Source of the DNA: Methylacidiphilales bacterium | GTDB taxonomy: Bacteria > Verrucomicrobiota > Verrucomicrobiia > Methylacidiphilales > UBA1321 | DNA length: 64,000 nucleotides | Assembly (NCBI GenBank): GCA_026225555.1 | Contig: JAMFSY010000003.1 | Coordinates: 1 to 64,000, forward strand | Direction: 5' to 3' | In this document: positions 1-64,000 of the stretch, piece by piece | How the letters are laid out: each line of letters opens with the position of its first letter | Position numbering within the stretch: the stretch's first letter is position 1 | Made by a program: the position numbers and the translations under genes | The notes under the pieces: generated by a model | What the model saw: the letters and a program-made list of their open reading frames with translations, nothing else | Databases searched by the model: none | What the model was told of the DNA's origin: nothing

Positions 1-108
1 CCCGTCGGTCGCCCCCCTCTTTTACCTCTGAAGAGGTTTTGCGGTCGAATTTTCCTGACAGATTCCTGACAGTCACGCGTTACTTCACCACTGAACTGCA
101 TTGATGCG

Positions 109-1101
109 CTAAGCGCTTATTCCAATAACCGCCGCGGGAATTTTCCTTGGACTGGCTTGGTGGATAAAATGGAGGGCAGACCGGGCATTGATATCGGCCA
201 GGTTGGAAATCGTAGAATCGTCCAGCTTGAGTTCCCGGCGTAAATTTTCAATCAACCGGGGCATCGGTACTGCCGAGCCGACCAGATGAGAACCATCGGG
301 AGATCGGGCCACCAAATCAGGACCGACCATCAGGTCCCACGGTCCCAATCGGTATCGCCCCTCTCCTAGACCCGCCGCTGACATCGCGTCGGTTGTGACG
401 ATGACTTTTTCGCTTGATCCAATCAGGTCGAGATAATTCCGCAGGGCAAAAAATGGGACATGAATCCCATCGGCAATAAAGCATAGCCAAAGATGTTCCC
501 GCAAGGAGAGCGCCCTTTGGATAATGTTATCATGGCGGGGCATGACCATGGGACATCCATTACCGAGATGAGTGAACATCGACAACCCGGCATCGATCGC
601 GCGCTTTAAATCATCGATGCCCGCGTTCGTGTGACCGGCGGAGACAACCACCTGGCGTTGAGTTAAAAAGGTGGTGATCTCCGCTCGCGGATCCTGCTCG
701 GGAGCCAGGGTGAAAAGACGGACGAGTCCCTCTCCCGCATCCAGCAGCCGGCCGGCCAGCCCAATCTGGGCCGGACGCATGGCCTGCAAAGGATGCGCGC
801 CGCGATACCCATCCCCGGGATTGAGAAAGGGGCCTTCGACATGGATGCCCCACACCATTTCATGGACCAAAGGGTCCTTCGATCGTAGCGAGACAAGACG
901 CCGAATACGCGCCGCCATCAGCTCGACGGAATCACTCACGATTGCAATCAGGATGCCGCGCAGACCGTGGGCCTTAAGCATTTCACAGGCACGATGAAGA
1001 TCGACGTCCTTCAGGTCATCCTGATTGAAGTCGACTCCACCGTAGCCGTTGATTTGGAGATCAAACCAACCCCTATCGTTCTTTCCGGATGAGATGGTCA
1101 A
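109..1101 (-). CDS. nagA: N-acetylglucosamine-6-phosphate deacetylase, short form
   Basis: Cytoplasmic amidohydrolase converting GlcNAc-6-P to GlcN-6-P plus acetate, the step before NagB. The family pattern is clear: FDLQINGYGGVDF (13-25) opens the barrel, GIHVEGPF carries metal ligand E89, SAGHTNA gives H157, THLGNG gives H178 and VTTDAM gives the catalytic D238. At 330 aa it is shorter than the usual ~380. It begins at the barrel and lacks the N-terminal strands of the small beta domain. The start is TTG at 1101, overlapping the nagB stop (TTGA); no in-frame ATG was found upstream before the reading frame runs into nagB. Last gene of the LacI-nagB-nagA operon. Family assignment is firm; whether the short form keeps full activity is not shown by sequence. 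Confidence 0.9.
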   Translation of the reverse strand: MTISSGKNDRGWFDLQINGYGGVDFNQDDLKDVDLHRACEMLKAHGLRGILIAIVSDSVELMAARIRRLVSLRSKDPLVHEMVWGIHVEGPFLNPGDGYRGAHPLQAMRPAQIGLAGRLLDAGEGLVRLFTLAPEQDPRAEITTFLTQRQVVVSAGHTNAGIDDLKRAIDAGLSMFTHLGNGCPMVMPRHDNIIQRALSLREHLWLCFIADGIHVPFFALRNYLDLIGSSEKVIVTTDAMSAAGLGEGRYRLGPWDLMVGPDLVARSPDGSHLVGSAVPMPRLIENLRRELKLDDSTISNLADINARSALHFIHQASPRKIPAAVIGISA

Positions 1102-1889
1102 TTTCGTTGCAAGAGTGATGCCGAGGCCGTGTCCAGAAAAACCTGGGTATGGGGATGCCGCTGCAGAATGGAAGCGGGAATCTGCGGCGTCACTTCGCCT
1201 TCCAGCGAATTTCGCACGGCGAGAGCTTTGCGCTCATCAGGCGCAGTGATGACGATGGCCTTCGCCTTCAAAATCTGACGGATGGACATGGAAATGGCGC
1301 GGCGGGGCACTTCGTCCAGACTCCGGAACCACCCCTCGCCCATCTGCTGGCGACGGCAGGCTTCATCCAGTTCGACGACGAGATAAGGCCGCTCGGTGTC
1401 GAAGTCCGCAGGAGGATCATTGAAGGCCAGGTGGGAATTCTCGCCGATTCCGGCAAAGCATACGTCCACCTCGACATTTTGGATTAACTCACTCAGGCGG
1501 ATGCATTCCTGCTCGGGATTCCCATCCCCCGCGACATAATGAAAAGCCCGCAATGGCACCGGAAGACAGCTGTGAAAGCGTTTCCATAAGTAGAGACGGA
1601 AAGAAGCCGGATGATTGATTGTCACTCCGACATACTCATCCAAATGAAAGGCGGTCACTTTCTCCCACGCGATATCCGATTCCTGGAGCAGCGCCTCGAT
1701 CATTTCGAATTGGGAAGCGCCGGTCGCAATAATGACATGGGCCGCGCCCTTGTTTGCGATGGCCTCACGGATCAAACCGGCGCCGTATTGGGCCGCCAAG
1801 CGCCCGTTGGTTTTTCGGTCGATTGAGATATGGGTTTTGATCAAGGAGCTCGAAGATTGAGCTGTAGGAGAAGAATTGGTCACTAGCAC
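1098..1889 (-). CDS. nagB: Glucosamine-6-phosphate deaminase
   Basis: Cytoplasmic enzyme turning glucosamine-6-P into fructose-6-P and ammonia, feeding amino sugars into glycolysis. Family motifs are present: an ATGAS phosphate-binding turn near residue 56, FHLDEYVG with D84/E85, and GIGENSHLAFNDP with catalytic H153. The position matching E. coli D141 is N151, as in some NagB homologues. Length (263 aa) is normal. The start chosen is GTG at 1889; GTG at 1883 is an alternative and neither has a good Shine-Dalgarno. The gene is 42 bp after the LacI gene and overlaps nagA by 4 nt, so co-transcription and coupling are likely. Confidence 0.92.
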   Translation of the reverse strand: MLVTNSSPTAQSSSSLIKTHISIDRKTNGRLAAQYGAGLIREAIANKGAAHVIIATGASQFEMIEALLQESDIAWEKVTAFHLDEYVGVTINHPASFRLYLWKRFHSCLPVPLRAFHYVAGDGNPEQECIRLSELIQNVEVDVCFAGIGENSHLAFNDPPADFDTERPYLVVELDEACRRQQMGEGWFRSLDEVPRRAISMSIRQILKAKAIVITAPDERKALAVRNSLEGEVTPQIPASILQRHPHTQVFLDTASASLLQRN

Positions 1890-1931
1890 GTGATAGTTGC
1901 TTTAGAGGGAAAGAGCAAGGATATTCCAGTC

Positions 1932-3071
1932 TCAACCACCCTTTTTTAACGGCTTCTTTTTCCCGCGATTCGCCACGGTGGCCCCGCAGGAACTCCGGAT
2001 GATCAGTTGACACGGAAACGCCCGGGCCGGATTCCGTTTTTTCAGCTTGGCGCCCCGGATCAAATCGAGGAGCGTGTCGATCGCTGTATAGGCCATCAAC
2101 TGGTTCGGCTGCCGGATAGTAGTCAGTGGAACCTCGCAGTATCTGCCCAGGGCGATATCGTCATAGCCCGTAATGGCCATCTGCTCCGGAACCGTGACCC
2201 CTTTTTCCCGACAGGCCCGAATGGCCCCGTAAGCCAGTTCATCGTTGCTGCAAAGGACCACGGTGGGAGGAACCTTTAGCGAGAGAATATCGTTCATGCC
2301 CTGCCGGCCTGTTTCAAAGGGATTGAACGGATCGTCGAAGAACGAGACTTTGGCAATCAGTCCTGATGGCTTGGAAAGTTCGGCTCTTTCGAAAATCGAA
2401 ACCATCCGTCCTTTTGCCCCACGGATGGCGGCTTCAAATCCGCGCAACCGATCACCGGCTGCCCATGTATAGGTACGGGGATGAATCGCCGTTTGGGAAA
2501 GAGGAAGCATCAAGGCCAGGCGTCGATGGCCCAGCCCCATAAGGTGGCGGGTCATTTCAAAATAGGCCTGGCAGGCGTCTCCGCGAAAATGCGGTGCCCA
2601 GCTCAATGGATTCCCACTTAGCGCGACGACGGGAATTTCTGCCGCCCGGAATTGCTCCAGCACCTGGAGAGCACCCGGATCATTCAGACCCGCGATCACA
2701 ACTCCCTCCACCCGGGCATCGATCATCGAGAGACAGGTCGGCTGAATGGAATCCGTACTCCAGGAAAGATCGGCGGAAAGGACCTCAAAGCCCGCGCGAC
2801 GCAGGGCCGCCGTTGCGTGGAAGGCCCGTTCCGCGGCGACTTGAAGCAGTCCGCCAAAATGCAGCAGCCCGACGAGTCCGCTCTTTCCCCCACGCATCAC
2901 CCGGGCATAGCGATCCGCACGGTAATTCCATTTTTCCGCTGCCTTCGCGACTCGCTGCCGGGTTTCCTCCGTCAACTTGATCGGCGAAGCGGGATTGAGG
3001 GCCGCCGCCACCGTCGAGCGGGAGATCCCCAGCCTCCTGGCGAGTTCGCTTTGCGTAATTCTGGGTTTCAA
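1932..3071 (-). CDS. LacI/PurR-family transcriptional regulator
   Basis: One-component regulator: N-terminal LacI helix-turn-helix (residues ~4-30, ITQSELARRLGISRSTVAAA) followed by the hinge region and a periplasmic-binding-protein-like sensor domain (~65-350), 379 aa. The sensor region shows typical blocks (GVVIAGLNDP, GYDDIALGRYCEVPLTTIRQP). It is the first gene of the operon with nagB and nagA, so it probably represses this operon in response to an amino sugar or its phosphate. The effector is inferred from context only. The C-terminus is short and basic (GKKKPLKKGG). Confidence 0.88.
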   Translation of the reverse strand: MKPRITQSELARRLGISRSTVAAALNPASPIKLTEETRQRVAKAAEKWNYRADRYARVMRGGKSGLVGLLHFGGLLQVAAERAFHATAALRRAGFEVLSADLSWSTDSIQPTCLSMIDARVEGVVIAGLNDPGALQVLEQFRAAEIPVVALSGNPLSWAPHFRGDACQAYFEMTRHLMGLGHRRLALMLPLSQTAIHPRTYTWAAGDRLRGFEAAIRGAKGRMVSIFERAELSKPSGLIAKVSFFDDPFNPFETGRQGMNDILSLKVPPTVVLCSNDELAYGAIRACREKGVTVPEQMAITGYDDIALGRYCEVPLTTIRQPNQLMAYTAIDTLLDLIRGAKLKKRNPARAFPCQLIIRSSCGATVANRGKKKPLKKGG

Positions 3072-3126
3072 GGCGTGCCGAGTCTAATGTCCGTGAGCCC
3101 CTTGTTCAACGACCTTGTCCGGGCGA

Positions 3127-3249
3127 TTAAATCAGCTCGCTCAGGCGCGTGGCGTTGGGATTTAACTTCACCAGATCGCCGATCTTTACCGGCTGGCCCG
3201 AGGCATCGATTGGTTGGCTGCCGCACCTATCAGGAGCGAAGCTGCGCAT
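3127..3249 (-). CDS. Possible 40-aa small ORF or gene remnant
   Basis: A 40-codon frame, ATG at 3249 and TAA at 3127, encodes a peptide ending VKIGDLVKLNPNATRLSELI, which looks more like real protein than random translation. No Shine-Dalgarno precedes the ATG and an in-frame TAG lies seven codons upstream. It could be the 3' remnant of a lost gene or a small gene. It lies 55 bp upstream of the LacI gene on the same strand. No function is recognised. Confidence 0.25.
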   Translation of the reverse strand: MRSFAPDRCGSQPIDASGQPVKIGDLVKLNPNATRLSELI

Positions 3250-3648
3250 GGCTTTTGCCCAGACCTAGCCGCGGGTTAATTATGAGGAATTACAGAGCTA
3301 CCCCAAATCACATCTAACCTCCATTTAATCCGCCAGGTTTCGGTTCACTCCTTCAGTATAACAACATTAAGAATGTTTCATCCCAGCGGAGGCATGAATC
3401 ATGCAGGACTGCGCTTATGAAAGAGATTCTGCGCATTGATTGACTCGTTTATATAATCGTTTTCCTTATTAGGAATCCATGAAAGCAATTGCGTTATGAT
3501 CGAGTTTTGCCTCCCAGTTTTTTGGGCAGATTGATGCCGGTACGTGAGCTCAAAAAGCACAAATTGATCTTAATTCCCTCAAAGGGAGTAAAGCTCGATA
3601 GATCTATCTCTGCCGTCCTTGTCATTGATGTATCTGAAAGCTCCCACG
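3250..3648. other. Intergenic region, no gene seen
   Basis: About 400 bp, AT-richer than its surroundings, between the leftward LacI region and the 3' end of the metal repressor. Promoter-like AT stretches occur (for example TATAAT-like bases near 3450), but no pair of hexamers with normal spacing is convincing. A 62-codon plus-strand frame (3489-3677) has no recognisable features. Confidence 0.5.
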
Positions 3649-3999
3649 TTATTCCACGTATCTTTCCAAGACGGTAAGCAACTCACGCAATTTCTTTTGT
3701 CCTTCTTTGGGATCGGACGCCCCTGCAATGCATTCATGGGCGTGTTGGTGAATGACCACTTCGGCAAAGGACTTGAGGGCTTTGCGAGCTGAAACAATTT
3801 GGTTCAGCACATCGACGCAATCTCGGTCGTCCCGGACCATATGTTCGACGGATTGCAGTTGTCCGATGATTTTCCGCAGTCGAATCTCCAAAGAGCGTTT
3901 TTCATTAGATCCATGGACATGTTTGGAAGAGGCAGCCATTTGCACAGGATAGACTGTACCAATTTCTTTGCAAAGTTTATGCTTGGTCATAAGGGGCAT
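3649..3999 (-). CDS. CsoR/RcnR-family metal-sensing repressor
   Basis: Small all-helical DNA-binding repressor (DUF156 family) that releases its promoter on binding metal. Numbering from the longest frame (TTG at 4017), the ligands visible are C67, H92 and C96. The C-x24-H-x3-C spacing equals that of CsoR (C36/H61/C65) and of the nickel sensor InrS, not the His-rich set of E. coli RcnR. Additional H90 and H94 flank the site. I place the start at ATG 3999, because a GGAGG lies about 10 nt upstream; ATG at 3990 or 3939 remain possible. The gene is divergent from rcnA with only ~17 bp between starts, so it presumably controls rcnA. Nickel or cobalt is the likely signal from context; copper cannot be excluded from ligands alone. 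Confidence 0.85.
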   Translation of the reverse strand: MPLMTKHKLCKEIGTVYPVQMAASSKHVHGSNEKRSLEIRLRKIIGQLQSVEHMVRDDRDCVDVLNQIVSARKALKSFAEVVIHQHAHECIAGASDPKEGQKKLRELLTVLERYVE

Positions 4000-4016
4000 G
4001 GGGGCATAGTCCTCCA

Positions 4017-5129
4017 ATGAGTAGTTTTCAGGATTTAGTGCAACAAGGATCGCTCCACGCTTGGTTTTATATCCCCACGGCCGTTCTTCTCGGAGCCTTG
4101 CATGGTTTGGAGCCGGGACATTCCAAGACCATGATGGCAGCCTTTATCATTGCGATCCGCGGCACCGTGCTACAAGCCGTGCTTCTGGGGCTCTGTGCCG
4201 CCTTTTCACATAGTCTGATTATTTGGCTCCTAGCGGTTACCGCGCTCCATTACGGTAGCCAGTTCAACGCTGAATCCACCGAACCTTATTTCCAATTGGT
4301 CTCGGCTTTCGTGATCCTAGCTCTCGCTTTGTGGATGGCTTGGAGAACTTACAGGGACATCAAGGCTGAATCCGGACATGACCATCATCACGGCGAACAT
4401 GCCGAAGAGCATTGGATTCAAACCGGACATGGTTCGGTAAAGCTTGAGGTCTTCGAGGAAGGCGTACCGCCGGTCTTTCGGTTGAAATTCTACGATCATG
4501 GTACTCCAGCAAAGCTCCCCGAGGCCCAAGCAGTTTCTTTGGAAACCCTGCGTCCGGACGGCACGATCCAGGTCTTTGCGTTGAACCCAAAGGAAGACTG
4601 TCTGGAATCGACCACCTCGATTCCAGAGCCGCATCAGTTTACCGTGACCCTACGACTGTCCCATGGCGATCACGCTCATAGTTATGTCATTGAGGTCGTT
4701 GAAGGCCATTCTCATTCCCATGAGCCACATGGAGAGGGCTATCAGGATGCGCATGAACTCGCTCATGCTACCGAAATCGAAAAACGGTTTGCAAACCGAA
4801 CCGTCACCAATGGACAGATCGCTCTCTTCGGCCTCACCGGCGGACTTTTGCCCTGTCCGGCTGCGTTCACCATTGTGCTGGTCTGCCTACAGTTGAAGCG
4901 CTTCGCCTTGGGAATTTTCATGGTTCTCTCCTTTAGCGCGGGCTTGGCATTTACGCTTGTGGCCACAGGCGCGCTTGCGGCCTGGAGCTTGCGCCATGCT
5001 GAAAAGAGATTCAGCGGGTTTGGAAAAATCGCTCGCAAACTCCCTTATCTATCGAGTGCGATTTTAATTTTGATGGCCTTCTATATTGGGTTTCAGGGTT
5101 GGTGGCATCTGACTTCCGGCCACCAATAA
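4017..5129 (+). CDS. rcnA: RcnA-type nickel/cobalt efflux protein with enlarged loop
   Basis: Inner-membrane exporter of Ni(II)/Co(II). The N-terminus matches E. coli RcnA closely (LLGALHGLEPGHSKTMMAAF, residues 24-43), which fixes the ATG at 4017. The second half also matches (YQDAHELAHATEIEKRF, then LFGLTGGLLPCPAAFTIVL). About six membrane segments flank a central soluble region of ~140 residues (115-260). This region has His clusters at both ends (HDHHHGEH, 121-128; HGDHAHS and HSHSHEPHG, ~216-239) and between them a ~90-residue non-repetitive, strand-rich section. E. coli RcnA is 274 aa with only a His-rich loop, so this version (370 aa) carries an inserted domain. Divergent from its probable repressor. 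Confidence 0.9.
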   Translation: MSSFQDLVQQGSLHAWFYIPTAVLLGALHGLEPGHSKTMMAAFIIAIRGTVLQAVLLGLCAAFSHSLIIWLLAVTALHYGSQFNAESTEPYFQLVSAFVILALALWMAWRTYRDIKAESGHDHHHGEHAEEHWIQTGHGSVKLEVFEEGVPPVFRLKFYDHGTPAKLPEAQAVSLETLRPDGTIQVFALNPKEDCLESTTSIPEPHQFTVTLRLSHGDHAHSYVIEVVEGHSHSHEPHGEGYQDAHELAHATEIEKRFANRTVTNGQIALFGLTGGLLPCPAAFTIVLVCLQLKRFALGIFMVLSFSAGLAFTLVATGALAAWSLRHAEKRFSGFGKIARKLPYLSSAILILMAFYIGFQGWWHLTSGHQ

Positions 5130-5248
5130 TGGCGCGCTCAAAATGAAGGCGCCTGTTTCTCGCCCTTGAAAGGCCAAGTTATTTACGTAAAAAGCGTTTT
5201 ACGCAAGCCGCGTATTTGTAAGCCGCCCGGCGAAAAGGCCGCGCAGGA

Positions 5249-5271
5249 GCACAGGGGTATTTCTCCTGTGC
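5249..5271. other. Hairpin downstream of rcnA and of the PEP-CTERM gene
   Basis: GCACAGGGG (5249-5257), loop TATTT, CTCCTGTGC (5263-5271) forms a nine-pair stem with one G-U pair, between the convergent ends of rcnA (5129) and the PEP-CTERM gene (5371). There is no T-run on either side, so it is not a classical terminator, though its position fits a transcript end. Confidence 0.4.
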
Positions 5272-5370
5272 GTGAAAAAGCTTACGCCGTCTAGCTCCGC
5301 CTCGAAGCACCTGAAAGGTTTCTCATTTCGACTGTGCCGAGGCCAGAGATCGCGGCTCCGAGAGAGAGTT

Positions 5371-8082
5371 TTAAACGCCAATTTGCCGACGACGGAATTG
5401 GTAGCACGCCAGGACCACCCCGCCGCCGAGCAGGAGCATCCAGGTGCTGGGCTCGGGCACGGCCGCGGTGATATCCAGTTGGATCAAGTCGTCGGCGGTA
5501 TCATCAATGAAAGTATAGTTAAAGCCCGCCTGCTCATTGGCCACACTCAGGCTGCCGATGCCCGCGCCGTTCAGCGAGGAATAGCTCATGATGTCATAGA
5601 TTCCGACCTTGTCGAAGGCCGTGACCGTGCCTTCCTGGTAGAGATTGAAACTGCCGCCATTGAGCGTCAGGGCGCCGGTTACCGCCGTAAAATCATTGGC
5701 GGTGTTGTTGAATTCGTAATCGAGAATCGAGCCCGAAGTCAGGGTGAGACTGGCCGTGGTGATGGTCCCGACGCCGCCATTGCCGGCAGCGAGGTGACCG
5801 CCGCTTTCAATCGTCAGCGCTCCCCCGATCATGCCCTGCACGTTGGCGGCGTAGACACCCAACGTGGCCGAGCCGTTCGAGGTTGTTGCCCCCGTGTTGT
5901 TGCCGCCGCTGATGGTGGCGCCAGTCTGCACATCGACCGCGCCGGTGCCGGTAGCCGAAGAACCGGCGGCGGTGTTGTTCACATTGAGGTTACCGCCTTG
6001 CACGATCGTACCGCCGGTATACGTATTGGCACCCGTCAGGGCCAGTGTACCGGTGTCGGTCTTGACCAGAGTGCCAGGAATTGAGGAATTTTGATTGGTG
6101 ATCGCCCCGGCGACAGTCAGGGTATTCGTCCCCGTCACGTCAATGGTGCCGGTGTTGCCGATTTCCACGCCGCGATTTTCCGCCCCTGCCGTCACATTAT
6201 ATAACCCAAAAGTCGCCGTGGCTTCGAGGGTTCCGTTGTTGATGATAACCTGGGTGTTGGCTTGGGCCGCATTGCCCAGGTTGGCGTCCTTTGAAACACT
6301 AAGGACGCCTCCATCGATATAAGTATTGCCGAGATAGGTATTGCTGGCCCCGAGCGTCAATGTTCCAGCCCCGCTCTTGGTCAGGCTGTTGCTGGTACTG
6401 GCGCTACCGGCTCCGACCACCGAATTGATGGTCAGGCTGTCCGCGGCCGAATCGGTGCGGAAAACGAGCCCCGTGGAACCAGTCACCGCAATCGCGGCGC
6501 CGCTGATCACCGTCGCTCCCCCACCCGAGCGCAGCAAGCCGCCGGATAGCGTGAGGTTTCCGGTCAGGGTCAGGTCATTTTCGGATGTCCCCGTGAATTG
6601 AATTGTGTTCTCCGAGGCCGCGGCCTGCCCGGTGATCGAGGAGTTGACCTGATAGTTGTTGGTCGCGTTGTTGGTCATGGTCGCGCCGGCATTGCTGATG
6701 ACGAACGTGGCGTCCGTTCCGTAGACCGCCGCGCGGACAAAGGGGGTTGAGCCTGTCGTGTCCACGTAGGCGTAACTGGATCCATTGAAGAAATCACCCG
6801 CAGAGAGCATTCCCGCGGTGGCAGTAGTCACGTAAATGCCGTTAGTGCTGCCATTCGTGCCGCCGGTCACGATAAAGTTACGGGTGGCCCCCTGGCTGCG
6901 CGCAGTCAACGATGCAAGGGTAAGAGCGGCACTTGAGGCTCCGCCTTTGATCGTTTGAATGGTGTTGTCGCCGAGAGAGGCGGCATTCGCTCCAAAGTTC
7001 TGCGATTTCGCCACGGCGGCGCTGTTGGTATTATCGTAGAGGAAGGTGCCGCCGAAGAGGTTCAGCGCCGAGGTGCCCAAGATCGAGCCCGTGCTGCCAT
7101 CGAGATCCAGAACGCCGTTCCCGACCAGGGTATTGCCGTTGTAAGTATTGGTCCCCGACAAAGTCAGGGTTCCCGAGCCGATTTTTGTTAGATGGAAGGT
7201 GCCGCCCGTAGCGCTATTGATGATATTGCCCGCGAACGTGCCATTAGTGGTCTCATTGATGGTCAGAGTCGAACCGCCCAAGCTGATTTGGCTGTCGATG
7301 GTCGTTCCGGCCACACCACTCAGGTTGTTGACGGTGGCAGTTCCCGAGGCAAAATTCCAGAAGGCTCCGCTGCCAACCAAGGTCACGCTTGAGCTATTTC
7401 CAAAAGCCTTGCCCGATTTCACCCGGGTGTTCGCTTCAATCGTGGTCGCCCCCGTATAGGTGTTCGCAACCGCCAGAATAATCTGCCCGGTGCTGGCGGC
7501 GGCGCCGCTGTTGGTCAGATCCAAGGTTCCGGAACCGGTGATTACGGAACCGATATCAATGGTCTGATTCCCGTTCTGATCAATCGTGCCTCCACCCGAA
7601 AGCAGGGTAAGCGTGTTTCCGGTGACCTCGTTATTGCTCGTAATCGCCGTAATTGTTCCATCATTGAGGCTAAGGTTGTTGATCGTGTAGACGGAGGTCG
7701 CGGGCGTGGCTGCATAGTTCCCAATGCCATTCAGCCCGAGAACGCTGCCAGCCGTTGATCCATCTCCAATGGTAAGAGAATCTCCACCAAAGGTCGTATT
7801 CACGTTCGTATGAGGAGTCAGAAGCGTATCCCCGATCACGAAATAGCTATTCCCGGCCCCGGGTGCTACGGCATTCGACCAGTTTCCTGCTGCATTGAAG
7901 CTGCTGTTGGGGCTCGTGTCTGAGGCCGTCAGGGTCACGGGGGCGGCCTGCGCACTAGAACAGCAAACGACCTGCCCTAAGGCGAGGAGAGCCCCCACCG
8001 CGACAGCACCGTGGAGGCGACTTGAAAAGATTCGGCTGGTAAAAACGCTCAGGTTGTTACAGATGGTCTTGGGATTTTTCAT
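5371..8082 (-). CDS. Secreted beta-strand-repeat protein with PEP-CTERM sorting signal
   Basis: Large exported surface or matrix protein (903 aa). Signal peptide 1-47 with an AQA/AP cleavage site. The body is Gly/Thr/Asn-rich with autotransporter-associated beta-strand repeats, visible as GSGTLTLSGTNTYNGNT, GAGTLTLGASNTYLGNT and DTGTLALTGANTYTGGT. It ends in a PEP-CTERM tail: VPEPSTW at 875-881, a hydrophobic stretch, then RRR. By family knowledge such tails are recognised by exosortase/EpsH-type enzymes; none is in this window. No autotransporter barrel is present. It lies 222 bp after Verru_Chthon A on the same strand, the arrangement known for this cassette, so it may be a substrate or partner of the pseudopilins. 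Confidence 0.88.
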   Translation of the reverse strand: MKNPKTICNNLSVFTSRIFSSRLHGAVAVGALLALGQVVCCSSAQAAPVTLTASDTSPNSSFNAAGNWSNAVAPGAGNSYFVIGDTLLTPHTNVNTTFGGDSLTIGDGSTAGSVLGLNGIGNYAATPATSVYTINNLSLNDGTITAITSNNEVTGNTLTLLSGGGTIDQNGNQTIDIGSVITGSGTLDLTNSGAAASTGQIILAVANTYTGATTIEANTRVKSGKAFGNSSSVTLVGSGAFWNFASGTATVNNLSGVAGTTIDSQISLGGSTLTINETTNGTFAGNIINSATGGTFHLTKIGSGTLTLSGTNTYNGNTLVGNGVLDLDGSTGSILGTSALNLFGGTFLYDNTNSAAVAKSQNFGANAASLGDNTIQTIKGGASSAALTLASLTARSQGATRNFIVTGGTNGSTNGIYVTTATAGMLSAGDFFNGSSYAYVDTTGSTPFVRAAVYGTDATFVISNAGATMTNNATNNYQVNSSITGQAAASENTIQFTGTSENDLTLTGNLTLSGGLLRSGGGATVISGAAIAVTGSTGLVFRTDSAADSLTINSVVGAGSASTSNSLTKSGAGTLTLGASNTYLGNTYIDGGVLSVSKDANLGNAAQANTQVIINNGTLEATATFGLYNVTAGAENRGVEIGNTGTIDVTGTNTLTVAGAITNQNSSIPGTLVKTDTGTLALTGANTYTGGTIVQGGNLNVNNTAAGSSATGTGAVDVQTGATISGGNNTGATTSNGSATLGVYAANVQGMIGGALTIESGGHLAAGNGGVGTITTASLTLTSGSILDYEFNNTANDFTAVTGALTLNGGSFNLYQEGTVTAFDKVGIYDIMSYSSLNGAGIGSLSVANEQAGFNYTFIDDTADDLIQLDITAAVPEPSTWMLLLGGGVVLACYQFRRRQIGV

Positions 8083-8122
8083 GGGGGAAGAGAGAGGCCA
8101 GTGAGGTGTTAAACCGGTTGCT

Positions 8123-8173
8123 CTATAACAGATAGCAGTGCAGATTGTTAGCTAAAGAAGGCGACAACGTCAA
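8123..8173 (-). promoter_or_regulatory. Candidate promoter of the PEP-CTERM gene
   Basis: Two overlapping sigma70-like options read leftwards: TTGACG (8168-8173), 17 nt, TAACAA (8145-8150); or CTAACA (8146-8151), 17 nt, TTATAG (8123-8128). The second -10 lies in CTATAACAGAT (plus strand, 8123-8133), a sequence echoed in the 27.8 kb divergent promoter. A separate promoter would let this gene be expressed apart from the pseudopilin cassette. Confidence 0.3.
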
Positions 8174-8304
8174 CGCTTTTTTCGTCTTTTTAAAGAATAG
8201 ATTTACCGGTTTCCATAATCCCGGCATGGAGAAGAGTCGGAGCGTTGAAAAAGAAATTTGATTCGGCGGCGGGCTTATTTTTCATGATCTTTTTCGTCAT
8301 CCAA

Positions 8305-11300
8305 TCAGGGAGCAAACTGACGGTTGGAGATGACGCGCCACTTGTAAAAAGTGTCCAGAGTGGGAAGGCTGCCCATGGCCGCGCCACCCGCCGCGTAATC
8401 GGGAATATTCGTGTTGGTGGCGTTGATGAACCGCTCGATGATGGCGGAGCCCCGGTACTCTCCGGTGATGGCATCCCTGCCCTCCGTCCAGGTTCCCACC
8501 GCGCTGCCCGGGATTTTTTTCAGGGCCTGCGCGAGGAAGTGAACGGTGAACGTATTCGATTTCGTCGTCAGCCGGGGATAGAGCGTGGTGTAGATTTTTT
8601 CGCGCAAGTTCTCCGCCGTGGCGGCGTTCGTGGTCCAGAAGGTACTCATGCTCGACACCGTTTGGCCCTGCGGGATGATATCCATGTCGCAAATCTCACT
8701 GGCTGATTTGAAGATGTCGCCGCTGGAGAATTTCGTATCGAATTGGGAAAGCGTCGTATTGCTATCGATCGGCAAGCGGAATTTATCCGCGGAGGGCGTG
8801 CCCGAGTTGGATTTGTAGGTATTATTATTCACGTCTGCATTGGGCACCGCCGCGACCATCTCGGACTTGAACAAGGCCTGCAATCCAGTCGACCGCTTGA
8901 TGTAAGTAAAGGGCAGGATCTGGTAGTTCATGTTGATCTTCCCAGCCGTGGAAAACCGGTCGCTGATCGCGTAAGGCTCCACTACCGGCATCCAGAATAG
9001 ATCCATGAACAGATGATCCTCGGGACTGGTCGCGCCGAAATGGCCCAGCTGGTGCCGGAAAAGCAGAGTCTGCCAGGGAACCCCCTTCACCACGCCGGTG
9101 GGCAGTGATCCGAACATGCCCGGCGACGGAATCTCGCGGTTGGGCGAAAAGAAAGTCGAAGTACTTTCAAGATGACTGCTATAAAAATAAGGAGTCGTGC
9201 CGGCGGCGGGCCTGCTGCCCTCATCCGGTTTATTGATAAAAGGCCCGTCGATGAAGTGGGGCAGATAATCGTCGAAATCGCCCGTGATTTGCGGAGAGAG
9301 GATTGGGTCGCCCGCGACGTTGGAAGGAATGTCGGGATAGATGATGCCGGGGCTATACGTAAGGGCGCTGTTATACCTTCCACCCGTGTCAAATCCCGGA
9401 TCGAGATACTGTGTGTCGCTCGCGTTGGTCAGGTTCGAGGCCATCGATTTTGTACCATAGTAGCGATGGGGGAAAAAGGCGGCACCGGGAACAGTCGGCG
9501 AGGCAGTCGTCCCTGACGCCGCCGGAACCACATTGGTACCTGCCACCAACCGGAAATCGCCATGGGCGGGCAGCACCGTCTGCAAGACATCGGGGCCCGG
9601 AAGCAGAAATGTGCCCGAACGGGGGGACGAATCATACGATTGGGCAATATAATTCAGGCGCCCCGGAGATCCGGCCACGGATCCCTTTGCGGAGAAGCTC
9701 CACCAATTTTGTGGCGTGGTTGCGGTGGAGTCCGTACTCATGGCCGCCGTCGTGGTTGTGACCAGGGAGGGAACGGCGAAAGTACTGGAGGGAAATTTCA
9801 GGTTGATGGTTTGAATTAAATTCGCCGGCGTCAGCCCGCTGGTCGCGCCCGAGTAAATCTTGACCGTAACCGTCCCTCCCGTGAACGCCATCGTGCTACC
9901 AGCGGGAGCCGTGATGATCCCCGGTGTCCCGATAAAGGGATAGAATCCCTTGATGTAGGCATTCAGGGCATCAGCCGGAATATTCCCCCGAGCGGGCGAT
10001 CCTTGCTGATATCCAAAATATTTCCAGTTCGGATTGCCTCCGCCAGAAAAACCCCCGAAGGCACTGCCCGGATAGTACGTGTACGAGCCCGAGTCGGTGT
10101 CCAAGACTTGGGAAAAAAGAGACACTGTCGATCCGCCGCAGGTAACGCTCAACTGATTCAAGCCGGAGACCTGAATCTGCATGTTCATTCCAATATCGGT
10201 GAAGCCGGCCATGACGGAAAAGAATTCAGGAATGAAGATGGCCTGGATATATTTTTGATTGGGCTTGAGAGCCACTCCGCCGAGGACAAGATTGGCCGGT
10301 ATGGTTACGTTCGTGGCACCTACCGGCACCACTTTGGCAGTGGGATTATTGCTGTTGAAACCGACATCGTTCACCGTCCCCGGGGCGGGATCATTGCCAT
10401 CCGCATTACAAATGAACCCGATTCCCGCAGAGGAGAGCGTATAGTCCCGCCCAAATCCCTGGGTCGTGATGGAACTGCCCGGAGGCGTGTAATGAGTGGC
10501 GGCGACAAATCCGTGCCCCGCCGGAGGAAAGGAGCCTACTGCCGTCGGCGTGGGCGGGGTAAACTGATCGCCGGCGGTGAGACTGACATCGGAGAGATTG
10601 GTCGAGCGGATGTAGTCGAACATTTCCGTCAGGATCTGGTTGCGGTCGTCACTGTATTTGGAGAGAAAATTCCCACCGAATCCGGGGATCGCCTGCCCGG
10701 TCAGATATTGGAGATAGCTGTAAAGTTGAACATTACGCGGGATGGCGATGTCGTTGGTGGGGCTGGTCGAGTCGTGGCGCTGAAAGTAGTAGGGATAATA
10801 GGAGCCCGCCTTGGTGGTGTCGCCGACGGTGGAGCAAAAGGCGATCAGACGGTCGAAGGCCGTGGTGTAGGGACTGGTCGGGTTCGTCTTCGGATCGTAG
10901 GTGGAGTCGATGGGCCAGCAGGCGATGCGCGGCAGGTTAAAGAGATTGGTCTCGGGCGCGCGGCTATGGGCGGTGAGAAAGAATTTCGCCTGCTGAAGCT
11001 GCGTCTTCGTCAGGCCGGTGTTCGCGCCGCGGGCGGGGTTGAAGATCAGCTCCTCGATATTGGCATAGAGCCGGTCGGAGTCGGGAGTGAGGATGCCCCC
11101 CGCCATCACCGTGCCTTCGGTTGATCCGCCACCGATGATGCGAGGCACGATCGAGTAGATGGCGTCGTATTGACTCTGCGTGAGAGGAGCGGGAGTGGTC
11201 GCCCCCGAGTTAAGCGGAGAGGTATTGGGAAAAAGCACGTTCGAAAGACAGACCATGGCCGGATGCCCCGGATAGCGCTGAAATTCATTTTGCGCTGGCT

Positions 11301-12039
11301 GGAAATTGGCGAAGGCTTGTTCCTGCGCCGTCTGCGCCCGCGGCACGTCCCAGTAAGTTCCTTCGCTGGCGGTATTGATGTTCACCTTGCAGGATTCGTC
11401 ATCCGTCCAGAAAGCCACGCGGCCCACAATGGGATTCGCGGATGTCTCGGCCACCGTGGCCGTATTACCACTGCCGGTCGATGCGACCAGGCTGCCATCC
11501 TGCAAGACATAGAGCCACTGCACCGGCATGGGCGCTCCCTGATTCGCAGTGGCACCCGGCGCAGCCGTGATGGAGAAACCGTCGGCGGTCGCACTCGGAT
11601 CGAGGATGGGATAAATATTGGTCCCGTTGACCTCCACGGGCGCGTTGAGATCCGTCCACGTCGCGGGAGAGGCCGCCCAATTCGCGGGCGGCGCATCGAC
11701 GGGAAGGCTGAACGTGCTGGAAATCATGTTCGGCGCCGAATAAAGCTTGTAGGCGTTGATGAGCGCCCCGCCGGAATCGAACGTCCGCACCATGCCCGGC
11801 TGCGAGGCCCAGGCGACGTTGGAACCCTGGGTCGTGGCCACGTTGATTTGTCCCTGGACCACACTCACCGCCGTGTCCGCCAATTGCCGCGCGAAGACGG
11901 AGGACTTGTAACTGGACGCCGCCGTCCGCTCGGTGGCGGCGCTGAGAAGAAAACCGATGACCAGCGCGACGAGCAGGACAAGAATGCCGAGGACGATGAC
12001 GAGGGCGAAGCCGGAGCGGGAATGGCGGGGCGGGATCAT
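8305..12039 (-). CDS. Verru_Chthon cassette protein A
   Basis: Very large pseudopilin-like protein (1244 aa). A type IV pilin-like N-terminus (SGFALVIVLGILVLLVALV, residues 9-27) has G10 before the cleavage point but V instead of Glu at mature position 5, as in GspK/PilX-type tip pseudopilins. The remainder is a long Ser/Thr/Pro/Asn-rich exoplasmic domain with no enzyme motif I recognise. Organisation and size match the Verru_Chthon cassette A family, known from Verrucomicrobium and Chthoniobacter. The start overlaps the stop of gene D by 4 nt (ATGA). Possibly the tip or a scaffold of a type II secretion-like pseudopilus; this role is inferred. Confidence 0.85.
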   Translation of the reverse strand: MIPPRHSRSGFALVIVLGILVLLVALVIGFLLSAATERTAASSYKSSVFARQLADTAVSVVQGQINVATTQGSNVAWASQPGMVRTFDSGGALINAYKLYSAPNMISSTFSLPVDAPPANWAASPATWTDLNAPVEVNGTNIYPILDPSATADGFSITAAPGATANQGAPMPVQWLYVLQDGSLVASTGSGNTATVAETSANPIVGRVAFWTDDESCKVNINTASEGTYWDVPRAQTAQEQAFANFQPAQNEFQRYPGHPAMVCLSNVLFPNTSPLNSGATTPAPLTQSQYDAIYSIVPRIIGGGSTEGTVMAGGILTPDSDRLYANIEELIFNPARGANTGLTKTQLQQAKFFLTAHSRAPETNLFNLPRIACWPIDSTYDPKTNPTSPYTTAFDRLIAFCSTVGDTTKAGSYYPYYFQRHDSTSPTNDIAIPRNVQLYSYLQYLTGQAIPGFGGNFLSKYSDDRNQILTEMFDYIRSTNLSDVSLTAGDQFTPPTPTAVGSFPPAGHGFVAATHYTPPGSSITTQGFGRDYTLSSAGIGFICNADGNDPAPGTVNDVGFNSNNPTAKVVPVGATNVTIPANLVLGGVALKPNQKYIQAIFIPEFFSVMAGFTDIGMNMQIQVSGLNQLSVTCGGSTVSLFSQVLDTDSGSYTYYPGSAFGGFSGGGNPNWKYFGYQQGSPARGNIPADALNAYIKGFYPFIGTPGIITAPAGSTMAFTGGTVTVKIYSGATSGLTPANLIQTINLKFPSSTFAVPSLVTTTTAAMSTDSTATTPQNWWSFSAKGSVAGSPGRLNYIAQSYDSSPRSGTFLLPGPDVLQTVLPAHGDFRLVAGTNVVPAASGTTASPTVPGAAFFPHRYYGTKSMASNLTNASDTQYLDPGFDTGGRYNSALTYSPGIIYPDIPSNVAGDPILSPQITGDFDDYLPHFIDGPFINKPDEGSRPAAGTTPYFYSSHLESTSTFFSPNREIPSPGMFGSLPTGVVKGVPWQTLLFRHQLGHFGATSPEDHLFMDLFWMPVVEPYAISDRFSTAGKINMNYQILPFTYIKRSTGLQALFKSEMVAAVPNADVNNNTYKSNSGTPSADKFRLPIDSNTTLSQFDTKFSSGDIFKSASEICDMDIIPQGQTVSSMSTFWTTNAATAENLREKIYTTLYPRLTTKSNTFTVHFLAQALKKIPGSAVGTWTEGRDAITGEYRGSAIIERFINATNTNIPDYAAGGAAMGSLPTLDTFYKWRVISNRQFAP

Positions 12040-12644
12040 GGCCGATAAACGATCACTTTGCCGGTGACGGAATTGATTTGAATCGTGTAGTAGTTCGCGG
12101 GAGGACTTCCCGCCGCCTTCACGCCTTGCAGCGTGAGGAAGTTATCGGAATCGGAGACGACACTCTCGGGCGAGCCGTCCGCCCGGAAGCTGAACCCACG
12201 GTACGCGACGTTTCCGAAGCTGGTGACCGTCGACGTCCCTGTCATCGACGCGTCGGCGTTGAGCAGCGGCGATAAGGACGTGCTGTCGGGATCGGAGATG
12301 ATAATGCCCGCCGGCAAGGTAATCACTTTGCCGACGGCGACATAGCTCGCGCCGGTGGCCGTCTGCTCGACCCGCCAGACCTGCAGGCCGGTCCAACCGG
12401 TGGTGGAGCCGTTGACCAGATGATAGAAGCGGACATCCACTTCGCGGTTCTTCGTCACCGCCTCCTGACGGGCGATCCGTATCTGGTCGCCGACCAACTC
12501 CCCCGCGCGGTTGATGTTCGTGCCGTTGAGAACGGTGTTGACTGCGGGAATCGTCATTGCCGCCAGCAGCGATACGATCGCGACCACCACCAACATTTCA
12601 ACCAAGGTGAAGCCGCGGCGTGAGAAGTTATTCATTTGGTCCAT
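12036..12644 (-). CDS. Verru_Chthon cassette protein D (GspH-like pseudopilin)
   Basis: 202 aa. A canonical prepilin signal RRG|FTLVEMLVVVAIVSLLAAM (from residue 9) has Gly at -1 and Glu at +5, followed by a GspH-like minor pseudopilin body (IRIARQEAVTKNREVDVRFY, near residue 66). It overlaps the 3' end of gene C by 13 nt and the 5' end of gene A by 4 nt, indicating tight translational coupling. An inner-membrane prepilin peptidase is required but not encoded here. Confidence 0.87.
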   Translation of the reverse strand: MDQMNNFSRRGFTLVEMLVVVAIVSLLAAMTIPAVNTVLNGTNINRAGELVGDQIRIARQEAVTKNREVDVRFYHLVNGSTTGWTGLQVWRVEQTATGASYVAVGKVITLPAGIIISDPDSTSLSPLLNADASMTGTSTVTSFGNVAYRGFSFRADGSPESVVSDSDNFLTLQGVKAAGSPPANYYTIQINSVTGKVIVYRP

Positions 12645-13606
12645 TTCGATTCGCGGATGGGTACGGCACTGGAGAAGACCGTGTACCGGATATGGGCCCG
12701 ATCCAGGTCGGACTCCAGGCCACTGAGGTCGGTGTCATAATTGACGGTGCTGGTGAAGCGCCCTCCGGTCGTGAGCGCCGAGCTGATGACCGAAGGCGGA
12801 GTGGAACCATTGTCCAGCCGCTTCGCGGCGGTCTCGTCGATGGCGACCATGGTCACCTGCACGAAGGGAGGCATCTGGTTGGCCGTCGCCGGTTGCGGCG
12901 TCGCCGTCGCGTTGGTGGTCGAGTCGTAGGTGTAATTGGGGTTGATGTCCATCGGCGTGGCACTGGGATCCTGCGGGCGGACCAGCAGCGTGATGATATT
13001 GTCGGCCACGGGCCGCGCCTGGGCGGTGAAGCTGGAGAACCAGCCCGCGTTGCCCGCCGCCAGGGTGTAGATCGTGTCGGCCTCCGAGGGGACCAGCAAT
13101 TGCATCAGGCGGTAGCGGTAAGGATTGTCCGTCGTCACGACGTGGGAGGGAATCGTGTTGTTGGTCGTGAAACTCACGTAGTAGCCGCACGTGTTCATCA
13201 CCGAATCCAATCCACTGTCCAGGGTCGTGTTAGTCGCGTAGCCGAGCGGCGCCTGAAAGAACACAGCATCCCCGCAACCCGCCATTCCCGGCATGGTGCC
13301 CGCCCCGGCGGGACCGCTGATGAAGGCCAGCTCCGATTTCCGCAGGTAATACTGGGGATTGGTGGAATTATCGTAATCGAGATAGGTGTTCAACGTCGCC
13401 TGGCTCAGGTTGCGGGTGAGAAGATCGAAGCCGATCCGGGCGGATTGAAAGGCCTCGATCTTGCCGGTCGAACTCTTCCAGATGCTCGAGGCTTGGCCGG
13501 TGATGGAAACGACCATCACGAGAATTATCGTGAGCACCGCGACCGCCGTGAGCAGCTCCACGAGGGTGAACGACGAGACCCGGCTGGGATGGGGATGAAG
13601 GGCCAT
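12632..13606 (-). CDS. Verru_Chthon cassette protein C (GspJ-like pseudopilin)
   Basis: 324 aa. N-terminal methylation-type segment S|FTLVELLTAVAVLTIILVM (from residue 12): Glu at +5 is kept but the usual -1 Gly is Ser. The body has SARIGFDLLTRNLSQATLNT (~55-74), typical of GspJ-like pseudopilins, and a C-terminal half rich in Thr/Asn/Asp. It starts 2 bp after gene B ends and overlaps gene D. Assigned to family C by order and N-terminal type. Confidence 0.83.
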   Translation of the reverse strand: MALHPHPSRVSSFTLVELLTAVAVLTIILVMVVSITGQASSIWKSSTGKIEAFQSARIGFDLLTRNLSQATLNTYLDYDNSTNPQYYLRKSELAFISGPAGAGTMPGMAGCGDAVFFQAPLGYATNTTLDSGLDSVMNTCGYYVSFTTNNTIPSHVVTTDNPYRYRLMQLLVPSEADTIYTLAAGNAGWFSSFTAQARPVADNIITLLVRPQDPSATPMDINPNYTYDSTTNATATPQPATANQMPPFVQVTMVAIDETAAKRLDNGSTPPSVISSALTTGGRFTSTVNYDTDLSGLESDLDRAHIRYTVFSSAVPIRESKWTK

Positions 13607-13608
13607 GG

Positions 13609-14091
13609 TCAGCTACCTGAATTAGGTACCTCGATGTTGAAAATATTCGTCGTCTGGCTCTTCGCCGTGGCGCTCGGCGCACTGATGATCTGGAGTTGGA
13701 TATCCACCAGGCTGCTTGAGATAGCCGAGACGGTCGCCCCCGGATAAGCGGAATTGGTCACCGTCGTGGTGGCCCAGTAACGGGTGGTGGCCGGTGCCGA
13801 CATCGGTGTATTGGTCAAAAAGGAGCCCTCGTCGTCATAGAAGTAGGTCTTTCCCGAAAAGGTGGTGCCGAGCTGGCTGAAAGGCGTCAGCAGGATTTGG
13901 CCGGTCAACTGGCGGGTGATCTGGCTTTCCTTGGTATCGTCCATCGCCAGCCGCATCGTCCCCAAACCGGTGGACATCAGCGCCATGACCGTCAGCAGGA
14001 CAAAGGAAATGATACCCAGGGCAAGGACCACTTCCACGAGACTGAAGGCGCGAGCCGCCCGATCGGCTCTCGATTTCAGGTCTCGCTCCAT
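13609..14091 (-). CDS. Verru_Chthon cassette protein B (GspI-like pseudopilin)
   Basis: 160 aa, first gene of the B-C-D-A cassette. Basic N-terminus, then RA|FSLVEVVLALGIISFVLLT (~14-33): +5 Glu is present, but -1 is Ala rather than Gly. The body is short, as in GspI/PilV pseudopilins. The start at 14091 has no clear Shine-Dalgarno. Upstream, on the minus strand, ATCTATATAGGAG sits close to the gene and could contain a -10 element. Confidence 0.82.
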   Translation of the reverse strand: MERDLKSRADRAARAFSLVEVVLALGIISFVLLTVMALMSTGLGTMRLAMDDTKESQITRQLTGQILLTPFSQLGTTFSGKTYFYDDEGSFLTNTPMSAPATTRYWATTTVTNSAYPGATVSAISSSLVDIQLQIISAPSATAKSQTTNIFNIEVPNSGS

Positions 14092-14868
14092 CAGGGAGGG
14101 AGGGTGAAGAGCAAAAAGGGTCAGAAAATTAATCTCCTATATAGATCACACGTGTAACCTAGAAATTGGAGTGATCGAATCTCAGCCAAGTCCCAGATGC
14201 CCGACCACACCACAATTCTCTCAGGAAAAAAAAGCGACATTTGAGGAAGCGAAGACGGCATATAAAAGAGAGGTGGACTTGCCAATCTGCCCTATATCAA
14301 CGTCTATTCGAGGACAGAAATCGCTCGGGAATTATGTCACGTGGAATTTACGTTGTCAATCCAGTATTGAGGTGTTTTCACTCGATCACTCATTCTGAAT
14401 GAGCTTTTTCATTCTGCTATAGCACAACAGAAGCACCTCATTCCCAACCAACATCCCTTCTCTAAACCCCGATTCGAAGGCGGCGTTGCTGTGATGGGTG
14501 ACTTTGCGCTCATTTTTAAGCAAATTCGCTGCTTTTACTTTTGGCAGGAGACATCGCGCCATCCAGAATGGCAAACAAGTTAATGACGATGGCACGGGCC
14601 CAGTTCGCCCGGAACCAATGACGCGGCACGAATCGGCTTCATTTGCTCGATCTATCACTTCTCCCCCGCCCATTCGCCGGATGGCGGCAAAAATCTTTGC
14701 CGTGCGGAATTTAATTTCCGGGGCACGAATCTGCATCAAGGCAGACGCGGTTTCACCCGATGCGTGAGGTCGCAATGGGCATTCTATCCCCCGATGTTAT
14801 TTTCCAGATGGCCAAGCCTGAAATTTTTCTGACATTCGCTGCTGCAATGCGTTATAGTCGTTCCTGCG
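14092..14868. other. 777-bp intergenic region between divergent units
   Basis: Separates the leftward pseudopilin cassette from the rightward GntR gene. The part to ~14400 is AT-rich and should hold the cassette promoter. A short palindrome CTCATTCTGAATGAG (14389-14403) is followed by T5. A 129-codon minus frame (14386-14775) and an 89-codon plus frame overlap each other and resemble no family; I do not call either a gene. Only the GntR promoter (14829-14858) is convincing. Confidence 0.5.
14829..14858 (+). promoter_or_regulatory. Promoter of the first GntR-SBP regulator
   Basis: CTGACA (14829-14834), 18-nt spacer, TATAGT (14853-14858): each hexamer matches the sigma70 consensus at 5 of 6 positions. 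The start site would fall near 14865, only a few bases before the ATG at 14869, predicting a leaderless or nearly leaderless mRNA. Confidence 0.5.
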
Positions 14869-16407
14869 ATGCTGGAAAAAAGTAAAGCGGAGAGAAAAGA
14901 GCTATCGGGCGACGAGGCCGTGACTGTTTCGAAACAGGACATCCTGGCCGTTCTTTCGACGAAAGCGAAGGACCTGGCGCACTTTGGCCCGACCGCCACC
15001 AAATATCCCACGCTTCGAAAGATCCTTTCGAGTGCGGCGCAGGAGCTTCCTCCCGACACACGACTCCCCGGCATTCGCGACTTGGCCCTGTGCATGGGCT
15101 CCTCTCTCGTCACTATCCAGAAGGCCGTCACCGAACTGATCCACGAAGGAGTTCTCTATAGCAAACCCCGCGCGGGGGTCTTCGTCCGGGACCAGGATGA
15201 TATCAGCGATCATCCGGCGGATTCGTTTCCAGGCTCCTCTCCGCAGGGGCCGGGACATCCCTTCCATTTCGGCTTCAGTTTTGGGACGGACAGCGCGAAG
15301 CCCCATCAGCAAAAATTCTGGATGGAACTGGCTGAACAATTTTGCCAGAAGCATCCGAACGCCTACCCGACCCTCCACTTCGGCGCCAATCCTCCGCAGC
15401 ATACACCGCCCTTGGACGTCTACGAATGTTACAACTGGAAGATCACGGAGAAAAACTATCCCGCCGAGGTGAACGATATTCTCGATATCGGCGGCATCAC
15501 GCGGGCAGCTCTGCCGGTTCCCACCACGCGCGAGGGCCAGCTTCCCCTTTATCACCGGACTTATTTTCTTTTCTATAATCCCGAGCTCCTAGCCCGCCTG
15601 GGCCTGCCGGTGCCGACGTATAAAACTTTCGCCGCTCAATCGGCGTACCTGGACCAAGTCGCGCCGGAACTCGCGCGTCAAGGCTTCGATCCGAAGCCGT
15701 TTTCCGTCCAGGAGCCCGTCACTCTCCTCGGCGGGCACATCAGTGATTTTCTGACCCTGTTCGACAAGGATGAGAAAAATCCGGTGCCCGGACCGGAGCT
15801 GCTCAAGGCCACGGAAGACCTGCTTTCCTTCGCCCGACGCTGTCAGCGCGCCTCCCATCACCACGACAAGCTGCGGATCATGCGCAAGGAATTCCGGAAG
15901 GGCCTTCTTCCCTTCTTCATGGGTTACAGCGTCGATTATTGGGAGTTTTCCCAGCTCAAGCTTCCCTTTTCGCTTGAGGCTTATCCGACTCTTTGCTGCG
16001 ACGATACGTTCTTTCTTTGGCCGCGGGTTGGCACCATCTCCCGCCACTCGGAGCAGCCGGTGGAAAGTCTTAACCTGCTCATGTTTCTTCTTCGGAAGGA
16101 AAGCCAGCAGCGCTTCATCGCCACCGGAAACTTTGGCGCGAACCTGGTCGATACCGAGCAGCCCAAAATGGCCGCGGACCCGGCCTGGGTGGCGGAGGTC
16201 TTGAAGAGATCCTCTCCCTTCGAACTCGCCAAGAACCGCTATTACATGGCGATCAATGTCTTTGGCGGGCAGGTGTGGCGGAGCTTGCTGGAGGGGATCA
16301 GCGCAGCCGAGGTTCTCAGTCATGCGATTCAGATGGGGCATTTTTACCTCGAACACCAGCGCCTCAATCCCAAAAACAACGCCCCGGCCGAGCAACTCCA
16401 GGCCTGA
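14869..16407 (+). CDS. GntR-type regulator fused to solute-binding-protein-like sensor (copy 1)
   Basis: 512 aa, no signal peptide, so a cytoplasmic one-component regulator. A GntR-type winged helix occupies ~46-106 (TRLPGIRDLAL, then VTIQKAVTEL, then VLYSKPRAGVFV). From ~130 the protein resembles ABC-transporter solute-binding proteins (SBP_bac_1/MalE type): KFWMELAEQFCQKHPN; then YHRTYFLFYNPELLARLGLP, matching the family 'yyNkdlf.kaGl' block; then ISRHSEQPVESLNLLMFLLR and a QRFIATGNFGANL region, matching 'iskkSknkeaAwkFlkfl...q'. AraR-type GntR proteins use a LacI-like sensor, which this does not resemble. A paralogue lies at 29782-31302. It likely senses a sugar and controls the secreted proteins downstream. 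The fold is read by eye. Confidence 0.8.
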   Translation: MLEKSKAERKELSGDEAVTVSKQDILAVLSTKAKDLAHFGPTATKYPTLRKILSSAAQELPPDTRLPGIRDLALCMGSSLVTIQKAVTELIHEGVLYSKPRAGVFVRDQDDISDHPADSFPGSSPQGPGHPFHFGFSFGTDSAKPHQQKFWMELAEQFCQKHPNAYPTLHFGANPPQHTPPLDVYECYNWKITEKNYPAEVNDILDIGGITRAALPVPTTREGQLPLYHRTYFLFYNPELLARLGLPVPTYKTFAAQSAYLDQVAPELARQGFDPKPFSVQEPVTLLGGHISDFLTLFDKDEKNPVPGPELLKATEDLLSFARRCQRASHHHDKLRIMRKEFRKGLLPFFMGYSVDYWEFSQLKLPFSLEAYPTLCCDDTFFLWPRVGTISRHSEQPVESLNLLMFLLRKESQQRFIATGNFGANLVDTEQPKMAADPAWVAEVLKRSSPFELAKNRYYMAINVFGGQVWRSLLEGISAAEVLSHAIQMGHFYLEHQRLNPKNNAPAEQLQA

Positions 16408-16683
16408 TAGCGCTGGAACAGCCTCCGTTCAGCCAGGCACATCAAGAGAGTCGTCTCGTGCGCGATTCCACACCTCGGCTTCCATTTGGAAATGCCATTA
16501 TCTTCTTAGCTGTTATATGTCAGTTGAGAGCTAGGTCTGATTTCCCAGACTCCATCTAGCTTAAGAGCTATACCGAGTTGACATCGAGCCTGTGAGTCGC
16601 CAGTGTCGCAAGGAAAGCGTTAGTCTATTATATAACAATAAACCCGCTCGAACGCGGAACTCACGGAGCGGAGAACATCGACG

Positions 16684-17265
16684 ATGAAGCGAATCACCCA
16701 AACCCTCTTCCTTTTAGCCCTGACCCTTTCCGGGCTGATTACCTTCGCACGGGCGCAGGAAAACTTAATCCCCAACGCCGACTTCTCCGATGGAAATGGC
16801 AAGCAGGTGAACAATTGGGAATTCTCGACCTGGATTGTGAACGATAATCCTCTCATCAAGGGGAAGGTCGATGGCTCGGTCAATACCGACACCGATGGTC
16901 ATCGTTATCTCTCGGTCACCTCTTCCGAATCCATCCACGCGGCCCAGATGTGGTGGCAGACCCATCCCATCATCTGCTCTCCCGGCGCGACCTATAACCT
17001 GAGCGTCATGACCAAGGGCACGCTGACCAGCGGAAGTGCGCATATGGTCGTCGCCCTGTTCTTCATGGATCAGGCGGGGAAGTGGCTGAACCTCCAGGAG
17101 ATCGCCCCGGTTCCCGACCTGTCGGATGCTTGGCAAAAAGTGGAAGGTTCCATCACCCTGCCCGAGAATGCCGAGAAAGTGGGCGTCCGCCTGGGACTGG
17201 TATTTTCAGATGGGCAGGCCACCGTCTTTTTCAAGGACCCGGCGCTTGTTCTCAAGACCAACTAA
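16684..17265 (+). CDS. Small secreted carbohydrate-binding-module-like protein
   Basis: 193 aa with signal peptide 1-24 (cleavage after ARA). The mature part begins QENLIPNADFSDGNGKQVNNW, cut here for length to its pattern: an N-terminal strand then NW, typical of CBM4/9/16-like galactose-binding jelly rolls. It continues with YNLSVMTKG, WQKVEGSITLPENA and ends with FFKDPAL. No catalytic motif is seen. It probably binds sugar in the periplasm or outside the cell. It is 276 bp after the GntR copy 1 gene and 16 bp before the large glycosidase, so it is likely co-transcribed with the latter. Confidence 0.7.
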   Translation: MKRITQTLFLLALTLSGLITFARAQENLIPNADFSDGNGKQVNNWEFSTWIVNDNPLIKGKVDGSVNTDTDGHRYLSVTSSESIHAAQMWWQTHPIICSPGATYNLSVMTKGTLTSGSAHMVVALFFMDQAGKWLNLQEIAPVPDLSDAWQKVEGSITLPENAEKVGVRLGLVFSDGQATVFFKDPALVLKTN

Positions 17266-17281
17266 ACTCATCCCCATTCTC

Positions 17282-20200
17282 ATGAGGCAATTTATGGCTC
17301 GCTGGATTCCCCTGCTTTCGGTCCCTGCTTTTGTGCTCCCGCTGGTTTTTGCCGGAGGAATAAATCTCCGGGCGGACATCGCTCCGTCAACTCCGACGAC
17401 CACCCCCTCCTTCGAAATCTATCCCGACTCGGAGACCTCCTATAATCCGCGCGTGCCCTGTATCTCTCCGGTCGACCGACCTGACGGAGGGAAATGCATG
17501 GAGGCGGAAGCGATCTTTGATTACGCCCTGGCGCCTTACGTCCAGTTCGCCGCGGGCGGAACCCTGAAGGCGCAGGTGCGGGACAACGGTCGCCGCGAAG
17601 CCAAGGACATCCTCACGCTGAGCGACGGAAAAGTGAGTCTCATTCTACGCGTGGCCGCAGCGGCGAAGGGCGGCCTTCCCGCTCTCGTCCTGCTCGACGG
17701 CGGAAAAGTGGTGGCCTCGGCGCCGTTCCAAGCGGCCCTGCCGAAGTCCTGGAGCCAGGTTGAACTTCAATGGGACCAAACCGGGGCTCGGCTTAGCCTC
17801 GCAAGTGGAGAGACGGTCAAGATCGCCCTTCCCGCGCTCCCTCATTTTAAAACCGTCAGCCTGCAAACCGCCCAAGTGACTCAGTTGAAAATCGAGGGAG
17901 AGGGAAAATTCTCGCTCGATTGGGAAGATGGTTACGCGGCCCGGATGGAACCGCGGCCGGACAGCCAGGACGTCACCGCGCGGTTCTTCGGCTTCGATAC
18001 CTATGTGATTTCACAGGACCGCGCGAAGCGGGATTGCCCCACGGTGCAGGTGATTAATGGCGGCGCACAGGAACAGTCCGTGACCTTCGATTACCGTCTG
18101 GCCGGCGAAGCAAACCAGAGCCACCAGGAATGGAGCCAGCAGCTCAAGATTCCGGCCCAATCCGCCGTGATGATGCCGCTGGCTTTCCCGACGCCGCTTT
18201 CCAGCGATGTCTACCATCTGGCGATCCATTCGAGCTCCCTGCAGCCGGTGTATGCCGCCAACCGGCATTTTCTTTTTGTCGAAGATCGCAACGAACCCAA
18301 GGGCACGCCCAAGTTCGGTCTGCACGATTCCGCGCGGAACCTCTTCGGCTGCTGGCCCGATGCGTTGCCCGTCGATCTCTCGACCAATTATATTTATTGG
18401 GGTACCGTGATGGGTCCGCCCTGGGACAAGGATCCCGGCATGACAGCCGACACCCCGCCGGAGCAATGGAACTGGAGCCGCCGCGTGGATTGGGCCATCG
18501 CGCAGGGCTTGACCAGCTACGTTTCTTTCCAATCGACGCCCTATTTCGACTGGGCGCGGGAACGATCCTACCCGCCCGAGCACATGAGGACGCTGGGGTT
18601 TGGAACCCTCGGCGGATTTCCCAAGCTGGATCTTTACCGCAAATTCGTGAAGACGGTGGCGCTTCGCTACAAAGGGAAAATCCACCTCTACGAAATCGAG
18701 AATGAGCCGATGGCCCATTCCGGAATCCCGCCGGAAGATTACGTGGAGATCTCCCGCGCCGTGACGGAGGAAGTGCATGCGGTCGATCCTGACGCGCGCG
18801 TTTACGGCATCTGCGGCACCGGGGATTTCCTGCCCTGGATGACCAAAGTTTTCGCCCTGGGCGGCCCCGGTGTGATGGACGGCGTCTCCATCCATACTTA
18901 CGTGACGCCGAACATGCCGGAGACGGCCAACCTCCCGGCCAAGCTTGCCGAAGTGGACAAGTTGATCGCGAATTCCGGGCATCCGATGCACTTGCTCAAC
19001 TCCGAGACCGGCACCTACGTCGCCCTGCGCGAGGAGGCGGATCATGCAATTTCCCCCGCCCGGCTCGAGGAACTGGTAAAGGCCGGGACGCCTAATCTCT
19101 TCGTCAAAACGGGTTGGCCCTTCCATGCCATTGACGAACGGAGCGGAGGCATTTCCGTGATCCGCAATGCGACCTACAACTTCCTCGCCAAGGCGGAGTA
19201 CTTCACCTTTTTCGGTTACAACCCCGACTGGCCCTCGACCGATTGGTGGACCCAAAACGGTCCTTATTCCTGCTGGGCGATTATCTCGGCGACCAAGGAC
19301 GGCGTGCGCACGCCGAGTCTCTTCACGCTGGCGATTGGCGTGTTGACCGAACAACTGAAGGGCGCCAACCAACTGCAGGGTCGGCCTGTGAATCAGGAGG
19401 GCTTGATGGGCGGCGTTTTCCCCAAGGCCAACGGCGGCGAGGTGGCGGTCGTCTGGTCGCCAATGGGCAAGCGCAGTGCCTTGATCCAGGCGCCAGGATC
19501 GGAGGTCGAATTGGTCACCATGTTGGGACAAAAGAAAATGCTGACCACCACGGGCGCCTTGGGCAAGGGACTCTTCCGTTTGGAGCTGGATGACGAGCCG
19601 GTCTACCTTCATTTCAGTCAGCCCGGCTTTCAAATCCTGCCCTCGCCGGTGATTGCGCTCTCGCAGCAAGTCTCCGGAAGCTCTGCAGGTTTTCATTTCA
19701 CCGTGGTCAACAAATACCCTCAAGCCTGGCAGGGAAGCGTGGAGCTTGCGCCGCCGTCCGGATGGAAAGTGACGCTGGATGCAAGCGACTTTTCTCTCGA
19801 CCCGGGTAAGCGGCAGGTCGTCAACGGGACTTGCGAAATTCCGCCTGGAACCAAGAAGGGCTCCTACACAGTCGAGGCTTCCCTGAAACTTCCGGATGGA
19901 ACGCCGTTTGCCTTTCCCATCAGCATCGACGTGCGCCCCACGCTTACCGTCCCGGCGGTCGCGGACAATTTCAGCTGGGATCAAGCGTCCTCATGGCAGG
20001 ATGTGAAACCGTCCTTCAAGATCGACCAGACCGACCAGGTCATGATCGGTCGCCCGCCGCTGCTGGCTTCCCTGCAGGAGGAAAAAGATTGGAAGGGGCC
20101 GGGTGAATTATCCGGCGAAGTCCGGCTGGCTTCGAATGCCCAGGATCTTTTTGTCTATATCGACGTGCTGGATGTGAATCTGAACGCGCCGAAAATCTGG

Positions 20201-20626
20201 CCGGGTGTCATAGGATCCTGCGTCGAACTTTTCCTCGATGGCCGTGCGCCGGACGCGGGGTTGGGCAGCGCTCCCTACAGTTCGGGCGTGCATCAATTGC
20301 TGCTGAAAGCTCCGGAGGCATCGGCCGCGCCGGAGCCGATCCAGATCGCGGATGCCTCGGAAAAATTCGGCAAACTGGATGGAGTCACCGCGGTTGCCGG
20401 CCGGACGTCCGCCTCGAAATACTGGATGGCGATTCAGATTCCCTGGAAGTCGCTCGGCGCCACGCGGACAACCGGCCAGCCCTTCGGCTTCGATCTCGGC
20501 ATCAATGGTCCGGGCAAGGGCGGCGTCGGGCGCAAGAGCCAGATGATGCTCTTCGGCACCGGCTCGGACAACTCGGACGCCTCCGGCTTCGGCATGGCGA
20601 GCCAGGGAACTGACGCGGCGAAATAA
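17282..20626 (+). CDS. Large secreted clan-A-like glycoside hydrolase with C-terminal CBM9-like domain
   Basis: I start at ATG 17282, giving 1114 aa with a signal peptide (FVLPLVFAGGINLRA, 14-28); the open frame upstream overlaps the previous gene. N-terminal ~270 residues are beta-rich. A TIM-barrel follows (~340-650) with a clan-A-like pair: HLYEIENEP with acid/base candidate E475 (N474 before it) and LLNSETGTY with nucleophile candidate E575, resembling GH39/GH5-type barrels. After ~770 come immunoglobulin-like strands (VVNKYPQAWQGSVELAPP). The C-terminal ~220 residues (from FSWDQASSWQDV) resemble CBM9/DOMON modules. Substrate unknown. Neighbouring binding protein and GntR-SBP regulator suggest an inducible extracellular polysaccharidase. 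Confidence 0.75.
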   Translation: MRQFMARWIPLLSVPAFVLPLVFAGGINLRADIAPSTPTTTPSFEIYPDSETSYNPRVPCISPVDRPDGGKCMEAEAIFDYALAPYVQFAAGGTLKAQVRDNGRREAKDILTLSDGKVSLILRVAAAAKGGLPALVLLDGGKVVASAPFQAALPKSWSQVELQWDQTGARLSLASGETVKIALPALPHFKTVSLQTAQVTQLKIEGEGKFSLDWEDGYAARMEPRPDSQDVTARFFGFDTYVISQDRAKRDCPTVQVINGGAQEQSVTFDYRLAGEANQSHQEWSQQLKIPAQSAVMMPLAFPTPLSSDVYHLAIHSSSLQPVYAANRHFLFVEDRNEPKGTPKFGLHDSARNLFGCWPDALPVDLSTNYIYWGTVMGPPWDKDPGMTADTPPEQWNWSRRVDWAIAQGLTSYVSFQSTPYFDWARERSYPPEHMRTLGFGTLGGFPKLDLYRKFVKTVALRYKGKIHLYEIENEPMAHSGIPPEDYVEISRAVTEEVHAVDPDARVYGICGTGDFLPWMTKVFALGGPGVMDGVSIHTYVTPNMPETANLPAKLAEVDKLIANSGHPMHLLNSETGTYVALREEADHAISPARLEELVKAGTPNLFVKTGWPFHAIDERSGGISVIRNATYNFLAKAEYFTFFGYNPDWPSTDWWTQNGPYSCWAIISATKDGVRTPSLFTLAIGVLTEQLKGANQLQGRPVNQEGLMGGVFPKANGGEVAVVWSPMGKRSALIQAPGSEVELVTMLGQKKMLTTTGALGKGLFRLELDDEPVYLHFSQPGFQILPSPVIALSQQVSGSSAGFHFTVVNKYPQAWQGSVELAPPSGWKVTLDASDFSLDPGKRQVVNGTCEIPPGTKKGSYTVEASLKLPDGTPFAFPISIDVRPTLTVPAVADNFSWDQASSWQDVKPSFKIDQTDQVMIGRPPLLASLQEEKDWKGPGELSGEVRLASNAQDLFVYIDVLDVNLNAPKIWPGVIGSCVELFLDGRAPDAGLGSAPYSSGVHQLLLKAPEASAAPEPIQIADASEKFGKLDGVTAVAGRTSASKYWMAIQIPWKSLGATRTTGQPFGFDLGINGPGKGGVGRKSQMMLFGTGSDNSDASGFGMASQGTDAAK

Positions 20627-20665
20627 CGCGTCGGACTGCGGCTAGATTCGCTTCCATTTAAGTCA

Positions 20666-20780
20666 GTCATCCTGAGCTTGTCGAAGGATCAGCTTCCGGC
20701 CGCACCCGATTTTAGAGAGAGATATCCTTGCAAACCGTGAAAGTCAACGGAGGCTGATCCTTCGACAAGCTCAGGACGAC
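20666..20780. repeat. Long inverted repeat (28-nt arms)
   Basis: Left arm 20666-20693 and right arm 20753-20780 are reverse complements with one mismatch; the core is CCTGAGCTTGTCGAAGGATC. The 59-nt loop is unremarkable. It lies between convergent genes ending at 20626 and 20843. Sequences with this core are widespread intergenic repeats in many bacteria. It could act as a bidirectional transcription barrier or be a small non-autonomous element; no target-site duplication was identified. Confidence 0.8.
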
Positions 20781-20842
20781 GGCCAGTTACCCCCACCATT
20801 ATGGGAAATTGGTCCAGGCTTGAAGCATTGGGAATAAGACTA

Positions 20843-22810
20843 TCATCCGATTTCCAGCACCGCATGAATGTCGAGCCGAGGGACAACCACCGTCGCCGTC
20901 CCCTGCTTCCACTGGAACGAAAGCCGCCGACCTTCAGGCTGAAGCCGGATGCGCCGGGGACGGGCGGCGACTTGAATCTTCAGCGTCAGCGGCCCGAGCG
21001 GGGCGACCTCGTCGAAGGTATAGCAATCCCGGTTGTCGTGCGGCCCCGAAACGTTCAGGAGGTTGATGAGCAACCTGCCCTCCTTTTTCATCACCATGAC
21101 ATCCACGTCGTGCGAGCCCTCGACCTTCACCGCCGGATTTGGGAAGAGATGTTGCACCAGCGCCCCAAAGATCTCGCGCGCCTGGGCCGTTTTCTGAAAC
21201 CGATAGCGCGCGCCGAAATCAAGCGCCAGTCCAGCGATCTCACCTCGGCCCAGCTTTCGCGTCACCGCGGCCGGATGGGACGGCGATTTCAGATCGTCGC
21301 TCTCGTGCCACCGGGCCCAAATGCGCGCGCCTCGACCGGCCGTGAAGGCGAGACCGGCGCCGGCCAGACCGGCCAGTTTTCCATCCTTCTCCAGCCAGCG
21401 GCTCTTCTTCTCCGCCTCGCTCTGCACGCGGATGCCCAGTTCCTTGGAAAAAAGCGGCACCGCCTTGGAACCGATGACCAGAAGCTTGCCGCCCTGGCGG
21501 ACGTAACTCAGCAATTCCCGCCGGAAAGGTTCCTCCAGAAATCCCCATTCCGGAATCACGATGAGCGGAAAGTCCTGCATCCGTCCCGCGAGATGATGCT
21601 CGCCAAGAACATCGACGTGAAAATGATTATTCAACAAGGCGAGCAGCGTTCCCAGGATACCCTCGACTTCCCCATGCCATGGCGCGAAAAGCCGCTTGAG
21701 GCTTCGGTAGAGCGCCGGGGTGGAATAGAGCAAGGCCACCTGTGGAACGCTTTCGGCCCGGTGACAGATCGCCTGCCGTTCACGGCAAAATTGCGCCACT
21801 TGCTCCATGAGTCCCAGGTGCTGCTCGCGGATCGTGCCATCCCGGCGCTGGTTGAAGTACATCTGGAATCCGCCTCCCAGCGACACGACACAGGCGGCTT
21901 CGCGCTGGAGTTGCGCCACCGGCTTGGTGGTCCGGCAGGAATCGGGTGCCACGCTGCCAAAGGACCACGCCATTAGGTCCCACGGCTTGCCCTGATGCAT
22001 CAGGCACCGGCCTTCCCATCGCGCGGAGTTGACGCTGTCGATCGGGTTGTAATCGCCGGAAAGAAAATCGACCGGCGCGCTCACCCGTTCGGGCATGAAA
22101 GAGCTGAAAATCCAATTGCTCGTGACTTCCACGCCGGGACACTGCCGATGAATCTCCTCGAGATAATGCCTCACGTATTGGCGAAAACCTTCCCGGCAGA
22201 ATTCTGAAAACTCAAAGTAATAAGGATCACCCGGCTGACGCGGGACGTTTTGAATTCCCGTCCGACGGCGAAATTCCCGTAGAACTTTCCGTCCGTAATC
22301 GCGATCGGCCGCCCAACATTCGCCATCGAGCCAGTAGCCGTCGACCCCGTGGATCTCGCGCAGTTCGCGCAATTGCGGAAGCAGATGGGCATCCACGTAG
22401 GGACCGAAGACCGAAGTATTCTTGGGATCGCGCCGGCCCTTTTCGCTCACTCGGGCCCAGGCCGGATTTCTTTTGATCGCCTCGATGTCGTAGACGCCCG
22501 AGAAATGCATGTAAAGGGAGACGCCGTGCTTGGCCGTGACCTGCCTCCAGGTCTTCAGCGGATTGCCGCGCATGCCCGGCACGGGATAGCCCACGCGGGT
22601 CGGATAACTGCTCCAGCCGGGATGCCCCTTGCCATCGCACTGCACATAGTCGGGACGGATGCGGCGGAGCAGGCGGTCCAGCGCAGGCCCGATGGGGTGG
22701 TGACCGAGTTCGCCATCCTGCGGCGTGGCGTGAAAATCGAAGTGAATGCCGAAAAAACTCTGCGAGCGCGGAAGCCGGGCGGGAAGCTTGGAGGCGTCAG
22801 AGGCGTTCAT
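20843..22810 (-). CDS. Putative TIM-barrel glycoside hydrolase with GATase/trimerisation-like domain
   Basis: 655 aa, no signal peptide. The N-terminal two thirds look like a (beta/alpha)8 barrel: HFDFHATPQD (23-32), RPDYVQCDGKGHPG (52-65), then GVDGYWLDGECW with D162/E164 as possible catalytic residues, and VDFLSGDYNPID. This layout resembles enzymes annotated alpha-L-fucosidase-like or beta-galactosidase-trimerisation proteins. Around 400-480, VDVLGEHHLAG, FPLIVIPEWGFL and YVRQGGKLLVIGSKAVPLF match the Rossmann-like trimerisation domain of GH42-type enzymes. The C-terminus is beta-rich. Last gene of the leftward four-gene operon. Substrate uncertain; probably acts on imported oligosaccharides. 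Confidence 0.68.
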   Translation of the reverse strand: MNASDASKLPARLPRSQSFFGIHFDFHATPQDGELGHHPIGPALDRLLRRIRPDYVQCDGKGHPGWSSYPTRVGYPVPGMRGNPLKTWRQVTAKHGVSLYMHFSGVYDIEAIKRNPAWARVSEKGRRDPKNTSVFGPYVDAHLLPQLRELREIHGVDGYWLDGECWAADRDYGRKVLREFRRRTGIQNVPRQPGDPYYFEFSEFCREGFRQYVRHYLEEIHRQCPGVEVTSNWIFSSFMPERVSAPVDFLSGDYNPIDSVNSARWEGRCLMHQGKPWDLMAWSFGSVAPDSCRTTKPVAQLQREAACVVSLGGGFQMYFNQRRDGTIREQHLGLMEQVAQFCRERQAICHRAESVPQVALLYSTPALYRSLKRLFAPWHGEVEGILGTLLALLNNHFHVDVLGEHHLAGRMQDFPLIVIPEWGFLEEPFRRELLSYVRQGGKLLVIGSKAVPLFSKELGIRVQSEAEKKSRWLEKDGKLAGLAGAGLAFTAGRGARIWARWHESDDLKSPSHPAAVTRKLGRGEIAGLALDFGARYRFQKTAQAREIFGALVQHLFPNPAVKVEGSHDVDVMVMKKEGRLLINLLNVSGPHDNRDCYTFDEVAPLGPLTLKIQVAARPRRIRLQPEGRRLSFQWKQGTATVVVPRLDIHAVLEIG

Positions 22811-22864
22811 GATCAGGATGAGATGAAGCGAGTCAGGCTCCCTCCCGGAGCTTCGGCCCCGATT

Positions 22865-24103
22865 TTATTTGGAGGAGAGACTGGCTTGCTGAACTTGCCG
22901 CATGGCTTCCGCGTAGCGTTGGCCAAACTGCTGCTGAGAGTCGGCGTTAAAATGGAGATGGTCGCCCTTGTCGGTCAATCCCTTGGAATCGGCGAAGGCC
23001 ACGCGGGGCAGATCACCGGCGATATGGGTGATCGCCGCCTCGACGGTCGCCGCCTGCGGAAACCGGACGAATTCACCCAACTGGCCGACGACGATCGGCA
23101 AGTCGGGAACGCCGACGTCCTCGCGGAAGTCGCGAAACATCTGCACGAGACGCGTCTCGTAGGAGTTGGCGAGATCGGGCTTCTCGCTGTCCGACTCGCC
23201 CTGATGCCAGAGCATGCCCGCCAGGACGCCTGTTTGCTGCGCGATCCTCGCCTCTTTCAACGCCGCCTCGTAAAGATCGGCTCCCTTGACCCAACGGCTC
23301 AGTGGCGTGCCTCCCACCGCGCAGGGCACCAGGCCAATCTTTCCATCTGGGTCGCCCTGCAACATGGCCCTGGCGAAAGGAATCCCCGGGCCGATGCCGG
23401 AACCGCCCGCGTGCATCGGTTCAACCGCGACGAACCAGGCCGCGCCTTTCAGGTAACCGATCCGTGGATCGGTCGCCTGCGATTCGAGGCCCGTTGCATC
23501 GCGTCCCACCATGTTCGATTGGCCCATGAGGAGATAGATGTGCAGCTTCGTTTTGTCGCCCGTATCGAAGGGCGTTTGCGGCGGATGGTAGGCCTGGGTT
23601 TTCGCGGGAGCAGCCGGAGCAGGCGCGGGAGCAGGCGTGGGGGCGGGCGGGATGGATGCTCCACTGCCGCCTTCCACTTTGAGCAAAATCAGCCCCGCCT
23701 CAAACGGCTTTGAGGAAGTCTGAAGCAGCGCGGGCGGATGATCCAGTTGCAGGACCTCATAAGTCAGCGGCGTGCCACTCGACGAGACGACATGGAAACT
23801 TTTCCCCGTGTCGTGAGCCGAGGGATAAGCCTGCATGAAGGTGGGCACATCGCCCGAGAAAAGGCCGAAGGTGACCGAGTCGGGCGAGCCGCTCAGACTC
23901 AGCGTGCGGGCCGAACAACTCGACTGCGGCAGTGGTGTATCGCTGCGCAGATCGTCGGGAATATCGGAGAGCGTGTAGGTGCCGACGCGATCCGACCAAG
24001 GACACTGGCCATCCTGAACTGTGAAGGTTTCCGGTGCAGCCTGGCCAAAGACGGCGGCGGGCCACAGGGTGATGTAGAGAAGGAGAAGCAAGGTTGTTTT
24101 CAT
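22865..24103 (-). CDS. Secreted SASA/CE6-type carbohydrate acetylesterase
   Basis: 412 aa with signal peptide (1-20; cleavage near VFG-QA). A ~130-residue N-terminal beta domain is followed by a Pro/Ala linker (152-168) and an SGNH-fold SASA (DUF303) domain: LLMGQSNMVGRD with nucleophile S196, ML WHQGESD-type block III and DKGDHLHFNADS supplying the His. It removes acetyl groups from sugars; xylan or sialic-acid-type specificity cannot be told. The start ATG overlaps the stop of the preceding acetylesterase by 4 nt. Unlike its operon neighbours it is exported. Confidence 0.85.
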   Translation of the reverse strand: MKTTLLLLLYITLWPAAVFGQAAPETFTVQDGQCPWSDRVGTYTLSDIPDDLRSDTPLPQSSCSARTLSLSGSPDSVTFGLFSGDVPTFMQAYPSAHDTGKSFHVVSSSGTPLTYEVLQLDHPPALLQTSSKPFEAGLILLKVEGGSGASIPPAPTPAPAPAPAAPAKTQAYHPPQTPFDTGDKTKLHIYLLMGQSNMVGRDATGLESQATDPRIGYLKGAAWFVAVEPMHAGGSGIGPGIPFARAMLQGDPDGKIGLVPCAVGGTPLSRWVKGADLYEAALKEARIAQQTGVLAGMLWHQGESDSEKPDLANSYETRLVQMFRDFREDVGVPDLPIVVGQLGEFVRFPQAATVEAAITHIAGDLPRVAFADSKGLTDKGDHLHFNADSQQQFGQRYAEAMRQVQQASLSSK

Positions 24104-25992
24104 AAGGAGGAGTTAGGGTGGAGGGAGGACGGACAGAAATAGGAAGGGCGAAGATAGTTATTTTTCTCGAGTTGTTCCGGTGAAACATCCTCGCGCACGA
24201 AACGGAGAACGAATCCCCAGGAGCGGCCGCCGTTGAGATCCATCGCCACCGTGAGCCGGTGCGTGCCCGCGGCGAGCGCGAACGATTTCTCGCTCTGATC
24301 GGCATAGCACGGATTGCTTCCGTTCAGGTCTTCGAAGAGAACCCTGCCGTCAATCCAGACCCGGAACGGTCCATCGTAGCCCATAAGGATTCGGAGTTTC
24401 ATGGACTCCTCCAGTTGAACCATGGATTCGAAGGCGGCATGGCCGGATCGTCCCTGCCATTGCTCGTGCTCGTTGATGAAGCCTTCGAGCCCCCAGCCCG
24501 CGCCGTAGGTTTTGACTGTCGTCTCGAGAGGATCGAAAGAGGGACAGGCGATCTTCCCCAACGATTTGACCGCATCAAGAACCTTGGTGGTCCTCCAGGT
24601 TGTGACGAACGACAGATAGGCGGCGGGCCGGAAAAGCGGGAGCGGGCCGAATACGGGCAGAGAGAAATCGCGCCCATCCGTCACGTTTGCGATGGGTGCG
24701 AGACCATGGCCATAGTGAAGTTGAAGATCGGGGCCCAGCGTCCGGCAGCAGTGCAGCCGCACCATCTTGCCATGCAGTGTGGTCTTGAAAATCACGGGGA
24801 GGACCTTTCCCTCGGCATTCACCAGCGTGAAGCCCTGCGGCACTCCGTCCGCCCGCAGATTTCCCTCCACCGAATCGAAAAGCACGTCGATCGTCGGGCC
24901 CGCCGGGGATTGTGAATTTTTGGTGGGCTTGATCGCTCGCAATTGCGGCGGCCTTTGTCCCGCGCCGGAAATGAGATGGCGTGCGGCGCGAGCCAGGCGC
25001 GCCGCCAACCGGGGAAAACCGGCCGCGCCGATGTGAACGCCATCGTCCAATGGCAGGTCGATCGCCGCCACCGTTTCGAGATTTCGGATCTGCCGGGGAA
25101 GCTGACGCTGTTGCTCCTGCACGCGGTTCCAGTTGACGGCATCGTTGTCTCCATAGACGCGCGCGAGCTGGACCATGATCCACGGCAGGCGCGGCTGGCG
25201 CAGGTCCCGCCGGCAGGCCGCGACCAGCTTTTTCATCCGGTCGGTGTAAAGCGGCGCATCCTTGGCTGAGGCCTCGTTTTCGCCCTGATACCAAAGAACG
25301 CCGGCCAGCGACTGGCCGTTCGCGCGCAGGGAAAGCAGCATCGAACCGTAGAGAGAATCCCCTCCCCGATCTTTCAAACCCGGATCCCACTGGACCAGAG
25401 TCGTACCGCCGTGCGCGGTCGCGATGAGTCCCTGCGGAACACCCGAATGCCTGAACATTTCTCGCGCAAAGTAGAGACCGACGCCCGCGCCCTTGAGCGC
25501 ATTTCGCCGCGCCGCTTCACCCTCCTCGGGCGACCACTGACGGCCCTGATGATGGCAGGCATCGGGTGACTCGTTGAGAAGATGCAGCGGCTCGACCGCC
25601 TGCCTCCACGCGCGGCGCATGGAAAAAAGCCGGATGAACGGATGCGGCTTCGCCGGGGCCGTCATGTCTCCGCAACCCTCCATGTTGCTCTGCCCGGCCA
25701 TCAGCCAGACATCGCCGACAAAGAAATCGCACCGGACCGATTCCCCGCCCGCCCGCAGCTCGAGGCGATAGGGACCGCCCACAGGAAGCCCTTTCAGTTC
25801 GGCCTGGAATTTCCCGCGTCCGCTCTTGCCCACGGTACGCGGTTTCCAACCCTTCAGAATGCTTTTCCGATGGAAGAGCGTGGCGACGACCGGCCCGCTG
25901 GCGGACGTTTTCCCCATCAGCCGGACTTGCGCGCCCCGCGAACCCAGACGCTGCAAAACCTGACCCTGGATGAGGCCGCTGAGGATGTTCAT
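24100..25992 (-). CDS. Cytoplasmic SASA-family acetylesterase (sialate O-acetylesterase-like)
   Basis: 630 aa, no signal peptide. An N-terminal strand domain (1-90; LSGLIQGQVLQR, GGPYRLELRAGG) and an SGNH domain with DVWLMAGQSNMEG (nucleophile S102), ATAHGGTTLVQWDP, VLWYQGENEAS and DDGVHIGAAGFPRLA (His block) match sialate O-acetylesterase-like proteins. The C-terminal ~150 residues form a lectin/PA14-like beta module (LRILMGYDGPFRVWIDGRVL). Probable role: deacetylation of imported oligosaccharides. It lies 27 bp after the GH3 gene and overlaps the next acetylesterase by 4 nt. Confidence 0.83.
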   Translation of the reverse strand: MNILSGLIQGQVLQRLGSRGAQVRLMGKTSASGPVVATLFHRKSILKGWKPRTVGKSGRGKFQAELKGLPVGGPYRLELRAGGESVRCDFFVGDVWLMAGQSNMEGCGDMTAPAKPHPFIRLFSMRRAWRQAVEPLHLLNESPDACHHQGRQWSPEEGEAARRNALKGAGVGLYFAREMFRHSGVPQGLIATAHGGTTLVQWDPGLKDRGGDSLYGSMLLSLRANGQSLAGVLWYQGENEASAKDAPLYTDRMKKLVAACRRDLRQPRLPWIMVQLARVYGDNDAVNWNRVQEQQRQLPRQIRNLETVAAIDLPLDDGVHIGAAGFPRLAARLARAARHLISGAGQRPPQLRAIKPTKNSQSPAGPTIDVLFDSVEGNLRADGVPQGFTLVNAEGKVLPVIFKTTLHGKMVRLHCCRTLGPDLQLHYGHGLAPIANVTDGRDFSLPVFGPLPLFRPAAYLSFVTTWRTTKVLDAVKSLGKIACPSFDPLETTVKTYGAGWGLEGFINEHEQWQGRSGHAAFESMVQLEESMKLRILMGYDGPFRVWIDGRVLFEDLNGSNPCYADQSEKSFALAAGTHRLTVAMDLNGGRSWGFVLRFVREDVSPEQLEKNNYLRPSYFCPSSLHPNSSL

Positions 25993-26019
25993 GTGAAGGA
26001 CAGGATTTGGCGGAGGCGC

Positions 26020-27741
26020 TCAGCTACCCATGGCGAGTTCAAAACGCGGAACGATCGACTGCTCAGCCGGAAGAAGACAGCTTCCCTCCGCCACGCTCCA
26101 GGCAGGCTGAAGATTCACCGGAGAAATTCCTTCGAATGGAATCTCGCCAAAGAGCGCGCGCTCGAGCGCCGCAAGCGTGGCCGGATTCGGTGAGTAGGCA
26201 TTGATGTAGGTCTCCGACCAAGGCACATCATAGAGCAGGAAAGGCGATCCGAGCGAAACGATGATCGGCTGCATCGTCTCGAGTCCCTGAATGGTCCAGA
26301 GACCCTCGGCCATCTCGCCCGCCGGGCGCATGGTATTTTTCAGGCCATGTGTCCAGAGCTCGAAGACGGCCACGAGCGCATCGTAATATTCACCCTCCGC
26401 CTCCTTGCGGCGCAGGTCGAGGCAATTGCCGTTCACGTGAAAGTCGACCTTCACGCCGCGCTTCTCCAGCGCGTTTAGCAAGGGACTCAGCCGTTCCTTC
26501 GCTCCTTTTTCCCGAGGGGTCGCCAGAAAAACCAGGATGCGCCGGGTCTTCGCCGAATCGAGCGGAAGAAGGCCCCGGCGATTCTCGACCAGCGTGAGAC
26601 TTCGTTCCGCAACCGTTTCCGCAAACCGAACCGCTCCCTCCTCGGGATGGAGGGAAGAAAGCTCGACCGGCGCGGAAACGGGAAGCTCCTTCGCCGCCCG
26701 CGCCGCCTCGAAAAGTCCCTGCCGCTGCTTCATCTCCAGGATGCGCTTCACACTTTGATCGAGGCGTTCGTGAGCAATGCGACCTTCATCCAGCGCGCGC
26801 TCCATCAGATCGAAGTAATCGGCGCCGGGCCAGAGCATCACGTCGATGCCGGCGTTGAACGCCTCGACGATGAGATCCGCGTGCGTGGCCGTCCTGCCGC
26901 GAAAACCGGCCATGATCAGCGCATCCGAAACGATGACGCCTTCGAAGCCCATGCGTTCGCGCAGCAGACCGTCCAAAATTCGGCGTGAAGTCGTCGCGGG
27001 CAATGGCGAACGGCCCGTGCCCAGTTCCGGCTCCATCCAAGGCAGCGCCACATGTCCGGCCATGACCGCGTGAACCCCTACGGCAAAACAAGTCTCGTAT
27101 AAGCTCCCGAAAATCCGGTGCCATTCCTTCTCGGAAAGGGAATTGATTGAGACGCAGAGATGCTGGTCGCGAAAATCGACGCCATCCCCGGGAAAGTGCT
27201 TCGCCGTGGCGCTCAATCCGTGGTCCTGGCAACCCCGGATGAGGGCGGCGGCGAGTTCGGCGACGCGCTCCGGTGACTGTCCCAGCGAGCGAATGCTCAC
27301 AACCGGATTCAACCAGTTGAGGATGAGATCGACCACCGGTCCAAAGGACCAGTTGAACCCGACGCGCACGGCCTCGACCGCCGTCCAGCGGCCATATTCA
27401 TAAGCGGCGGCCGGATCGTTCATCGCTCCAAGGGCCAAAAGATTGGGGAAAGCGGTCAGGCCCCGAATCGCCCCGCCCGCGCCATTCTCCAAGTCCCCCG
27501 CGATCGATAGGGGCAGCCGGCTTGTCACCTGGCACTGGCGAATCAAGCGTTGCAGCTTTTCAGCCTTCCCGGTCTCCGAGCCGATGATTTCGCTGCCCAG
27601 AAAGATGCTGCCTACGGGCCGCTCCCCGAAATAGGCCTGAAGTTCGTCGCCATTTAAGTGGCCGATGTCCTTCCCGTGAATCTGGCACGTCTGACCAATT
27701 TTTTCCCGGAGACTGAGTTGACTGAAGTGGATTTCTTGCAT
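26020..27741 (-). CDS. GH3-family glycosidase (NagZ-like / beta-glucosidase-like)
   Basis: 573 aa, no signal peptide. GH3 motifs: ATAKHFPGDG (178-187), RDQH (191-194) and VIVSDALIMAG with nucleophile D273. A D-x-H triplet after KHFPGxG is the acid/base hallmark of GH3 N-acetylglucosaminidases (NagZ type), which argues for an N-acetylhexosaminidase or related phosphorylase rather than a simple beta-glucosidase. Unlike short NagZ it has a second (alpha/beta) domain (~370-573). First gene of the leftward operon; its promoter faces that of the SGNH gene at 27888. Confidence 0.82.
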   Translation of the reverse strand: MQEIHFSQLSLREKIGQTCQIHGKDIGHLNGDELQAYFGERPVGSIFLGSEIIGSETGKAEKLQRLIRQCQVTSRLPLSIAGDLENGAGGAIRGLTAFPNLLALGAMNDPAAAYEYGRWTAVEAVRVGFNWSFGPVVDLILNWLNPVVSIRSLGQSPERVAELAAALIRGCQDHGLSATAKHFPGDGVDFRDQHLCVSINSLSEKEWHRIFGSLYETCFAVGVHAVMAGHVALPWMEPELGTGRSPLPATTSRRILDGLLRERMGFEGVIVSDALIMAGFRGRTATHADLIVEAFNAGIDVMLWPGADYFDLMERALDEGRIAHERLDQSVKRILEMKQRQGLFEAARAAKELPVSAPVELSSLHPEEGAVRFAETVAERSLTLVENRRGLLPLDSAKTRRILVFLATPREKGAKERLSPLLNALEKRGVKVDFHVNGNCLDLRRKEAEGEYYDALVAVFELWTHGLKNTMRPAGEMAEGLWTIQGLETMQPIIVSLGSPFLLYDVPWSETYINAYSPNPATLAALERALFGEIPFEGISPVNLQPAWSVAEGSCLLPAEQSIVPRFELAMGS

Positions 27742-27887
27742 TTTTCCCTTAACTGATCTATTACAGATTTATCTCCCCAAGCGCAATATGAAACCTGTTG
27801 CTAGCCTTACATTGAGCACTTGTACTGTAACAGATTGACAAAAGAACTGAAGGGCGGCAGATAATCCTCTCTCTTCCTTATTCCTTC
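27742..27887. promoter_or_regulatory. Divergent promoter of the glycan locus with repeated CTRTWACAGAT motif
   Basis: Rightward promoter: TTGACA (27835-27840), 19 nt, GATAAT (27860-27865). Leftward candidate: TTGCGC, 17 nt, TAATAG. Two copies of CTRTWACAGAT occur, CTATTACAGAT (27758-27768) over the leftward -10 and CTGTAACAGAT (27825-27835) touching the rightward -35. CTGT-A-ACAG is itself a small palindrome. Their placement suits operators, perhaps for the GntR-SBP protein encoded in the rightward operon. Confidence 0.45.
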
Positions 27888-29780
27888 ATGAAAATTTCAC
27901 CTGCCATCCGATTTTCGGGCCTCCTCCTTTCCCTGGTCGGCCTTCTTTTCGCGGAAAACGCCCTTCACGCCGAAACCATTTGGTGGGAAGCCGAGGCCGC
28001 CAAGGACACGAACATGCCCGTCAAGGCCGGCGATCCGACGCTAATCTCCGGCGGACAATGGCTGGACGGCGAGGTGAAGGAAGGTCTCTATGCCGATTAT
28101 AATGTCAACGTCGCACAGGGTGGCCACTTCACCTTTCTGGCACGCCGTCTCTGGTTGCATGGCGCATTCCGTTGGCGCTTCGACGACGGCGCATGGGTGA
28201 ATGTCGAGGGGCTGAATCAGGACATCGTGGATCAGGTCACCACAAAGGAGGGACCCGCCTGCTGGATCGATCTCGGCTATGTCACGCTCAAGCCCGGCCC
28301 GCACACGCTTCGAATCGAGCTCGTCACACAGACCACCTACCAGTTCAACCATCTCTTTGCGTTCGATTGCTTCGTGTTGAGCAACGAGGGCTTCGCACCT
28401 CTGGGGATCAACCCCGCGGGAGGCCCGCATCGTCCAGAGATCAAAATCAACGAAGCCGATTTCGGGAAGTTCCTGCCGCGGACGATGGCGCTGCTCGAAT
28501 CGAGCGGCCCTGATCATCACACCCCGCTCCACATTCTTTTCTATGGGCAATCGATCATCGCCAACAGCGCGATCGACCAGGAAATTTTGAAATACCTGCA
28601 CGGGAAATATCCGTATGCGGACATTAAAATCAAGAAGGTGGCCATCGGCGGCTACGAGGCTCCGCGCCTGCGCAAGACCGCGTGGCAGGATCTCTATCCT
28701 GAAAATCCCGACCTGCTCGTCTTCCATGATTATGGCGGAGAGAATGGCGAGTTGGAGGAAATCTATCGCGGCATTCGCAGCAATCTCACCACGGAAGTTT
28801 TAACTTGGACCCATCACGTCGATAATTTCGGTTCGGGCATCGACAAGCAGCGGGACGCTTCCTCCATTATCCTGAGAAGTCTTGCCGCGAAATACGGCTT
28901 CGAGCTGGCCGACGTGCGAGTGCTTTGGAAGGACTATCTCAAGGAGACGCACCTGCCCCGCACCGATTTCCTGATTGATAAAATGATCCATCTCAATCCG
29001 AAAGGAACGGATCTTCTGGCCAGCTTTCTCCTGCCCCACTTCCGGGTGAATCCCGACGCCTCGACAGATTGGAAGAAACATATCACGACAATCCCCCTGT
29101 CGGCTTCGGCAAAGGAAGTCACCTTCGATCCGGGCGCATGGACGACTTCCAGCCAAGGCGTGGTTTCCAGTGGAACCGCCCCGTTGAAGATCGAGCTTTT
29201 CGGCAATCGCGTCGATCTCACCGGCGTGTCGGGGACCGGCTCCGCCAAGATTCTCCTCGACGGCCAGACGCCCTCGACCGAGCCGGACACACTCGCCGCC
29301 AGCCGCTCGGACAAAGCTCCCGGCTCGTGGTGGCCCGCCATCAGTCTCGTGCAGTTGGGCAAGAATACGATAGTGGAAAAGTACACGCTGAATTTCCACG
29401 GCGTGAAGCCGGACGGATCGAGCTACGCCTTCACCGTCCAGGGTTCCGTCTCGGGTGACGAGGGCGCCGGAACGTCGGGCGTCGATTTCGTTTCCAAGTC
29501 GGGCCGAATCTCGATCAAGGCCGAGGATATTGCCCTTTCCACGGTGAAGAAAACCTTGAAGAAGGACCTGCCCGCGCAATTCACCATTAACTTCGAAGTC
29601 CATTCGATGAGCGAGGATCTTTGGAAATCACCCGGCGCGCTTCCGCCCGGAACCGTGTCGCAGCGAACCGTGATCCGTTGCTGGACCGACGGCCCGCACA
29701 CGCTCGAGATCATCCCCAACAACGATGGACCGGTCGGCTTCAGCGAGCTGACCATCTTCTCACCTCTGGGCCGCGGTTGA
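27888..29780 (+). CDS. Secreted SGNH-hydrolase-like protein with N-terminal binding domain
   Basis: 630 aa. Signal peptide 1-28 (LHA-ET). The N-terminal ~160 residues form a beta domain beginning IWWEAEAAKDTN, typical of CBM6/CBM35-like modules. An SGNH-type domain follows: LHILFYGQSIIANS with candidate nucleophile S222, DLLVFHDYGGENGE and DKMIHLNPKG with D364/H368; spacing is D-x3-H rather than the usual D-x2-H. The C-terminal ~240 residues are beta-rich and possibly carbohydrate-binding. First gene of the rightward operon; the regulator starts 1 bp after its stop. Likely an extracytoplasmic sugar esterase; activity unproven. Confidence 0.72.
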   Translation: MKISPAIRFSGLLLSLVGLLFAENALHAETIWWEAEAAKDTNMPVKAGDPTLISGGQWLDGEVKEGLYADYNVNVAQGGHFTFLARRLWLHGAFRWRFDDGAWVNVEGLNQDIVDQVTTKEGPACWIDLGYVTLKPGPHTLRIELVTQTTYQFNHLFAFDCFVLSNEGFAPLGINPAGGPHRPEIKINEADFGKFLPRTMALLESSGPDHHTPLHILFYGQSIIANSAIDQEILKYLHGKYPYADIKIKKVAIGGYEAPRLRKTAWQDLYPENPDLLVFHDYGGENGELEEIYRGIRSNLTTEVLTWTHHVDNFGSGIDKQRDASSIILRSLAAKYGFELADVRVLWKDYLKETHLPRTDFLIDKMIHLNPKGTDLLASFLLPHFRVNPDASTDWKKHITTIPLSASAKEVTFDPGAWTTSSQGVVSSGTAPLKIELFGNRVDLTGVSGTGSAKILLDGQTPSTEPDTLAASRSDKAPGSWWPAISLVQLGKNTIVEKYTLNFHGVKPDGSSYAFTVQGSVSGDEGAGTSGVDFVSKSGRISIKAEDIALSTVKKTLKKDLPAQFTINFEVHSMSEDLWKSPGALPPGTVSQRTVIRCWTDGPHTLEIIPNNDGPVGFSELTIFSPLGRG

Positions 29781-29781
29781 T

Positions 29782-31302
29782 ATGGCCGACTCCAAAAAGA
29801 ATCCGAAAGGCAAAGAGCGGTCCACCGTTTCCCAAGAGGAGATTCTGGGCCAGCTCTCGGCCATGACGAAGGAGCTGACCGAGATGCGCGCGACCAGCGT
29901 CAAGTATCCCGCGTTGACAAAAATTCTTCGCTCGGCCGCGCAGGAACTTCCGCCACACACCCGCCTGCCGGGCATCCGCGATCTCGCTCTCTGCCTGGGA
30001 GCTTCCCTCGTGACCATGCAACGCGCCGTCGCCGAATTGCTGAATGAGAAGGTTCTCTATAGCAAGCCGCGCTCGGGTGTCTTCGTCAGTGATCGAGACG
30101 TGGAGGAAAGCAGCGCCGGACCTCCCACCCCACCCGTGCCATTTTCTCCGGGAACGGGCCATCCCTTCCGCGCCGTCTTTGAATTCTGCACCGATAGCGC
30201 CGCGTCTTATCAGAAGAAATTCTGGGAGAATCTGGCGGCGCTCTTTTCGCGGCAATATCCCAATGTCACGCCCTCGCTTCATTTCGGAGCCGATCTCCTT
30301 CAGAGCTCGAAGTTTTTCGACGTCTGCGAACGCTATGACTGGGACCGCTTCAGCAGTTGGAAGGTGGACGATGTTCTCGATATCGCCGGTTTCGCGGGCT
30401 CGCTCCTGCCTATTCCGCCCGCGCGAGGCCGGCTGCTTCCGCTCTATTATAGAACTTATTTTCTATTCTATAACGATTCGCTGCTGGAAAAGCATGGCCT
30501 GCCGAAACCCGCCTACCACACCTTCGACGCCCAGGCCGATTACCTGCGCCATCTCGTCCCCGAACTCGCGCGCCTCGGCTTCAATCCCAAGCCCTATTCC
30601 ACTCAGGAACCGGCCACTCTTTTCGGCGGAAAAATCGTCGAATTCAGCCACCTGCTCGAAGAGAACCCGGCCGATCCCCGCCTGAAAAAGCAATTTATCG
30701 AGCTGATCGAAAAGCTGGCTTCCTATTGCCGACTCTTCCGTTACTCGCTCAAAGACCGCAATGACTGGATGCAGGCGCGGCAGGAATTTCTCAACGGACG
30801 CGAGCCTTTCTTCATGGGCTACAGCGTCGATTACTGGGAATTTTCGCAAAAGAAATTTCCGTTCCGCCTGAAGAACTATCCCACTCTCTGTTGCGACGAC
30901 ACGTTTTTCCTCTGGCCCCGGGTCGGCGCGATCTCCCGCCACTCCGAACATCCCGTGGAGAGCACCCATTTCCTCCTCTTTCTACTCTGCGAGGATGTCC
31001 AAAAACGCTTTTGCGCGACCGGTAACTTCGGCGCCAACCTGTCGGACAATCTCTATCCCGAAATGGCGGTCGATCCCGCCTGGATGGCCCAGGTTCTTCA
31101 CCGGTCGTCCCCGTTTCACTTTACGACCAAGGAGGGCTATTACATGGCTGTCAACGTCCTCGGCGGGGAACTCTGGCGCAGTCTCGTCGGCGAAATTCCT
31201 TCCCAAAAAACATTGGATCAAGCGATCCAAATGGGCCGGTCCTATCTCTCGCACCGGCCCGCCAATAGGGTGGGAAAAGCGGGCGACTCACGTTTGCACT
31301 GA
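29782..31302 (+). CDS. GntR-type regulator fused to solute-binding-protein-like sensor (copy 2)
   Basis: 506 aa, paralogue of the protein at 14869-16407 and alignable over its full length. Winged helix ~40-103 (TRLPGIRDLALCLGASLVTM, VLYSKPRSGVFV). SBP-like region: FWENLAALFSRQYPN, YYRTYFLFYNDSLLEKHGLP, HPVESTHFLLFLL and KRFCATGNFGAN. Strictly shared stretches include FFMGYSVDYWEFS and LCCDDTFFLWPRVG, which may line the ligand cleft or the domain interface. No signal peptide. It sits between the SGNH gene (1 bp away) and uidA (9 bp away), so it probably regulates this locus. Confidence 0.82.
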   Translation: MADSKKNPKGKERSTVSQEEILGQLSAMTKELTEMRATSVKYPALTKILRSAAQELPPHTRLPGIRDLALCLGASLVTMQRAVAELLNEKVLYSKPRSGVFVSDRDVEESSAGPPTPPVPFSPGTGHPFRAVFEFCTDSAASYQKKFWENLAALFSRQYPNVTPSLHFGADLLQSSKFFDVCERYDWDRFSSWKVDDVLDIAGFAGSLLPIPPARGRLLPLYYRTYFLFYNDSLLEKHGLPKPAYHTFDAQADYLRHLVPELARLGFNPKPYSTQEPATLFGGKIVEFSHLLEENPADPRLKKQFIELIEKLASYCRLFRYSLKDRNDWMQARQEFLNGREPFFMGYSVDYWEFSQKKFPFRLKNYPTLCCDDTFFLWPRVGAISRHSEHPVESTHFLLFLLCEDVQKRFCATGNFGANLSDNLYPEMAVDPAWMAQVLHRSSPFHFTTKEGYYMAVNVLGGELWRSLVGEIPSQKTLDQAIQMGRSYLSHRPANRVGKAGDSRLH

Positions 31303-31311
31303 TTCTATACC

Positions 31312-33126
31312 ATGTTGTACCCACGCGAAAACGAATCCCGGGAAGTAAAAGATCTTGGCGGCCTGTGGCGCTTCCGGCGCGATGCCCACCACGAAGGCTT
31401 CGAAAACAAATGGTTCCTTGAACCGCTCGCCGACACCGTCGAGATGCCTGTACCGGCGAGCTATAACGACATCACCACCGACAACGAACTTCGTCGTCAT
31501 ATCGGCCTCGTCTGGTACGAACGAGATCTTTTCATTCCGGCCGGATGGAGCGGACGAAGAATCATCCTCCGCTTCGGCAGCGTGACCCATGAGGCGCACA
31601 TCTATCTCGATGGCCATCTTTGCGGCAGTCATCGGGGTGGCTTCCTTCCCTTCGAGATCGACTTGAGTGCGAGAATTCAGCCGGGAGGAAAACATCGGCT
31701 CACCGTCGCGGTGGACAATCGCCTGACGTGGCAGACGCTGCCGTCCGGCGAAGTCAAAACCCTGGACGATGCCGATCATCCATCGGGATATACGGTCCAA
31801 GAATACCATTTCGATTTCTTTAATTACGCCGGCATTCACCGCGCAGTTGTTCTCTATACGACGGCACCCGCTTATATCGCCGACATCACCACCCGGACCA
31901 CACTGGAAAACGGCTGGGCGCATCTCTATTACGAAATCGCGGTGGTGGGAGATCCAAGCACGATCGAAGTCCAACTCCACGATCCCGCCGGAAACCTGGT
32001 CGCCCACGCGAAGGCGTCGGCAGGAGAATTGCGGGTGGAAAATCCCCAGCTTTGGGGACCAGGCCGGGGCATTCTCTATACGCTGACCGTCCGCCTTTCC
32101 TCTGATCTCTACCGGCTCCCGGTCGGCTTGCGGACGGTTCGCGTCACCCGGGACCAGTTCCTCGTCAATGAGGAGCCGGTCTATTTCAAGGGCTTTGGCC
32201 GACACGAGGATGCCGATTTTCGCGGACGTGGCTTCGATCACGTGATCGCGATGAAAGATCTCCATCTCTTGAACTGGATCGGTGCGAACTCCTTTCGCAC
32301 CAGTCACTATCCCTATGCCGAGGAGCATCTCGACCTGGCCGATCGCCACGGCCTTCTCGTCATTGATGAGGTGGCCGCGGTCGGCATGCACTTGTTCCAC
32401 CGCGAGAAAATCGTCTTCTGCGAAGAGAAGGTCAACGCCTGCACGCAGGCGCATCATATAGAAACTTTTCGCGAACTCTATATGCGGGATAAGAATCATC
32501 CCAGCGTCGTCCTGTGGAGCGTGGCCAACGAGGCGGCCACCCACGAGGCAGGGGCTCGCGCCTATTTCGAACCGGTCATCGCCGCCGCCCGCGCGCTGGA
32601 TCCGCACCGGCCTCTGACGATCGCGCACTGCCCCATGATGGACGAATGCCACGTGGCGGATCTGGTCGATGTCCTTTGCCTGAACCGCTACTACGCCTGG
32701 TATTTCGATCCGGGCCACCTGGAATTGATCGAGGGCCAGCTTGAGCGCAATCTCCGCGATTGGCATCGCCGGTTTGGCAAGCCGATCATCGTTTCCGAGT
32801 ATGGCGCGGACACCGTTGCCGGCCTGCATAACACGCCGCCGGTGATGTTTTCCGAAGAATTCCAGGTCGAGTTCCTGGAACATTATCACCGCGTCTTCGA
32901 CCGACTCGATTTTGTCATCGGCGAACATGTCTGGAACTTCGCCGATTTCGGCACCAAGGAAGGCCTTTCCCGGGTGAACGGAAATCGCAAGGGTGTCTTC
33001 ACGCGTCAGCGCCAGCCCAAGATGGCAGCACATGCCTTGCGGAAACGGTGGCTAGCTGAGCCTGCTGGAAAAGACCACCCTCATGAGGCGTCGTGGATCG
33101 CGAAAAGCAAAAGGAACCTTACCTGA
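31312..33126 (+). CDS. uidA: Beta-glucuronidase (GH2)
   Basis: 604 aa, near-identical in length to E. coli GusA (603) and collinear with it: the N-terminal LGGLWRFRRDA region, HFDFFNYAGIHRAVVLYTT, GFGRHEDADFRGRGFD, IGANSFRTSHYPYAEEHLD. Acid/base E407 in WSVANEA and nucleophile E496 in IVSEYGAD. The glucuronate-recognising N-x-K motif is present (N558, K560 in GNRKGVF), supporting true glucuronidase rather than galactosidase activity. No signal peptide: cytoplasmic. It releases glucuronic acid from oligosaccharides or glycosides brought in by the downstream symporter. Confidence 0.93.
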   Translation: MLYPRENESREVKDLGGLWRFRRDAHHEGFENKWFLEPLADTVEMPVPASYNDITTDNELRRHIGLVWYERDLFIPAGWSGRRIILRFGSVTHEAHIYLDGHLCGSHRGGFLPFEIDLSARIQPGGKHRLTVAVDNRLTWQTLPSGEVKTLDDADHPSGYTVQEYHFDFFNYAGIHRAVVLYTTAPAYIADITTRTTLENGWAHLYYEIAVVGDPSTIEVQLHDPAGNLVAHAKASAGELRVENPQLWGPGRGILYTLTVRLSSDLYRLPVGLRTVRVTRDQFLVNEEPVYFKGFGRHEDADFRGRGFDHVIAMKDLHLLNWIGANSFRTSHYPYAEEHLDLADRHGLLVIDEVAAVGMHLFHREKIVFCEEKVNACTQAHHIETFRELYMRDKNHPSVVLWSVANEAATHEAGARAYFEPVIAAARALDPHRPLTIAHCPMMDECHVADLVDVLCLNRYYAWYFDPGHLELIEGQLERNLRDWHRRFGKPIIVSEYGADTVAGLHNTPPVMFSEEFQVEFLEHYHRVFDRLDFVIGEHVWNFADFGTKEGLSRVNGNRKGVFTRQRQPKMAAHALRKRWLAEPAGKDHPHEASWIAKSKRNLT

Positions 33127-33228
33127 TTCTTTGACCAGTCCGGGAGGCGGTCACGACCACTCAAAACCTTATCAGGGCTCCAGCATTCTCTTCGTGACCA
33201 TGCGATCCGTGCGCGACCCCGTTCTCTT

Positions 33229-35217
33229 ATGAGCTTTCTTGACTGGTCTATCGTCGCGATTCCGCTGCTGATTGTTTTCTCCGTCGGGCTTTATTGTCGG
33301 CGTTATGTCCGCAGCGTGGCCGACTTCATGTCGGGAGGCCGCGTGGCCGATCGCTACCTCCTGGCGATCGCGGGCGGAGAGTTGCAGGCCGGGGCGGTTG
33401 TCTTCGTCGCCCTTTTCGAGGTGATCTCGCATTCCGGATTTACCCTGACTTGGTGGGGGTGGGCGTCGGCACCAATCGCCCTCGTCGTCGGCATTTCCGG
33501 ATTCATTATTTACCGCTTTCGCGAAACCCGGGCGATGACCCTGGCCCAGTTCTTCGAGCTCCGTTATAGCAAGGCCTTCCGGCTCTTCACGGGTGTTCTG
33601 GGGTTCTTCGCCGGCATTCTTAATTTTGGCATCATCCCGGCCGTGGGTGCGCGGTGCCTCGCTTACTTTTGGGGCTTGCCGGAAAACATCACGTTGCTCT
33701 CCCATTCCATGCCGACCTATGTCCTTCTGATGGCGGTGTTTCTCTCCGTCTCGCTTTTCGTGGGACTTTCCGGCGGCCTCGTCACCATCATCGTCATCAA
33801 TTGTCTCGAAGGCATCATCGGGCAGATCTTTTATCTCTTCATCATTGCGGCGCTTCTCGTAACCTTCGATTGGTCCCAGGTCGTCACGGTGCTCCAGAAT
33901 CGCCCGCCCGGTGAGTCCCTCCTGAATCCGTTCGATTCCAACAGCAACCATGATTTCAATGTCTGGTACAACCTGATGGGGCTGGCGGTCGCGATCTACG
34001 GCACCATGGCCTGGCAGAACGCGGGTGGCTACCAATCGGCGGCTTCCACCCCCCACGAAGCGCGGATGGGCGGCATCCTGGGAAAGTGGCGCGAATTCGG
34101 AAAATCGGCCGTAGCCGTGCTCCTGGGCATCTGCGCCCTAACCTTCCTGCAACATCCGCATTTCGCCGCTCAAGCCGCCTCCGTCACCTCCGAGGTCGGC
34201 CGCATTTCGGACCCCAAGGTTCAAAGTCAGATGTTGATGCCTGTCGCCGTTTCCCATCTTCTTCCCATAGGCGTGAAGGGAGCGCTCTGTGCCATTTTTC
34301 TGATGGGCGTTTTCGGCGGTGACGCCACTCATCTCCATTCGTGGGGAGGCATTTTCGTCCAGGACATTCTGGTTCCTCTCCGCAAGAAACCCTTCGGACC
34401 GAAGCAGCATCTGCTGGCGTTGCGACTTTCCATGACGGGAGTCGCCCTCTTCGCCTTTCTCTTCGGCACGCTCTATCGCCAGACCGATTACATCGTCATG
34501 TGGTGGTCCGTCACCACCGCGATTTATGTCGGAGGCGCGGGCGCGGCCATCATCGGCGGCCTTTATTGGAAGAAGGGAACCACCGCGGGCGCCTGGACCG
34601 CGCTCTTCGCAGGCTCCAGCCTTTCGGTCGCGGGAATTGTCGCGCGACAACTCAACGATCACTTTCCGCTCAACGGCATCAAAATTTCGTTCGGCGCCAC
34701 GATGATCGCCATCTTTCTCTATATCGTCGTTTCTCTCCTGACGAACAAAGAGGATTTCAACATGGATCGCCTCCTCCACCGGGGTGCCTATGCCGCCATC
34801 CCCAAGGAACTCGGAGAAGCCATTGTTGTTCCGAAACGAAACGTCTGGCTGGGCCGCCTCATCGGCATCGACGAGAATTTTACCGTCGGGGACAAATGGA
34901 TTGCCAGCCTCCTCTTTGGCTGGACATTCCTTCTCTTTTGCACCTTCCTGATCGGCAGCGCCTGGAACTATTTCTCGCCATGGCCGCTCTCGGTCTGGGC
35001 CTCGTTCTGGGAAGTGGTCTGCGTGGGTTTCCCCATTTTTTTCGCAGTCGTCACCGGCATCTGGTTCACCTGGGGCGGAATCAAAGGGATGCGAGGCTTC
35101 TTCCATCGACTTCAGGAAGAGAAGGCCAACCACCTGGACGATGGCACCGTGAAGGGCCACCAGAATCTGGATGAACGAGCACTAGCCGGCGTCGATGAAA
35201 ACCAGCCGGTATCCTAG
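33229..35217 (+). CDS. Sodium:solute symporter (SSS family)
   Basis: 662 aa inner-membrane protein with about 14 hydrophobic segments. Features of SSS transporters: an N-terminal segment then SVADFMSGGRVADRYLLAI, GGELQAGAVVFVALFEVISH, the MTLAQFFELRYSKAFR loop and MWWSVTTAIYVGGAGAAIIGG. The C-terminal ~60 residues are hydrophilic. It ends the rightward operon 102 bp after uidA, implying import of glucuronides or related oligosaccharides; the substrate is inferred from position only. Confidence 0.87.
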   Translation: MSFLDWSIVAIPLLIVFSVGLYCRRYVRSVADFMSGGRVADRYLLAIAGGELQAGAVVFVALFEVISHSGFTLTWWGWASAPIALVVGISGFIIYRFRETRAMTLAQFFELRYSKAFRLFTGVLGFFAGILNFGIIPAVGARCLAYFWGLPENITLLSHSMPTYVLLMAVFLSVSLFVGLSGGLVTIIVINCLEGIIGQIFYLFIIAALLVTFDWSQVVTVLQNRPPGESLLNPFDSNSNHDFNVWYNLMGLAVAIYGTMAWQNAGGYQSAASTPHEARMGGILGKWREFGKSAVAVLLGICALTFLQHPHFAAQAASVTSEVGRISDPKVQSQMLMPVAVSHLLPIGVKGALCAIFLMGVFGGDATHLHSWGGIFVQDILVPLRKKPFGPKQHLLALRLSMTGVALFAFLFGTLYRQTDYIVMWWSVTTAIYVGGAGAAIIGGLYWKKGTTAGAWTALFAGSSLSVAGIVARQLNDHFPLNGIKISFGATMIAIFLYIVVSLLTNKEDFNMDRLLHRGAYAAIPKELGEAIVVPKRNVWLGRLIGIDENFTVGDKWIASLLFGWTFLLFCTFLIGSAWNYFSPWPLSVWASFWEVVCVGFPIFFAVVTGIWFTWGGIKGMRGFFHRLQEEKANHLDDGTVKGHQNLDERALAGVDENQPVS

Positions 35218-35316
35218 AGGAATCCCATACGTCGCCACGATGATCATCGCGGCGACGTCAGGTTCGGCGGCAGAGACGGCCACCAAAGGCAGCACGTCTC
35301 CTTTCCACCATCGAGT

Positions 35317-35523
35317 TTAGTCGATTTTGATAAAGACCTTGGCACCGCTCTTATCTTTGTCCCAATAGCCCTTATGACTGTCGTGCGTGATGAAGGGATG
35401 GTGTTGATGTTTATCATCGATCCATCCTGTCTTGTCGTGATCGTAAGCCATTGAACGGCTAATGCTTACGGCGACGAACAAGGCAATCAGGCCCAAATGC
35501 AGCATGCTAGTACGTGTTTTCAT
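35317..35523 (-). CDS. Small secreted charged protein
   Basis: 68 aa. Signal peptide 1-26 (LIALFVAVSISRSMA), then a ~42-residue mature peptide rich in Asp, Lys and His: DHDKTGWIDDKHQHHPF, then HKGYWDKDKSGAKVFIKID. The GYWD...VFIxID ending recalls short periplasmic peptides of Verrucomicrobia, but no function is known to me. His and Asp clusters could bind metal or Ca2+. It stands alone between the symporter and the macB end. Confidence 0.62.
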   Translation of the reverse strand: MKTRTSMLHLGLIALFVAVSISRSMAYDHDKTGWIDDKHQHHPFITHDSHKGYWDKDKSGAKVFIKID

Positions 35524-35684
35524 CTTTAATTAACTCCCTTGGATTCTTTAGGTTATTACTGACATACAAAGAGGACTTATCCGATCGCCTCTTGCTCTCT
35601 ATGCCTTGTCAGAGGACAGGGCATCTCCTTAAAAGACGGCTTGGCGCGGTTTTGGTTTCTGTTTATCCCCGTGACAATCCGGTT

Positions 35685-37643
35685 TCATTCGTGACGCAAC
35701 GCCTCAATCGGATCCAATCGCGCGGCGAGCACGGCGGGCCAATAACCGAATCCGATGCCGACGCCCACGGAAAATCCGCAGGAAAGGATGATGGAGAGCA
35801 GGGAAGGGTTCATGAGCGCGCCCTGCAGGTAGCCGATGACGAGCGAGATGATCCAGCCGAGGGCGATGCCGATGAATCCTCCACTGAGGCAGAGGGTGAC
35901 CGATTCGATCAGAAACTGCGCCTGGATATCGCGCCCGCGCGCGCCGAGAGCCTTGCGCAGGCCGATTTCGCGTGTCCGTTCCGTGACGGACACCAGCATG
36001 ATATTCATAATGCCGATGCCTCCGACGACCAGCGAGATGGCCGCAACGCTGGCGAGCATGAGCGAGATGGTCCGGGTAACTGCGCTTAGCGCCTCTTCCG
36101 TCGCCACGAGATTGATGACGCGGTAGCTGTCGTTTTCCACGCTGGGGATGTGGGGCCATTCGCGGGTGACGTCCATCAATTGCGATTCCGTACTGTCGAC
36201 CGCGTTGGAATCCTTCGCGCTCGTGTCGATCCAATCGACATATTTTTTTCCGAGCACGCGATACATCGCGGTTTGCAGCGGCACAAGAATAACGTCATCG
36301 GTATCGGTCATGCCGTTCGTGCCCTTCGCGGGCAGTACGCCGATCACCGTGAAGGGAATGTGGTTGATCTCGATGGTCTGGCCGATGGGGTTGTTATCGC
36401 CAAAAAGCCCCTGCTGCACCGTCGTCCCCAGCAGCGCGACCCGCTTGCGCAGGCGTCCTTCCTCGAGGGTAAAAAAGCGGCCATAGGTTGGCGTCGCCGC
36501 GTAGATTTTTTCGTAACCGGGCATGACGCCGTGAAGCTGGGTGCTGACATTATTGTGGCCGTAAACTGCCTGGATCGTCCCGCCGACGCCTCCAGAAACA
36601 GCCGCGATGGTCGGGATGCGGCCGTCCAGATGCGTCGCCTCATCGAGGGTGAGACGGCTGACCGCGCCGCGCTGCTGGCGGACGCCGCCGGTGTTTTGCG
36701 CATTGGGCACGACAATGAGACGATTCGAACCGAGCGCGGCAATTTCGCGATCGACCGACGCCTGCGCCGCCTTGCCCAGTGCGAGCATGACGATAACGGC
36801 GGCAACGCCGATGATGATCCCGAGCGCCGAGAGGCAGGTGCGCAGCCGATTGGCCCAGAGGCCCCGCGTCGCCTGCTGTAAATTGAGAAAGAGCAGGTTC
36901 CAATAAATTTGCGATGAGATCCGCCATTCGGCCGGAGGCGGCATGGCGGGAACCGGCGGCACAATGGCCGTCAGCGGCTTGCGGACATCCTCGACGACAT
37001 GGCCGTCGTGCATGCGGATGGTGCGGTCGGCATGCGCGGCGATGGAAGGCTCGTGCGTGACCAGCACGATGGTCAGTCCCTCCGCATGCAATTCGCGCAG
37101 CAACGCCATGATTTCCGCGCCGCTTTGGGAATCGAGATTTCCCGTCGGCTCGTCGGCGAGGACGATGGTGGGCCGGCGCACGAGTGCGCGCGCGATCGCG
37201 ACCCGCTGCTGCTGTCCGCCCGAAAGCTCGTTGGGCCGGTGCGAACCGCGATGCCCGAGGCCGACCCGCTTCAGCAAATCGGAAGGATCCGCCGAGGGCC
37301 GATCGCCCTTCGCATAAATGAGCGGCAGTTCCACATTGTCGAAGGCGGACATGCGCTTGAGCAGATGGAATTGCTGGAAGACGAAGCCGATGCTTTCGGA
37401 ACGCAAACGGGAAAGCTCCTCATCCGAAAGCTCGGCGGTGTTTCGCCCATCGATGGTCAACACTCCGGTGTCGGGTCGGTCGAGCAAACCGATGGTATGG
37501 AGAAGGGTCGACTTGCCGGAACCGGACGCGCCGATCAGCGAGATGAATTCCCCCTGCTCGATCCGCAGTGAAATGCCCTGCAGGGCCTTCACCGTGGTCT
37601 CCCCCATCTGGTAGGTTTTGGTGACCTGTTCGAGAACGATCAT
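35685..37643 (-). CDS. macB: MacB-type ABC exporter (ATPase-permease fusion)
   Basis: 652 aa. N-terminal ATPase: Walker A GASGSGKST (38-46), Q-loop, signature LSGGQQQRVAIARA, Walker B IVLADEPTGNLDS. The permease half has one segment near 270-300, a large periplasmic MacB_PCD domain (GVMPGYEKIYAATPTYGRFF, NPIGQTIEINHIPFTVIGVL) and three C-terminal segments with MLVSVTERTREIGLRKALGA. It drives tripartite export of peptides, siderophores or macrolides with the adaptor and TolC upstream; the start overlaps macA's stop (ATGA). Confidence 0.9.
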   Translation of the reverse strand: MIVLEQVTKTYQMGETTVKALQGISLRIEQGEFISLIGASGSGKSTLLHTIGLLDRPDTGVLTIDGRNTAELSDEELSRLRSESIGFVFQQFHLLKRMSAFDNVELPLIYAKGDRPSADPSDLLKRVGLGHRGSHRPNELSGGQQQRVAIARALVRRPTIVLADEPTGNLDSQSGAEIMALLRELHAEGLTIVLVTHEPSIAAHADRTIRMHDGHVVEDVRKPLTAIVPPVPAMPPPAEWRISSQIYWNLLFLNLQQATRGLWANRLRTCLSALGIIIGVAAVIVMLALGKAAQASVDREIAALGSNRLIVVPNAQNTGGVRQQRGAVSRLTLDEATHLDGRIPTIAAVSGGVGGTIQAVYGHNNVSTQLHGVMPGYEKIYAATPTYGRFFTLEEGRLRKRVALLGTTVQQGLFGDNNPIGQTIEINHIPFTVIGVLPAKGTNGMTDTDDVILVPLQTAMYRVLGKKYVDWIDTSAKDSNAVDSTESQLMDVTREWPHIPSVENDSYRVINLVATEEALSAVTRTISLMLASVAAISLVVGGIGIMNIMLVSVTERTREIGLRKALGARGRDIQAQFLIESVTLCLSGGFIGIALGWIISLVIGYLQGALMNPSLLSIILSCGFSVGVGIGFGYWPAVLAARLDPIEALRHE

Positions 37644-38593
37644 TTCTTTTTGGGGAGAGAACCGGTGAAGGAGAAGCCGCCCTTCGCCTGCTGCACGGTG
37701 AAAGCCGGGCGCGCGATCCAGTCGCCTTCGCTCAAACCGGAGAGCACCTCGGTCCAGGTGCCGTCACTCTGACCGACTTGAATCGACCGCACCACCAGAG
37801 GCTGATCCGGCCCCTGGACGAGCAGCACATTCCCTTCCGGACTGATCGCATCGGTCGGAATGCGCAGCACGCTCGAGCGATTGGAAATCAGGAGAAAGAC
37901 ATTGGCCGAGATGCCGCTTCGCACAAAATCGGGCGTGGTATCGAGGAAGATATTCACCAGGTAGGTCGTCACGTTGTTGACCGTCGTGGCGTCATAGGCA
38001 ATGGCCTGGACCTTGCCGGTCAGTTTTTTGTCGGGATAACTGTCGAAGGTGATATCGACCGATTGCCCCATGAAAACATGCTCGAGATCGGTCTCATCGA
38101 CGTTGGCCTGGACGATGAGATGATCCGACATGGTGAAGACCGTCTGCGCCGTGACGACAACCTGGCCGGGGACGACGGAGGTCGAGATGATGTGCCCATC
38201 CAGCGGGGCGACGAGCGGCGCGGCCTTGTAGACATCCTGCCAAAAGGCGACCTCCTTGCCACCGGCGGCCTCGGCGGCATCCATCAGCGCGGCGCGATCG
38301 GTCGAACTGATCCAGGCGAGGACCTGGCCGGCCTTGACGGCCACGCCGTTGGCGACATTCACCGAATCGATCCGTCCGGGAATCGGCGGCGTGACATTCA
38401 GGCGATGTTCCGGCCCGACCACGGCGCTCTCCCGAAGAGTGACAACGAGCGGGCCGCGCTCTACTTTCAAATAGTCGTAGGCGGGCGGGGCGGCGCCCCA
38501 GCGCAGAGCGAGCACGAAAAGTCCCGCCGTCCCGGCGAGGATGCAGAGGATCAGAGCGATATATTTCCAACCGATAAAAGTTCGTGGTTTCAT
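37640..38593 (-). CDS. macA: MacA-type periplasmic adaptor (HlyD family)
   Basis: I start at ATG 38593 (317 aa), overlapping the tolC stop by ATGA; the longer frame begins inside tolC. N-terminal membrane anchor (YIALILCILAGTAGLFVLAL), split lipoyl/barrel-sandwich elements (VNVANGVAVKAGQVLAWI and APLDGHIISTSVVPGQVV), then beta-barrel and membrane-proximal domains (VDITFDSYPDKKLTGKVQAI). The alpha-hairpin between the lipoyl halves is very short (~35 residues), unlike E. coli MacA. It links MacB to the outer-membrane channel. Confidence 0.87.
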   Translation of the reverse strand: MKPRTFIGWKYIALILCILAGTAGLFVLALRWGAAPPAYDYLKVERGPLVVTLRESAVVGPEHRLNVTPPIPGRIDSVNVANGVAVKAGQVLAWISSTDRAALMDAAEAAGGKEVAFWQDVYKAAPLVAPLDGHIISTSVVPGQVVVTAQTVFTMSDHLIVQANVDETDLEHVFMGQSVDITFDSYPDKKLTGKVQAIAYDATTVNNVTTYLVNIFLDTTPDFVRSGISANVFLLISNRSSVLRIPTDAISPEGNVLLVQGPDQPLVVRSIQVGQSDGTWTEVLSGLSEGDWIARPAFTVQQAKGGFSFTGSLPKKK

Positions 38594-39972
38594 GGAATGG
38601 CCCCTAATCCCCTCGCCTCTTCCCAACTGGCTTCGGCGATGACGGCGCTAAGCTGGGCGGAGAGGCAGGTTTGTTGCTGGCTGACATAACTGTCGGTGAT
38701 GGTTTCGAAATCCTGGAACGACATGAGTCCATTGCGATAACTGGCCTCGGCGATTTTGTACCGCAGGCCGGTCGCCTCGAGCAGCTCGTTCTGGATGCGC
38801 ACATTTTCCTGCGAATCGACCAGGCTCTTGAAATTCTGGGCGAGCGTCAGGGCGGCCTGGTTGGTGCCGGACTGGAGTTCGGCCAGCGACTGACGGAAAC
38901 TGGCGTCCGCCGCCTTCACATCAAAGTAGGTCCGGCCCCCCTCAAAGATCGGATAGGAAGCGCTGATGTCCGCCGATAAGCCCCTTTCCCGCAAAGGAAG
39001 TTGGGAATCCGATTGATAGACGCTGGCGCCCGCCGAGATGTGAGGATACCAGCCGCTTTCGGCCAGAGTGATGCCCGCCGCGGCTGCATCGGTTTGCGCG
39101 CGCTTCTCAAAATAAGCCGGAGTGAGCACCGCCAGCTTGCGAAAATCGGGAGTGACGGGCAGCGGCTCCGTGTTCAGGTCCCCCGCGGCGCGCACCGGCT
39201 TGGGCAGCTCCTGGCCAACAACCACTTCAAGCTGGAGGCCCGAGAGGTCGTTGGTGCGCAGGGCTTGATTGAAATCGATGTTCGCCTGATCCAGATCGGC
39301 ATTACTGAGGAGCATCGCGCCCTTGTCTTCCTGGCCGCCTTGATAGAGCAGGCGGACAAGGCGGGCCGTGTTCTGGCGGATATCGATGACATTCCGGCTG
39401 ATGATGATGAGCTGCTGCGCGTAGAGCAGTTGGGCAAAGGCCGATTTGAGATTGAAGCTGATGACCGCCTTTTCCGAGTTCAGGCTGGCGAAGGCGAGAG
39501 CCAGTTCCGCCCGCGTCTGATCGATGTTTCCCTTGGTGGTGAAGCCATCGAAAATCGTCTGGGAAAGGCTGAGTTGCGCGAGATAAGCGGTGGAATAATT
39601 GCTGGGCGCGCCCAGATAGGATCCGATGTAACCACGAGTGTCGCTTAAGCTCGCCGTGATTTGAGGGTACAGAGTGGAGTAGGCGCCGAGATGCACGGCA
39701 TTGCTGTTAAGCACCCCTTCGCGCGAGGACTGCAGGTCGGGATTATGGGCCGTGGCCAATCGAACGCAGTCCATCCAGCTAAGAGCCGTGGGCGCGGCGG
39801 GAACTGGGGACGCCACGGAATCGCCGGAAGAAGCTTCGGCGTTGACCATCGCCGTTCCCAGCAGCAGGACCAATCGCAAAAGGAGACCTTTCCCTCCTTC
39901 CGAAATTCCTCTCCTTTCTCGCAAACCTGAAAAAACAAAAACAGCCACAGATAGTAAAGCCTTAGCAGACAA
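38590..39972 (-). CDS. TolC-family outer-membrane channel (MacAB partner)
   Basis: 460 aa. N-terminal hydrophobic export signal ending near MVNA-EA (~46). The TolC/OEP repeats are visible: LSWMDCVRLATAHNPDLQSSREG, in which NP marks the first repeat, and the equivalent second half with TDAAAAGITLAESGWYPHIS; long helical stretches with Ala, Gln and Asn. First gene of the tolC-macA-macB operon, each joined by 4-nt overlaps, so the three are made as a unit. It provides the trimeric exit duct. Confidence 0.85.
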   Translation of the reverse strand: MSAKALLSVAVFVFSGLRERRGISEGGKGLLLRLVLLLGTAMVNAEASSGDSVASPVPAAPTALSWMDCVRLATAHNPDLQSSREGVLNSNAVHLGAYSTLYPQITASLSDTRGYIGSYLGAPSNYSTAYLAQLSLSQTIFDGFTTKGNIDQTRAELALAFASLNSEKAVISFNLKSAFAQLLYAQQLIIISRNVIDIRQNTARLVRLLYQGGQEDKGAMLLSNADLDQANIDFNQALRTNDLSGLQLEVVVGQELPKPVRAAGDLNTEPLPVTPDFRKLAVLTPAYFEKRAQTDAAAAGITLAESGWYPHISAGASVYQSDSQLPLRERGLSADISASYPIFEGGRTYFDVKAADASFRQSLAELQSGTNQAALTLAQNFKSLVDSQENVRIQNELLEATGLRYKIAEASYRNGLMSFQDFETITDSYVSQQQTCLSAQLSAVIAEASWEEARGLGAIP

Positions 39973-40093
39973 GAAAGTTGCAGTAGATGACTAAATTGCA
40001 ATGGAACCAGCAATTCTACCGGCCATTCCTCATTTACATTCGTTTCGGGATTCCGGGCGTCCGTACCTCTCACGTCCTATGGGCACAAAAAAA

Positions 40094-40122
40094 AGTGGCG
40101 CAGGGATAAACCCTGCGCCACT
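40094..40122 (-). terminator. Rho-independent terminator of porin 1
   Basis: Perfect 12-bp stem AGTGGCGCAGGG / CCCTGCGCCACT with a 5-nt loop; on the minus strand it is followed by a run of eight or nine T (plus-strand A-run 40086-40094). It lies ~50 bp after the porin stop at 40170. Confidence 0.92.
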
Positions 40123-40128
40123 CCTTCA

Positions 40129-40151
40129 GGCGGGAAGAAACGCTTCCCGCC
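40129..40151 (-). other. Second hairpin ahead of the porin terminator
   Basis: GGCGGGAAG (40129-40137), 5-nt loop, CTTCCCGCC (40143-40151). Between the porin stop and the main terminator; without a T-run it may serve as an mRNA-stabilising 3' hairpin. Confidence 0.6.
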
Positions 40152-40169
40152 GCCAAATTCAACTTTTGC

Positions 40170-41765
40170 TTAGAACTTCCACATCAAGTCAGCCTGGAAC
40201 AGGTTGTACCGGTGGATGTCGCTGAGCTGGAGATCCTGGTTGACGTTGGGCGTGGCCATCTTGTCGTTAACCGGATTGCCGTAGGCGTACTTCAGCGTGG
40301 AGCTCAAGCCATCGGTCCAGTTGTGGCTCACCTGCACGACAACACCTTCCATGTTCGTGGCGGCATTGAAGATATCCGCATCGATCAGGTTGGGGTCAAC
40401 CGCGTAGTAACCGGTGCTCTGCCAGTAGAGCTTGCCGTCCCAATCGCCCTTCTTCTTCAATTCGCCCGCTTCGATACCGACCTGGTAAGCGGATTGATCG
40501 AGGAAGCCCTTGCCGGAGTGGAGCACACCCTGGAAGTTCGGCGAGGCGACTACCGCCGCGTAGTTGGCCGTGTCGGTCATGCCGTTGTTACCGCCGCCCG
40601 CTGCCCCGAGGATCGCGCCGCGAGCCGCATCGGCCCGCTCACTGGCCTCGAAGTTATAGGCAAAGTCCGCAAACGCGCGGAACGGAACATTCCAGGCCTT
40701 GAAGTCAAACTCCATGGGAGTTTCCAGCACGGCGAGGTTGTTGATGCCCGTCACATTGGTCTCGGAAGCCGAAGCCGCACCGACAAACGGGCCGGTGAAG
40801 AAGCTCGGGCTGTTGTTTTCCTGCACGGCCACCGTGCCGCTGCCGCCTGAGGCGCCCAGGACGATCGGGGAGGTGCTGTAGAGGCCGGATACGTTGCCGC
40901 CAACATTGCCGTTCTGCGTGCCGCTGTAGGTGTACATCGTCGCCGCCGCCTTGAAGGAGGTGGTGTCGTCGAACTTGATCTTGAACCCGACCTGCTCGGC
41001 GAACATGAAGATGTCGTTCAGGTTGGTGCCACCGACTCCGGCGGTCACCGAATTGTCGGCCGAGTCTCCATAGATGAACTGGCCCGCGGTCGCGAAGATT
41101 TCGACGTCATCATAGGTCTTGTCGAACTGTTCCGCCGCACCCGTGGGGCTGAGATTGTCATCCCAGATCATGTTGGTGGTGTACAACGGGTTGGCAATCT
41201 TGCCGCCCGTAAGCGTCAGGTAATCGGTGGGCTTCCAGCCGAGATAAACCCGGTCGATGCTCAGCGTGCTTCCGGTGTTGCCGAACTCGCCGCCGTTGTC
41301 GGTATTGCCGAAGGTGATGTTACCCGAACGATCATAGGTCTGCCCGGTCGCGGCACGAATGCCGTAGAAGAAATTATCATACAGATCGCCCATCAAGCCG
41401 ATGCGCAAGCGGAAACGCCAACGATCGCGCGTCTGGGAATCACCGTGGGTGAAGATCGCTCCCGCGCCCGTGACATCGCCCGCCTTGGCCTCGCCATCGC
41501 GCATTTCAAAACGGAGACGGAGGTCGCCGTAGAAGGTGATGCTTTTGATCGAGGTGCTCAGGTTGATCTTGCTGGCGGCCGTGGAGGAATAATCCTTCTC
41601 TTCCGAAGCACGGATATCTTCGGCTTCCTGATCGGACAGGACGCCTTTTTTCACCAGCGCGTCGAGCAGGGCAGAATTGCCCGCCTGAGCGTGGACCGGG
41701 GTAGCGGGGGTCAGAACGCCCAGACAGAGCGCCGTGAACCCAAGGACTGCAAATCGTACATTCAT
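40170..41765 (-). CDS. Outer-membrane porin (putative porin family), copy 1
   Basis: I start at ATG 41765, where AAGGAG stands ~6 nt upstream and a signal peptide follows (MNVRFAVLGFTALCLGVLTP, cleavage after HAQA); 531 aa. The longer open frame upstream has no signal or RBS. The mature protein opens with a helical segment (ALLDALVKKGVLSDQEAEDI, like the SLH/coiled start of OprP-type porins), followed by alternating amphipathic strands rich in Tyr/Gly/Asn (FYGDLRLRFEMRD) and ends in a terminal aromatic residue (LMWKF), the usual C-terminal signature for beta-barrel assembly. Paralogue of the protein at 52413. Confidence 0.83.
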   Translation of the reverse strand: MNVRFAVLGFTALCLGVLTPATPVHAQAGNSALLDALVKKGVLSDQEAEDIRASEEKDYSSTAASKINLSTSIKSITFYGDLRLRFEMRDGEAKAGDVTGAGAIFTHGDSQTRDRWRFRLRIGLMGDLYDNFFYGIRAATGQTYDRSGNITFGNTDNGGEFGNTGSTLSIDRVYLGWKPTDYLTLTGGKIANPLYTTNMIWDDNLSPTGAAEQFDKTYDDVEIFATAGQFIYGDSADNSVTAGVGGTNLNDIFMFAEQVGFKIKFDDTTSFKAAATMYTYSGTQNGNVGGNVSGLYSTSPIVLGASGGSGTVAVQENNSPSFFTGPFVGAASASETNVTGINNLAVLETPMEFDFKAWNVPFRAFADFAYNFEASERADAARGAILGAAGGGNNGMTDTANYAAVVASPNFQGVLHSGKGFLDQSAYQVGIEAGELKKKGDWDGKLYWQSTGYYAVDPNLIDADIFNAATNMEGVVVQVSHNWTDGLSSTLKYAYGNPVNDKMATPNVNQDLQLSDIHRYNLFQADLMWKF

Positions 41766-42116
41766 TCTATTCTCCTTGTGTGGTCTAGTTATTGTTCTTG
41801 AAGGACCCAGCAGAACGGATTTTCCGCAAAGAAACCCGAAGTGCTGAATTCTCCTAACGGAGCGTGAAGGTGGGGGAGTTTTGTTACATTCAGATGGCGC
41901 TCCTGCAACTTCCACGCAACGAGGCCAAAAATGGCGAATCCTCCTCGGATTTATCCCTATATAAAAGGGCTCATCAGTGCCCGCAATTGGCACTGGCTCC
42001 CTCTATGGACTGGGCAAAACACAAAGCGCCAAGGAACTGGAAAATTCGCAAGGAAAAGAAGCTCAACCGATAATGGAGTTAAATGTTGTTGGCATGACCA
42101 TTGCCAATCCCTTTTC

Positions 42117-42326
42117 ATGAAAAATTCGACCTATTGATCGCGGCTTTTCCGCACTCGCCCTAGTGGCCAGCCTTGTTTGTTATGGGGATGGCATTCCAAG
42201 GACACTCCCGGAGCTCAGGGAACTCAGAGCACCAATCCCACTCATCAGGATCAAGATGTCACCGGCCCCAACGGCGAACATCCCAATGCCACCAGCCCAA
42301 TAAATGTGCCCGCCAGTCGCCAATGA
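42117..42326 (+). pseudogene. Frame-disrupted remnant of a small exported protein
   Basis: ATG at 42117 opens MKNSTY and stops at once (TGA 42135). Reading on in other frames gives a signal-peptide-like string (FSALALVASLVCYGDG), then back in the first frame a polar tail HSKDTPGAQGTQSTNPTHQD up to TGA at 42324. Joined, these form a plausible ~70-aa secreted Thr/Pro/Asn-rich peptide interrupted by at least two or three indels. No Shine-Dalgarno is seen. The strong terminator just downstream supports a former or still transcribed gene. Indels could also be assembly errors. Confidence 0.35.
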
Positions 42327-42339
42327 CGACCGGAAACGC

Positions 42340-42375
42340 AAAATCCGATGGTCCCCAAAGGGGCCATCGGATTTT
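42340..42375 (+). terminator. Strong hairpin terminator
   Basis: AAAATCCGATGG-t-CCCC (42340-42356) pairs with GGGGCCATCGGATTTT (42360-42375) across an AAA loop, with a single bulged T: 16 pairs. CGTTTTT follows on the plus strand, and A-rich flanks also allow function leftwards. Confidence 0.85.
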
Positions 42376-42413
42376 CGTTTTTGGATTAATTGACGGAGAC
42401 TTCTTTCCATCCC

Positions 42414-42848
42414 TCAATCATCGCTCGGCATCAGGCTGGCGAAGATGTGGCCATGATGCCGATGCACGCTGAGCTCGACGCCCTTATCGAGGACCACGTC
42501 GGCCCCGAAGATCCCATGGTGAAGCGTCGCGACTTTGGTCCCCTTCGCCGTAAACTCGCCCGACTGGGCGTCGAAACGCACCGCCGGAAAGGAAAGCGTG
42601 TAATCGTTTTCCTCCGTGGGATGGGTGTTGTCGGCGTAGGCGATGGTGCTGTATTTCACATCGGCGACAAGGACCCGCCGGGAGTCATCCCACCGCAGGG
42701 CCTGATGGACATTATCCGCGCCACTGACCCAGGTGGCGGGATGGTCGGGACTTTCCGCGAAGGTTCCGAGGGTGGAAGCAGCGCCCGCCCAGCTTAGCCC
42801 GAGGAAGCCGACGAGGAGTAATGCGCCCAAACAGATGATCGTTTTCAT
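42414..42848 (-). CDS. Small secreted His-rich protein, possible two-component target
   Basis: 144 aa from ATG 42848, chosen because a signal peptide starts there (MKTIICLGALLLVGFLGLSW, cleavage near AGA-AS); the longer frame upstream is only repeat sequence. The mature part is strand-rich with ADVKYSTIAYADNTHPTEEN in the middle and two His clusters near the end (TLHHGIF, VHRHHGH). No known domain is recognised. There is no Shine-Dalgarno; the ATG lies in a 7-bp hairpin (42846-42864), and a box shared with the response-regulator promoter lies at 42886-42905. It may be a periplasmic accessory of the RND system. Confidence 0.65.
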   Translation of the reverse strand: MKTIICLGALLLVGFLGLSWAGAASTLGTFAESPDHPATWVSGADNVHQALRWDDSRRVLVADVKYSTIAYADNTHPTEENDYTLSFPAVRFDAQSGEFTAKGTKVATLHHGIFGADVVLDKGVELSVHRHHGHIFASLMPSDD

Positions 42849-42864
42849 ACGATAAATTCGTATG
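42846..42864 (-). promoter_or_regulatory. Hairpin enclosing the start codon
   Basis: CATACGA (42846-42852), loop TAAAT, TCGTATG (42858-42864), a perfect 7-bp inverted repeat. On the minus strand the second arm ends with the start codon ATG. This could limit translation initiation or, as DNA, be an operator overlapping the start. Confidence 0.5.
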
Positions 42865-42885
42865 TCTTGGCCTCCCGCGCTGAAA

Positions 42886-42905
42886 CTTAATCTGATTTTA
42901 ATCTC
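42886..42905 (-). promoter_or_regulatory. Putative response-regulator box
   Basis: Minus strand GATTAAAATCAGATTAAG contains a direct repeat GATTAA-N5-GATTAA with 11-bp period, typical of OmpR-family sites. It differs at two positions over 17 nt from the sequence at 51791-51807 in front of the response-regulator gene, in the same orientation relative to the gene. It lies 38-58 bp upstream of the ATG. Confidence 0.5.
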
Positions 42906-42942
42906 GTGGGGTAGATTCCCCGAAGCTCGCTTCGGCCTGGGT

Positions 42943-43041
42943 GGTAGCCGCCGCACGCCGTGCGGTGGTCTCTTTTCGAAGGAGAACCGGAGCGTGGGAG
43001 CTTTTCTTCCCCTCTCCACCGCACGGCGTGCGGCGGCTACC
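42943..43041. repeat. REP-like inverted repeat with nested palindromes
   Basis: Perfect 26-nt arms at 42943-42968 and 43016-43041, separated by 47 nt. Each arm contains its own palindrome CCGCACGCCGTGCGG, so each can fold alone or the two can pair. A further palindrome CCGAAGCTCGCTTCGG lies immediately left (42920-42935). It sits between the tolC end of the RND operon (43087) and the next gene. Confidence 0.85.
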
Positions 43042-43086
43042 TCGGATGAGGGTAATTTTGGCGCACCCATTTAATGCGGAAATGGA

Positions 43087-44436
43087 CTAGAAACTGGCCC
43101 CGACGCTGAAGTTAAGCAACGCCCGCCCACTCTGGTAATCGTAGCGGGCCGAGGTGTTCTGAAGTTGCGCCTCGGTATCGTTGAGCTGGGCCTGGATCAA
43201 CTCGACAATGGAGCTCGTTCCCAGGCGATAGCGGGCCTCGGCCAGACTCTGCTCCTGATCGGCGGTCTGGATGAGTTCCGCCGTCACATCCAGGCGCTGG
43301 CGCGCGGTACTCGCATCAGACCACGCCACCCGCACGTCACGGCTGATGGTATTCTGCGCGTCCACGAGGTTCTCCACCGAGGCCTTGGCCAGGAGGTGGG
43401 CCTCCTGGGCCTTGGCGTCGAGATTGCCGCCGTTAAAGACCGGAACCTCGACATTCACCCCCGCTGTATAATAAGTGTCGTGGAAGTCGGTATGATCCGC
43501 CACGGGATTGACCCCGGCGGCGGCCAGCGCGGTGATTTTCGGGTAACGCGCCGCGGCCTGCGCCTGGGCGAAACGCTGGGCGGCTTCCTGTTCGTTATGC
43601 AGGGAAGCCAACTCGGGGCGCTGGCCGAGCGCCTGCTGGATCAGGCCCTCCGGCGAAGCGGTCAACTTGAGCTCCAGCGGTTCCTCGGTCAGCACGAAAT
43701 GCTGGGCGTCCGGAAACCCCAGGGCCGTGGATAACTGCGCTTCCGCATCGCTGATGCCGCTCTGAGCCTGGATGAGGAGCAGCTTGGCCTCGCTCAGGTT
43801 CACCTGCGCGAAATTCGCATCCAGGATCGACTTCAGTTGGTTCTTGGCGAGGACGGAAATCTGGTCAAAGGCGACCTGCCTTGCCTTGACCGTCTCGCTG
43901 GCGACCCGCGCAATGGCTTCGGCGCGCAGCAGATCGAAATAGGACCGGTCCACCTGGAGAACCACAATGGCACGCGCGACATTGGTCCGAGCGGCGGCGG
44001 CATCCGCGCGGAAATGGGCGCTCTCGGTCAGGTCGTAAGTGTGGCCGAAATCGGTGATCAACTGGCTGACTGTGACGCCATCCGATTGACGGCTGAAGAC
44101 CGAGGGATTGTTCAGCCCATCGAGGGCGGCCAGACGTGTTCCTTCCGGCGCGTAGACGGCGTCGGCCTCGGCGTAGACTTGGGGGAAGAAGAGCGACCGC
44201 GCCTGCCGGATCTCCTGCCGTACGGCGTCCGCATTCAGGCGCGCGGCGGCGATCTGCGGATGGTTCGCCAGGGCGTACCCCTCGGCTTGTTTCAAGGTGA
44301 AATGTAAACCATCCCCATCGCCGGAACGCAATTGAACCTGGGGTGTGGCGCGCGCCTGCGGGGCATCGGACGGCGTGGCGGCCTCGGAATGAACGCCCAG
44401 GGCAAAGAGAGAACCGATAGCGAGAAATCGCTTCAT
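43087..44436 (-). CDS. TolC-family outer-membrane channel of the RND system
   Basis: 449 aa. Signal peptide (MKRFLAIGSLFALGVHSEAA, cleavage near 20). OEP repeats: FTLKQAEGYALANHPQIAAA (first) and ALGQRPELASLHNEQEAAQR (second); the long Ala/Gln/Arg helices typical of the periplasmic tunnel follow each. Last gene of the six-gene operon; its ATG overlaps the RND stop. It forms the exit duct for the pump. Confidence 0.87.
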   Translation of the reverse strand: MKRFLAIGSLFALGVHSEAATPSDAPQARATPQVQLRSGDGDGLHFTLKQAEGYALANHPQIAAARLNADAVRQEIRQARSLFFPQVYAEADAVYAPEGTRLAALDGLNNPSVFSRQSDGVTVSQLITDFGHTYDLTESAHFRADAAAARTNVARAIVVLQVDRSYFDLLRAEAIARVASETVKARQVAFDQISVLAKNQLKSILDANFAQVNLSEAKLLLIQAQSGISDAEAQLSTALGFPDAQHFVLTEEPLELKLTASPEGLIQQALGQRPELASLHNEQEAAQRFAQAQAAARYPKITALAAAGVNPVADHTDFHDTYYTAGVNVEVPVFNGGNLDAKAQEAHLLAKASVENLVDAQNTISRDVRVAWSDASTARQRLDVTAELIQTADQEQSLAEARYRLGTSSIVELIQAQLNDTEAQLQNTSARYDYQSGRALLNFSVGASF

Positions 44437-47400
44437 ACCAACGATTCCTCGCGGGATTCGGCCGAGTGCTGTTCTTCGCTTTTCTTTCGGGCGGCGCTTT
44501 CGCCATAGAGATCGCGCCCCCGGTACATCATCAGAAAAGCAGCGGGAACGAGAAAGACCGTCATGATCACGGATACCGTCAGGCCACCGATGATGGCACG
44601 GGCCAGCGGGGCGTAGGCTTCCGCGCCGGTGCCAAGTTTCAGGGCCATGGGAATCATGCCAATGATGGTGGCCAGCGACGTCATGAGAATCGGACGCAGA
44701 CGAACCCGGCAGGCATAGGCCACGGCATCGCGGACGGACATGCCCTCATCCTCGATCAGACGATGCGTGAACTCAACAATAAGAATGCTGTTCGAGACGA
44801 CGATGCCCACCATCATAATGACGCCCATCAGCGACATGACGTTGAGCGTCGTGCCCGTGGCGACGAGCAGGACCAGCACGCCCATGATACCGGGCGGCAC
44901 GGCGAGCATGATCAGGAACGGATCGAGGAACGAACGGAACTGCGCGACGAGGATGAGATAGACGAGCAGGATGGAAAGAAGCAGCCCAAAACCGAAACTG
45001 CTGAAGGACGAGTTCATTGCCTGCACCGAGCCCTTCATACTGACGCGCACGCCTTCCGGTTTCTGGATGCGGTCGATAATGCCCTGCACCGAGGAGGCCA
45101 CGCCGCCCAGCGCCTCCGACTTGGTTGCGATATAGACATCGATGGTGCGGCGGAGCTGGTAATGATCCACCTCCGTTGGCGCGACGATGCGGTTCACATC
45201 CGCCACCATATCGAGCCGGGTGGGATCGATCTCGCCCTCGCCGTGCAGCGGGATGCTGCGCAGGTCGGAGAGGCTTTTTACCGTGCCTTCGGGATATTGG
45301 ACCGTCATCAGGTAATCGTTGCCCGTCTTCGGATCGACCCAGTAACTGGGCGCGATCATGCCGTTGGAAGTCAGCGCGCTGATCACGTTATCGACCACTT
45401 CCTTTTGCGAGAGCCCAAGTTCGCTCGCCTTGATCCGGTCGATATTCAGTTTGAGCGCGGGGGCATCGACATCCTGCGGCACCAGCACGTCGCTCACATC
45501 CGGCAACTGGCGCGCCTGGGCCGCGATCTTCTGCGCCACGTCATAAGCGGAATCGAGACTGGAGCCGCTCACCTTCACATCGATCGGCGCAGGCAGGCCG
45601 AGATTGAGGACCGCATCGACCAGGCCACCGGATTGGAAGTAGGTGGAGACCTCCGGGATCTCGCGATCCAATGCCGCGCGTACCTTGTCCATATAGGCGT
45701 AACTGCCGACCTTGTGATCATCGGTCAGTCCGACCTGCACCATCGCGGTGTAGGTGCTGGAGTTGCTATTGAAGAGCGCCGAGATGTCCGGGTTGATGCC
45801 GATATTGGAGGCGATGATGCGCAAGTCGCCGGGAGCCACTTCGCGGCGCACGACATCCTCCACCCGCTTGACGAGCTCGTTGGTGTTCTCGATCCGCATG
45901 CCCGTCGCGGCCTTGAGATTGATCACGAATTGCCCCGGATCGGTGCGCGGAAAATAGGCGAGACCCATCATCGGCCAAAGCAAAAAGCTGGCGGCGAAAA
46001 GTCCCAGGATCACGAGGACCGTGATGAGCGGACGCAAAAGAGCGAGGTTGAGCGTGCGCTCGTAACCATCGAGAAAGTTAGTGAAGCGCGCGTTGAACCA
46101 GAGATTGAAACGGGCGCCCCAACCGAGCCGACGTTTCGGCGTGGCGGTTTCATGATCGAGACCGTCCGGGCTGACATCCTCGTGTTGTGGCGCATGCGCA
46201 GTCAGTAGTTTCGCGCAGAAAAGCGGCACCACGGTCATCGCCACGATGTAGGACGCGAACAGCGCAATGACCACGGAGAGAGCCAGCGCGGTGAAGAGGA
46301 ATTGGCTGACGCCGTAGAGGAAGGTAACCGGAAAGAAGACGATGGCGGTGGTAAACGTCGCGGCGAGCACGGGCAGCGCGACTTCATTCGCGCCCCGCTC
46401 GGCGGCGACCCGCGGCGACTCGCCCATTTCCATATGTCGGAAGATATTTTCCAGCACGACGACCGAGTTATCAATCAGGCGCGAGAAGGCGAGCGCCAGT
46501 CCGCCAAGGATCATCGAGTTGATGGAACTGCCGCCAAAAAAGAGCACCACAAACGTCGCCAGCGCCGACAGCGGGATGGAAAGAAAGACCGCCATGGTCG
46601 CGCGGAAATTCCCGAGAAAAACGAGGATCATGATGCCGGTGAGGAGCAAGCCCAGGACGCCCTCGTGGATCAGGTTCTCGATGGCCGTCTTCACGAACAC
46701 CGACTGATCGAACACCACATTCGTGACCAGCGACTTGGGGACATCGAGCAAATGGGAAGTGACGCTCTTGACGCCGTCCACGATGGAGATGGTGTTGGCA
46801 TCGCCGCCCTGCTTGAGGATCGGCAGGTAAACCGATTTCTGGCCGTCGATCCGCACGAGGCTGTACTGGATTTGCGAGGCGTCTTTCGCGTAGCCAACAT
46901 CCTTCACCAGCACCGGCGACTGCCCGACCATCTTGAGCGGAAGCTGGTTGATCTCGTCCACGCCGTTGAGCTGGCTGTTGGTGTAGATGTTGTAATCGGT
47001 CGGGCCGATGGGCACCTGACCGGCGGGCAGGATGAGGTTCGATTGATTGACCGTCCGCACGACGTCCATGACGCTGAGCTGATTCGCCTCCAGTTTGGCC
47101 GGATCAACATAAACCATGATCTGCCGGTATTTCCCGCCGAAAGGCTGCGGCACCGAGGCGCCAGGCACGCTGGCAATCTGGTTACGCACAGCGAACTGGC
47201 CCAGGTCGCGCAACTGCGTTTCGGTCAAACCAGCGCCCTTGAGCGTGACGAGGCAGACCGGCAGGCTCGAGGCATCCGACTTCAAAACAACCGGCGGCAG
47301 CGTGCCCGGCGGGAGGCGGCCCAGATCGGCCATGGCGAGATTGGAAATCGTCGTCACGGCGGAGTCGGCGTTCGTGCCGGGCTGGAAGTAGACCTTGATC

Positions 47401-47663
47401 AGGCTGACACCGGTCAGGGAGCGCGATTCGATATGTTCGATGCCGCTGCCCAGCGTGAAAAATCGCTCGAAGCGGCCCGTGATATCGTTCTCGATTTGCT
47501 CAGGCGGCATGCCGTTATAGAAGGTCGCGACGACAACCACGGGAATGCGGATTGCCGGGAAAAGGTCGACCGGCATCTGCACGATACTTGATACGCCGAC
47601 CACGCAAATCATCAGGCAAAGCACGATGATGAAGTAGGGATAGAGAATGGCGAAGCGGGGCAT
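44433..47663 (-). CDS. RND efflux pump inner-membrane subunit (AcrB/HAE-like)
   Basis: 1076 aa, full length for an AcrB-type permease: 12 membrane segments and two large periplasmic loops (porter motifs MPVDLFPAIRIPVV, then GMPPEQIENDITGRFE). In TM4 the usual Asp-Asp pair is Asp-Asn (D398-N399 in FSRLIDNSVVVLEN), as in a divergent RND subgroup. The second half retains MSLMGVIMMVGIVVSNSILI. It exports drugs, metabolites or metals by proton antiport. It lies 15 bp after the RraA-like gene. Substrate unknown; absence of a CusA/CzcA-type charged TM4 makes a heavy-metal pump less likely. Confidence 0.9.
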   Translation of the reverse strand: MPRFAILYPYFIIVLCLMICVVGVSSIVQMPVDLFPAIRIPVVVVATFYNGMPPEQIENDITGRFERFFTLGSGIEHIESRSLTGVSLIKVYFQPGTNADSAVTTISNLAMADLGRLPPGTLPPVVLKSDASSLPVCLVTLKGAGLTETQLRDLGQFAVRNQIASVPGASVPQPFGGKYRQIMVYVDPAKLEANQLSVMDVVRTVNQSNLILPAGQVPIGPTDYNIYTNSQLNGVDEINQLPLKMVGQSPVLVKDVGYAKDASQIQYSLVRIDGQKSVYLPILKQGGDANTISIVDGVKSVTSHLLDVPKSLVTNVVFDQSVFVKTAIENLIHEGVLGLLLTGIMILVFLGNFRATMAVFLSIPLSALATFVVLFFGGSSINSMILGGLALAFSRLIDNSVVVLENIFRHMEMGESPRVAAERGANEVALPVLAATFTTAIVFFPVTFLYGVSQFLFTALALSVVIALFASYIVAMTVVPLFCAKLLTAHAPQHEDVSPDGLDHETATPKRRLGWGARFNLWFNARFTNFLDGYERTLNLALLRPLITVLVILGLFAASFLLWPMMGLAYFPRTDPGQFVINLKAATGMRIENTNELVKRVEDVVRREVAPGDLRIIASNIGINPDISALFNSNSSTYTAMVQVGLTDDHKVGSYAYMDKVRAALDREIPEVSTYFQSGGLVDAVLNLGLPAPIDVKVSGSSLDSAYDVAQKIAAQARQLPDVSDVLVPQDVDAPALKLNIDRIKASELGLSQKEVVDNVISALTSNGMIAPSYWVDPKTGNDYLMTVQYPEGTVKSLSDLRSIPLHGEGEIDPTRLDMVADVNRIVAPTEVDHYQLRRTIDVYIATKSEALGGVASSVQGIIDRIQKPEGVRVSMKGSVQAMNSSFSSFGFGLLLSILLVYLILVAQFRSFLDPFLIMLAVPPGIMGVLVLLVATGTTLNVMSLMGVIMMVGIVVSNSILIVEFTHRLIEDEGMSVRDAVAYACRVRLRPILMTSLATIIGMIPMALKLGTGAEAYAPLARAIIGGLTVSVIMTVFLVPAAFLMMYRGRDLYGESAARKKSEEQHSAESREESLV

Positions 47664-47678
47664 GCGCGGAACCAGCGG

Positions 47679-48395
47679 TTAGCTGTTGAGTAGAAGACGA
47701 AGCCCCTCGATGGAAAAATCGGGCGACTCGCAGTAGGAGGAAATGATCAGCTCCTTTTCGCGCAGGGCCCGGGCCGTCTTGGGAATGCGTCCGGCCAACT
47801 CGCTCGGCACGCGCACGACTCCATGGCAGTCGCCGTGCAGCAAGTCGCCCGCATGGATTTCCAGCCCGCCGATCTGCACCTGGGTGCCGATATGAACGAT
47901 ATGGCTGTAGCTATGCGAAACGCTCAGCGTGGCGGAGTACATCTGGAATTTCAAAGGCTCGACTCTTGGCAGATCACGCACCGCACCATTGGTCATCAAT
48001 CCCACGCAGCCCAGCTTCTGCAGGATCTCGGCGTGGACATCCCCGATCAACGCGCCCGCCCCCGGCAGGCGGTCCATGTCCTGGATGACGAGAATGCGCG
48101 GCGCGGGAATGGCGAGAAGCGCGTCCCACCAGAGCGTGTTCTCGAAAAAGAGGCGCCCCTTCGTCGGCGGCGCGGAGGAGCGCACCTGCAGCGTGAAGGC
48201 ATAACCGAGCATCGGTGGCAGTTGCGGAAAACGGCAGGTCAACGCGCCTTCGGTGAACCCCTCGTTGCGCAACTGGAGGTTGAAACGCTCGATCGCGTTG
48301 GCGACGGAGCACGAATCGAGCGAGGCGAGCTCGCGAAATTCATCGTCGTTCAAACGGGGATGCAGTGGCGTTTGAAAAGAAGAGGGCGCGTCCAT
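47679..48395 (-). CDS. RraA/HMG-aldolase-like protein inside the RND operon
   Basis: 238 aa. RraA fold signature GAGALIGDVHAEILQKLGCV with D119 and then TNGAVRD with R140/D141. This is the G-x-x-x-D-x20-R-D constellation that binds divalent metal and pyruvate in class II HMG/CHA aldolases, which true RNase E regulators lack in part. Downstream, IHAGDLLHGDCHGVVRVP is also a family block. So it is likely a 4-hydroxy-2-oxo-acid aldolase or oxaloacetate decarboxylase. Six bp after the adaptor gene and 15 bp before the pump gene: co-transcribed. The link to efflux is not obvious. Confidence 0.85.
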   Translation of the reverse strand: MDAPSSFQTPLHPRLNDDEFRELASLDSCSVANAIERFNLQLRNEGFTEGALTCRFPQLPPMLGYAFTLQVRSSAPPTKGRLFFENTLWWDALLAIPAPRILVIQDMDRLPGAGALIGDVHAEILQKLGCVGLMTNGAVRDLPRVEPLKFQMYSATLSVSHSYSHIVHIGTQVQIGGLEIHAGDLLHGDCHGVVRVPSELAGRIPKTARALREKELIISSYCESPDFSIEGLRLLLNS

Positions 48396-48400
48396 AGTTG

Positions 48401-49606
48401 TTAGTTGTCGACCAATTTGGGGCTCGCGGATTCACCGGGTTGATAGGAACTGCGGCTTCCCACCACGACGAGGTCGCCTTCCTCCAGGCCATCGAGGATC
48501 TCGGCCCGCTCCGGCGTTTCGAGGCCGACGGTGACGTCGCGCTGCTCGATTTTATTGTCCTTCACGACCATCACCGTGGATTTGTCGCCAGAGTTGAGGC
48601 TTTGAATCGGCACGGTCAGCACATCCTTTTCCCGGGCGAGACTGAGCCGCACCGTGGCATACATGCCGGGCGTGAAGACATAGGCGGGATTATCCACATC
48701 CACTTCGGTCAACATGGTGCGGGTCGCGGTGTCCACCTTCTGCGCAAAGCGGGAAACTTTGCCCGTGAAAGTCTTATGCAGCGACGCGACATCGACCTCC
48801 ACGGAATCGCCCACCTGCACGTTGGAGACATCGGATTCCGGCACCGGAAACTCAAGCCGCAATCGCTTCAGTTCGGCGAAGCTGACCAGCGGCATCGAAT
48901 TGGAATTGGCCGACGTTCCGGCCTGGACCGTCCCCGCCTGCACCAGCGCGCCGGTGTCGGCATAACGCCGCGTCACCACGCCGTCGAAGGGAGCGGTGAT
49001 CTTCGAATAGGCCACCAGGTCGCGAAGGTGATCGGCATGGGCCTGCGCCTCGACGACCTTCTGCCGCGCGGCGGCGAGATTGGCCTCATCGGCGCGGGTC
49101 CTGGCGTTGGCGTTATCGATGTCCTGCTGGGCGACGAGGCCTTTGGTTTCCTTCCCCGCCGCCGAGAGGCGACCGGCGAGCAACGCGCTTTCATCGGCGG
49201 CGGCCTGCATGCTGTTGACTTCCTCGCGGGCGGTGAGCACCGCCGCATCCGCCTGCTTTTGTTCGTCCTGAATTTCGGGAATTTCCAACGTGGCCAGCAC
49301 ATCGCCCGTCTTGGCGTGATCGCCGACATCCACATTGATTTGCTTCACATAGCCGGCGACTTTGGCGTGAATCTCGACGTCCTGCCACGGCAGGAATTCG
49401 GCGGTGAGATCGACGCTTTTCGAGAGGTCCTCGCGCACGACCCGCGTGACGGCGACCGTAGGGACGTCGCCCACCGCCTCGGTGTGAGTGGCCGACCCGG
49501 CGGCGTTCGTGGTGGACCGACTGCAAGCCGCCACGCCGAGAAGCACCAGCATCCCGGCTGGAACGAGCAGCCATTTTCGGGCGAGTTGAATGGAAAGGGT
49601 CTTCAT
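48401..49606 (-). CDS. RND periplasmic adaptor (membrane-fusion protein)
   Basis: 401 aa. An N-terminal hydrophobic signal with a lipobox-like LLGVAACS (C28) suggests a lipid anchor as in AcrA/MexA. Lipoyl halves (VDVGDHAKTGDVLATLEIPE; KITAPFDGVVTRRYADTGAL) flank an alpha-hairpin (~110-185). It continues with beta-barrel and membrane-proximal domains (TPGMYATVRLSLAREKDVLT). It joins the RND pump to TolC. The start overlaps the kinase stop by 4 nt. Confidence 0.88.
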   Translation of the reverse strand: MKTLSIQLARKWLLVPAGMLVLLGVAACSRSTTNAAGSATHTEAVGDVPTVAVTRVVREDLSKSVDLTAEFLPWQDVEIHAKVAGYVKQINVDVGDHAKTGDVLATLEIPEIQDEQKQADAAVLTAREEVNSMQAAADESALLAGRLSAAGKETKGLVAQQDIDNANARTRADEANLAAARQKVVEAQAHADHLRDLVAYSKITAPFDGVVTRRYADTGALVQAGTVQAGTSANSNSMPLVSFAELKRLRLEFPVPESDVSNVQVGDSVEVDVASLHKTFTGKVSRFAQKVDTATRTMLTEVDVDNPAYVFTPGMYATVRLSLAREKDVLTVPIQSLNSGDKSTVMVVKDNKIEQRDVTVGLETPERAEILDGLEEGDLVVVGSRSSYQPGESASPKLVDN

Positions 49607-51033
49607 ACGTTTTTCTTCTGCTGGATCAGCGGGAGTTGCACGCGGACCAGCGTTCCCAGCCCATGCCGGCTTTCCGCGCGCACGGAACCACCGAGCGCCT
49701 CGGTGATGGATTGGACGATGGAGAGCCCCAGGCCCGTCCCCGGCAAGCGGCCCGCCTTGGCTTCCTCCGAACGAAAGAAGCGGTTGAAAACATGCGGCAG
49801 AGCCTCGGGCGTGATGCCGATCCCCGTGTCGCTGACTTCGAGCACGCCGTGATTCTCCTCCACCTTCACCCGGAGCCGGACGGTCCCGCCCTCGGGTGTG
49901 TACTTGATGGCGTTATCGAGCAGATTGACGACCACCTGCCGCAGGCGCGCCGAGTCGCCCTCCACGATCACCCCGGCCTTGATTTCCCGCGTCAGCGTGA
50001 GCAGCTTGTCTTCGCCCATCAGTTCCATTTGGTCTGCGATGGAGTCGGTCAATTCGCCCAGGTTGACCGGCTCGAATTTCATCTGCGTCTCGCCGGCTTC
50101 AAGGCGGGAAACCAGCAGAAGTCCCTCCACGATGCGTCCGAGCCGTTCCACCTCCTCCAGCATGTCGGCCACGCGCTCCTTCGATTGATCCGGCAGGGAA
50201 GGACTGCCCGCCAAGGCCTCCAACTCGCCGCGAATAATCGTCAGTGGCGTGCGCAATTCGTGGGAAGCATCGGCCGAAAAGCGGTTCGCGATTTGAAACG
50301 CCTCCTCCAGGCGCTGAATCATGCGGTTCAACGCCTCGGAAATGCGCTCGAACTCGTCGCCCGTGGGCGGCACCGGCAGGCGCTGGCTCAGGTTTTTGAA
50401 GGTGATCCGCTCCGCCGCGTTGACGATTTCGTTGACCGGACTCAGCGCGCGGCCAAGGAGCGAATAACCACCCAAAATCGCAAGGATAATGAGAACCGGG
50501 AATCCGATGGCCAGCATGATCAGCAGTCCCCGCAACGACATGGCAATCTCATCTTCAGGGGCACCCACTTCGACGGTGTAAGCGTTGCCATTACTGAGGC
50601 GGCGGCCCAGGGCGATGACGCGCAACGGGAAGCCGCGATCGGGAAATTCCCGGCGGGAAACGGCCTTGCCCTCGGTCATTCCGGCGGGCACAGGTCCCAC
50701 CAGAAAAGATGAAAGCAAATCTGCGTTCCGCGAAGCATAGACGACATGCTGGCTCGCATCCGAAATACGGATCACCCGCTCGTTCAGCTCGGGTGCGAAA
50801 CGCGCCTGAATCTCGCCCGCCACGTAGGCATCCCCCCGGCTGGGCAATTCCTCCAGGATTGTCGAGGCGATCTGGTGGGCGCGACGGGTGAGCGACTGCT
50901 CCAGGGCGTGGACGAGAAACTGCTGAAAGCCCCAATAGATATAGGCGCCGAAGCAAACGAAAATGACACTCAAAAGCCCCACATAAAGGCTGATCAATTT
51001 CAACCGGATGGACTTGGGATGGCTCCTGCTCAT
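49603..51033 (-). CDS. Sensor histidine kinase
   Basis: 476 aa inner-membrane kinase: TM1 ~13-36, periplasmic sensor ~37-167, TM2 ~168-190, HAMP ~191-245, H-box FSADASHELRTPL with phosphorylated H258, N-box VVNLLDNAIKYT, G1 LEVSDTGIGI, F-box FNRFFRSEEA and G2 GTGLGLSIVQ. Architecture resembles CusS/TctE-type kinases coupled to efflux operons. It overlaps the response regulator by 4 nt and probably senses the pump substrate in the periplasm; the signal is unknown. Confidence 0.9.
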   Translation of the reverse strand: MSRSHPKSIRLKLISLYVGLLSVIFVCFGAYIYWGFQQFLVHALEQSLTRRAHQIASTILEELPSRGDAYVAGEIQARFAPELNERVIRISDASQHVVYASRNADLLSSFLVGPVPAGMTEGKAVSRREFPDRGFPLRVIALGRRLSNGNAYTVEVGAPEDEIAMSLRGLLIMLAIGFPVLIILAILGGYSLLGRALSPVNEIVNAAERITFKNLSQRLPVPPTGDEFERISEALNRMIQRLEEAFQIANRFSADASHELRTPLTIIRGELEALAGSPSLPDQSKERVADMLEEVERLGRIVEGLLLVSRLEAGETQMKFEPVNLGELTDSIADQMELMGEDKLLTLTREIKAGVIVEGDSARLRQVVVNLLDNAIKYTPEGGTVRLRVKVEENHGVLEVSDTGIGITPEALPHVFNRFFRSEEAKAGRLPGTGLGLSIVQSITEALGGSVRAESRHGLGTLVRVQLPLIQQKKNV

Positions 51034-51710
51034 GCGCCCTCTTCCGTGATGCTGTAACCGACTCCGCGAACGGTACGCAGCAGCTTGACACTGTGGCCCT
51101 CGTCCACTTTCTTGCGCAATTGCCGGACATAAACATCGACGATGTTGGTCAACCCTTCGAAGCTCTGGTCCCAGACATTCTCCACGATCATCGTGCGGGA
51201 AAGGACCCGCCCGGCATTGACCATGAAGTATTCCAACAGCGCGAATTCCTTCGAGGTGAGCTCGACGACCTGGCTGTTGCGCCGGACCTGATGGGCGGAG
51301 CGATCGAGCACGAGATCGGCAATGCGCAGGACGTCGGTGCGCGGAGCAGCCTGACCGCGCCGCGAGAGCGCCTTGACCCGCAGCAACAGCTCAGTGAAGG
51401 AAAATGGCTTGGTCAGGTAATCGTCCGCGCCTTGGTCGAAGCTTTCCACCTTCTCGGGAATGCTGTCGCGCGCCGTCAGGATCAGGACCGGGACCGGCAG
51501 GCCGCTTTTGCGGAGATGTCGCAGCACCTGGTTGCCCGACATATCGGGAAGATTGAGGTCCAAAATGACCACGTCATAGGTGCCATAGCCGAGATAATCG
51601 AGCGCCGTCCGGCCATCGGTCGCCACATCGACGGTGTAAAGCTCCGCCTTGAGGCCGCGCTCGATAAAGCGGGCCACCTTCTCTTCATCTTCGACGAGGA
51701 GGATGCGCAT
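51030..51710 (-). CDS. OmpR/CusR-family response regulator
   Basis: 226 aa. Receiver domain with acidic pocket E7/D8, phospho-acceptor D51 (VVILDLNLPDM) and K101-type switch (DYLTKPFSFTELL); C-terminal winged helix (~128-222; LTSKEFALLEYFMVNAGRVL, VYVRQLRKKVDEG). First gene of the six-gene operon, transcribed away from the lipoprotein at 51849. Likely activates its own operon through the box at 51791-51807 and possibly the small secreted protein at 42848. Confidence 0.92.
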   Translation of the reverse strand: MRILLVEDEEKVARFIERGLKAELYTVDVATDGRTALDYLGYGTYDVVILDLNLPDMSGNQVLRHLRKSGLPVPVLILTARDSIPEKVESFDQGADDYLTKPFSFTELLLRVKALSRRGQAAPRTDVLRIADLVLDRSAHQVRRNSQVVELTSKEFALLEYFMVNAGRVLSRTMIVENVWDQSFEGLTNIVDVYVRQLRKKVDEGHSVKLLRTVRGVGYSITEEGA

Positions 51711-51753
51711 ACAGGACCAAGGTACCGGACCAATATGAAGATTGGACGCAGGC

Positions 51754-51807
51754 TACATTAAAACTTCTTCATCTTCGCCGCAGGCATCTTCATCAGATTT
51801 TAATGTA
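51754..51807. promoter_or_regulatory. Divergent regulatory region with 10-nt inverted repeat
   Basis: TACATTAAAA (51754-51763) and TTTTAATGTA (51798-51807) are perfect reverse complements 34 bp apart, between the response-regulator gene and the divergent lipoprotein gene. The right arm forms part of ATTAAAATCTGATGAAG (minus strand), the sequence shared with 42886-42905. Confidence 0.55.
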
Positions 51808-51848
51808 CGTCTCACGGTGCGCTCATGTGGAGGGAATACGGTTGAGAC

Positions 51849-52115
51849 ATGAACAAAGCACTCTCTTCCGGTTCCAGCAACGCTGGCGCCGCCACGCGTA
51901 CGACCCGCTCCGGAACCAAATTCTGGCCGGTGTTGGGATTTGCCGGCCTGGTGATCTTCTGTTCCGCGATCAATGGTTGCGCGACAGATACGGCCTCTAC
52001 CCGCAATGACGCAGGTTCTCTTCCGCCCGTCCGCGTGAGGCTTCCTGCTTCCAGCCAGCCACTTGTGGGCCCGGAATATTACCAGTCCAACGACAATCCC
52101 TTCCACGCCGATTGA
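51849..52115 (+). CDS. Small putative lipoprotein
   Basis: 88 aa. A basic, Ser/Thr-rich 24-residue start precedes a hydrophobic segment FWPVLGFAGLVIFCSAINGC, where C44 is a possible lipobox cysteine; the rest is short and polar (VRVRLPASSQPLVGP). SD GGAGGG lies ~14 nt upstream of the ATG. Divergent from the two-component/RND operon with a 138-bp shared control region, so it may be co-regulated. A long N-region before the hydrophobic core is unusual. Confidence 0.5.
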   Translation: MNKALSSGSSNAGAATRTTRSGTKFWPVLGFAGLVIFCSAINGCATDTASTRNDAGSLPPVRVRLPASSQPLVGPEYYQSNDNPFHAD

Positions 52116-52163
52116 GGCGTTGCGGGAAATAGACTCCCTTCCAAGCCAGCTTTCCTCCTGACT

Positions 52164-52286
52164 TTGCCGCCAATTTTTGCGGCAAGGTCAGACGCGTTTT
52201 TTCGCGAGCCCATCACGAAATCGAGCCTGATTTCGTGCCGTTAGATCGTTCCATCTAACTAATATACAGCTCGTTACGATAACGAG
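52164..52286. promoter_or_regulatory. Four tandem hairpins upstream of porin 2
   Basis: In order: TTGCCGC/GCGGCAA (52164-52185, 8-nt loop); CACGAAATC/GATTTCGTG (52214-52237, 6-nt loop); GTTAGAT/ATCTAAC (52240-52259, 6-nt loop); CTCGTTA/TAACGAG (52270-52286, 3-nt loop). All arms are perfect and all differ in sequence. The first could terminate the lipoprotein transcript (no T-run); the other three lie 127-199 bp before the porin ATG. No known riboswitch fold is recognised. Confidence 0.7.
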
Positions 52287-52412
52287 ACCATAAAGTTAAT
52301 GCGGCCCTCAAAACTATACTAAAACACTGGACAAACTATACAATCTTCCCATAATCTGTTCCCTCATTCATTCAAGAGGAAAGAATCCGCATTAACCAAT
52401 TAAGAGAGAATT

Positions 52413-53972
52413 ATGAACCTACCCAAGATATTGTCCGTTCTTGCGCTCGGCCTGTTGAGCACAGGAATCATCCGCGCGCAATCCCATGAAGATCCAGTCC
52501 TGGACCTTATGGTGAGAAAAGGCCTCGTTTCCCAATCCGAAGCCGATCAGGCCCGGGCCGAGGAAAAACAGGAAGAAGACAAGGCGCCGGCCAGCAGCCG
52601 CATTCAGCTTCAGACCAAGGGCATCCAGAAGCTCGTATTCTATGGCGATGGCCGTCTGCGTTACGAGAACATCGACCAGCATAACCATTATGCGGCAAAC
52701 ACGCTTTATGACCGGGAACGGTATCGCCTCCGCTTCGGGGCCGACTACTACTACTCCGACAACCTGAAAGCCGGCTTTGAGCTGGAATCGGGCACGACGG
52801 ATGATTCCGCGAACCAGACCATGGGCGCGACCTTCACCAAATCGAGCATCAACGTGGGGAAGATCTATCTCCAATATCAACCGGTTGACTGGCTGACGGC
52901 GATCGCCGGAAAGTTTGCCAATCCCTGGTACACCACCACGGACATGGTCTACTCGTTTGACCTGAATCCCGAAGGCGGCGCGGAGCTCCTCAGCTTCAAC
53001 ATTCCTCTCGATGGCGGCAACGACGTCACCGTCAGCACCGACCCGAAGGACGTGAAGCACGTGGCTGAGAAGTCGGCCGCCTCGGATTCGTTCCTCACCG
53101 TGGGCCTGAATGCCGTCCAGTACATCTACATCGACAGCAACGAAAGCACCACGGCCGCGGGCCTGAATAACAACGACACCATGATCATCGGAAACCAGAT
53201 TCCGATCACATGGAAGATCAACAAGGACCTGATCTTCAAGATCGCGCCCGGCTTCACCTTCTACACGGGAGGCGGCAACACCAACTTCGACGGCGGCGTC
53301 GGCACGAACACCAGCAGCACCATCTCCGGTACGACGGTGGGCACTCCCGGCACCTACTTCGCCACGGCGAACAGCGCGGTCGATCCGGTGTTCTATAGCC
53401 CTCGTGAAGCGGACGACCTGGCCATCATCTCCGCGCCGGGTGAATTCAACTTCACTGTCGCGGGCATCCCGTTCCGTCCTTACTGGGACTTCGAGTATAA
53501 CGTGGAAGGCAAGCAGCGCATCCAGGACGTCTACCTGCAGACCAGTGACTTTGTGAGCGGCTTCGGCACCGGCGTCAGCGCCGCTGCAGCCTCACAAAAT
53601 CGCAACCTGAATGACGACATCGCCTGGGCGGTCGGTCTGCAAGTCGGTGCGAACAAGAAGAAGGGTGACTGGTCCATCCTCGGCGAATTCCGCCAGGTTG
53701 GCTTGGGAGCCGTTGACCAGAACATCAACGGAACCGACTATGCCGATTCCTACGCCAATCAGGAAGGATTCAAGATCGCCGGTGCGTATAACTTCACCGA
53801 CTTCCTGACCCTCACCACGACCTTCTACGATACGTGGGATTATAAGAAGAACCTGTACCAGAGCCTCGGCGGCGGCGCAGCCACCCCGAATGCCCAGACA
53901 GCCTCGACCCTGAATCTCGTCGGAGAAAAGTCCCTGCAGCGGCTGCAGGTCGATCTCGGCTGGAAGTTCTAA
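52413..53972 (+). CDS. Outer-membrane porin (putative porin family), copy 2
   Basis: 519 aa. ATG at 52413 with a GAGAG upstream and signal peptide (ILSVLALGLLSTGIIRAQ-SH). Mature start DPVLDLMVRKGLVSQSEADQ, then a coiled Glu/Lys stretch, then QKLVFYGDGRLRYENIDQHN and about 16-18 amphipathic strands, ending in GWKF with terminal Phe. Same layout as porin 1 (also FYGD.RLR, GKIANP/GKFANP, and a C-terminal LxWKF). Likely an OprP-like channel. The mature N-terminal helix may contact peptidoglycan. Monocistronic, with its own terminator. Confidence 0.84.
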   Translation: MNLPKILSVLALGLLSTGIIRAQSHEDPVLDLMVRKGLVSQSEADQARAEEKQEEDKAPASSRIQLQTKGIQKLVFYGDGRLRYENIDQHNHYAANTLYDRERYRLRFGADYYYSDNLKAGFELESGTTDDSANQTMGATFTKSSINVGKIYLQYQPVDWLTAIAGKFANPWYTTTDMVYSFDLNPEGGAELLSFNIPLDGGNDVTVSTDPKDVKHVAEKSAASDSFLTVGLNAVQYIYIDSNESTTAAGLNNNDTMIIGNQIPITWKINKDLIFKIAPGFTFYTGGGNTNFDGGVGTNTSSTISGTTVGTPGTYFATANSAVDPVFYSPREADDLAIISAPGEFNFTVAGIPFRPYWDFEYNVEGKQRIQDVYLQTSDFVSGFGTGVSAAAASQNRNLNDDIAWAVGLQVGANKKKGDWSILGEFRQVGLGAVDQNINGTDYADSYANQEGFKIAGAYNFTDFLTLTTTFYDTWDYKKNLYQSLGGGAATPNAQTASTLNLVGEKSLQRLQVDLGWKF

Positions 53973-53988
53973 AGTATTTTTCGCTTAA

Positions 53989-54025
53989 TGCCCCTCCAGA
54001 ATTTGTCTGGAGGGGCATTTTTTTT
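53989..54025 (+). terminator. Rho-independent terminator of porin 2
   Basis: TGCCCCTCCAGA (53989-54000), loop ATTTG, TCTGGAGGGGCA (54006-54017), then eight T. Perfect 12-bp stem 17 bp after the porin stop. Confidence 0.95.
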
Positions 54026-54077
54026 GCCCTCGTCCCGTGTTCGTAAGCGTCCTCGCCAGGACGTGACAACAATTCGG

Positions 54078-54458
54078 TTAGACCTGTGCCGTCGAGTTCT
54101 TCGGCGAAACAACCTCGTCGATCCAATCGCAATCGGCCTTCATCTTTTTCAGGGCCTGAAGGTCACTCTTGAAAACAGGCTCGGTCTGGATGCAATCCTG
54201 AAGGCATCGCAAATGGGCTTCCAAAGCCTGCGGGACTTTCTTGGGAAGGGAATAGATCATCCAATTCTGATGCCGGTTGGCCTCGACCAAACCGTCCTTC
54301 TTCAAGCGGGAGAGATGCTGGGACACCTGCACCTGGGATCGGGCCAGGACTTCCTGGATATGGCAGACGCAGAGAGGCCGCTGAGCCAGAAGATTCAGAA
54401 TTCGCAGGCGTGTCTCATCGCAAAGGCACTGGTAAATCCGAACAAGTTTCATCTTCAC
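54078..54458 (-). CDS. arsR: ArsR-family arsenic-responsive repressor
   Basis: 126 aa winged-helix repressor. The DNA-binding helix region is VQVSQHLSRLKKDGLVEA (43-60) and the As(III) site is in PLCVCHIQ with C30 and C32; extra Cys occur at 11, 13 and in LRCLQDC (84, 88). The first start is GTG 54458; ATG 54452 is an alternative. It is divergent from the DUF6428-like/arsC/acr3 operon, with an inverted repeat covering the -35 of that operon, so it should repress it until arsenite or antimonite binds. Confidence 0.9.
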   Translation of the reverse strand: MKMKLVRIYQCLCDETRLRILNLLAQRPLCVCHIQEVLARSQVQVSQHLSRLKKDGLVEANRHQNWMIYSLPKKVPQALEAHLRCLQDCIQTEPVFKSDLQALKKMKADCDWIDEVVSPKNSTAQV

Positions 54459-54467
54459 GAATATAGT

Positions 54468-54499
54468 TATTTGACAATATACGTCAAATAGAATATTGG
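54468..54499. promoter_or_regulatory. ars promoter with ArsR operator
   Basis: TATTTGAC (54468-54475), 7 nt, GTCAAATA (54483-54490) is a perfect inverted repeat. TTGACA (54471-54476), 17 nt, TATTGG (54494-54499) forms a rightward promoter, so bound ArsR would cover the -35 and spacer. It lies ~10 bp from the arsR start, allowing autoregulation. Confidence 0.75.
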
Positions 54500-54584
54500 T
54501 TGAAGATGGAAACCGGCCTCCTTATCGGCTCAGGCCTTCCCGCCGGTCAGAATTCCCAATTCAAACTCGTCACCCCCTCTCTTT

Positions 54585-55091
54585 ATGAACATCGCTGAAT
54601 TCACCAAAATCGTATCCGCCCATCCCGACAAACTCATGACCTTCGTTCTGCCGAACGGAAAGAAGATCCCGGCCAGCTACCACATCACGGAAGTCGGCCA
54701 TGTGAAAAAGGACTTTATCGACTGCGGTGGCACCACTCGCTCTGCCTCCGCCTGTGTCCTGCAAGCCTGGGTGGCGGCGAACGATGAGGACCATCGCCTC
54801 ACCGCGGGCAAGCTCGCGACGATCCTGAAAATGGCGGCCAAGATTCTTCCCGCCGATGATCTGCCGATGGAACTGGAATACGAAGCACCGGTCATCTCGC
54901 AGTTTTCCATTTCCGATGCGGAAGTTGAGGGCGATTCGATCGTCTTTCGGTTAACGAACAAACACACCGATTGCCTTGCCAAAGAAAGCTGTGGCCTTGA
55001 AGGCGGTGCGTGCTGCACGGAAGAGAGCGACTGCTGCGGTTCGGACGAGGCACCCGAAACCGCGAGCGTGACGAAATCAGGCTGCTGCTGA
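54585..55091 (+). CDS. DUF6428-like ars-operon protein with cysteine-rich tail
   Basis: 168 aa, no signal peptide. N-terminal ~120 residues form a compact domain ([40 protein letters not shown]), a pattern I associate with DUF6428 proteins found in ars operons. The C-terminal 39 residues hold eight cysteines (130, 136, 143, 144, 150, 151, 167, 168), including three Cys-Cys pairs, ending in CC. Trithiol binding of As(III) is plausible. First gene of the operon after the ArsR-controlled promoter, 11 bp before arsC. Domain name given from memory of the family. Confidence 0.7.
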
Positions 55092-55102
55092 TTACTCCCT
55101 CT

Positions 55103-55549
55103 ATGACCCCAACCGCGAAACCTCACGTCCTCATTCTGTGCACGGGCAACTCCTGTCGCAGCCATCTCGCCGAAGGCGTCCTTCGGCATGCCGCCGGAGA
55201 CCTGTTCGAGGTTCATAGCGCAGGCTCCAAGCCGGCGGGATATGTTCACCCCCAGGCGATCCAGGTGATGAAAGAGATCGGCATCGATATTTCCCAGCAC
55301 ACCTCGAAGCACATGTCGGAATTCCTCGATAAAAAGATCAACACCGTCATAACGGTCTGCGGAAACGCCGACCAGGCTTGCCCGATGTTTCCAGGCCAGG
55401 TGAACCGGTATCATTGGGGCTTTGAGGATCCCGCCCACGCCAAAGGCACGGACGAGGAAGTCCTGGCGATCTTCCGCACGGTCCGCGATCAAATCAAACT
55501 GGTTTTCGAAGCCTACGCCGCCGGTTACCGCGAAGGGACGGTCGGATGA
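55103..55549 (+). CDS. arsC: Arsenate reductase, thioredoxin-coupled (LMW-PTPase type)
   Basis: 148 aa from ATG 55103. P-loop LCTGNSCRS with C13 and C18/R19, plus C87 and C94 in [14 protein letters not shown]. This gives the C10/C82/C89 relay of S. aureus-type ArsC, so arsenate is reduced with electrons from thioredoxin. The frame is open upstream to 55010, but this overlaps the previous gene and has no family similarity. The acr3 start overlaps the arsC stop by 4 nt: translationally coupled reduction and efflux. Confidence 0.93.
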
Positions 55550-56637
55550 CTGCGCGAACACAAGTTGAGCCCTCGGAAAAGCAACTCGATTTCTTTGAGC
55601 GGTACCTTTCCATCTGGGTGCTGGTTTGCATGGTAGCCGGCATCGTGCTGGGGAAAGTCTTCCCCGATCTCACCCATCGCGTGAGCCAATGGCAGTTTGG
55701 ACAAGGTTCCCAGGTGAACGTGGCGATTGCCGTTTTGATCTGGCTGATGATTTATCCCATGATGCTCAAGATCGATTTCGGCGGCCTTAAAGACGTCGCC
55801 CGAAAACCCAAGGGGCTCATCATCACGCTGGTGATCAATTGGCTGGTGAAGCCGTTCAGCATGGCCTTCCTCGGCTGGGTCTTTATCCAGGTCATCTTTT
55901 CGTCATGGCTCGGGTGGATCGAGCCGGCGACCGCTAAAAACTACATAGCTGGGCTGATCATCCTGGCCGCGGCGCCTTGCACCGCCATGGTGTTTGTCTG
56001 GAGCTACCTGACGGATGGCGATGGTCCCTACACGTTGGCGCAGGTGGCGATCAACGATCTGATCATGGTCTTCGCCTTCGCCCCCATCGTCATGCTGCTC
56101 GTCGGAGTCAGCGGAGTCCATATCCCCGGCAACGTCCTGTTCGTCTCAGTGATCGTCTTCATTGTCATTCCTCTGGCAACGGGCGCGTTGAGCCGGGTCG
56201 TACTCATCAAGGCCAAGGGGTTGATATGGTTTGACGCGCGGTTCCTGCCCAAGTTTCGTCCCGTGACCATCTTCGCCTTGCTGGCCATGTTGGTGCTCAT
56301 CTTCGCATTCCAGGCGGAAAACATCCTCTCGAGGTGGAGCATCGTTCTGCTTCTGGCCGTGCCCATTCTCATCCAGGTCTATTTTAACTCGGGATTGACC
56401 TACGGGTTAATGCGCCTTTTCCGGGTGCCTCACAATATCGCCACTCCCGGTTCGCTCATCGGCGCCAGTAACTTCTTCGAACTGGCCGTCGCCGTCGCCA
56501 TAACACTCTTTGGTCCCACGAGTCCGGCTGCCCTGGCCACGGTCGTCGGCGTTCTGGTCGAAGTACCGGTTATGCTCTCCGTATGCCGCTTGTGCATGAG
56601 GTCCCGTCCGTGGTACGAGCAAAGCCAGAAGGGCTGA
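55546..56637 (+). CDS. acr3: ACR3-family arsenite efflux permease
   Basis: 363 aa, ten hydrophobic segments. ACR3 hallmarks: [20 protein letters not shown] near the N-terminus, the conserved Cys in [20 protein letters not shown] (C145), [15 protein letters not shown] and [17 protein letters not shown] with the conserved Glu in TM9. It extrudes arsenite made by ArsC. Last clear gene of the ars operon. Confidence 0.93.
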
Positions 56638-56750
56638 CGGCCGAAGCGGCACCTACTTTGCACAGGACCTTGGAGTTTTACTCGGACTTGAATATTACCA
56701 AAGGCGTGTTGGCTTTGCTCAAAGAGAATGCACCATGGGAGTATGTTTAA
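56583..56750 (+). CDS. Possible 55-aa ORF overlapping the acr3 end
   Basis: A frame from ATG 56583 (inside acr3, -1 frame) to TAA 56748 gives a 55-aa peptide; its last part, LEFYSDLNITKGVLALLKEN then APWEYV, looks protein-like. No Shine-Dalgarno was identified; it may be the tail of a lost ars gene or chance. No family is recognised. Confidence 0.25.
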   Translation: MPLVHEVPSVVRAKPEGLTAEAAPTLHRTLEFYSDLNITKGVLALLKENAPWEYV

Positions 56751-56836
56751 AACGTGAGACTGTTCCCGTGCGACAAATAAGTCATTGGAATTCAATCCTA
56801 CTTCAAGAAAAGGGGCGGTGACTTGAACCATTCATC

Positions 56837-58024
56837 ATGAGCGTCGTCGCCGATCTATTCGATTTCGCCAAGCGCGTGATCAAGAAGTTAATCGCCCCCC
56901 TGGCCAGGATCGAGTGGTTGGCAGGGCCCGTACGAAGACACTTCTACTTCCTCGATTTCATCTCGTTGGAGGATGCCGTTCGGGACGGAAAAAACGCACG
57001 CAACGCCCGCGTCCTCGTCCCTGCGCAAAGAGTGACCTTTGCGTTTCCCGAGAGCGATTCGTTCGTCTCGCGCGCAAGATTGTACAGGGAGGGTTGGTTC
57101 GATCGGCCCGACATTCTTGTCTGCGAGATTCCCGAGGCCTATCTCTATGTCGATAAAGGAATCGTTTGCACTCGCGATCTTGAAGTGATTTACGATATCG
57201 AGTCCCGGCGCTTTCTTTTCAAAAACGATGCCTATAAAAAGCCGTTCGCCGTTCGCATGGGCATTGTCAAGAGACTCTCTGGCTTATATTCGTCCATCAA
57301 TTATCTCGCCGCGGGCAATCATTATCATTGGACCATCGACTGCCTGTCGAAGATCCACTCCCTGGCCCAGTACGAGCCGAGGGCCCGGGTCACTTTAATC
57401 ATGCCGGATACCATGGGTCCCGTGCACCGCGAGAGTCTGGATTGTCTCCTGCCCGCAAACTTTCGGGTGGAGTACCACTCCTCAAAAGAATGGCTTCGGC
57501 TCGAAACTTTCCTGATGCCCTCGCTTGTTTCCGGATTCTACAACGGTTTCCTTCCCGTTGAATATTACGACTCGATCCGTCTGCCGGTTTTCAGGCGTTT
57601 TCAACTATCGGCGACTCCTGCGCCGAAGCTTCGCCTTTACATCAGCCGGAGGGGCACTCGATTTCGCAGTGTTCTTAACGAGGATGCGGTCATGGCCCTT
57701 CTCCAACCCTATGGCTTTCAAAAGATCGAGTTGGATAAGCTTTCATTCCGCGAGCAGGTGGAGCTTTTCCATCAAGCGGAGATTCTCGTGGGGCCCAGTG
57801 GCGCCGGATTTAATCTGCTCGTCTATTGCGGAAAAATTCCGGTGGTGGTCCTGCATCCGAACCAGGTTCCCGATAATTATTTTCACACCATGGCGCAAGG
57901 ATTGGGCCAAAGTTATCACTACGTCCTGCATCACGGCGGCCACGACGATCACATCGAAGCCGATTTGCCGGCTTTGAAAAAAGTACTCGAGACAGAATTG
58001 GGACTGCGTCCCGATTCCAAGTAG
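56837..58024 (+). CDS. Glycosyltransferase family 61-like protein
   Basis: 395 aa. The GT61/DUF563 pattern is evident: AAGNHYHWTIDCLSKI (~157-172; the N-Y-x-H-W motif), LRLYISRRGTRFRSVLNED (~265), LSFREQVELFHQAEILVGPS followed by GAGFNLLVY, and VVLHPNQ. No membrane segment or signal peptide: cytoplasmic or peripheral. It probably transfers a sugar in cell-surface polysaccharide or glycoprotein assembly. Isolated, 200 bp after acr3 and on the same strand; no other surface-polysaccharide gene is adjacent. Confidence 0.8.
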   Translation: MSVVADLFDFAKRVIKKLIAPLARIEWLAGPVRRHFYFLDFISLEDAVRDGKNARNARVLVPAQRVTFAFPESDSFVSRARLYREGWFDRPDILVCEIPEAYLYVDKGIVCTRDLEVIYDIESRRFLFKNDAYKKPFAVRMGIVKRLSGLYSSINYLAAGNHYHWTIDCLSKIHSLAQYEPRARVTLIMPDTMGPVHRESLDCLLPANFRVEYHSSKEWLRLETFLMPSLVSGFYNGFLPVEYYDSIRLPVFRRFQLSATPAPKLRLYISRRGTRFRSVLNEDAVMALLQPYGFQKIELDKLSFREQVELFHQAEILVGPSGAGFNLLVYCGKIPVVVLHPNQVPDNYFHTMAQGLGQSYHYVLHHGGHDDHIEADLPALKKVLETELGLRPDSK

Positions 58025-58240
58025 GCTGATTTCGTTCGGCGGCTGCGTAAACCTTTACGGATAATCACACGCCCCTTAAAAGCAACTCGGGAAGATTGTT
58101 GTCAGCGGTGACCCGGTGATGCCTCCTGTCGGTATTGCGGCCTGCCGTTTTTTTGTGCGGAGACAACGTGCAACTGAAGTAATAATCATAGGGTTAAGAC
58201 CCCATAGCGAATAACCACTAACATCGCTTAGACTGCAGGT

Positions 58241-58465
58241 ATGAAAACGACCTACGTTCAGACTTTGGCGTTGTGTGCTATCCTTGCTGCCTCGACTGCG
58301 GCATGGGCAGACGACGATTCCACCACCAAAACCAAGAGCACGACGACTTCATCCTCGTCTGAGCCGGCGACGATCGTCGTAGCACCTACTCCGGCACCGG
58401 ATCAGAATACGACTACGACGACCAAGACGAAGACCAAGACGCATAGCGACGACGACAACAATTAA
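58241..58465 (+). CDS. Small secreted Thr/Ser/Asp-rich low-complexity protein
   Basis: 74 aa. Signal peptide 1-23 (LALCAILAASTAAWA-DD), then a mature peptide made almost entirely of Asp, Thr, Lys and Ser (TTKTKSTTTSSSS, TTTTTKTKTKTHSDDDNN) around a short hydrophobic VAPTPAP core. Predicted to be disordered; Asp clusters at both ends could bind cations. No family recognised. Confidence 0.55.
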   Translation: MKTTYVQTLALCAILAASTAAWADDDSTTKTKSTTTSSSSEPATIVVAPTPAPDQNTTTTTKTKTKTHSDDDNN

Positions 58466-58482
58466 GGCGCCTGAATACCATG

Positions 58483-58509
58483 ATCCGGGCCCCTAAAACT
58501 GGCCCGGAT
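58483..58509 (+). terminator. Hairpin after the small secreted protein gene
   Basis: ATCCGGGCC (58483-58491), 9-nt loop, GGCCCGGAT (58501-58509), 18 bp after the stop codon. No T-run follows, so termination is possible but unproven. Confidence 0.5.
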
Positions 58510-58707
58510 TGAGTGGGAGGTTCCGACCTAGCCTGTCAAAGAACTAGAAAGATTTTTGCGCTAAATTTGAAGGTGTCAAATCACCGTGCGGCAGGCAGCT
58601 ACCTCTAAGAAATCGCCCCCGACCAAAACCGGAAAAGTGTAATGCAGGAGTAATGCAAACCGCGTTTTAAAAAATCAGAGGTCAACTTTGCCTCTCAAAA
58701 CCAAAAG

Positions 58708-58781
58708 TGGGCCCTATAGGATTTGAACCTATGGCCTCCTGATCCGTAGTCAGGCGCTCTAATCCGCTGAGCTAAGGGCCC
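58708..58781 (-). tRNA. tRNA-Arg (anticodon ACG)
   Basis: 74-nt cloverleaf on the minus strand: 7-bp acceptor GGGCCCT/AGGGCCC, D arm TAGCTCAGCGGATTAGAGCG, anticodon stem CCTGA/TCAGG with loop CTACGGA (anticodon ACG, read as ICG for CGN codons), T arm GGTTCAAATCC, discriminator A. CCA is not encoded. Confidence 0.96.
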
Positions 58782-58926
58782 TGAAAAAGAAGCGGAAGCT
58801 TCTTCTGAGGAGGGGCACTGTAACAAGTTTCCCTTAAGCGTAAAGGAATTTACTTCGATCAAAAAGCGATGCCCGGATGACCTCGTCATCTTGCTTCGGG
58901 CGGAAGGCGGGGCATACTTGCTTACC

Positions 58927-59670
58927 GTGCCGTCTTACCGCGTTGAATTGCATAGCCATTGCCAGGGCGATCCCGTGGATGCCTACCTACGCCACGATAT
59001 TTTTGAGCACATCGACCAGGCGAAGAAGGTGGGCCTGGATGCGATCGCCGTAACCTGGCACCGCAAGGCGTGCGTGCATCCCGAGGCGGTGGCCTATGCC
59101 CGCGAGCGCAATATACTCCTGATTCCGGGCATGGAGGCGGAGATCGATCGCCGGCATGTCGTCGTGCTCAACGTGACGGAAAATGACCTGCCCGCCGCGA
59201 CGACCTGGGACGAGATCCGCGCCCTGCGGCGCCGCAAGCCGGAGGTGCTGATCATGGCCCCGCATCCCTTTTATCCGCACCCCACCTGCCTGGGGAAGCG
59301 GCTTCTGGGCAATGAGGACTGCATTGACGCGGTCGAGTGGTGTATCCTCCACCTCAATTGGATTCCGAGCCGGCTGAACCCGAATCTGCACGCGGCCCGC
59401 TGGGCCCATGCGCATGGGAAGACCCTGGTGGCCTGTTCGGATGCGCACACCCTCGAGGCCATTGGCAAGAACGCCAGCACGGTCGAGGCGGATGAATTGA
59501 CCACGGAATCGTTGTTCCGCGGCATCCGTGCCGGACGCGTGAGCTTTCACCGACGCTCGCTCGAGTTGATTCCGTTCCTTCGCCAAACCACCAAGGTCGT
59601 CATCTCCCAACCGCGTTTTCTCAGCAGCCTGGCCTTCGAGAAATGGGAGAGCCGACGCTCCCGCTCATGA
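58927..59670 (+). CDS. PHP-domain phosphoesterase
   Basis: About 247 aa. The PHP-fold metal sites are visible: YRVELHSHCQGD (first His pair), LLIPGMEAEIDRRHVVVLN (Glu plus His), IMAPHPFYP (His) and LVACSDAHTLEAIG (Asp-x-His), the full set for a trinuclear metal centre. GTG 58927 is preferred, since homologous starts lie just before the first His motif; TTG 58891 is the alternative. Likely hydrolyses a phosphate ester of a small metabolite or nucleotide; substrate unknown. Lies divergent from the tRNA gene. Confidence 0.78.
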   Translation: MPSYRVELHSHCQGDPVDAYLRHDIFEHIDQAKKVGLDAIAVTWHRKACVHPEAVAYARERNILLIPGMEAEIDRRHVVVLNVTENDLPAATTWDEIRALRRRKPEVLIMAPHPFYPHPTCLGKRLLGNEDCIDAVEWCILHLNWIPSRLNPNLHAARWAHAHGKTLVACSDAHTLEAIGKNASTVEADELTTESLFRGIRAGRVSFHRRSLELIPFLRQTTKVVISQPRFLSSLAFEKWESRRSRS

Positions 59671-59717
59671 GCGCGACCCGTTTTGCTTTATCGCTCCGCG
59701 CGACTTAGGATTCAGCC

Positions 59718-61133
59718 ATGCCGGTTCACGATGCCGCCCTGCTTCTTCTGGGCCATGGGTCCACGCTGAATGCCGATTCAAGCGCGCCGACCTACCAGCA
59801 CGCCGAGGAGATCCGCCGTCGCGGTCTCTTCGCCGAGGTCCATGTCGCCTTCTGGAAGGAGGAGCCCAATTTCCGGCAGGCCCTTCGCCAGACGCGTCGG
59901 CGACGAGTTTATGCTGTGCCGAATTTCATCAGTTCCGGCTACTTTACCGAACAGGTCATCCCGAGGGAATTGGGATTGACTGGCGCCATCACGCAAGTCG
60001 GCGACCAGGAAATCATTTACTGCGATCCGGTCGGGCTGCATCCCGCCATGACAGAAGCGCTATTGCAACGGGCGCAAGGCGTGGTCGAGAAATCGGGCGA
60101 GACGATCCCGGCTCCCGCGCGGACAGCGTGCCTTTTCATCTGCGGCCACGGAACGTCGTTCAACGATAACTCGACCAAGATCATCCATGAACAGGCGGCG
60201 GAAATTCGACGGCGCGGTCTCTACGCCGATTGCCAGCCGGTGCTGATGGAGCAGACGCCGTTCGTGAAAGATTGGCGGACGTTGACACCCTGCCCGGACG
60301 TGATCGTGGTGCCCTTTTTCATTTCCGACGGCCTGCACTCCTTCGAGGACATTCCCGTGCTGCTCGGGTTGACGCACAATATGAGGGAAAAGAGTTTCCA
60401 GAATCCCCATCACGAGATCGGCCGGCGGCTTTGGTATGCCACCGCCATCGGCACGGATGCGTTTATCGCCGATGTGATCCTCGCGCAGGTGGAGCAGGCC
60501 GCGAAATCGGCTGGGGAAATTTCGCCAGCGGCGGAAACCTCCCCCGCGACCATCGAAGTTGAGCTGGAACAATTTCTGAAGTGTGGCCCGTTACCGGGTA
60601 AAATCGGACAGGTAATCCTTCGTCCCGGATTCGAATTACGGCATCAGGATGATGCGGACGAAGGACCGGATGCCCTTCAGTCTTTGCGTTCCCTGGAGGA
60701 GTTGCGCCAATGGATCCGGCTTGACTCGGCGGGCGATTTTCGGCCTCTCCGCGCCGCGCCGAATTTGCAGCGTGGCTGGTTGTATCGCGCCACCGATTGG
60801 GCCGGCCTTCATGCCGCGCTCGATTATTTGTATCCCGCCGAACTCGCGAACTGGCTGCTTTGGAAAGAAGGCCGATTGCCCCTGACGCCCTGGCGGGAGA
60901 CCGCAGAACGACAAACGGGCCGCTTCCGGATCGTGCGGGAAATGGATGAGAACGCGCTGGCCGAGTTAGTCGCGACGAACTGCGAGCCCGGTTGCCTGAA
61001 GCGGCGACTCTGGTCTCCCGCCGGGCAGTCGGTGAAAAGCAGCGGCGGCGAGATTCCCTTGCTCTGTCCCGAGGCCTGCAATTTTCTCGTAGGAAAAGCC
61101 CGGGAAAAATTGAAGGGCCCGGAGACCGAATAG
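59718..61133 (+). CDS. Double CbiX-like domain protein with C-terminal Fe-S (DR2241-like) region
   Basis: 471 aa. Two chelatase-like domains: residues ~1-130 with LLLLGHGSTLNADS (H13) and ~135-275 with FICGHGTSFNDNS; each has the CbiX metal-site His. The C-terminal ~190 residues include an Arg/Trp-rich module and four cysteines in two C-x3-C pairs (C422/C426, C450/C454), suggesting a [4Fe-4S] cluster. The order CbiX-CbiX-FeS matches Deinococcus DR2241-like proteins, a group linked to cobalt chelation in sirohydrochlorin/cobalamin chemistry. No other cobalamin gene or cobalamin riboswitch is seen nearby. Confidence 0.8.
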   Translation: MPVHDAALLLLGHGSTLNADSSAPTYQHAEEIRRRGLFAEVHVAFWKEEPNFRQALRQTRRRRVYAVPNFISSGYFTEQVIPRELGLTGAITQVGDQEIIYCDPVGLHPAMTEALLQRAQGVVEKSGETIPAPARTACLFICGHGTSFNDNSTKIIHEQAAEIRRRGLYADCQPVLMEQTPFVKDWRTLTPCPDVIVVPFFISDGLHSFEDIPVLLGLTHNMREKSFQNPHHEIGRRLWYATAIGTDAFIADVILAQVEQAAKSAGEISPAAETSPATIEVELEQFLKCGPLPGKIGQVILRPGFELRHQDDADEGPDALQSLRSLEELRQWIRLDSAGDFRPLRAAPNLQRGWLYRATDWAGLHAALDYLYPAELANWLLWKEGRLPLTPWRETAERQTGRFRIVREMDENALAELVATNCEPGCLKRRLWSPAGQSVKSSGGEIPLLCPEACNFLVGKAREKLKGPETE

Positions 61134-61229
61134 ATCCGGACGATTCCGCTGGAGCGAGGCGGGGAGTCGCGGAATGGAGATTTAAAGCGAATCAGGCCGC
61201 CCTCGCCTATTTAGCTGGAAAGCTTTAGT

Positions 61230-61937
61230 ATGCGGACGATGAGAGGCATCTTTTTTTCCCGCGTCCGAATCTGTGCGCTGATTTTGCTGGCCGTGGGGTG
61301 GGGTCTTCTCAACCCTTCGGCCCAGGCCAAGGCGGCCAAAATTCTCGACCTGAATGATTCCGTGGCGGCGAATCGTATCCTGACTAAATTTGCCCAGATC
61401 GTCCAAGGCTCCGACATGGGAACCTTTCTGAGCAGCCGAGGTCCTTTCACGCTTTTTGCGCCGACCAATTCCGCTTTTTCAAAGCTGCCTCCCGGCACGC
61501 TGGAAGCCCTCCTCCGGCCGGAAAATAAAGAAGTGCTTCAACGCATCCTGCTGCTTCACGTGGTGAATGGAAAAAGGCTTACGGCCAAGGATCTCCTTCC
61601 GCTGAAGACCGTGCTCTCCTGCGAAGGACATCCCCTACCCGTCCACGCCAGCAAATCGGGCACGCAGTACGTGATGAAGGCGAAGATCCTTCACGCCGAT
61701 ATTCGTTGCGAAAACGGCTTGATCCACGAGATCGATACAGTCCTTCTGCCTCCCGATGTGAAGTTCCCTTTGCCGGAAGTTGCTCCCGCGCCTGCGCCTG
61801 CGCCTGAGGCGACCACAAACGCCGCGCCGGATACCAACGCGCCACCTTCCCCGCCCACGGCACCGGCTGATACGAATGCCGCACCGGTTCCTGCTCCGGA
61901 AACTCCGGCGGCTTCGACCAACTCTCCTCCGCAGTAA
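61230..61937 (+). CDS. Secreted fasciclin (FAS1) domain protein
   Basis: 235 aa. Signal peptide ~1-33 (ALILLAVGWGLLNPSAQA). One FAS1 domain (~38-178): the H1 box GPFTLFAPTNSAFSKLP and the C-terminal H2-like GLIHEIDTVLLPP are well conserved; a YxH-like LLLHVVNGK links them. A Pro/Ala/Thr/Asn-rich tail (~183-235; PAPAPAPEATTNAAPDTN) probably spans the wall or periplasm. Adhesive or matrix role by family. Converges on obgE with 4 bp between stops. Confidence 0.87.
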   Translation: MRTMRGIFFSRVRICALILLAVGWGLLNPSAQAKAAKILDLNDSVAANRILTKFAQIVQGSDMGTFLSSRGPFTLFAPTNSAFSKLPPGTLEALLRPENKEVLQRILLLHVVNGKRLTAKDLLPLKTVLSCEGHPLPVHASKSGTQYVMKAKILHADIRCENGLIHEIDTVLLPPDVKFPLPEVAPAPAPAPEATTNAAPDTNAPPSPPTAPADTNAAPVPAPETPAASTNSPPQ

Positions 61938-61941
61938 CTGA

Positions 61942-63009
61942 TTATCCGTCGGCCAGCTCTTTTTTGAGGAGCGCTTTAAGCTCCTCGATACCCTCAAGGT
62001 TGTCGCCGGAAATAGGCAACGCCTTACGGCGCACCTTGCGCTCGAATTTCTTCAGGTTTTCCGCCGCTTCGGGAAGATCCATTTTATTGGCGATGATGAA
62101 GTAGGGACGCTCGCCGAGTTCTTTCTGGTAGAGACTGACCTCGGTGCGGAGCTGAGCGAAATCGTCGCGGGGATCGCGGCCTTCGCTGCCAGCCATGTCG
62201 ATGACGAAGAGCAGGACGCGGCAGCGTTCGACGTGCCGCAGGAATTCATGGCCCAGGCCGATGCCTTCATGCGCGCCCTCGATCAAGCCGGGAATATCGG
62301 CGACGGTCACGCGCTTGAAATCGGGATATTCGATCACGCCAATCATCGGCTCCAGGGTTGTGAAAGGATAAGGCGCGATCTTGGGATGCGCGGCGGAGAG
62401 GCGCGAAAGCAGCGTCGATTTGCCCGCATTCGGATAACCGACCAAGCCCGCATCCGCAATCGATTTGAGTTCGAGCTGGAACTGTCCTCGCTCACCCTCT
62501 TCGCCATTTTCATAACGGCGGGGCGCCTGATTGACCGAGGACTTGAAATTCATATTGCCGCGCCCACCCCGGCCTCCGGAGCAAAGGACGAACTTCTCGC
62601 CCGCCTTAACCAGATCCGCGACGCGTTCCAGCAAATTGGGATCTTCGGGTACGCTGACCGCATCGTCGGGCGCGCGCTGGCCTTCCTCGACCAAAGGACG
62701 AATGAGGGCATCCGGGAGACGGCTTACCACCGTGCCGGGCGGGACGCTGATGATGCAATCCTCGCCGGATCGTCCGGACATCTGCTTCTTGCCCCCGTTC
62801 TGGCCATTTTTGGCGAACTGGTGCGGCGAGTAACGGTAACGGATCAGGTTGTTGACGTGGGGATCGACGACAATGACGACGCTGCCCCCGCGACCACCGT
62901 TGCCACCATCGGGGCCGCCATCGGGCATGTTCTTTTCACGAAGAAAACTACAGGCACCGGGGCCACCGTTGCCCGCTCGTGCGACGATGCGGACGCGGTC
63001 GACAAACAT
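61942..63009 (-). CDS. obgE: Obg-family GTPase
   Basis: 355 aa. N-terminal Gly-rich Obg fold (1-158; PDGGPDGGNGGRGGSVV), then G domain: G1 GYPNAGKST, G3 VADIPGLIEGAHEGIGLGHE, G4 ANKMDLPE, G5 ISGDNLEGIEEL. The C-terminal extension is short. A 50S assembly and stress checkpoint GTPase. The operon order rplU-rpmA-obgE is the conserved bacterial one. Confidence 0.96.
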   Translation of the reverse strand: MFVDRVRIVARAGNGGPGACSFLREKNMPDGGPDGGNGGRGGSVVIVVDPHVNNLIRYRYSPHQFAKNGQNGGKKQMSGRSGEDCIISVPPGTVVSRLPDALIRPLVEEGQRAPDDAVSVPEDPNLLERVADLVKAGEKFVLCSGGRGGRGNMNFKSSVNQAPRRYENGEEGERGQFQLELKSIADAGLVGYPNAGKSTLLSRLSAAHPKIAPYPFTTLEPMIGVIEYPDFKRVTVADIPGLIEGAHEGIGLGHEFLRHVERCRVLLFVIDMAGSEGRDPRDDFAQLRTEVSLYQKELGERPYFIIANKMDLPEAAENLKKFERKVRRKALPISGDNLEGIEELKALLKKELADG

Positions 63010-63064
63010 AAATTAATCAGGCCGGGAGCGAAGAGCTCCCGCGCCTCCCTGGGAAAAGGGTTGC

Positions 63065-63319
63065 TTAGGCGGCAACCGCTTCGAGAACATGCACGCGGCG
63101 ATTGGTGCGGTCGAACTTGACCACGCCGGCTGTGAGGGCGAAAAGCGTGTGATCGCGTCCGATACCGACGTTCGCGCCGGGGCGGAAACGGGTGCCGCGC
63201 TGGCGAACGAGAATGTTGCCCGCAATGACGGCTTCGCTGCCGTATTTTTTCACGCCGAGACGTTTGCTGATGCTATCGCGTCCGTTGCGTACGCTGCCTT
63301 GACCTTTTTTATGCGCCAT
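63065..63319 (-). CDS. rpmA: 50S ribosomal protein L27
   Basis: 84 aa basic protein with [20 protein letters not shown] at the start, [15 protein letters not shown] in the middle and VHVLEA at the end, diagnostic of L27, whose N-terminus reaches the peptidyl-transferase centre. There is no cleavable N-terminal extension. It lies 15 bp after rplU and 55 bp before obgE. Confidence 0.97.
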
Positions 63320-63334
63320 AGTCGTCTTTCGTTA

Positions 63335-63652
63335 TTAGAGGGAGATGCTGGTGATCTTCACGCGGCTCAGTTTCTGCCGATGCCCGACCGTGCGGTGATA
63401 ACCTTCGCGACGCTGGAACTTGTAAGCGATGACCTTCTTGGCCTTCACTTCCTCGACGAGCTCGATGCCCACCGTGGCGCCGCTGAGAAGCGGGTTACCA
63501 ACCGAAAATTTATCGCCGTTGCCGACGAGGAGAACGTCCGAAATGGTAAGCTTCTTCTCGCCTTCGGCGGGAAAATCAACCAATTCGATATCGAGGGTTT
63601 CACCCTCGGTTACTTTATACTGCTTTCCACCTGTACGGATAACGGCAAACAT
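63335..63652 (-). CDS. rplU: 50S ribosomal protein L21
   Basis: 105 aa: MFAVIRTGGKQYKVTEGETL at the start and KVIAYKFQRREGYHRTVGHR near the end identify L21, an early-binding 23S rRNA protein. First gene of the rplU-rpmA-obgE operon; AAAGGAGC lies ~6 nt before its ATG. Confidence 0.97.
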   Translation of the reverse strand: MFAVIRTGGKQYKVTEGETLDIELVDFPAEGEKKLTISDVLLVGNGDKFSVGNPLLSGATVGIELVEEVKAKKVIAYKFQRREGYHRTVGHRQKLSRVKITSISL

Positions 63653-63701
63653 GAATAGCTCCTTTAATTTAGCGAGCCGCTAATCATGCCGGAATCCATG
63701 A

Positions 63702-63726
63702 GGCGTGCAAGCTTTTCTTACACGCC
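63702..63726. other. Hairpin between the partial gene and rplU
   Basis: GGCGTG (63702-63707) pairs with CACGCC (63721-63726), with inner AAG/CTT pairs. On the plus strand it is followed by TTTTCTC, on the minus strand by no T-run. It lies 16 bp after the stop of the upstream gene on the minus strand and may end that transcript. Confidence 0.45.
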
Positions 63727-63741
63727 TTTTCTCAACCTCTC

Positions 63742-64000
63742 TTAGAACTCGAGGGAGAACAACTTGATGCCGCCTGCGTCGCGATGCGCGGCCTGTCCGG
63801 TTTCGTGCTGGACGTCGTACGATTGCGAGGGTGCGGAGAGATACTTCTCACCCATGCCGTACTCCGCGGGGGCGGTCGGCGAAATCATGACCGTGCCATA
63901 TTTGACGCCATCGACAAAGACGCCACCCAGTTTGGGTTTCAGGACCACGTGCGGATTAGGAGGGGACTTCATCGACTGGGTGCTGAGCCCAGGCTCTGGC
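63742..64000 (-). CDS. Hypothetical protein, 3' part only
   Basis: The frame stays open to the window edge, so the 5' end is outside; at least 86 C-terminal residues are seen. An internal Met at 63972 is preceded by coding-like codons (PEPGLSTQS) and is unlikely to be the start. The visible part (HVVLKPKLGGVFVDGVKYGT, GMGEKYLSAPSQSYDVQHE) is Gly/Tyr/Pro-rich. Family not recognised. Directly upstream of rplU on the same strand. Confidence 0.6.
   Translation of the reverse strand, partial: PEPGLSTQSMKSPPNPHVVLKPKLGGVFVDGVKYGTVMISPTAPAEYGMGEKYLSAPSQSYDVQHETGQAAHRDAGGIKLFSLEF

Follow-up and report, generated by a model that had tools for sequence, protein, structure and literature searches.

The window analyzed here is a 64,000 nt stretch of DNA (positions 1–64,000 of contig JAMFSY010000003.1) from a Methylacidiphilales bacterium. 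It carries two paralogous genes, REG1 and REG2, and raises the question of whether a sugar receptor of an ABC importer has been taken over as the sensor of a cytoplasmic GntR regulator. The original prediction placed a GntR winged helix and a part similar to solute-binding proteins (SBPs) in both open reading frames. Its coordinates proved exact, and Pfam and a structural model agree with this division:

14869–16407, + strand: REG1, GntR-SBP regulator, 512 aa
15004–15186, + strand: REG1 winged helix-turn-helix (wHTH), residues 46–106; Pfam GntR at 58–106
15256–16353, + strand: REG1 SBP-fold sensor domain, residues 130–495, aligned to the modelled REG2 domain
29782–31302, + strand: REG2, GntR-SBP regulator, 506 aa
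29905–30087, + strand: REG2 wHTH, residues 42–102; Pfam GntR at 54–102
30157–31251, + strand: REG2 SBP-fold sensor domain, residues 126–490, from SBP_bac_8, the AlphaFold2 model and Foldseek

REG1 and REG2 are 53% identical, with 79% identity in the wHTH and 54% in the sensor. PF00392 (GntR) scores 28.2 bits in REG1 and 26.4 bits in REG2, the latter just under the cut-off of 27. The closest solved relatives of the REG2 wHTH are YvoA, GabR and AraR. The Pfam family SBP_bac_8 scores 39.6 bits in REG2 (cut-off 27), SBP_bac_1 is below its cut-off in both proteins, and REG1 on its own has no above-threshold SBP match in Pfam. The motifs that had been quoted are all present in both proteins, i.e., YFLFYN (residue 232 in REG1, 226 in REG2), FFMGYSVDYWEFS (349 and 343), LCCDDTFFLWPRVG (375 and 369) and ATGNFGAN (418 and 412).

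An AlphaFold2 model of REG2, built on an alignment of 54 sequences, has a pLDDT of 85.4 and a pTM of 0.70, with most of the SBP part above 90; an alignment of three sequences had given a pLDDT of 38. Both SBP lobes are retained in the model. Its best 50 PDB matches in Foldseek are all ABC-importer SBPs, nearly all of them for oligosaccharides, with E values down to 1.5e-14 and ~390–436 aligned columns. A profile search against the PDB concurs in finding the SBP fold and cluster-D SBPs, and the two-lobed oligosaccharide-binding fold foreseen for residues ~130–500 is thus borne out. In REG1 as in REG2, a GntR winged helix is followed by a stretch of ~365 residues with the oligosaccharide SBP fold. 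This fold is common over ~400 columns to cluster-D/CUT1 SBPs such as TMBP (1eu8), the raffinose/panose SBP (4zze), SmoF (7ofy) and AbnE (6rjy), and these proteins and the two regulators both fall within Pfam SBP_bac_1/SBP_bac_8. Unlike the cluster-D/CUT1 proteins, REG1 and REG2 have no export signal and are fused to a DNA-binding head, and there is no ABC permease among the neighboring genes scanned with Pfam and NCBIfam. The sole free SBP_bac_8 protein of the genome is on another contig, with its permease.

A hydrophobicity scan with a 19-residue window reveals no signal peptide in REG1 or REG2, in line with the original observation, and no transmembrane segment; the peak windows have means of +1.2 to +1.35 and lie within the wHTH. 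The wHTH and the missing signal sequence imply a cytoplasmic location. Together with the SBP fold they support the proposal that an importer sugar receptor serves as a cytoplasmic effector domain.

FadR, HutC, MocR, YtrA, AraR and PlmA are the six subfamilies that a GntR family review distinguishes, none of them with an SBP sensor (PMC4494728). The C-terminal domains that define these six were not encountered in the regulators, and the Pfam and NCBIfam matches to proteins of these kinds cover essentially the head. A precedent for the design lies elsewhere. SgrR of Escherichia coli is a cytoplasmic transcription factor in which an ABC solute-binding-like domain is coupled to a DNA-binding head, and it responds to sugar metabolism. 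However, SgrR has another HTH and a peptide-type SBP_bac_5 domain in place of the GntR head and sensor of REG1 and REG2, and neither SgrR_N nor SBP_bac_5 is among the Pfam matches of 54 GntR-SBP members.

These 54 full-length members are from Verrucomicrobiota, and about ten more were gathered from Bacilli. GntR is matched in 53 of the 54 at E<=0.001 (Pfam). The family is very divergent, with 15–24% identity to distant members and a sole invariant column, in the wHTH. The blocks originally described as near-invariant, and put forward as candidates for the ligand pocket, keep that degree of conservation only within the trio of REG1, REG2 and the ortholog from UBA1321; across all 54 aligned members what remains of them is an 'F..G' motif. 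A tree of the SBP domain shows three lineages, and the proteins of Bacilli are a separate one with 98% SH-aLRT. An example is WP_121614118.1 of Mesobacillus foraminis, which has the same domain order (GntR head, SBP domain) and is annotated 'extracellular solute-binding protein'. Its gene adjoins ABC sugar permeases, whereas those of the window do not. Searches of the genome collection gave nothing with REG1 as sole query and, with a three-sequence alignment, only UBA1321 and two Streptococcus loci that match the head alone; no plasmid relatives of REG2 were found. Given the spread of the architecture through Verrucomicrobiota and Bacilli, the two window genes belong to a large group, as yet undescribed, rather than being a local invention. 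Searches of the openly licensed literature yielded no account of a GntR-SBP subfamily.

Two other identities of the proteins can be weighed against these results. AraR of Bacillus also has a GntR-type wHTH on a sugar sensor derived from a periplasmic-binding protein, and AraR-like GntR proteins of ~370–400 aa with similar wHTHs are present in Verrucomicrobiota (e.g., L029), so that REG1 and REG2 might be ordinary AraR-type regulators misread by eye. However, the AraR sensor is LacI/GalR-like (type I) and that of REG1 and REG2 is the two-lobed importer fold of the maltose-binding kind. The Pfam, profile-PDB and structure searches lead to SBP_bac_1/8 and cluster-D SBPs, with no LacI-type (type I periplasmic-binding) match among the listed hits. 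A LacI-like sensor is refuted by the REG2 model and its structure search, and the AraR-type identity is extremely improbable. An exported or membrane SBP with a spurious N-terminal HTH match would suit the annotation of the Mesobacillus relative and its place in an ABC sugar operon. Yet that operon already has a separate substrate-binding protein of its own, and the GntR heads in 53 of the 54 members and the missing signal peptide and hydrophobic segment lead to rejection of an exported identity, for which we see hardly any chance.

The genes around the two regulators point to glycan breakdown:

112–3071, - strand: nagA-like, nagB-like and LacI-family genes, on the margin of the REG1/REG2 region
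16684–17265, + strand: secreted CBM_4_9 protein, downstream of REG1; a homolog adjoins the regulator in L101
17126–20626, + strand: large secreted protein carrying CBM9 and NPCBM-associated domains; the listed ORF start is probably too early
22865–25992, - strand: two SASA carbohydrate acetylesterases
26020–27741, - strand: GH3 enzyme, beta-N-acetylhexosaminidase-like, Pfam GH3 209.7 bits; no signal peptide seen
27888–29780, + strand: secreted SGNH/GDSL-like hydrolase, weak GDSL match; the regulator's conserved neighbor
31312–33126, + strand: GH2 beta-glucuronidase, PRK10150 810.8 bits (cut-off 544); no signal peptide seen
33229–35217, + strand: sodium/solute symporter (SSS type), TIGR00813 66 bits, below its cut-off

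The REG2 start codon is 1 bp past the SGNH stop codon in an apparent operon. The GH3 product scores 113.9 bits against NCBIfam PRK05337, under the cut-off of 207. The symporter adjacent to the REG2 locus, identified by NCBIfam with no call from Pfam, is a probable importer. Neither the large secreted protein nor the SGNH protein could be assigned to a solved family.

This association is conserved. The UBA1321 ortholog (P0003) has the same order as the window, a divergent GH3 gene followed by SGNH and the regulator, and its GH3 is 64% identical. In a distant family the regulator is beside SGNH, CBM and large secreted protein genes (L101) or beside the large secreted protein (L096). The SGNH homologs adjoining the regulator are 57% (L100) and 36% (L101) identical, and those of the large secreted protein 41% over 1100 aa (L101) and 33% (L096). 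A decayed remnant of the SGNH-regulator pair is present in G010.

A candidate operator, ATCTRTTAYAG, is clustered at the regulator loci. The candidate CTGTTACAG fits the GntR operator kind yGTNxAC as a sequence match. The sites in the window are:

27756–27768: ATCTATTACAGAT, 15 bp upstream of the GH3 start codon
27823–27835: ATCTGTTACAGTA (on the - strand), 53 bp upstream of the SGNH start codon
8121–8133: ATCTGTTATAGAG (on the - strand), ~40 bp upstream of a PEP-CTERM/autotransporter-repeat gene

The 4.09 Mb genome has four exact copies. Three are on the regulator contig, each upstream of a gene, whereas the fourth (C174:6443) falls within a reading frame and was discounted as a chance match. 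Both copies in UBA1321 are on its regulator contig, and six congeners that lack the regulator have none. The UBA1321 site at L100 10217 has the GH3-side spacing of the window if the GH3 start is an internal ATG. Since the motif was discovered from these intergenic regions, only the sites at 8123 (window) and 7547 (UBA1321) are independent of discovery, with chances of about 0.03 and 0.013, respectively. In UBA1321 a backwards-pattern control gives 6 hits; the motif is therefore only clustered there, with no overall enrichment. No clear candidate was found before REG1, and a search of the distant L101 locus was negative. The motif also has a likeness to an extended -10 element (TGnTATAnT).

With the architecture, fold, missing secretion signal, conserved gene association and clustered candidate operators computed here, we consider it probable that the two proteins act in the cytoplasm as ligand-relieved repressors, that they control a uronate/amino-sugar glycan locus and that their effector domain was once an oligosaccharide-binding protein of an ABC importer. 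They would be one-component regulators that dimerise through their GntR winged helices. The ligand-free regulator would occupy palindromic ATCTGTTAYAG-type sites over promoters or starts and keep the glycan genes repressed. The secreted esterases, CBM proteins and hydrolases would free an acidic and/or amino-sugar oligosaccharide, which would enter the cytoplasm, probably via the SSS symporter. Binding of this sugar would close the two SBP lobes, shift the winged helices and release the DNA, and the oligosaccharide would be broken down by the GH2 beta-glucuronidase, the GH3 hexosaminidase and NagA/NagB. As the wHTHs are far more alike than the sensors, REG1 and REG2 probably share operators and differ in their ligands.

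The sensor could instead be a mere scaffold for dimerisation or a partner protein that no longer binds sugar, with regulation by protein contact or dosage. The weak single-sequence SBP similarity and the divergence of the family would fit such a scaffold, but both lobes are kept, the link to glycan genes is conserved, and the aromatic-rich blocks are near-invariant in the window's subgroup, as expected of a retained pocket; we regard it as unlikely. Equally unlikely is that the two proteins are ligand-activated activators and the candidate operator an activating site. The spacing before SGNH would also suit an activator, whereas the GH3-side site, in the window and in UBA1321, overlaps the initiation region as in steric repression. 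Characterized GntR proteins are, moreover, mostly repressors.

Beyond ligand-relieved repression in this locus, we lean towards the view that GntR-SBP proteins are a large unrecognized GntR subfamily, possibly from up to three independent fusions, in which an importer receptor has moved inside as a one-component sensor of glycan loci. Many members may be concealed in databases as 'extracellular solute-binding proteins', and a class of entries that labels regulators as exported proteins would then be set right. The work supplies a concrete candidate operator, and as SBP specificity is well studied it offers a means of telling to which glycan a given locus of this type answers. If true, the subfamily reading would give one of the largest bacterial regulator families a seventh kind of sensor, and reveal another route from an extracellular sugar receptor to a cytoplasmic switch.

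The original prediction called for two paralogous GntR regulators in the window, and both reading frames are present at exactly these coordinates:

14869–16407, REG1, 512 aa
29782–31302, REG2, 506 aa

REG1 and REG2 are 53% identical and are the only two copies of this architecture in the 4.09 Mb assembly. The GntR domain scores 28.2 bits in REG1 and 26.4 bits in REG2 with Pfam (cut-off 27). SBP_bac_8 is matched in REG2 (39.6 bits, cut-off 27), and SBP_bac_1 is below cut-off in both. In NCBIfam, the matches to GntR proteins are confined essentially to the head. As first noted, a signal peptide is lacking: in neither protein does any hydrophobic segment reach the length or strength that this, or an anchor in the membrane, would require. 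The winged helix-turn-helix (wHTH) heads are 79% identical, whereas the sensors are 54% identical, which suggests that the two proteins may share operators and differ in ligand. The aromatic blocks described as near-invariant are so in the three closest sequences, and only there.

A model of REG2 from three close sequences had a pLDDT of 38. With a 54-sequence alignment that includes divergent relatives gathered across the phylum, the pLDDT is 85.4 (mostly > 90 in the C-terminal domain) and the pTM 0.70. All 50 top ranks in a Foldseek search of this model against the PDB are ABC-importer binding proteins, aligned over approximately 390–436 columns. The best is the trehalose/maltose binder 1eu8 (E 1.5e-14); others include binders of raffinose/panose, sulfoquinovosyl compounds (SmoF), beta-1,2-glucan and arabino-oligosaccharides. 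TM-scores normalised to the target are 0.53–0.64 and rmsd is high, consistent with lobe rotation plus the extra head. In an independent profile search of PDB sequences, winged helices of the YvoA/AraR type match the head, and the same solute-binding-protein (SBP) group matches the remainder. Because both searches return ABC-importer SBPs, the C-terminal region is predicted to have the oligosaccharide-binding-protein fold originally proposed, and the outcome that would have counted against it, a LacI-like or unrelated fold, did not arise.

The noted association with secreted glycan genes holds for both regulators. REG2 starts one base past the stop codon of the gene for a secreted SGNH-type hydrolase; next downstream come genes for a GH2 beta-glucuronidase (PRK10150, 810.8 bits, cut-off 544) and a symporter of the SSS type. 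On the other side, divergent from SGNH, lie a GH3 gene (beta-N-acetylhexosaminidase type) and then two SASA acetylesterase genes. No export signal is seen in the GH2 and GH3 enzymes. Genes similar to nagA, nagB and LacI lie at the left edge of the window. From the enzymes encoded, we infer a target glycan that carries both uronic acid and amino sugar and is O-acetylated in part. Downstream of REG1 are genes for a CBM_4_9 protein and a large secreted CBM9 protein. Features near REG1 are:

8305–14091, minus strand, four consecutive genes with pilin- or pseudopilin-like N-termini
17126–20626, large secreted CBM9 protein, homologs in loci L101 and L096 (distant family f29)
20843–22810, 655-aa protein without signal peptide, sub-threshold GLMA-like match only

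The large secreted protein is 33–41% identical across distant families; its N-terminal half has no Pfam match, and the protein may be an unclassified glycoside hydrolase. The 655-aa protein is possibly a glycoside hydrolase without a family. The four-gene group, one member of which is very large (1244 aa), stops just upstream of REG1 and resembles a pseudopilin cassette widespread among Verrucomicrobia.

Candidatus Methylacidiphilaceae bacterium UBA1321, assigned to the same family by genome search, has an ortholog (P0003, ~49%). It retains the divergent GH3 and SGNH genes followed by the regulator (64, 57 and 49% identity), with an adjoining nagB-like gene. Locus L101 has a regulator fragment and homologs of the SGNH, CBM and large secreted proteins inside 7 kb; in L096 a different regulator adjoins the large secreted protein homolog. 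In genome G010 the REG2 operon has decayed to two remnants (L116, 9746–10127): a 50-residue regulator-head piece (62–64% identity) directly adjoins a 76-residue SGNH piece. The regulator and glycan genes thus travel and decay as a unit.

Comparison by eye of the DNA between GH3 and SGNH in the window with its UBA1321 counterpart gave a candidate operator, ATCTRTTAYAG, with a GntR-like core, CTGT-N-ACAG. There are four exact copies in the window's genome, one within a gene elsewhere and three as follows:

27756, 15 bp before GH3
27825, 53 bp before SGNH
8123, ~40 bp before a PEP-CTERM/autotransporter-repeat gene

Both exact copies in UBA1321 are on the regulator contig. One is 15 bp from GH3, as in the window, if an internal ATG is the GH3 start; the other lies shortly before a gene for a secreted protein. 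Three of these sites, two in the window and one in UBA1321, defined the motif, so only 8123 and 7547 (UBA1321) are independent of its definition, with chance figures of 0.034 and 0.013, respectively. By resemblance the motif could also be read as an extended -10 element, against which speaks the lack of any exact copy in six regulator-less genomes of the window's genus. One to three exact copies are present in three same-family genomes without an intact regulator. No convincing candidate operator was found upstream of REG1. UBA1321 has two more operator-like sites, ATCTGTTATATAG and ATCTGTTATATAT (L100, 4886–5051), in front of a gene for a PEP-CTERM-like secreted protein.

Full-length GntR-SBP proteins are found in at least five further families of the phylum (f29, f34, f53, f54 and f85), with up to six per genome. 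An in-frame TAG within the head of a GntR-SBP gene in genome G095 (L021/L103) represents a pseudogene or assembly error. Among matches that reach the head, the fusion is present in about ten of the 300 Bacilli genomes sampled. WP_121614118.1 of Mesobacillus foraminis (locus L139 from NZ_CP033045.1, 3196–4614 of the locus) starts with a GntR head and lies inside an ABC sugar operon, yet is labelled 'extracellular solute-binding protein', which suggests that such misannotation may be systematic. A tree of SBP domains shows three fusion groups with ordinary SBPs in between: the window's group (n = 17, support 100%), a second Verrucomicrobiota group (n = 21, 100%) and Bacilli (n = 9, 98%). In this tree, which is unrooted and includes few free SBPs, independent origins of the fusions are possible.

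An SBP domain within a cytoplasmic regulator has a precedent in E. coli SgrR. AraR is also a GntR protein, but its sensor is a type I binding protein, unlike those of REG1 and REG2. The component parts are already known; the combination of GntR with an ABC-importer SBP is widespread across genomes, though no description was found in searchable papers. The text of a 2015 review lists the FadR, HutC, MocR, YtrA and minor AraR and PlmA subfamilies and no solute-binding sensor (PMC4494728), and that of a domain survey, which counts 76 companion domains for GntR, does not name the SBP type (PMC5882156).

The architecture, fold, location logic, synteny and motif clustering are the computationally established part of a mechanism in which the proteins are proposed to dimerise and the two aromatic blocks to contribute to the ligand pocket. 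The regulators would repress their targets until relieved by ligand, a sign of control favoured because the candidate sites cover the start region. The signal would be an oligosaccharide brought in by the SSS transporter and subsequently cleaved by the GH2 and GH3 enzymes.

Follow-up and report, generated by a model that had tools for sequence, protein, structure and literature searches.

DUF6428, a cysteine-tailed partner of the arsenate reductase ArsC, is a candidate arsenite catcher in bacterial arsenic operons

Introduction

What does a small protein ending in eight cysteines do at the head of an arsenic resistance operon? This question is raised by the DUF6428 gene of the window, the whole stretch of 64,000 nucleotides analysed in the present study, for which a preliminary description had suggested a soluble arsenite chaperone or sink handing As(III) to the efflux pump ACR3. 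The locus also touches on a little-studied question, namely how arsenite is kept from harming the cell on its way from the reductase to the exit, especially where that exit is a passive channel. No paper naming DUF6428 was found in the open-access literature, in which the family accession PF20001 appeared only in an unrelated chemistry paper, and the analysis herein offers a testable role for this Pfam family of unknown function.

Results

The operon in the window has the order DUF6428-arsC-acr3 with a divergent arsR (Table 1), consistent with the previous assignment of DUF6428 as the first gene of an arsenic operon. The stop codon of DUF6428 lies 11 bases upstream of arsC, and the 3' end of arsC overlaps the start of acr3 by 4 bases. 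The best match of the ArsC protein was TIGR02691 (144.9 bits, under the cut-off of 174.3), and its match to PF01451 was above the cut-off; the joint presence of ArsR, ArsC and ACR3 identifies a thioredoxin-type ArsC/ACR3 ars operon. The CVC motif of the regulator is presumably an As(III) site, as in the R773 ArsR. One ACR3 (that of the window), two LMWPc proteins and two aquaporins elsewhere were found in the source genome, in which no match for ArsD was found. ACR3 is the exit in this operon, and As(III) may be handed to it there.

Table 1. Locations of the features discussed in the text. Window features carry window positions; the others are given as locus:positions.
Feature	Location	Strand	Remarks
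ArsR/SmtB regulator, CVC motif (RPLCVCH)	54078..54458	-	Divergent; NF033788 above its cut-off
Perfect dyad TATTTGAC-7-GTCAAATA (8-7-8), arsR/DUF6428 intergenic	54468..54490	.	Candidate ArsR operator, putative
DUF6428 (PF20001) gene	54585..55091	+	ATG start, 168 aa
Predicted globular alpha/beta body, residues 1-140	54585..55004	+	AlphaFold2; carries H33, T35, E36, D46, C47, G48, Q60, C130
Eight-cysteine stretch, residues 130-168	54972..55088	+	Predicted disordered from about residue 141 (pLDDT about 50); terminus GCC
ArsC, thioredoxin-type arsenate reductase relative	55103..55549	+	P-loop CTGNSCRS, then later Cys pair
ACR3 arsenite efflux pump	55546..56637	+	TIGR00832 360 bits, cut-off 282.8
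DUF6428-ArsC fusion	L043:6001-6873
DUF6428-ArsC fusion	L052:3433-4302
DUF6428-ArsC fusion	L110:6001-6867
DUF6428-ArsC fusion	L142:1438-2355		Frame
ArsC-DUF6428 fusion	L139:1453-2547	-	Frame
CC-tailed aquaporins in DUF6428 operons	L103:6472-7161, L072:5591-6259, L047:6485-7153, others		e.g. VREPGCCGGKC

Translation of the open reading frame bore out the eight cysteines, three CC pairs included, that had been described within the final 39 residues of the protein, the complete set being at positions 47, 57, 130, 136, 143, 144, 150, 151, 167 and 168. Against a background of 1.02% Cys, calculated over 3,820 residues in 12 further proteins encoded by the window, the binomial probability of at least 8 Cys in 39 residues is 5e-9, and among the open frames of at least 60 aa in the window DUF6428 alone reaches this density, the runner-up having 6. 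The protein had been called DUF6428-like, and a Pfam scan now places it firmly within the family: the PF20001 profile was matched over its full length (positions 2-155 of 155) at 151.4 bits, with a cut-off of 28.7. Since this match reaches the last profile position, the end of the tail belongs to the described family. No family of NCBIfam or PADLOC matched the protein, and PHROGs gave weak matches only (E 0.015 and 0.18).

The conservation of the tail was surveyed in 143 relatives, of which 136 were distinct, the window protein included. These were drawn from four samples: a PF20001 search across 387 genomes from the phylum of the window (with matches in 41 of them, from which 30 loci were taken, leaving 29 relatives when the window's own copy, L003, was set aside), 6 of 24 plasmid matches, the best 80 of at least 584 named loci, and 27 relatives found among 196 surveyed genomes belonging to one planctomycete order; loci L118-L123 were excluded as repeats. 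H33, T35, E36, D46, C47, G48, Q60 and C130 were each present in 136/136 relatives, although the search patterns for the named set contained C130 or C47, so that these two residues, and not the CC, were partly selected for. The window protein has this invariant core, H33xTE36...D46CG48...Q60...C130, together with the CC tail. The preliminary description had allowed that the tail might be absent from most homologues; a CC downstream of C130 was found in 135 of the 136, and the notion of the tail as a peculiarity of the window protein was rejected, the CC tail being family-wide. A CC lies among the last four residues in 114/136, and C136 and C57 are present in 134 and 124, respectively. The number of cysteines from C130 onward ranges from 3 to 8 with a mode of 5, and the eight of the window protein, common to 3/136, are the top of this range. 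From C130 to the last CC, a stretch rich in Gly, Pro, Ala and Ser covers 6-42 residues (median 23). The copy on a Thermus oshimai plasmid has four cysteines in all, namely C47, C130 and the CC. Four bacterial copies were found later, two with a terminal CC and two without (L237 and L238); the latter pair adjoin arsC, and the aquaporins of the same genomes bear a CC tail.

An AlphaFold2 model built from 78 sequences had a mean pLDDT of 87.6 and a pTM of 0.76, with 10-residue block means of 84-98 up to residue 140 and about 50 past it. In this prediction, DUF6428 has an ordered body, confidently modelled as globular over about residues 1-138, and a loose arm of variable length with a conserved tip. 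Foldseek searches of the PDB with the body gave no match at E <=0.001 (best E 0.04), and an hmmsearch of alignment A3 against PDB sequences gave none at E <=10. The best VIA result had a Z of 3.5 (rmsd 3.1, 74 aligned), its rows being the glutamine synthetase N-terminal domain. The absence of a PDB match does not establish a new fold.

The gene partners of DUF6428 were counted within 5 kb in the best 80 of at least 584 named loci (phmmer, E 1e-5), several of which are clipped by contig ends. ArsC was found in 59 loci (fused in 3), ArsR in 52, an aquaporin in 34 and ACR3 in 19; ACR3 and aquaporin never occurred together, and 12 loci lacked ArsR, ArsC, ACR3 and aquaporin altogether. In the 30 loci of the phylum survey, that of the window included (1.5 kb flanks), ArsR was found in 28, ArsC in 24, ACR3 in 13 and aquaporin in 10, two of these aquaporins being weak matches on the opposite strand beside ACR3. 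At least three ArsC classes accompany DUF6428, and its plasmid neighbours also include MFS carriers, arsK and arsN2. On the tree of DUF6428 bodies, the exit must have switched between ACR3 (33 rows) and aquaporin (47 rows) at least 16 times, and at least 7 of these switches are forced by supported branches. Among the 41 DUF6428 genomes of the phylum, an ACR3 over the cut-off was found in 25 and no full-length ACR3 in 16, one of which has ACR3 split over two frames; ArsD was not found in 40, and the sole match has in-frame stops. Judged from gene context, the constant partner of DUF6428 is ArsC, which suggests that ArsC, not the pump, is the hub of these operons.

Natural fusions with ArsC were found in five planctomycete genomes, and both domains were identified by Pfam in each. 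In four MAGs, DUF6428 precedes ArsC in one frame, with the tail CC immediately ahead of the ArsC domain; in the fifth, the order is reversed and the ArsC is of a different class. As the P-loops differ (CIHNSARS versus CVENSNRS), fusion probably happened at least twice. In the model of the L052 fusion, the ArsC half matches solved ArsC structures (Bacillus subtilis 1jl3, E 2e-13, TMt 0.88); with a pTM of 0.51, no conclusion was drawn from how the two domains are arranged. Fusions of ArsC to AqpS, ArsR and ArsN are already known, and the excerpted text of PMC6205960 portrays ArsC as fusion-prone in general. No report of an ArsC-DUF6428 fusion was found in the open-access literature. Probable aquaporin-ArsC fusions, frames with matches to both proteins, were also seen in DUF6428-less planctomycete genomes (L176 and L177).

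Discussion

Herein, we propose, as a tentative reading that falls somewhat short of even confidence, that DUF6428 is an ArsC-side catcher or buffer of As(III) with a swinging CC arm and is indifferent to the exit used. This reading is based on the linkage to ArsC, the five fusions, the swapping of exits, the conservation of the thiols, the predicted combination of an ordered body and a disordered tail, and the lack of an ArsD match in 40 of the 41 DUF6428 genomes. In this mechanism, the body would contribute the thiols of Cys47 (in the DCGG turn) and Cys130, both invariant, and the vicinal pair on the flexible tail would swing onto the body, so that C47, C130 and the CC of the arm might capture As(III) upon its release from ArsC. 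The bound As(III) would be kept away from other cell thiols and yielded to any available exit, whether ACR3 pump, aquaporin channel or MFS carrier, and the extra Cys pairs of the window protein might add As(III) capacity. The binding of As(III) by DUF6428, the S3 site and the direction of transfer are postulated. Several observations are against a simple ArsC-side story: the 12 of the 80 named loci with no ars partner, the orphan planctomycete loci, the phage copies, nearly all without ars genes, the two CC-less copies beside arsC, and the general proneness of ArsC to fusion.

The main rival to As(III) holding is a redox role of the arm, in which DUF6428 is a thiol-redox helper whose CC hands electrons to the disulfide of ArsC or takes the intermediate over. 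CC arms exist in mercuric reductase and thioredoxin reductase, and both the occurrence of ArsC fusions in either order and a terminal CC borne on a flexible linker are consistent with such a helper. However, the fused and neighbouring ArsC proteins inspected retain the nucleophilic Cys and the later Cys pair, so no redox cysteine is missing; the several ArsC classes that accompany DUF6428 possibly use different reductants, and copies in orphan loci and phages also argue against this role, which we regard as rather unlikely.

Copies outside ars loci bear on a second alternative, in which DUF6428 is a general soft-metal or thiol buffer, not specific to arsenic, that has been adopted by ars operons and phages. 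Sixteen planctomycete regions were taken for a closer look, 14 without a partner in the short loci and 2 with a fusion; the 14 again showed no ars partner, and Pfam found no ars gene in 20 frames neighbouring the orphan copies. An arsC-exit pair elsewhere in the genome was present in 8/14 of the orphan-DUF6428 genomes versus 4/14 of the DUF6428-less ones, with no clear difference. In the viral scan, a single protein query gave no relative and an alignment query gave 40 IMG/VR loci (L245-L284), in addition to the copy in a 595-kb phage record (LR756511.1, L244:553-975). Two of these 41 phage-type copies are truncated, and 34 of the other 39 rows, many of them near-copies, end in CC; the Cys core is retained. 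Genes of the ars type were seen in the examined stretch of only 1/41 phage loci, a search of viral contigs with the window's ArsC gave none, and ten phage loci have, in the examined stretch, a gp23-type capsid gene strongly matching that of L280, whose major capsid gene was identified as Gp23 by Pfam (E 1.6e-87). The orphan planctomycete loci and the phage copies thus indicate that DUF6428 can serve a purpose even where no ars operon is linked to it, and the phage copies suit a general buffer better than ArsC-side holding. Nevertheless, the regularity with which ArsR and ArsC recur in the surveyed bacterial loci (28/30 and 24/30) and the ArsC fusions are against this alternative, to which we assign a fairly low probability.

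A further reading extends the ArsC-side proposal to a portable As(III)-thiol relay, leading from ArsC to exit thiols that include those of CC-tailed aquaporins, and carried as an auxiliary gene in large T4-type phages; this is a speculative reading, with little likelihood. Among distinct aquaporin C-termini from DUF6428 loci, 23/46 carry a CC among the final 35 residues, and none was found in 25 ACR3 and 80 ArsC proteins or, as a tail, in 7 ars-linked plasmid aquaporins without an adjoining DUF6428. With more controls, CC aquaporins were 23/47 when adjacent to DUF6428 versus 6/48 when non-adjacent, with 3 undetermined; the comparison limited to ars-linked aquaporins was weak (25/48 versus 3/14, Fisher p 0.066), and a tree-based pair test of CC aquaporin against DUF6428 had 5 supported pairs, too few for significance. 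The link may be a lead, for which shared ancestry may be an alternative cause. If the link were real, it would point to a thiol hand-off to the channel, and DUF6428, if the relay reading were true, would act as a metallochaperone in passive efflux through a channel.

An enzymatic or structural metal site, with HxTE...DCGG...Q being catalytic or binding zinc and the Cys tail holding zinc or a product, appears quite improbable: the core invariant in 136/136 relatives and the want of a clear solved-structure match would accommodate it, but neither family nor fold matches point to an enzyme and the long tail is predicted to be disordered. Very unlikely is the model of the preliminary description, a chaperone dedicated to ACR3, which draws on the ACR3 of the window operon and of 19 of the best 80 of at least 584 named loci, and of which the family-wide link to ars genes stands, but delivery to ACR3 as a family rule was rejected on context, given the aquaporin instead in 34 of the same 80, the 16 exit switches, the 16/41 genomes without a full-length ACR3, and the 0/25 ACR3 C-termini with CC.

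The flexible C-terminal vicinal Cys pair of MerA, the flavin enzyme mercuric reductase, presumably moves a soft metal to a site on the body, and the CC arm of DUF6428 resembles it in description. The As(III) catcher proposed here also has a counterpart in ArsD, which according to the excerpts of PMC6205960 and PMC2440759 chaperones As(III) for the ArsA ATPase; both are, to the extent of these excerpts, small soluble proteins of ars operons with vicinal Cys pairs and a proposed carrier role. Unlike ArsD, the window protein matches PF20001 only and not PF06953 in the Pfam scan, and the partner of DUF6428 is ArsC rather than ArsA. In the excerpted text of PMC6205960, Sinorhizobium meliloti has an AqpS/ArsC system and Salinispora tropica an AqpS-ArsC fusion. 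These resemble the 34 aquaporin-bearing DUF6428 loci in joining arsC to an aquaporin exit for arsenite, and in both settings ArsC fusions are a sign of coupling; DUF6428 is, however, unmentioned in that excerpt, and the window uses ACR3. Compared with a typical PF20001 member, which has five cysteines from C130 on, the window protein has eight.

The family ranges across Verrucomicrobia, Planctomycetes, Bacteroidota, Deinococcota, Rhizobiaceae, mobile plasmids and large phages. One of the plasmids, from Empedobacter falsenii (L032, NZ_CP040909.1), carries an ars cassette with DUF6428 together with tet(X).
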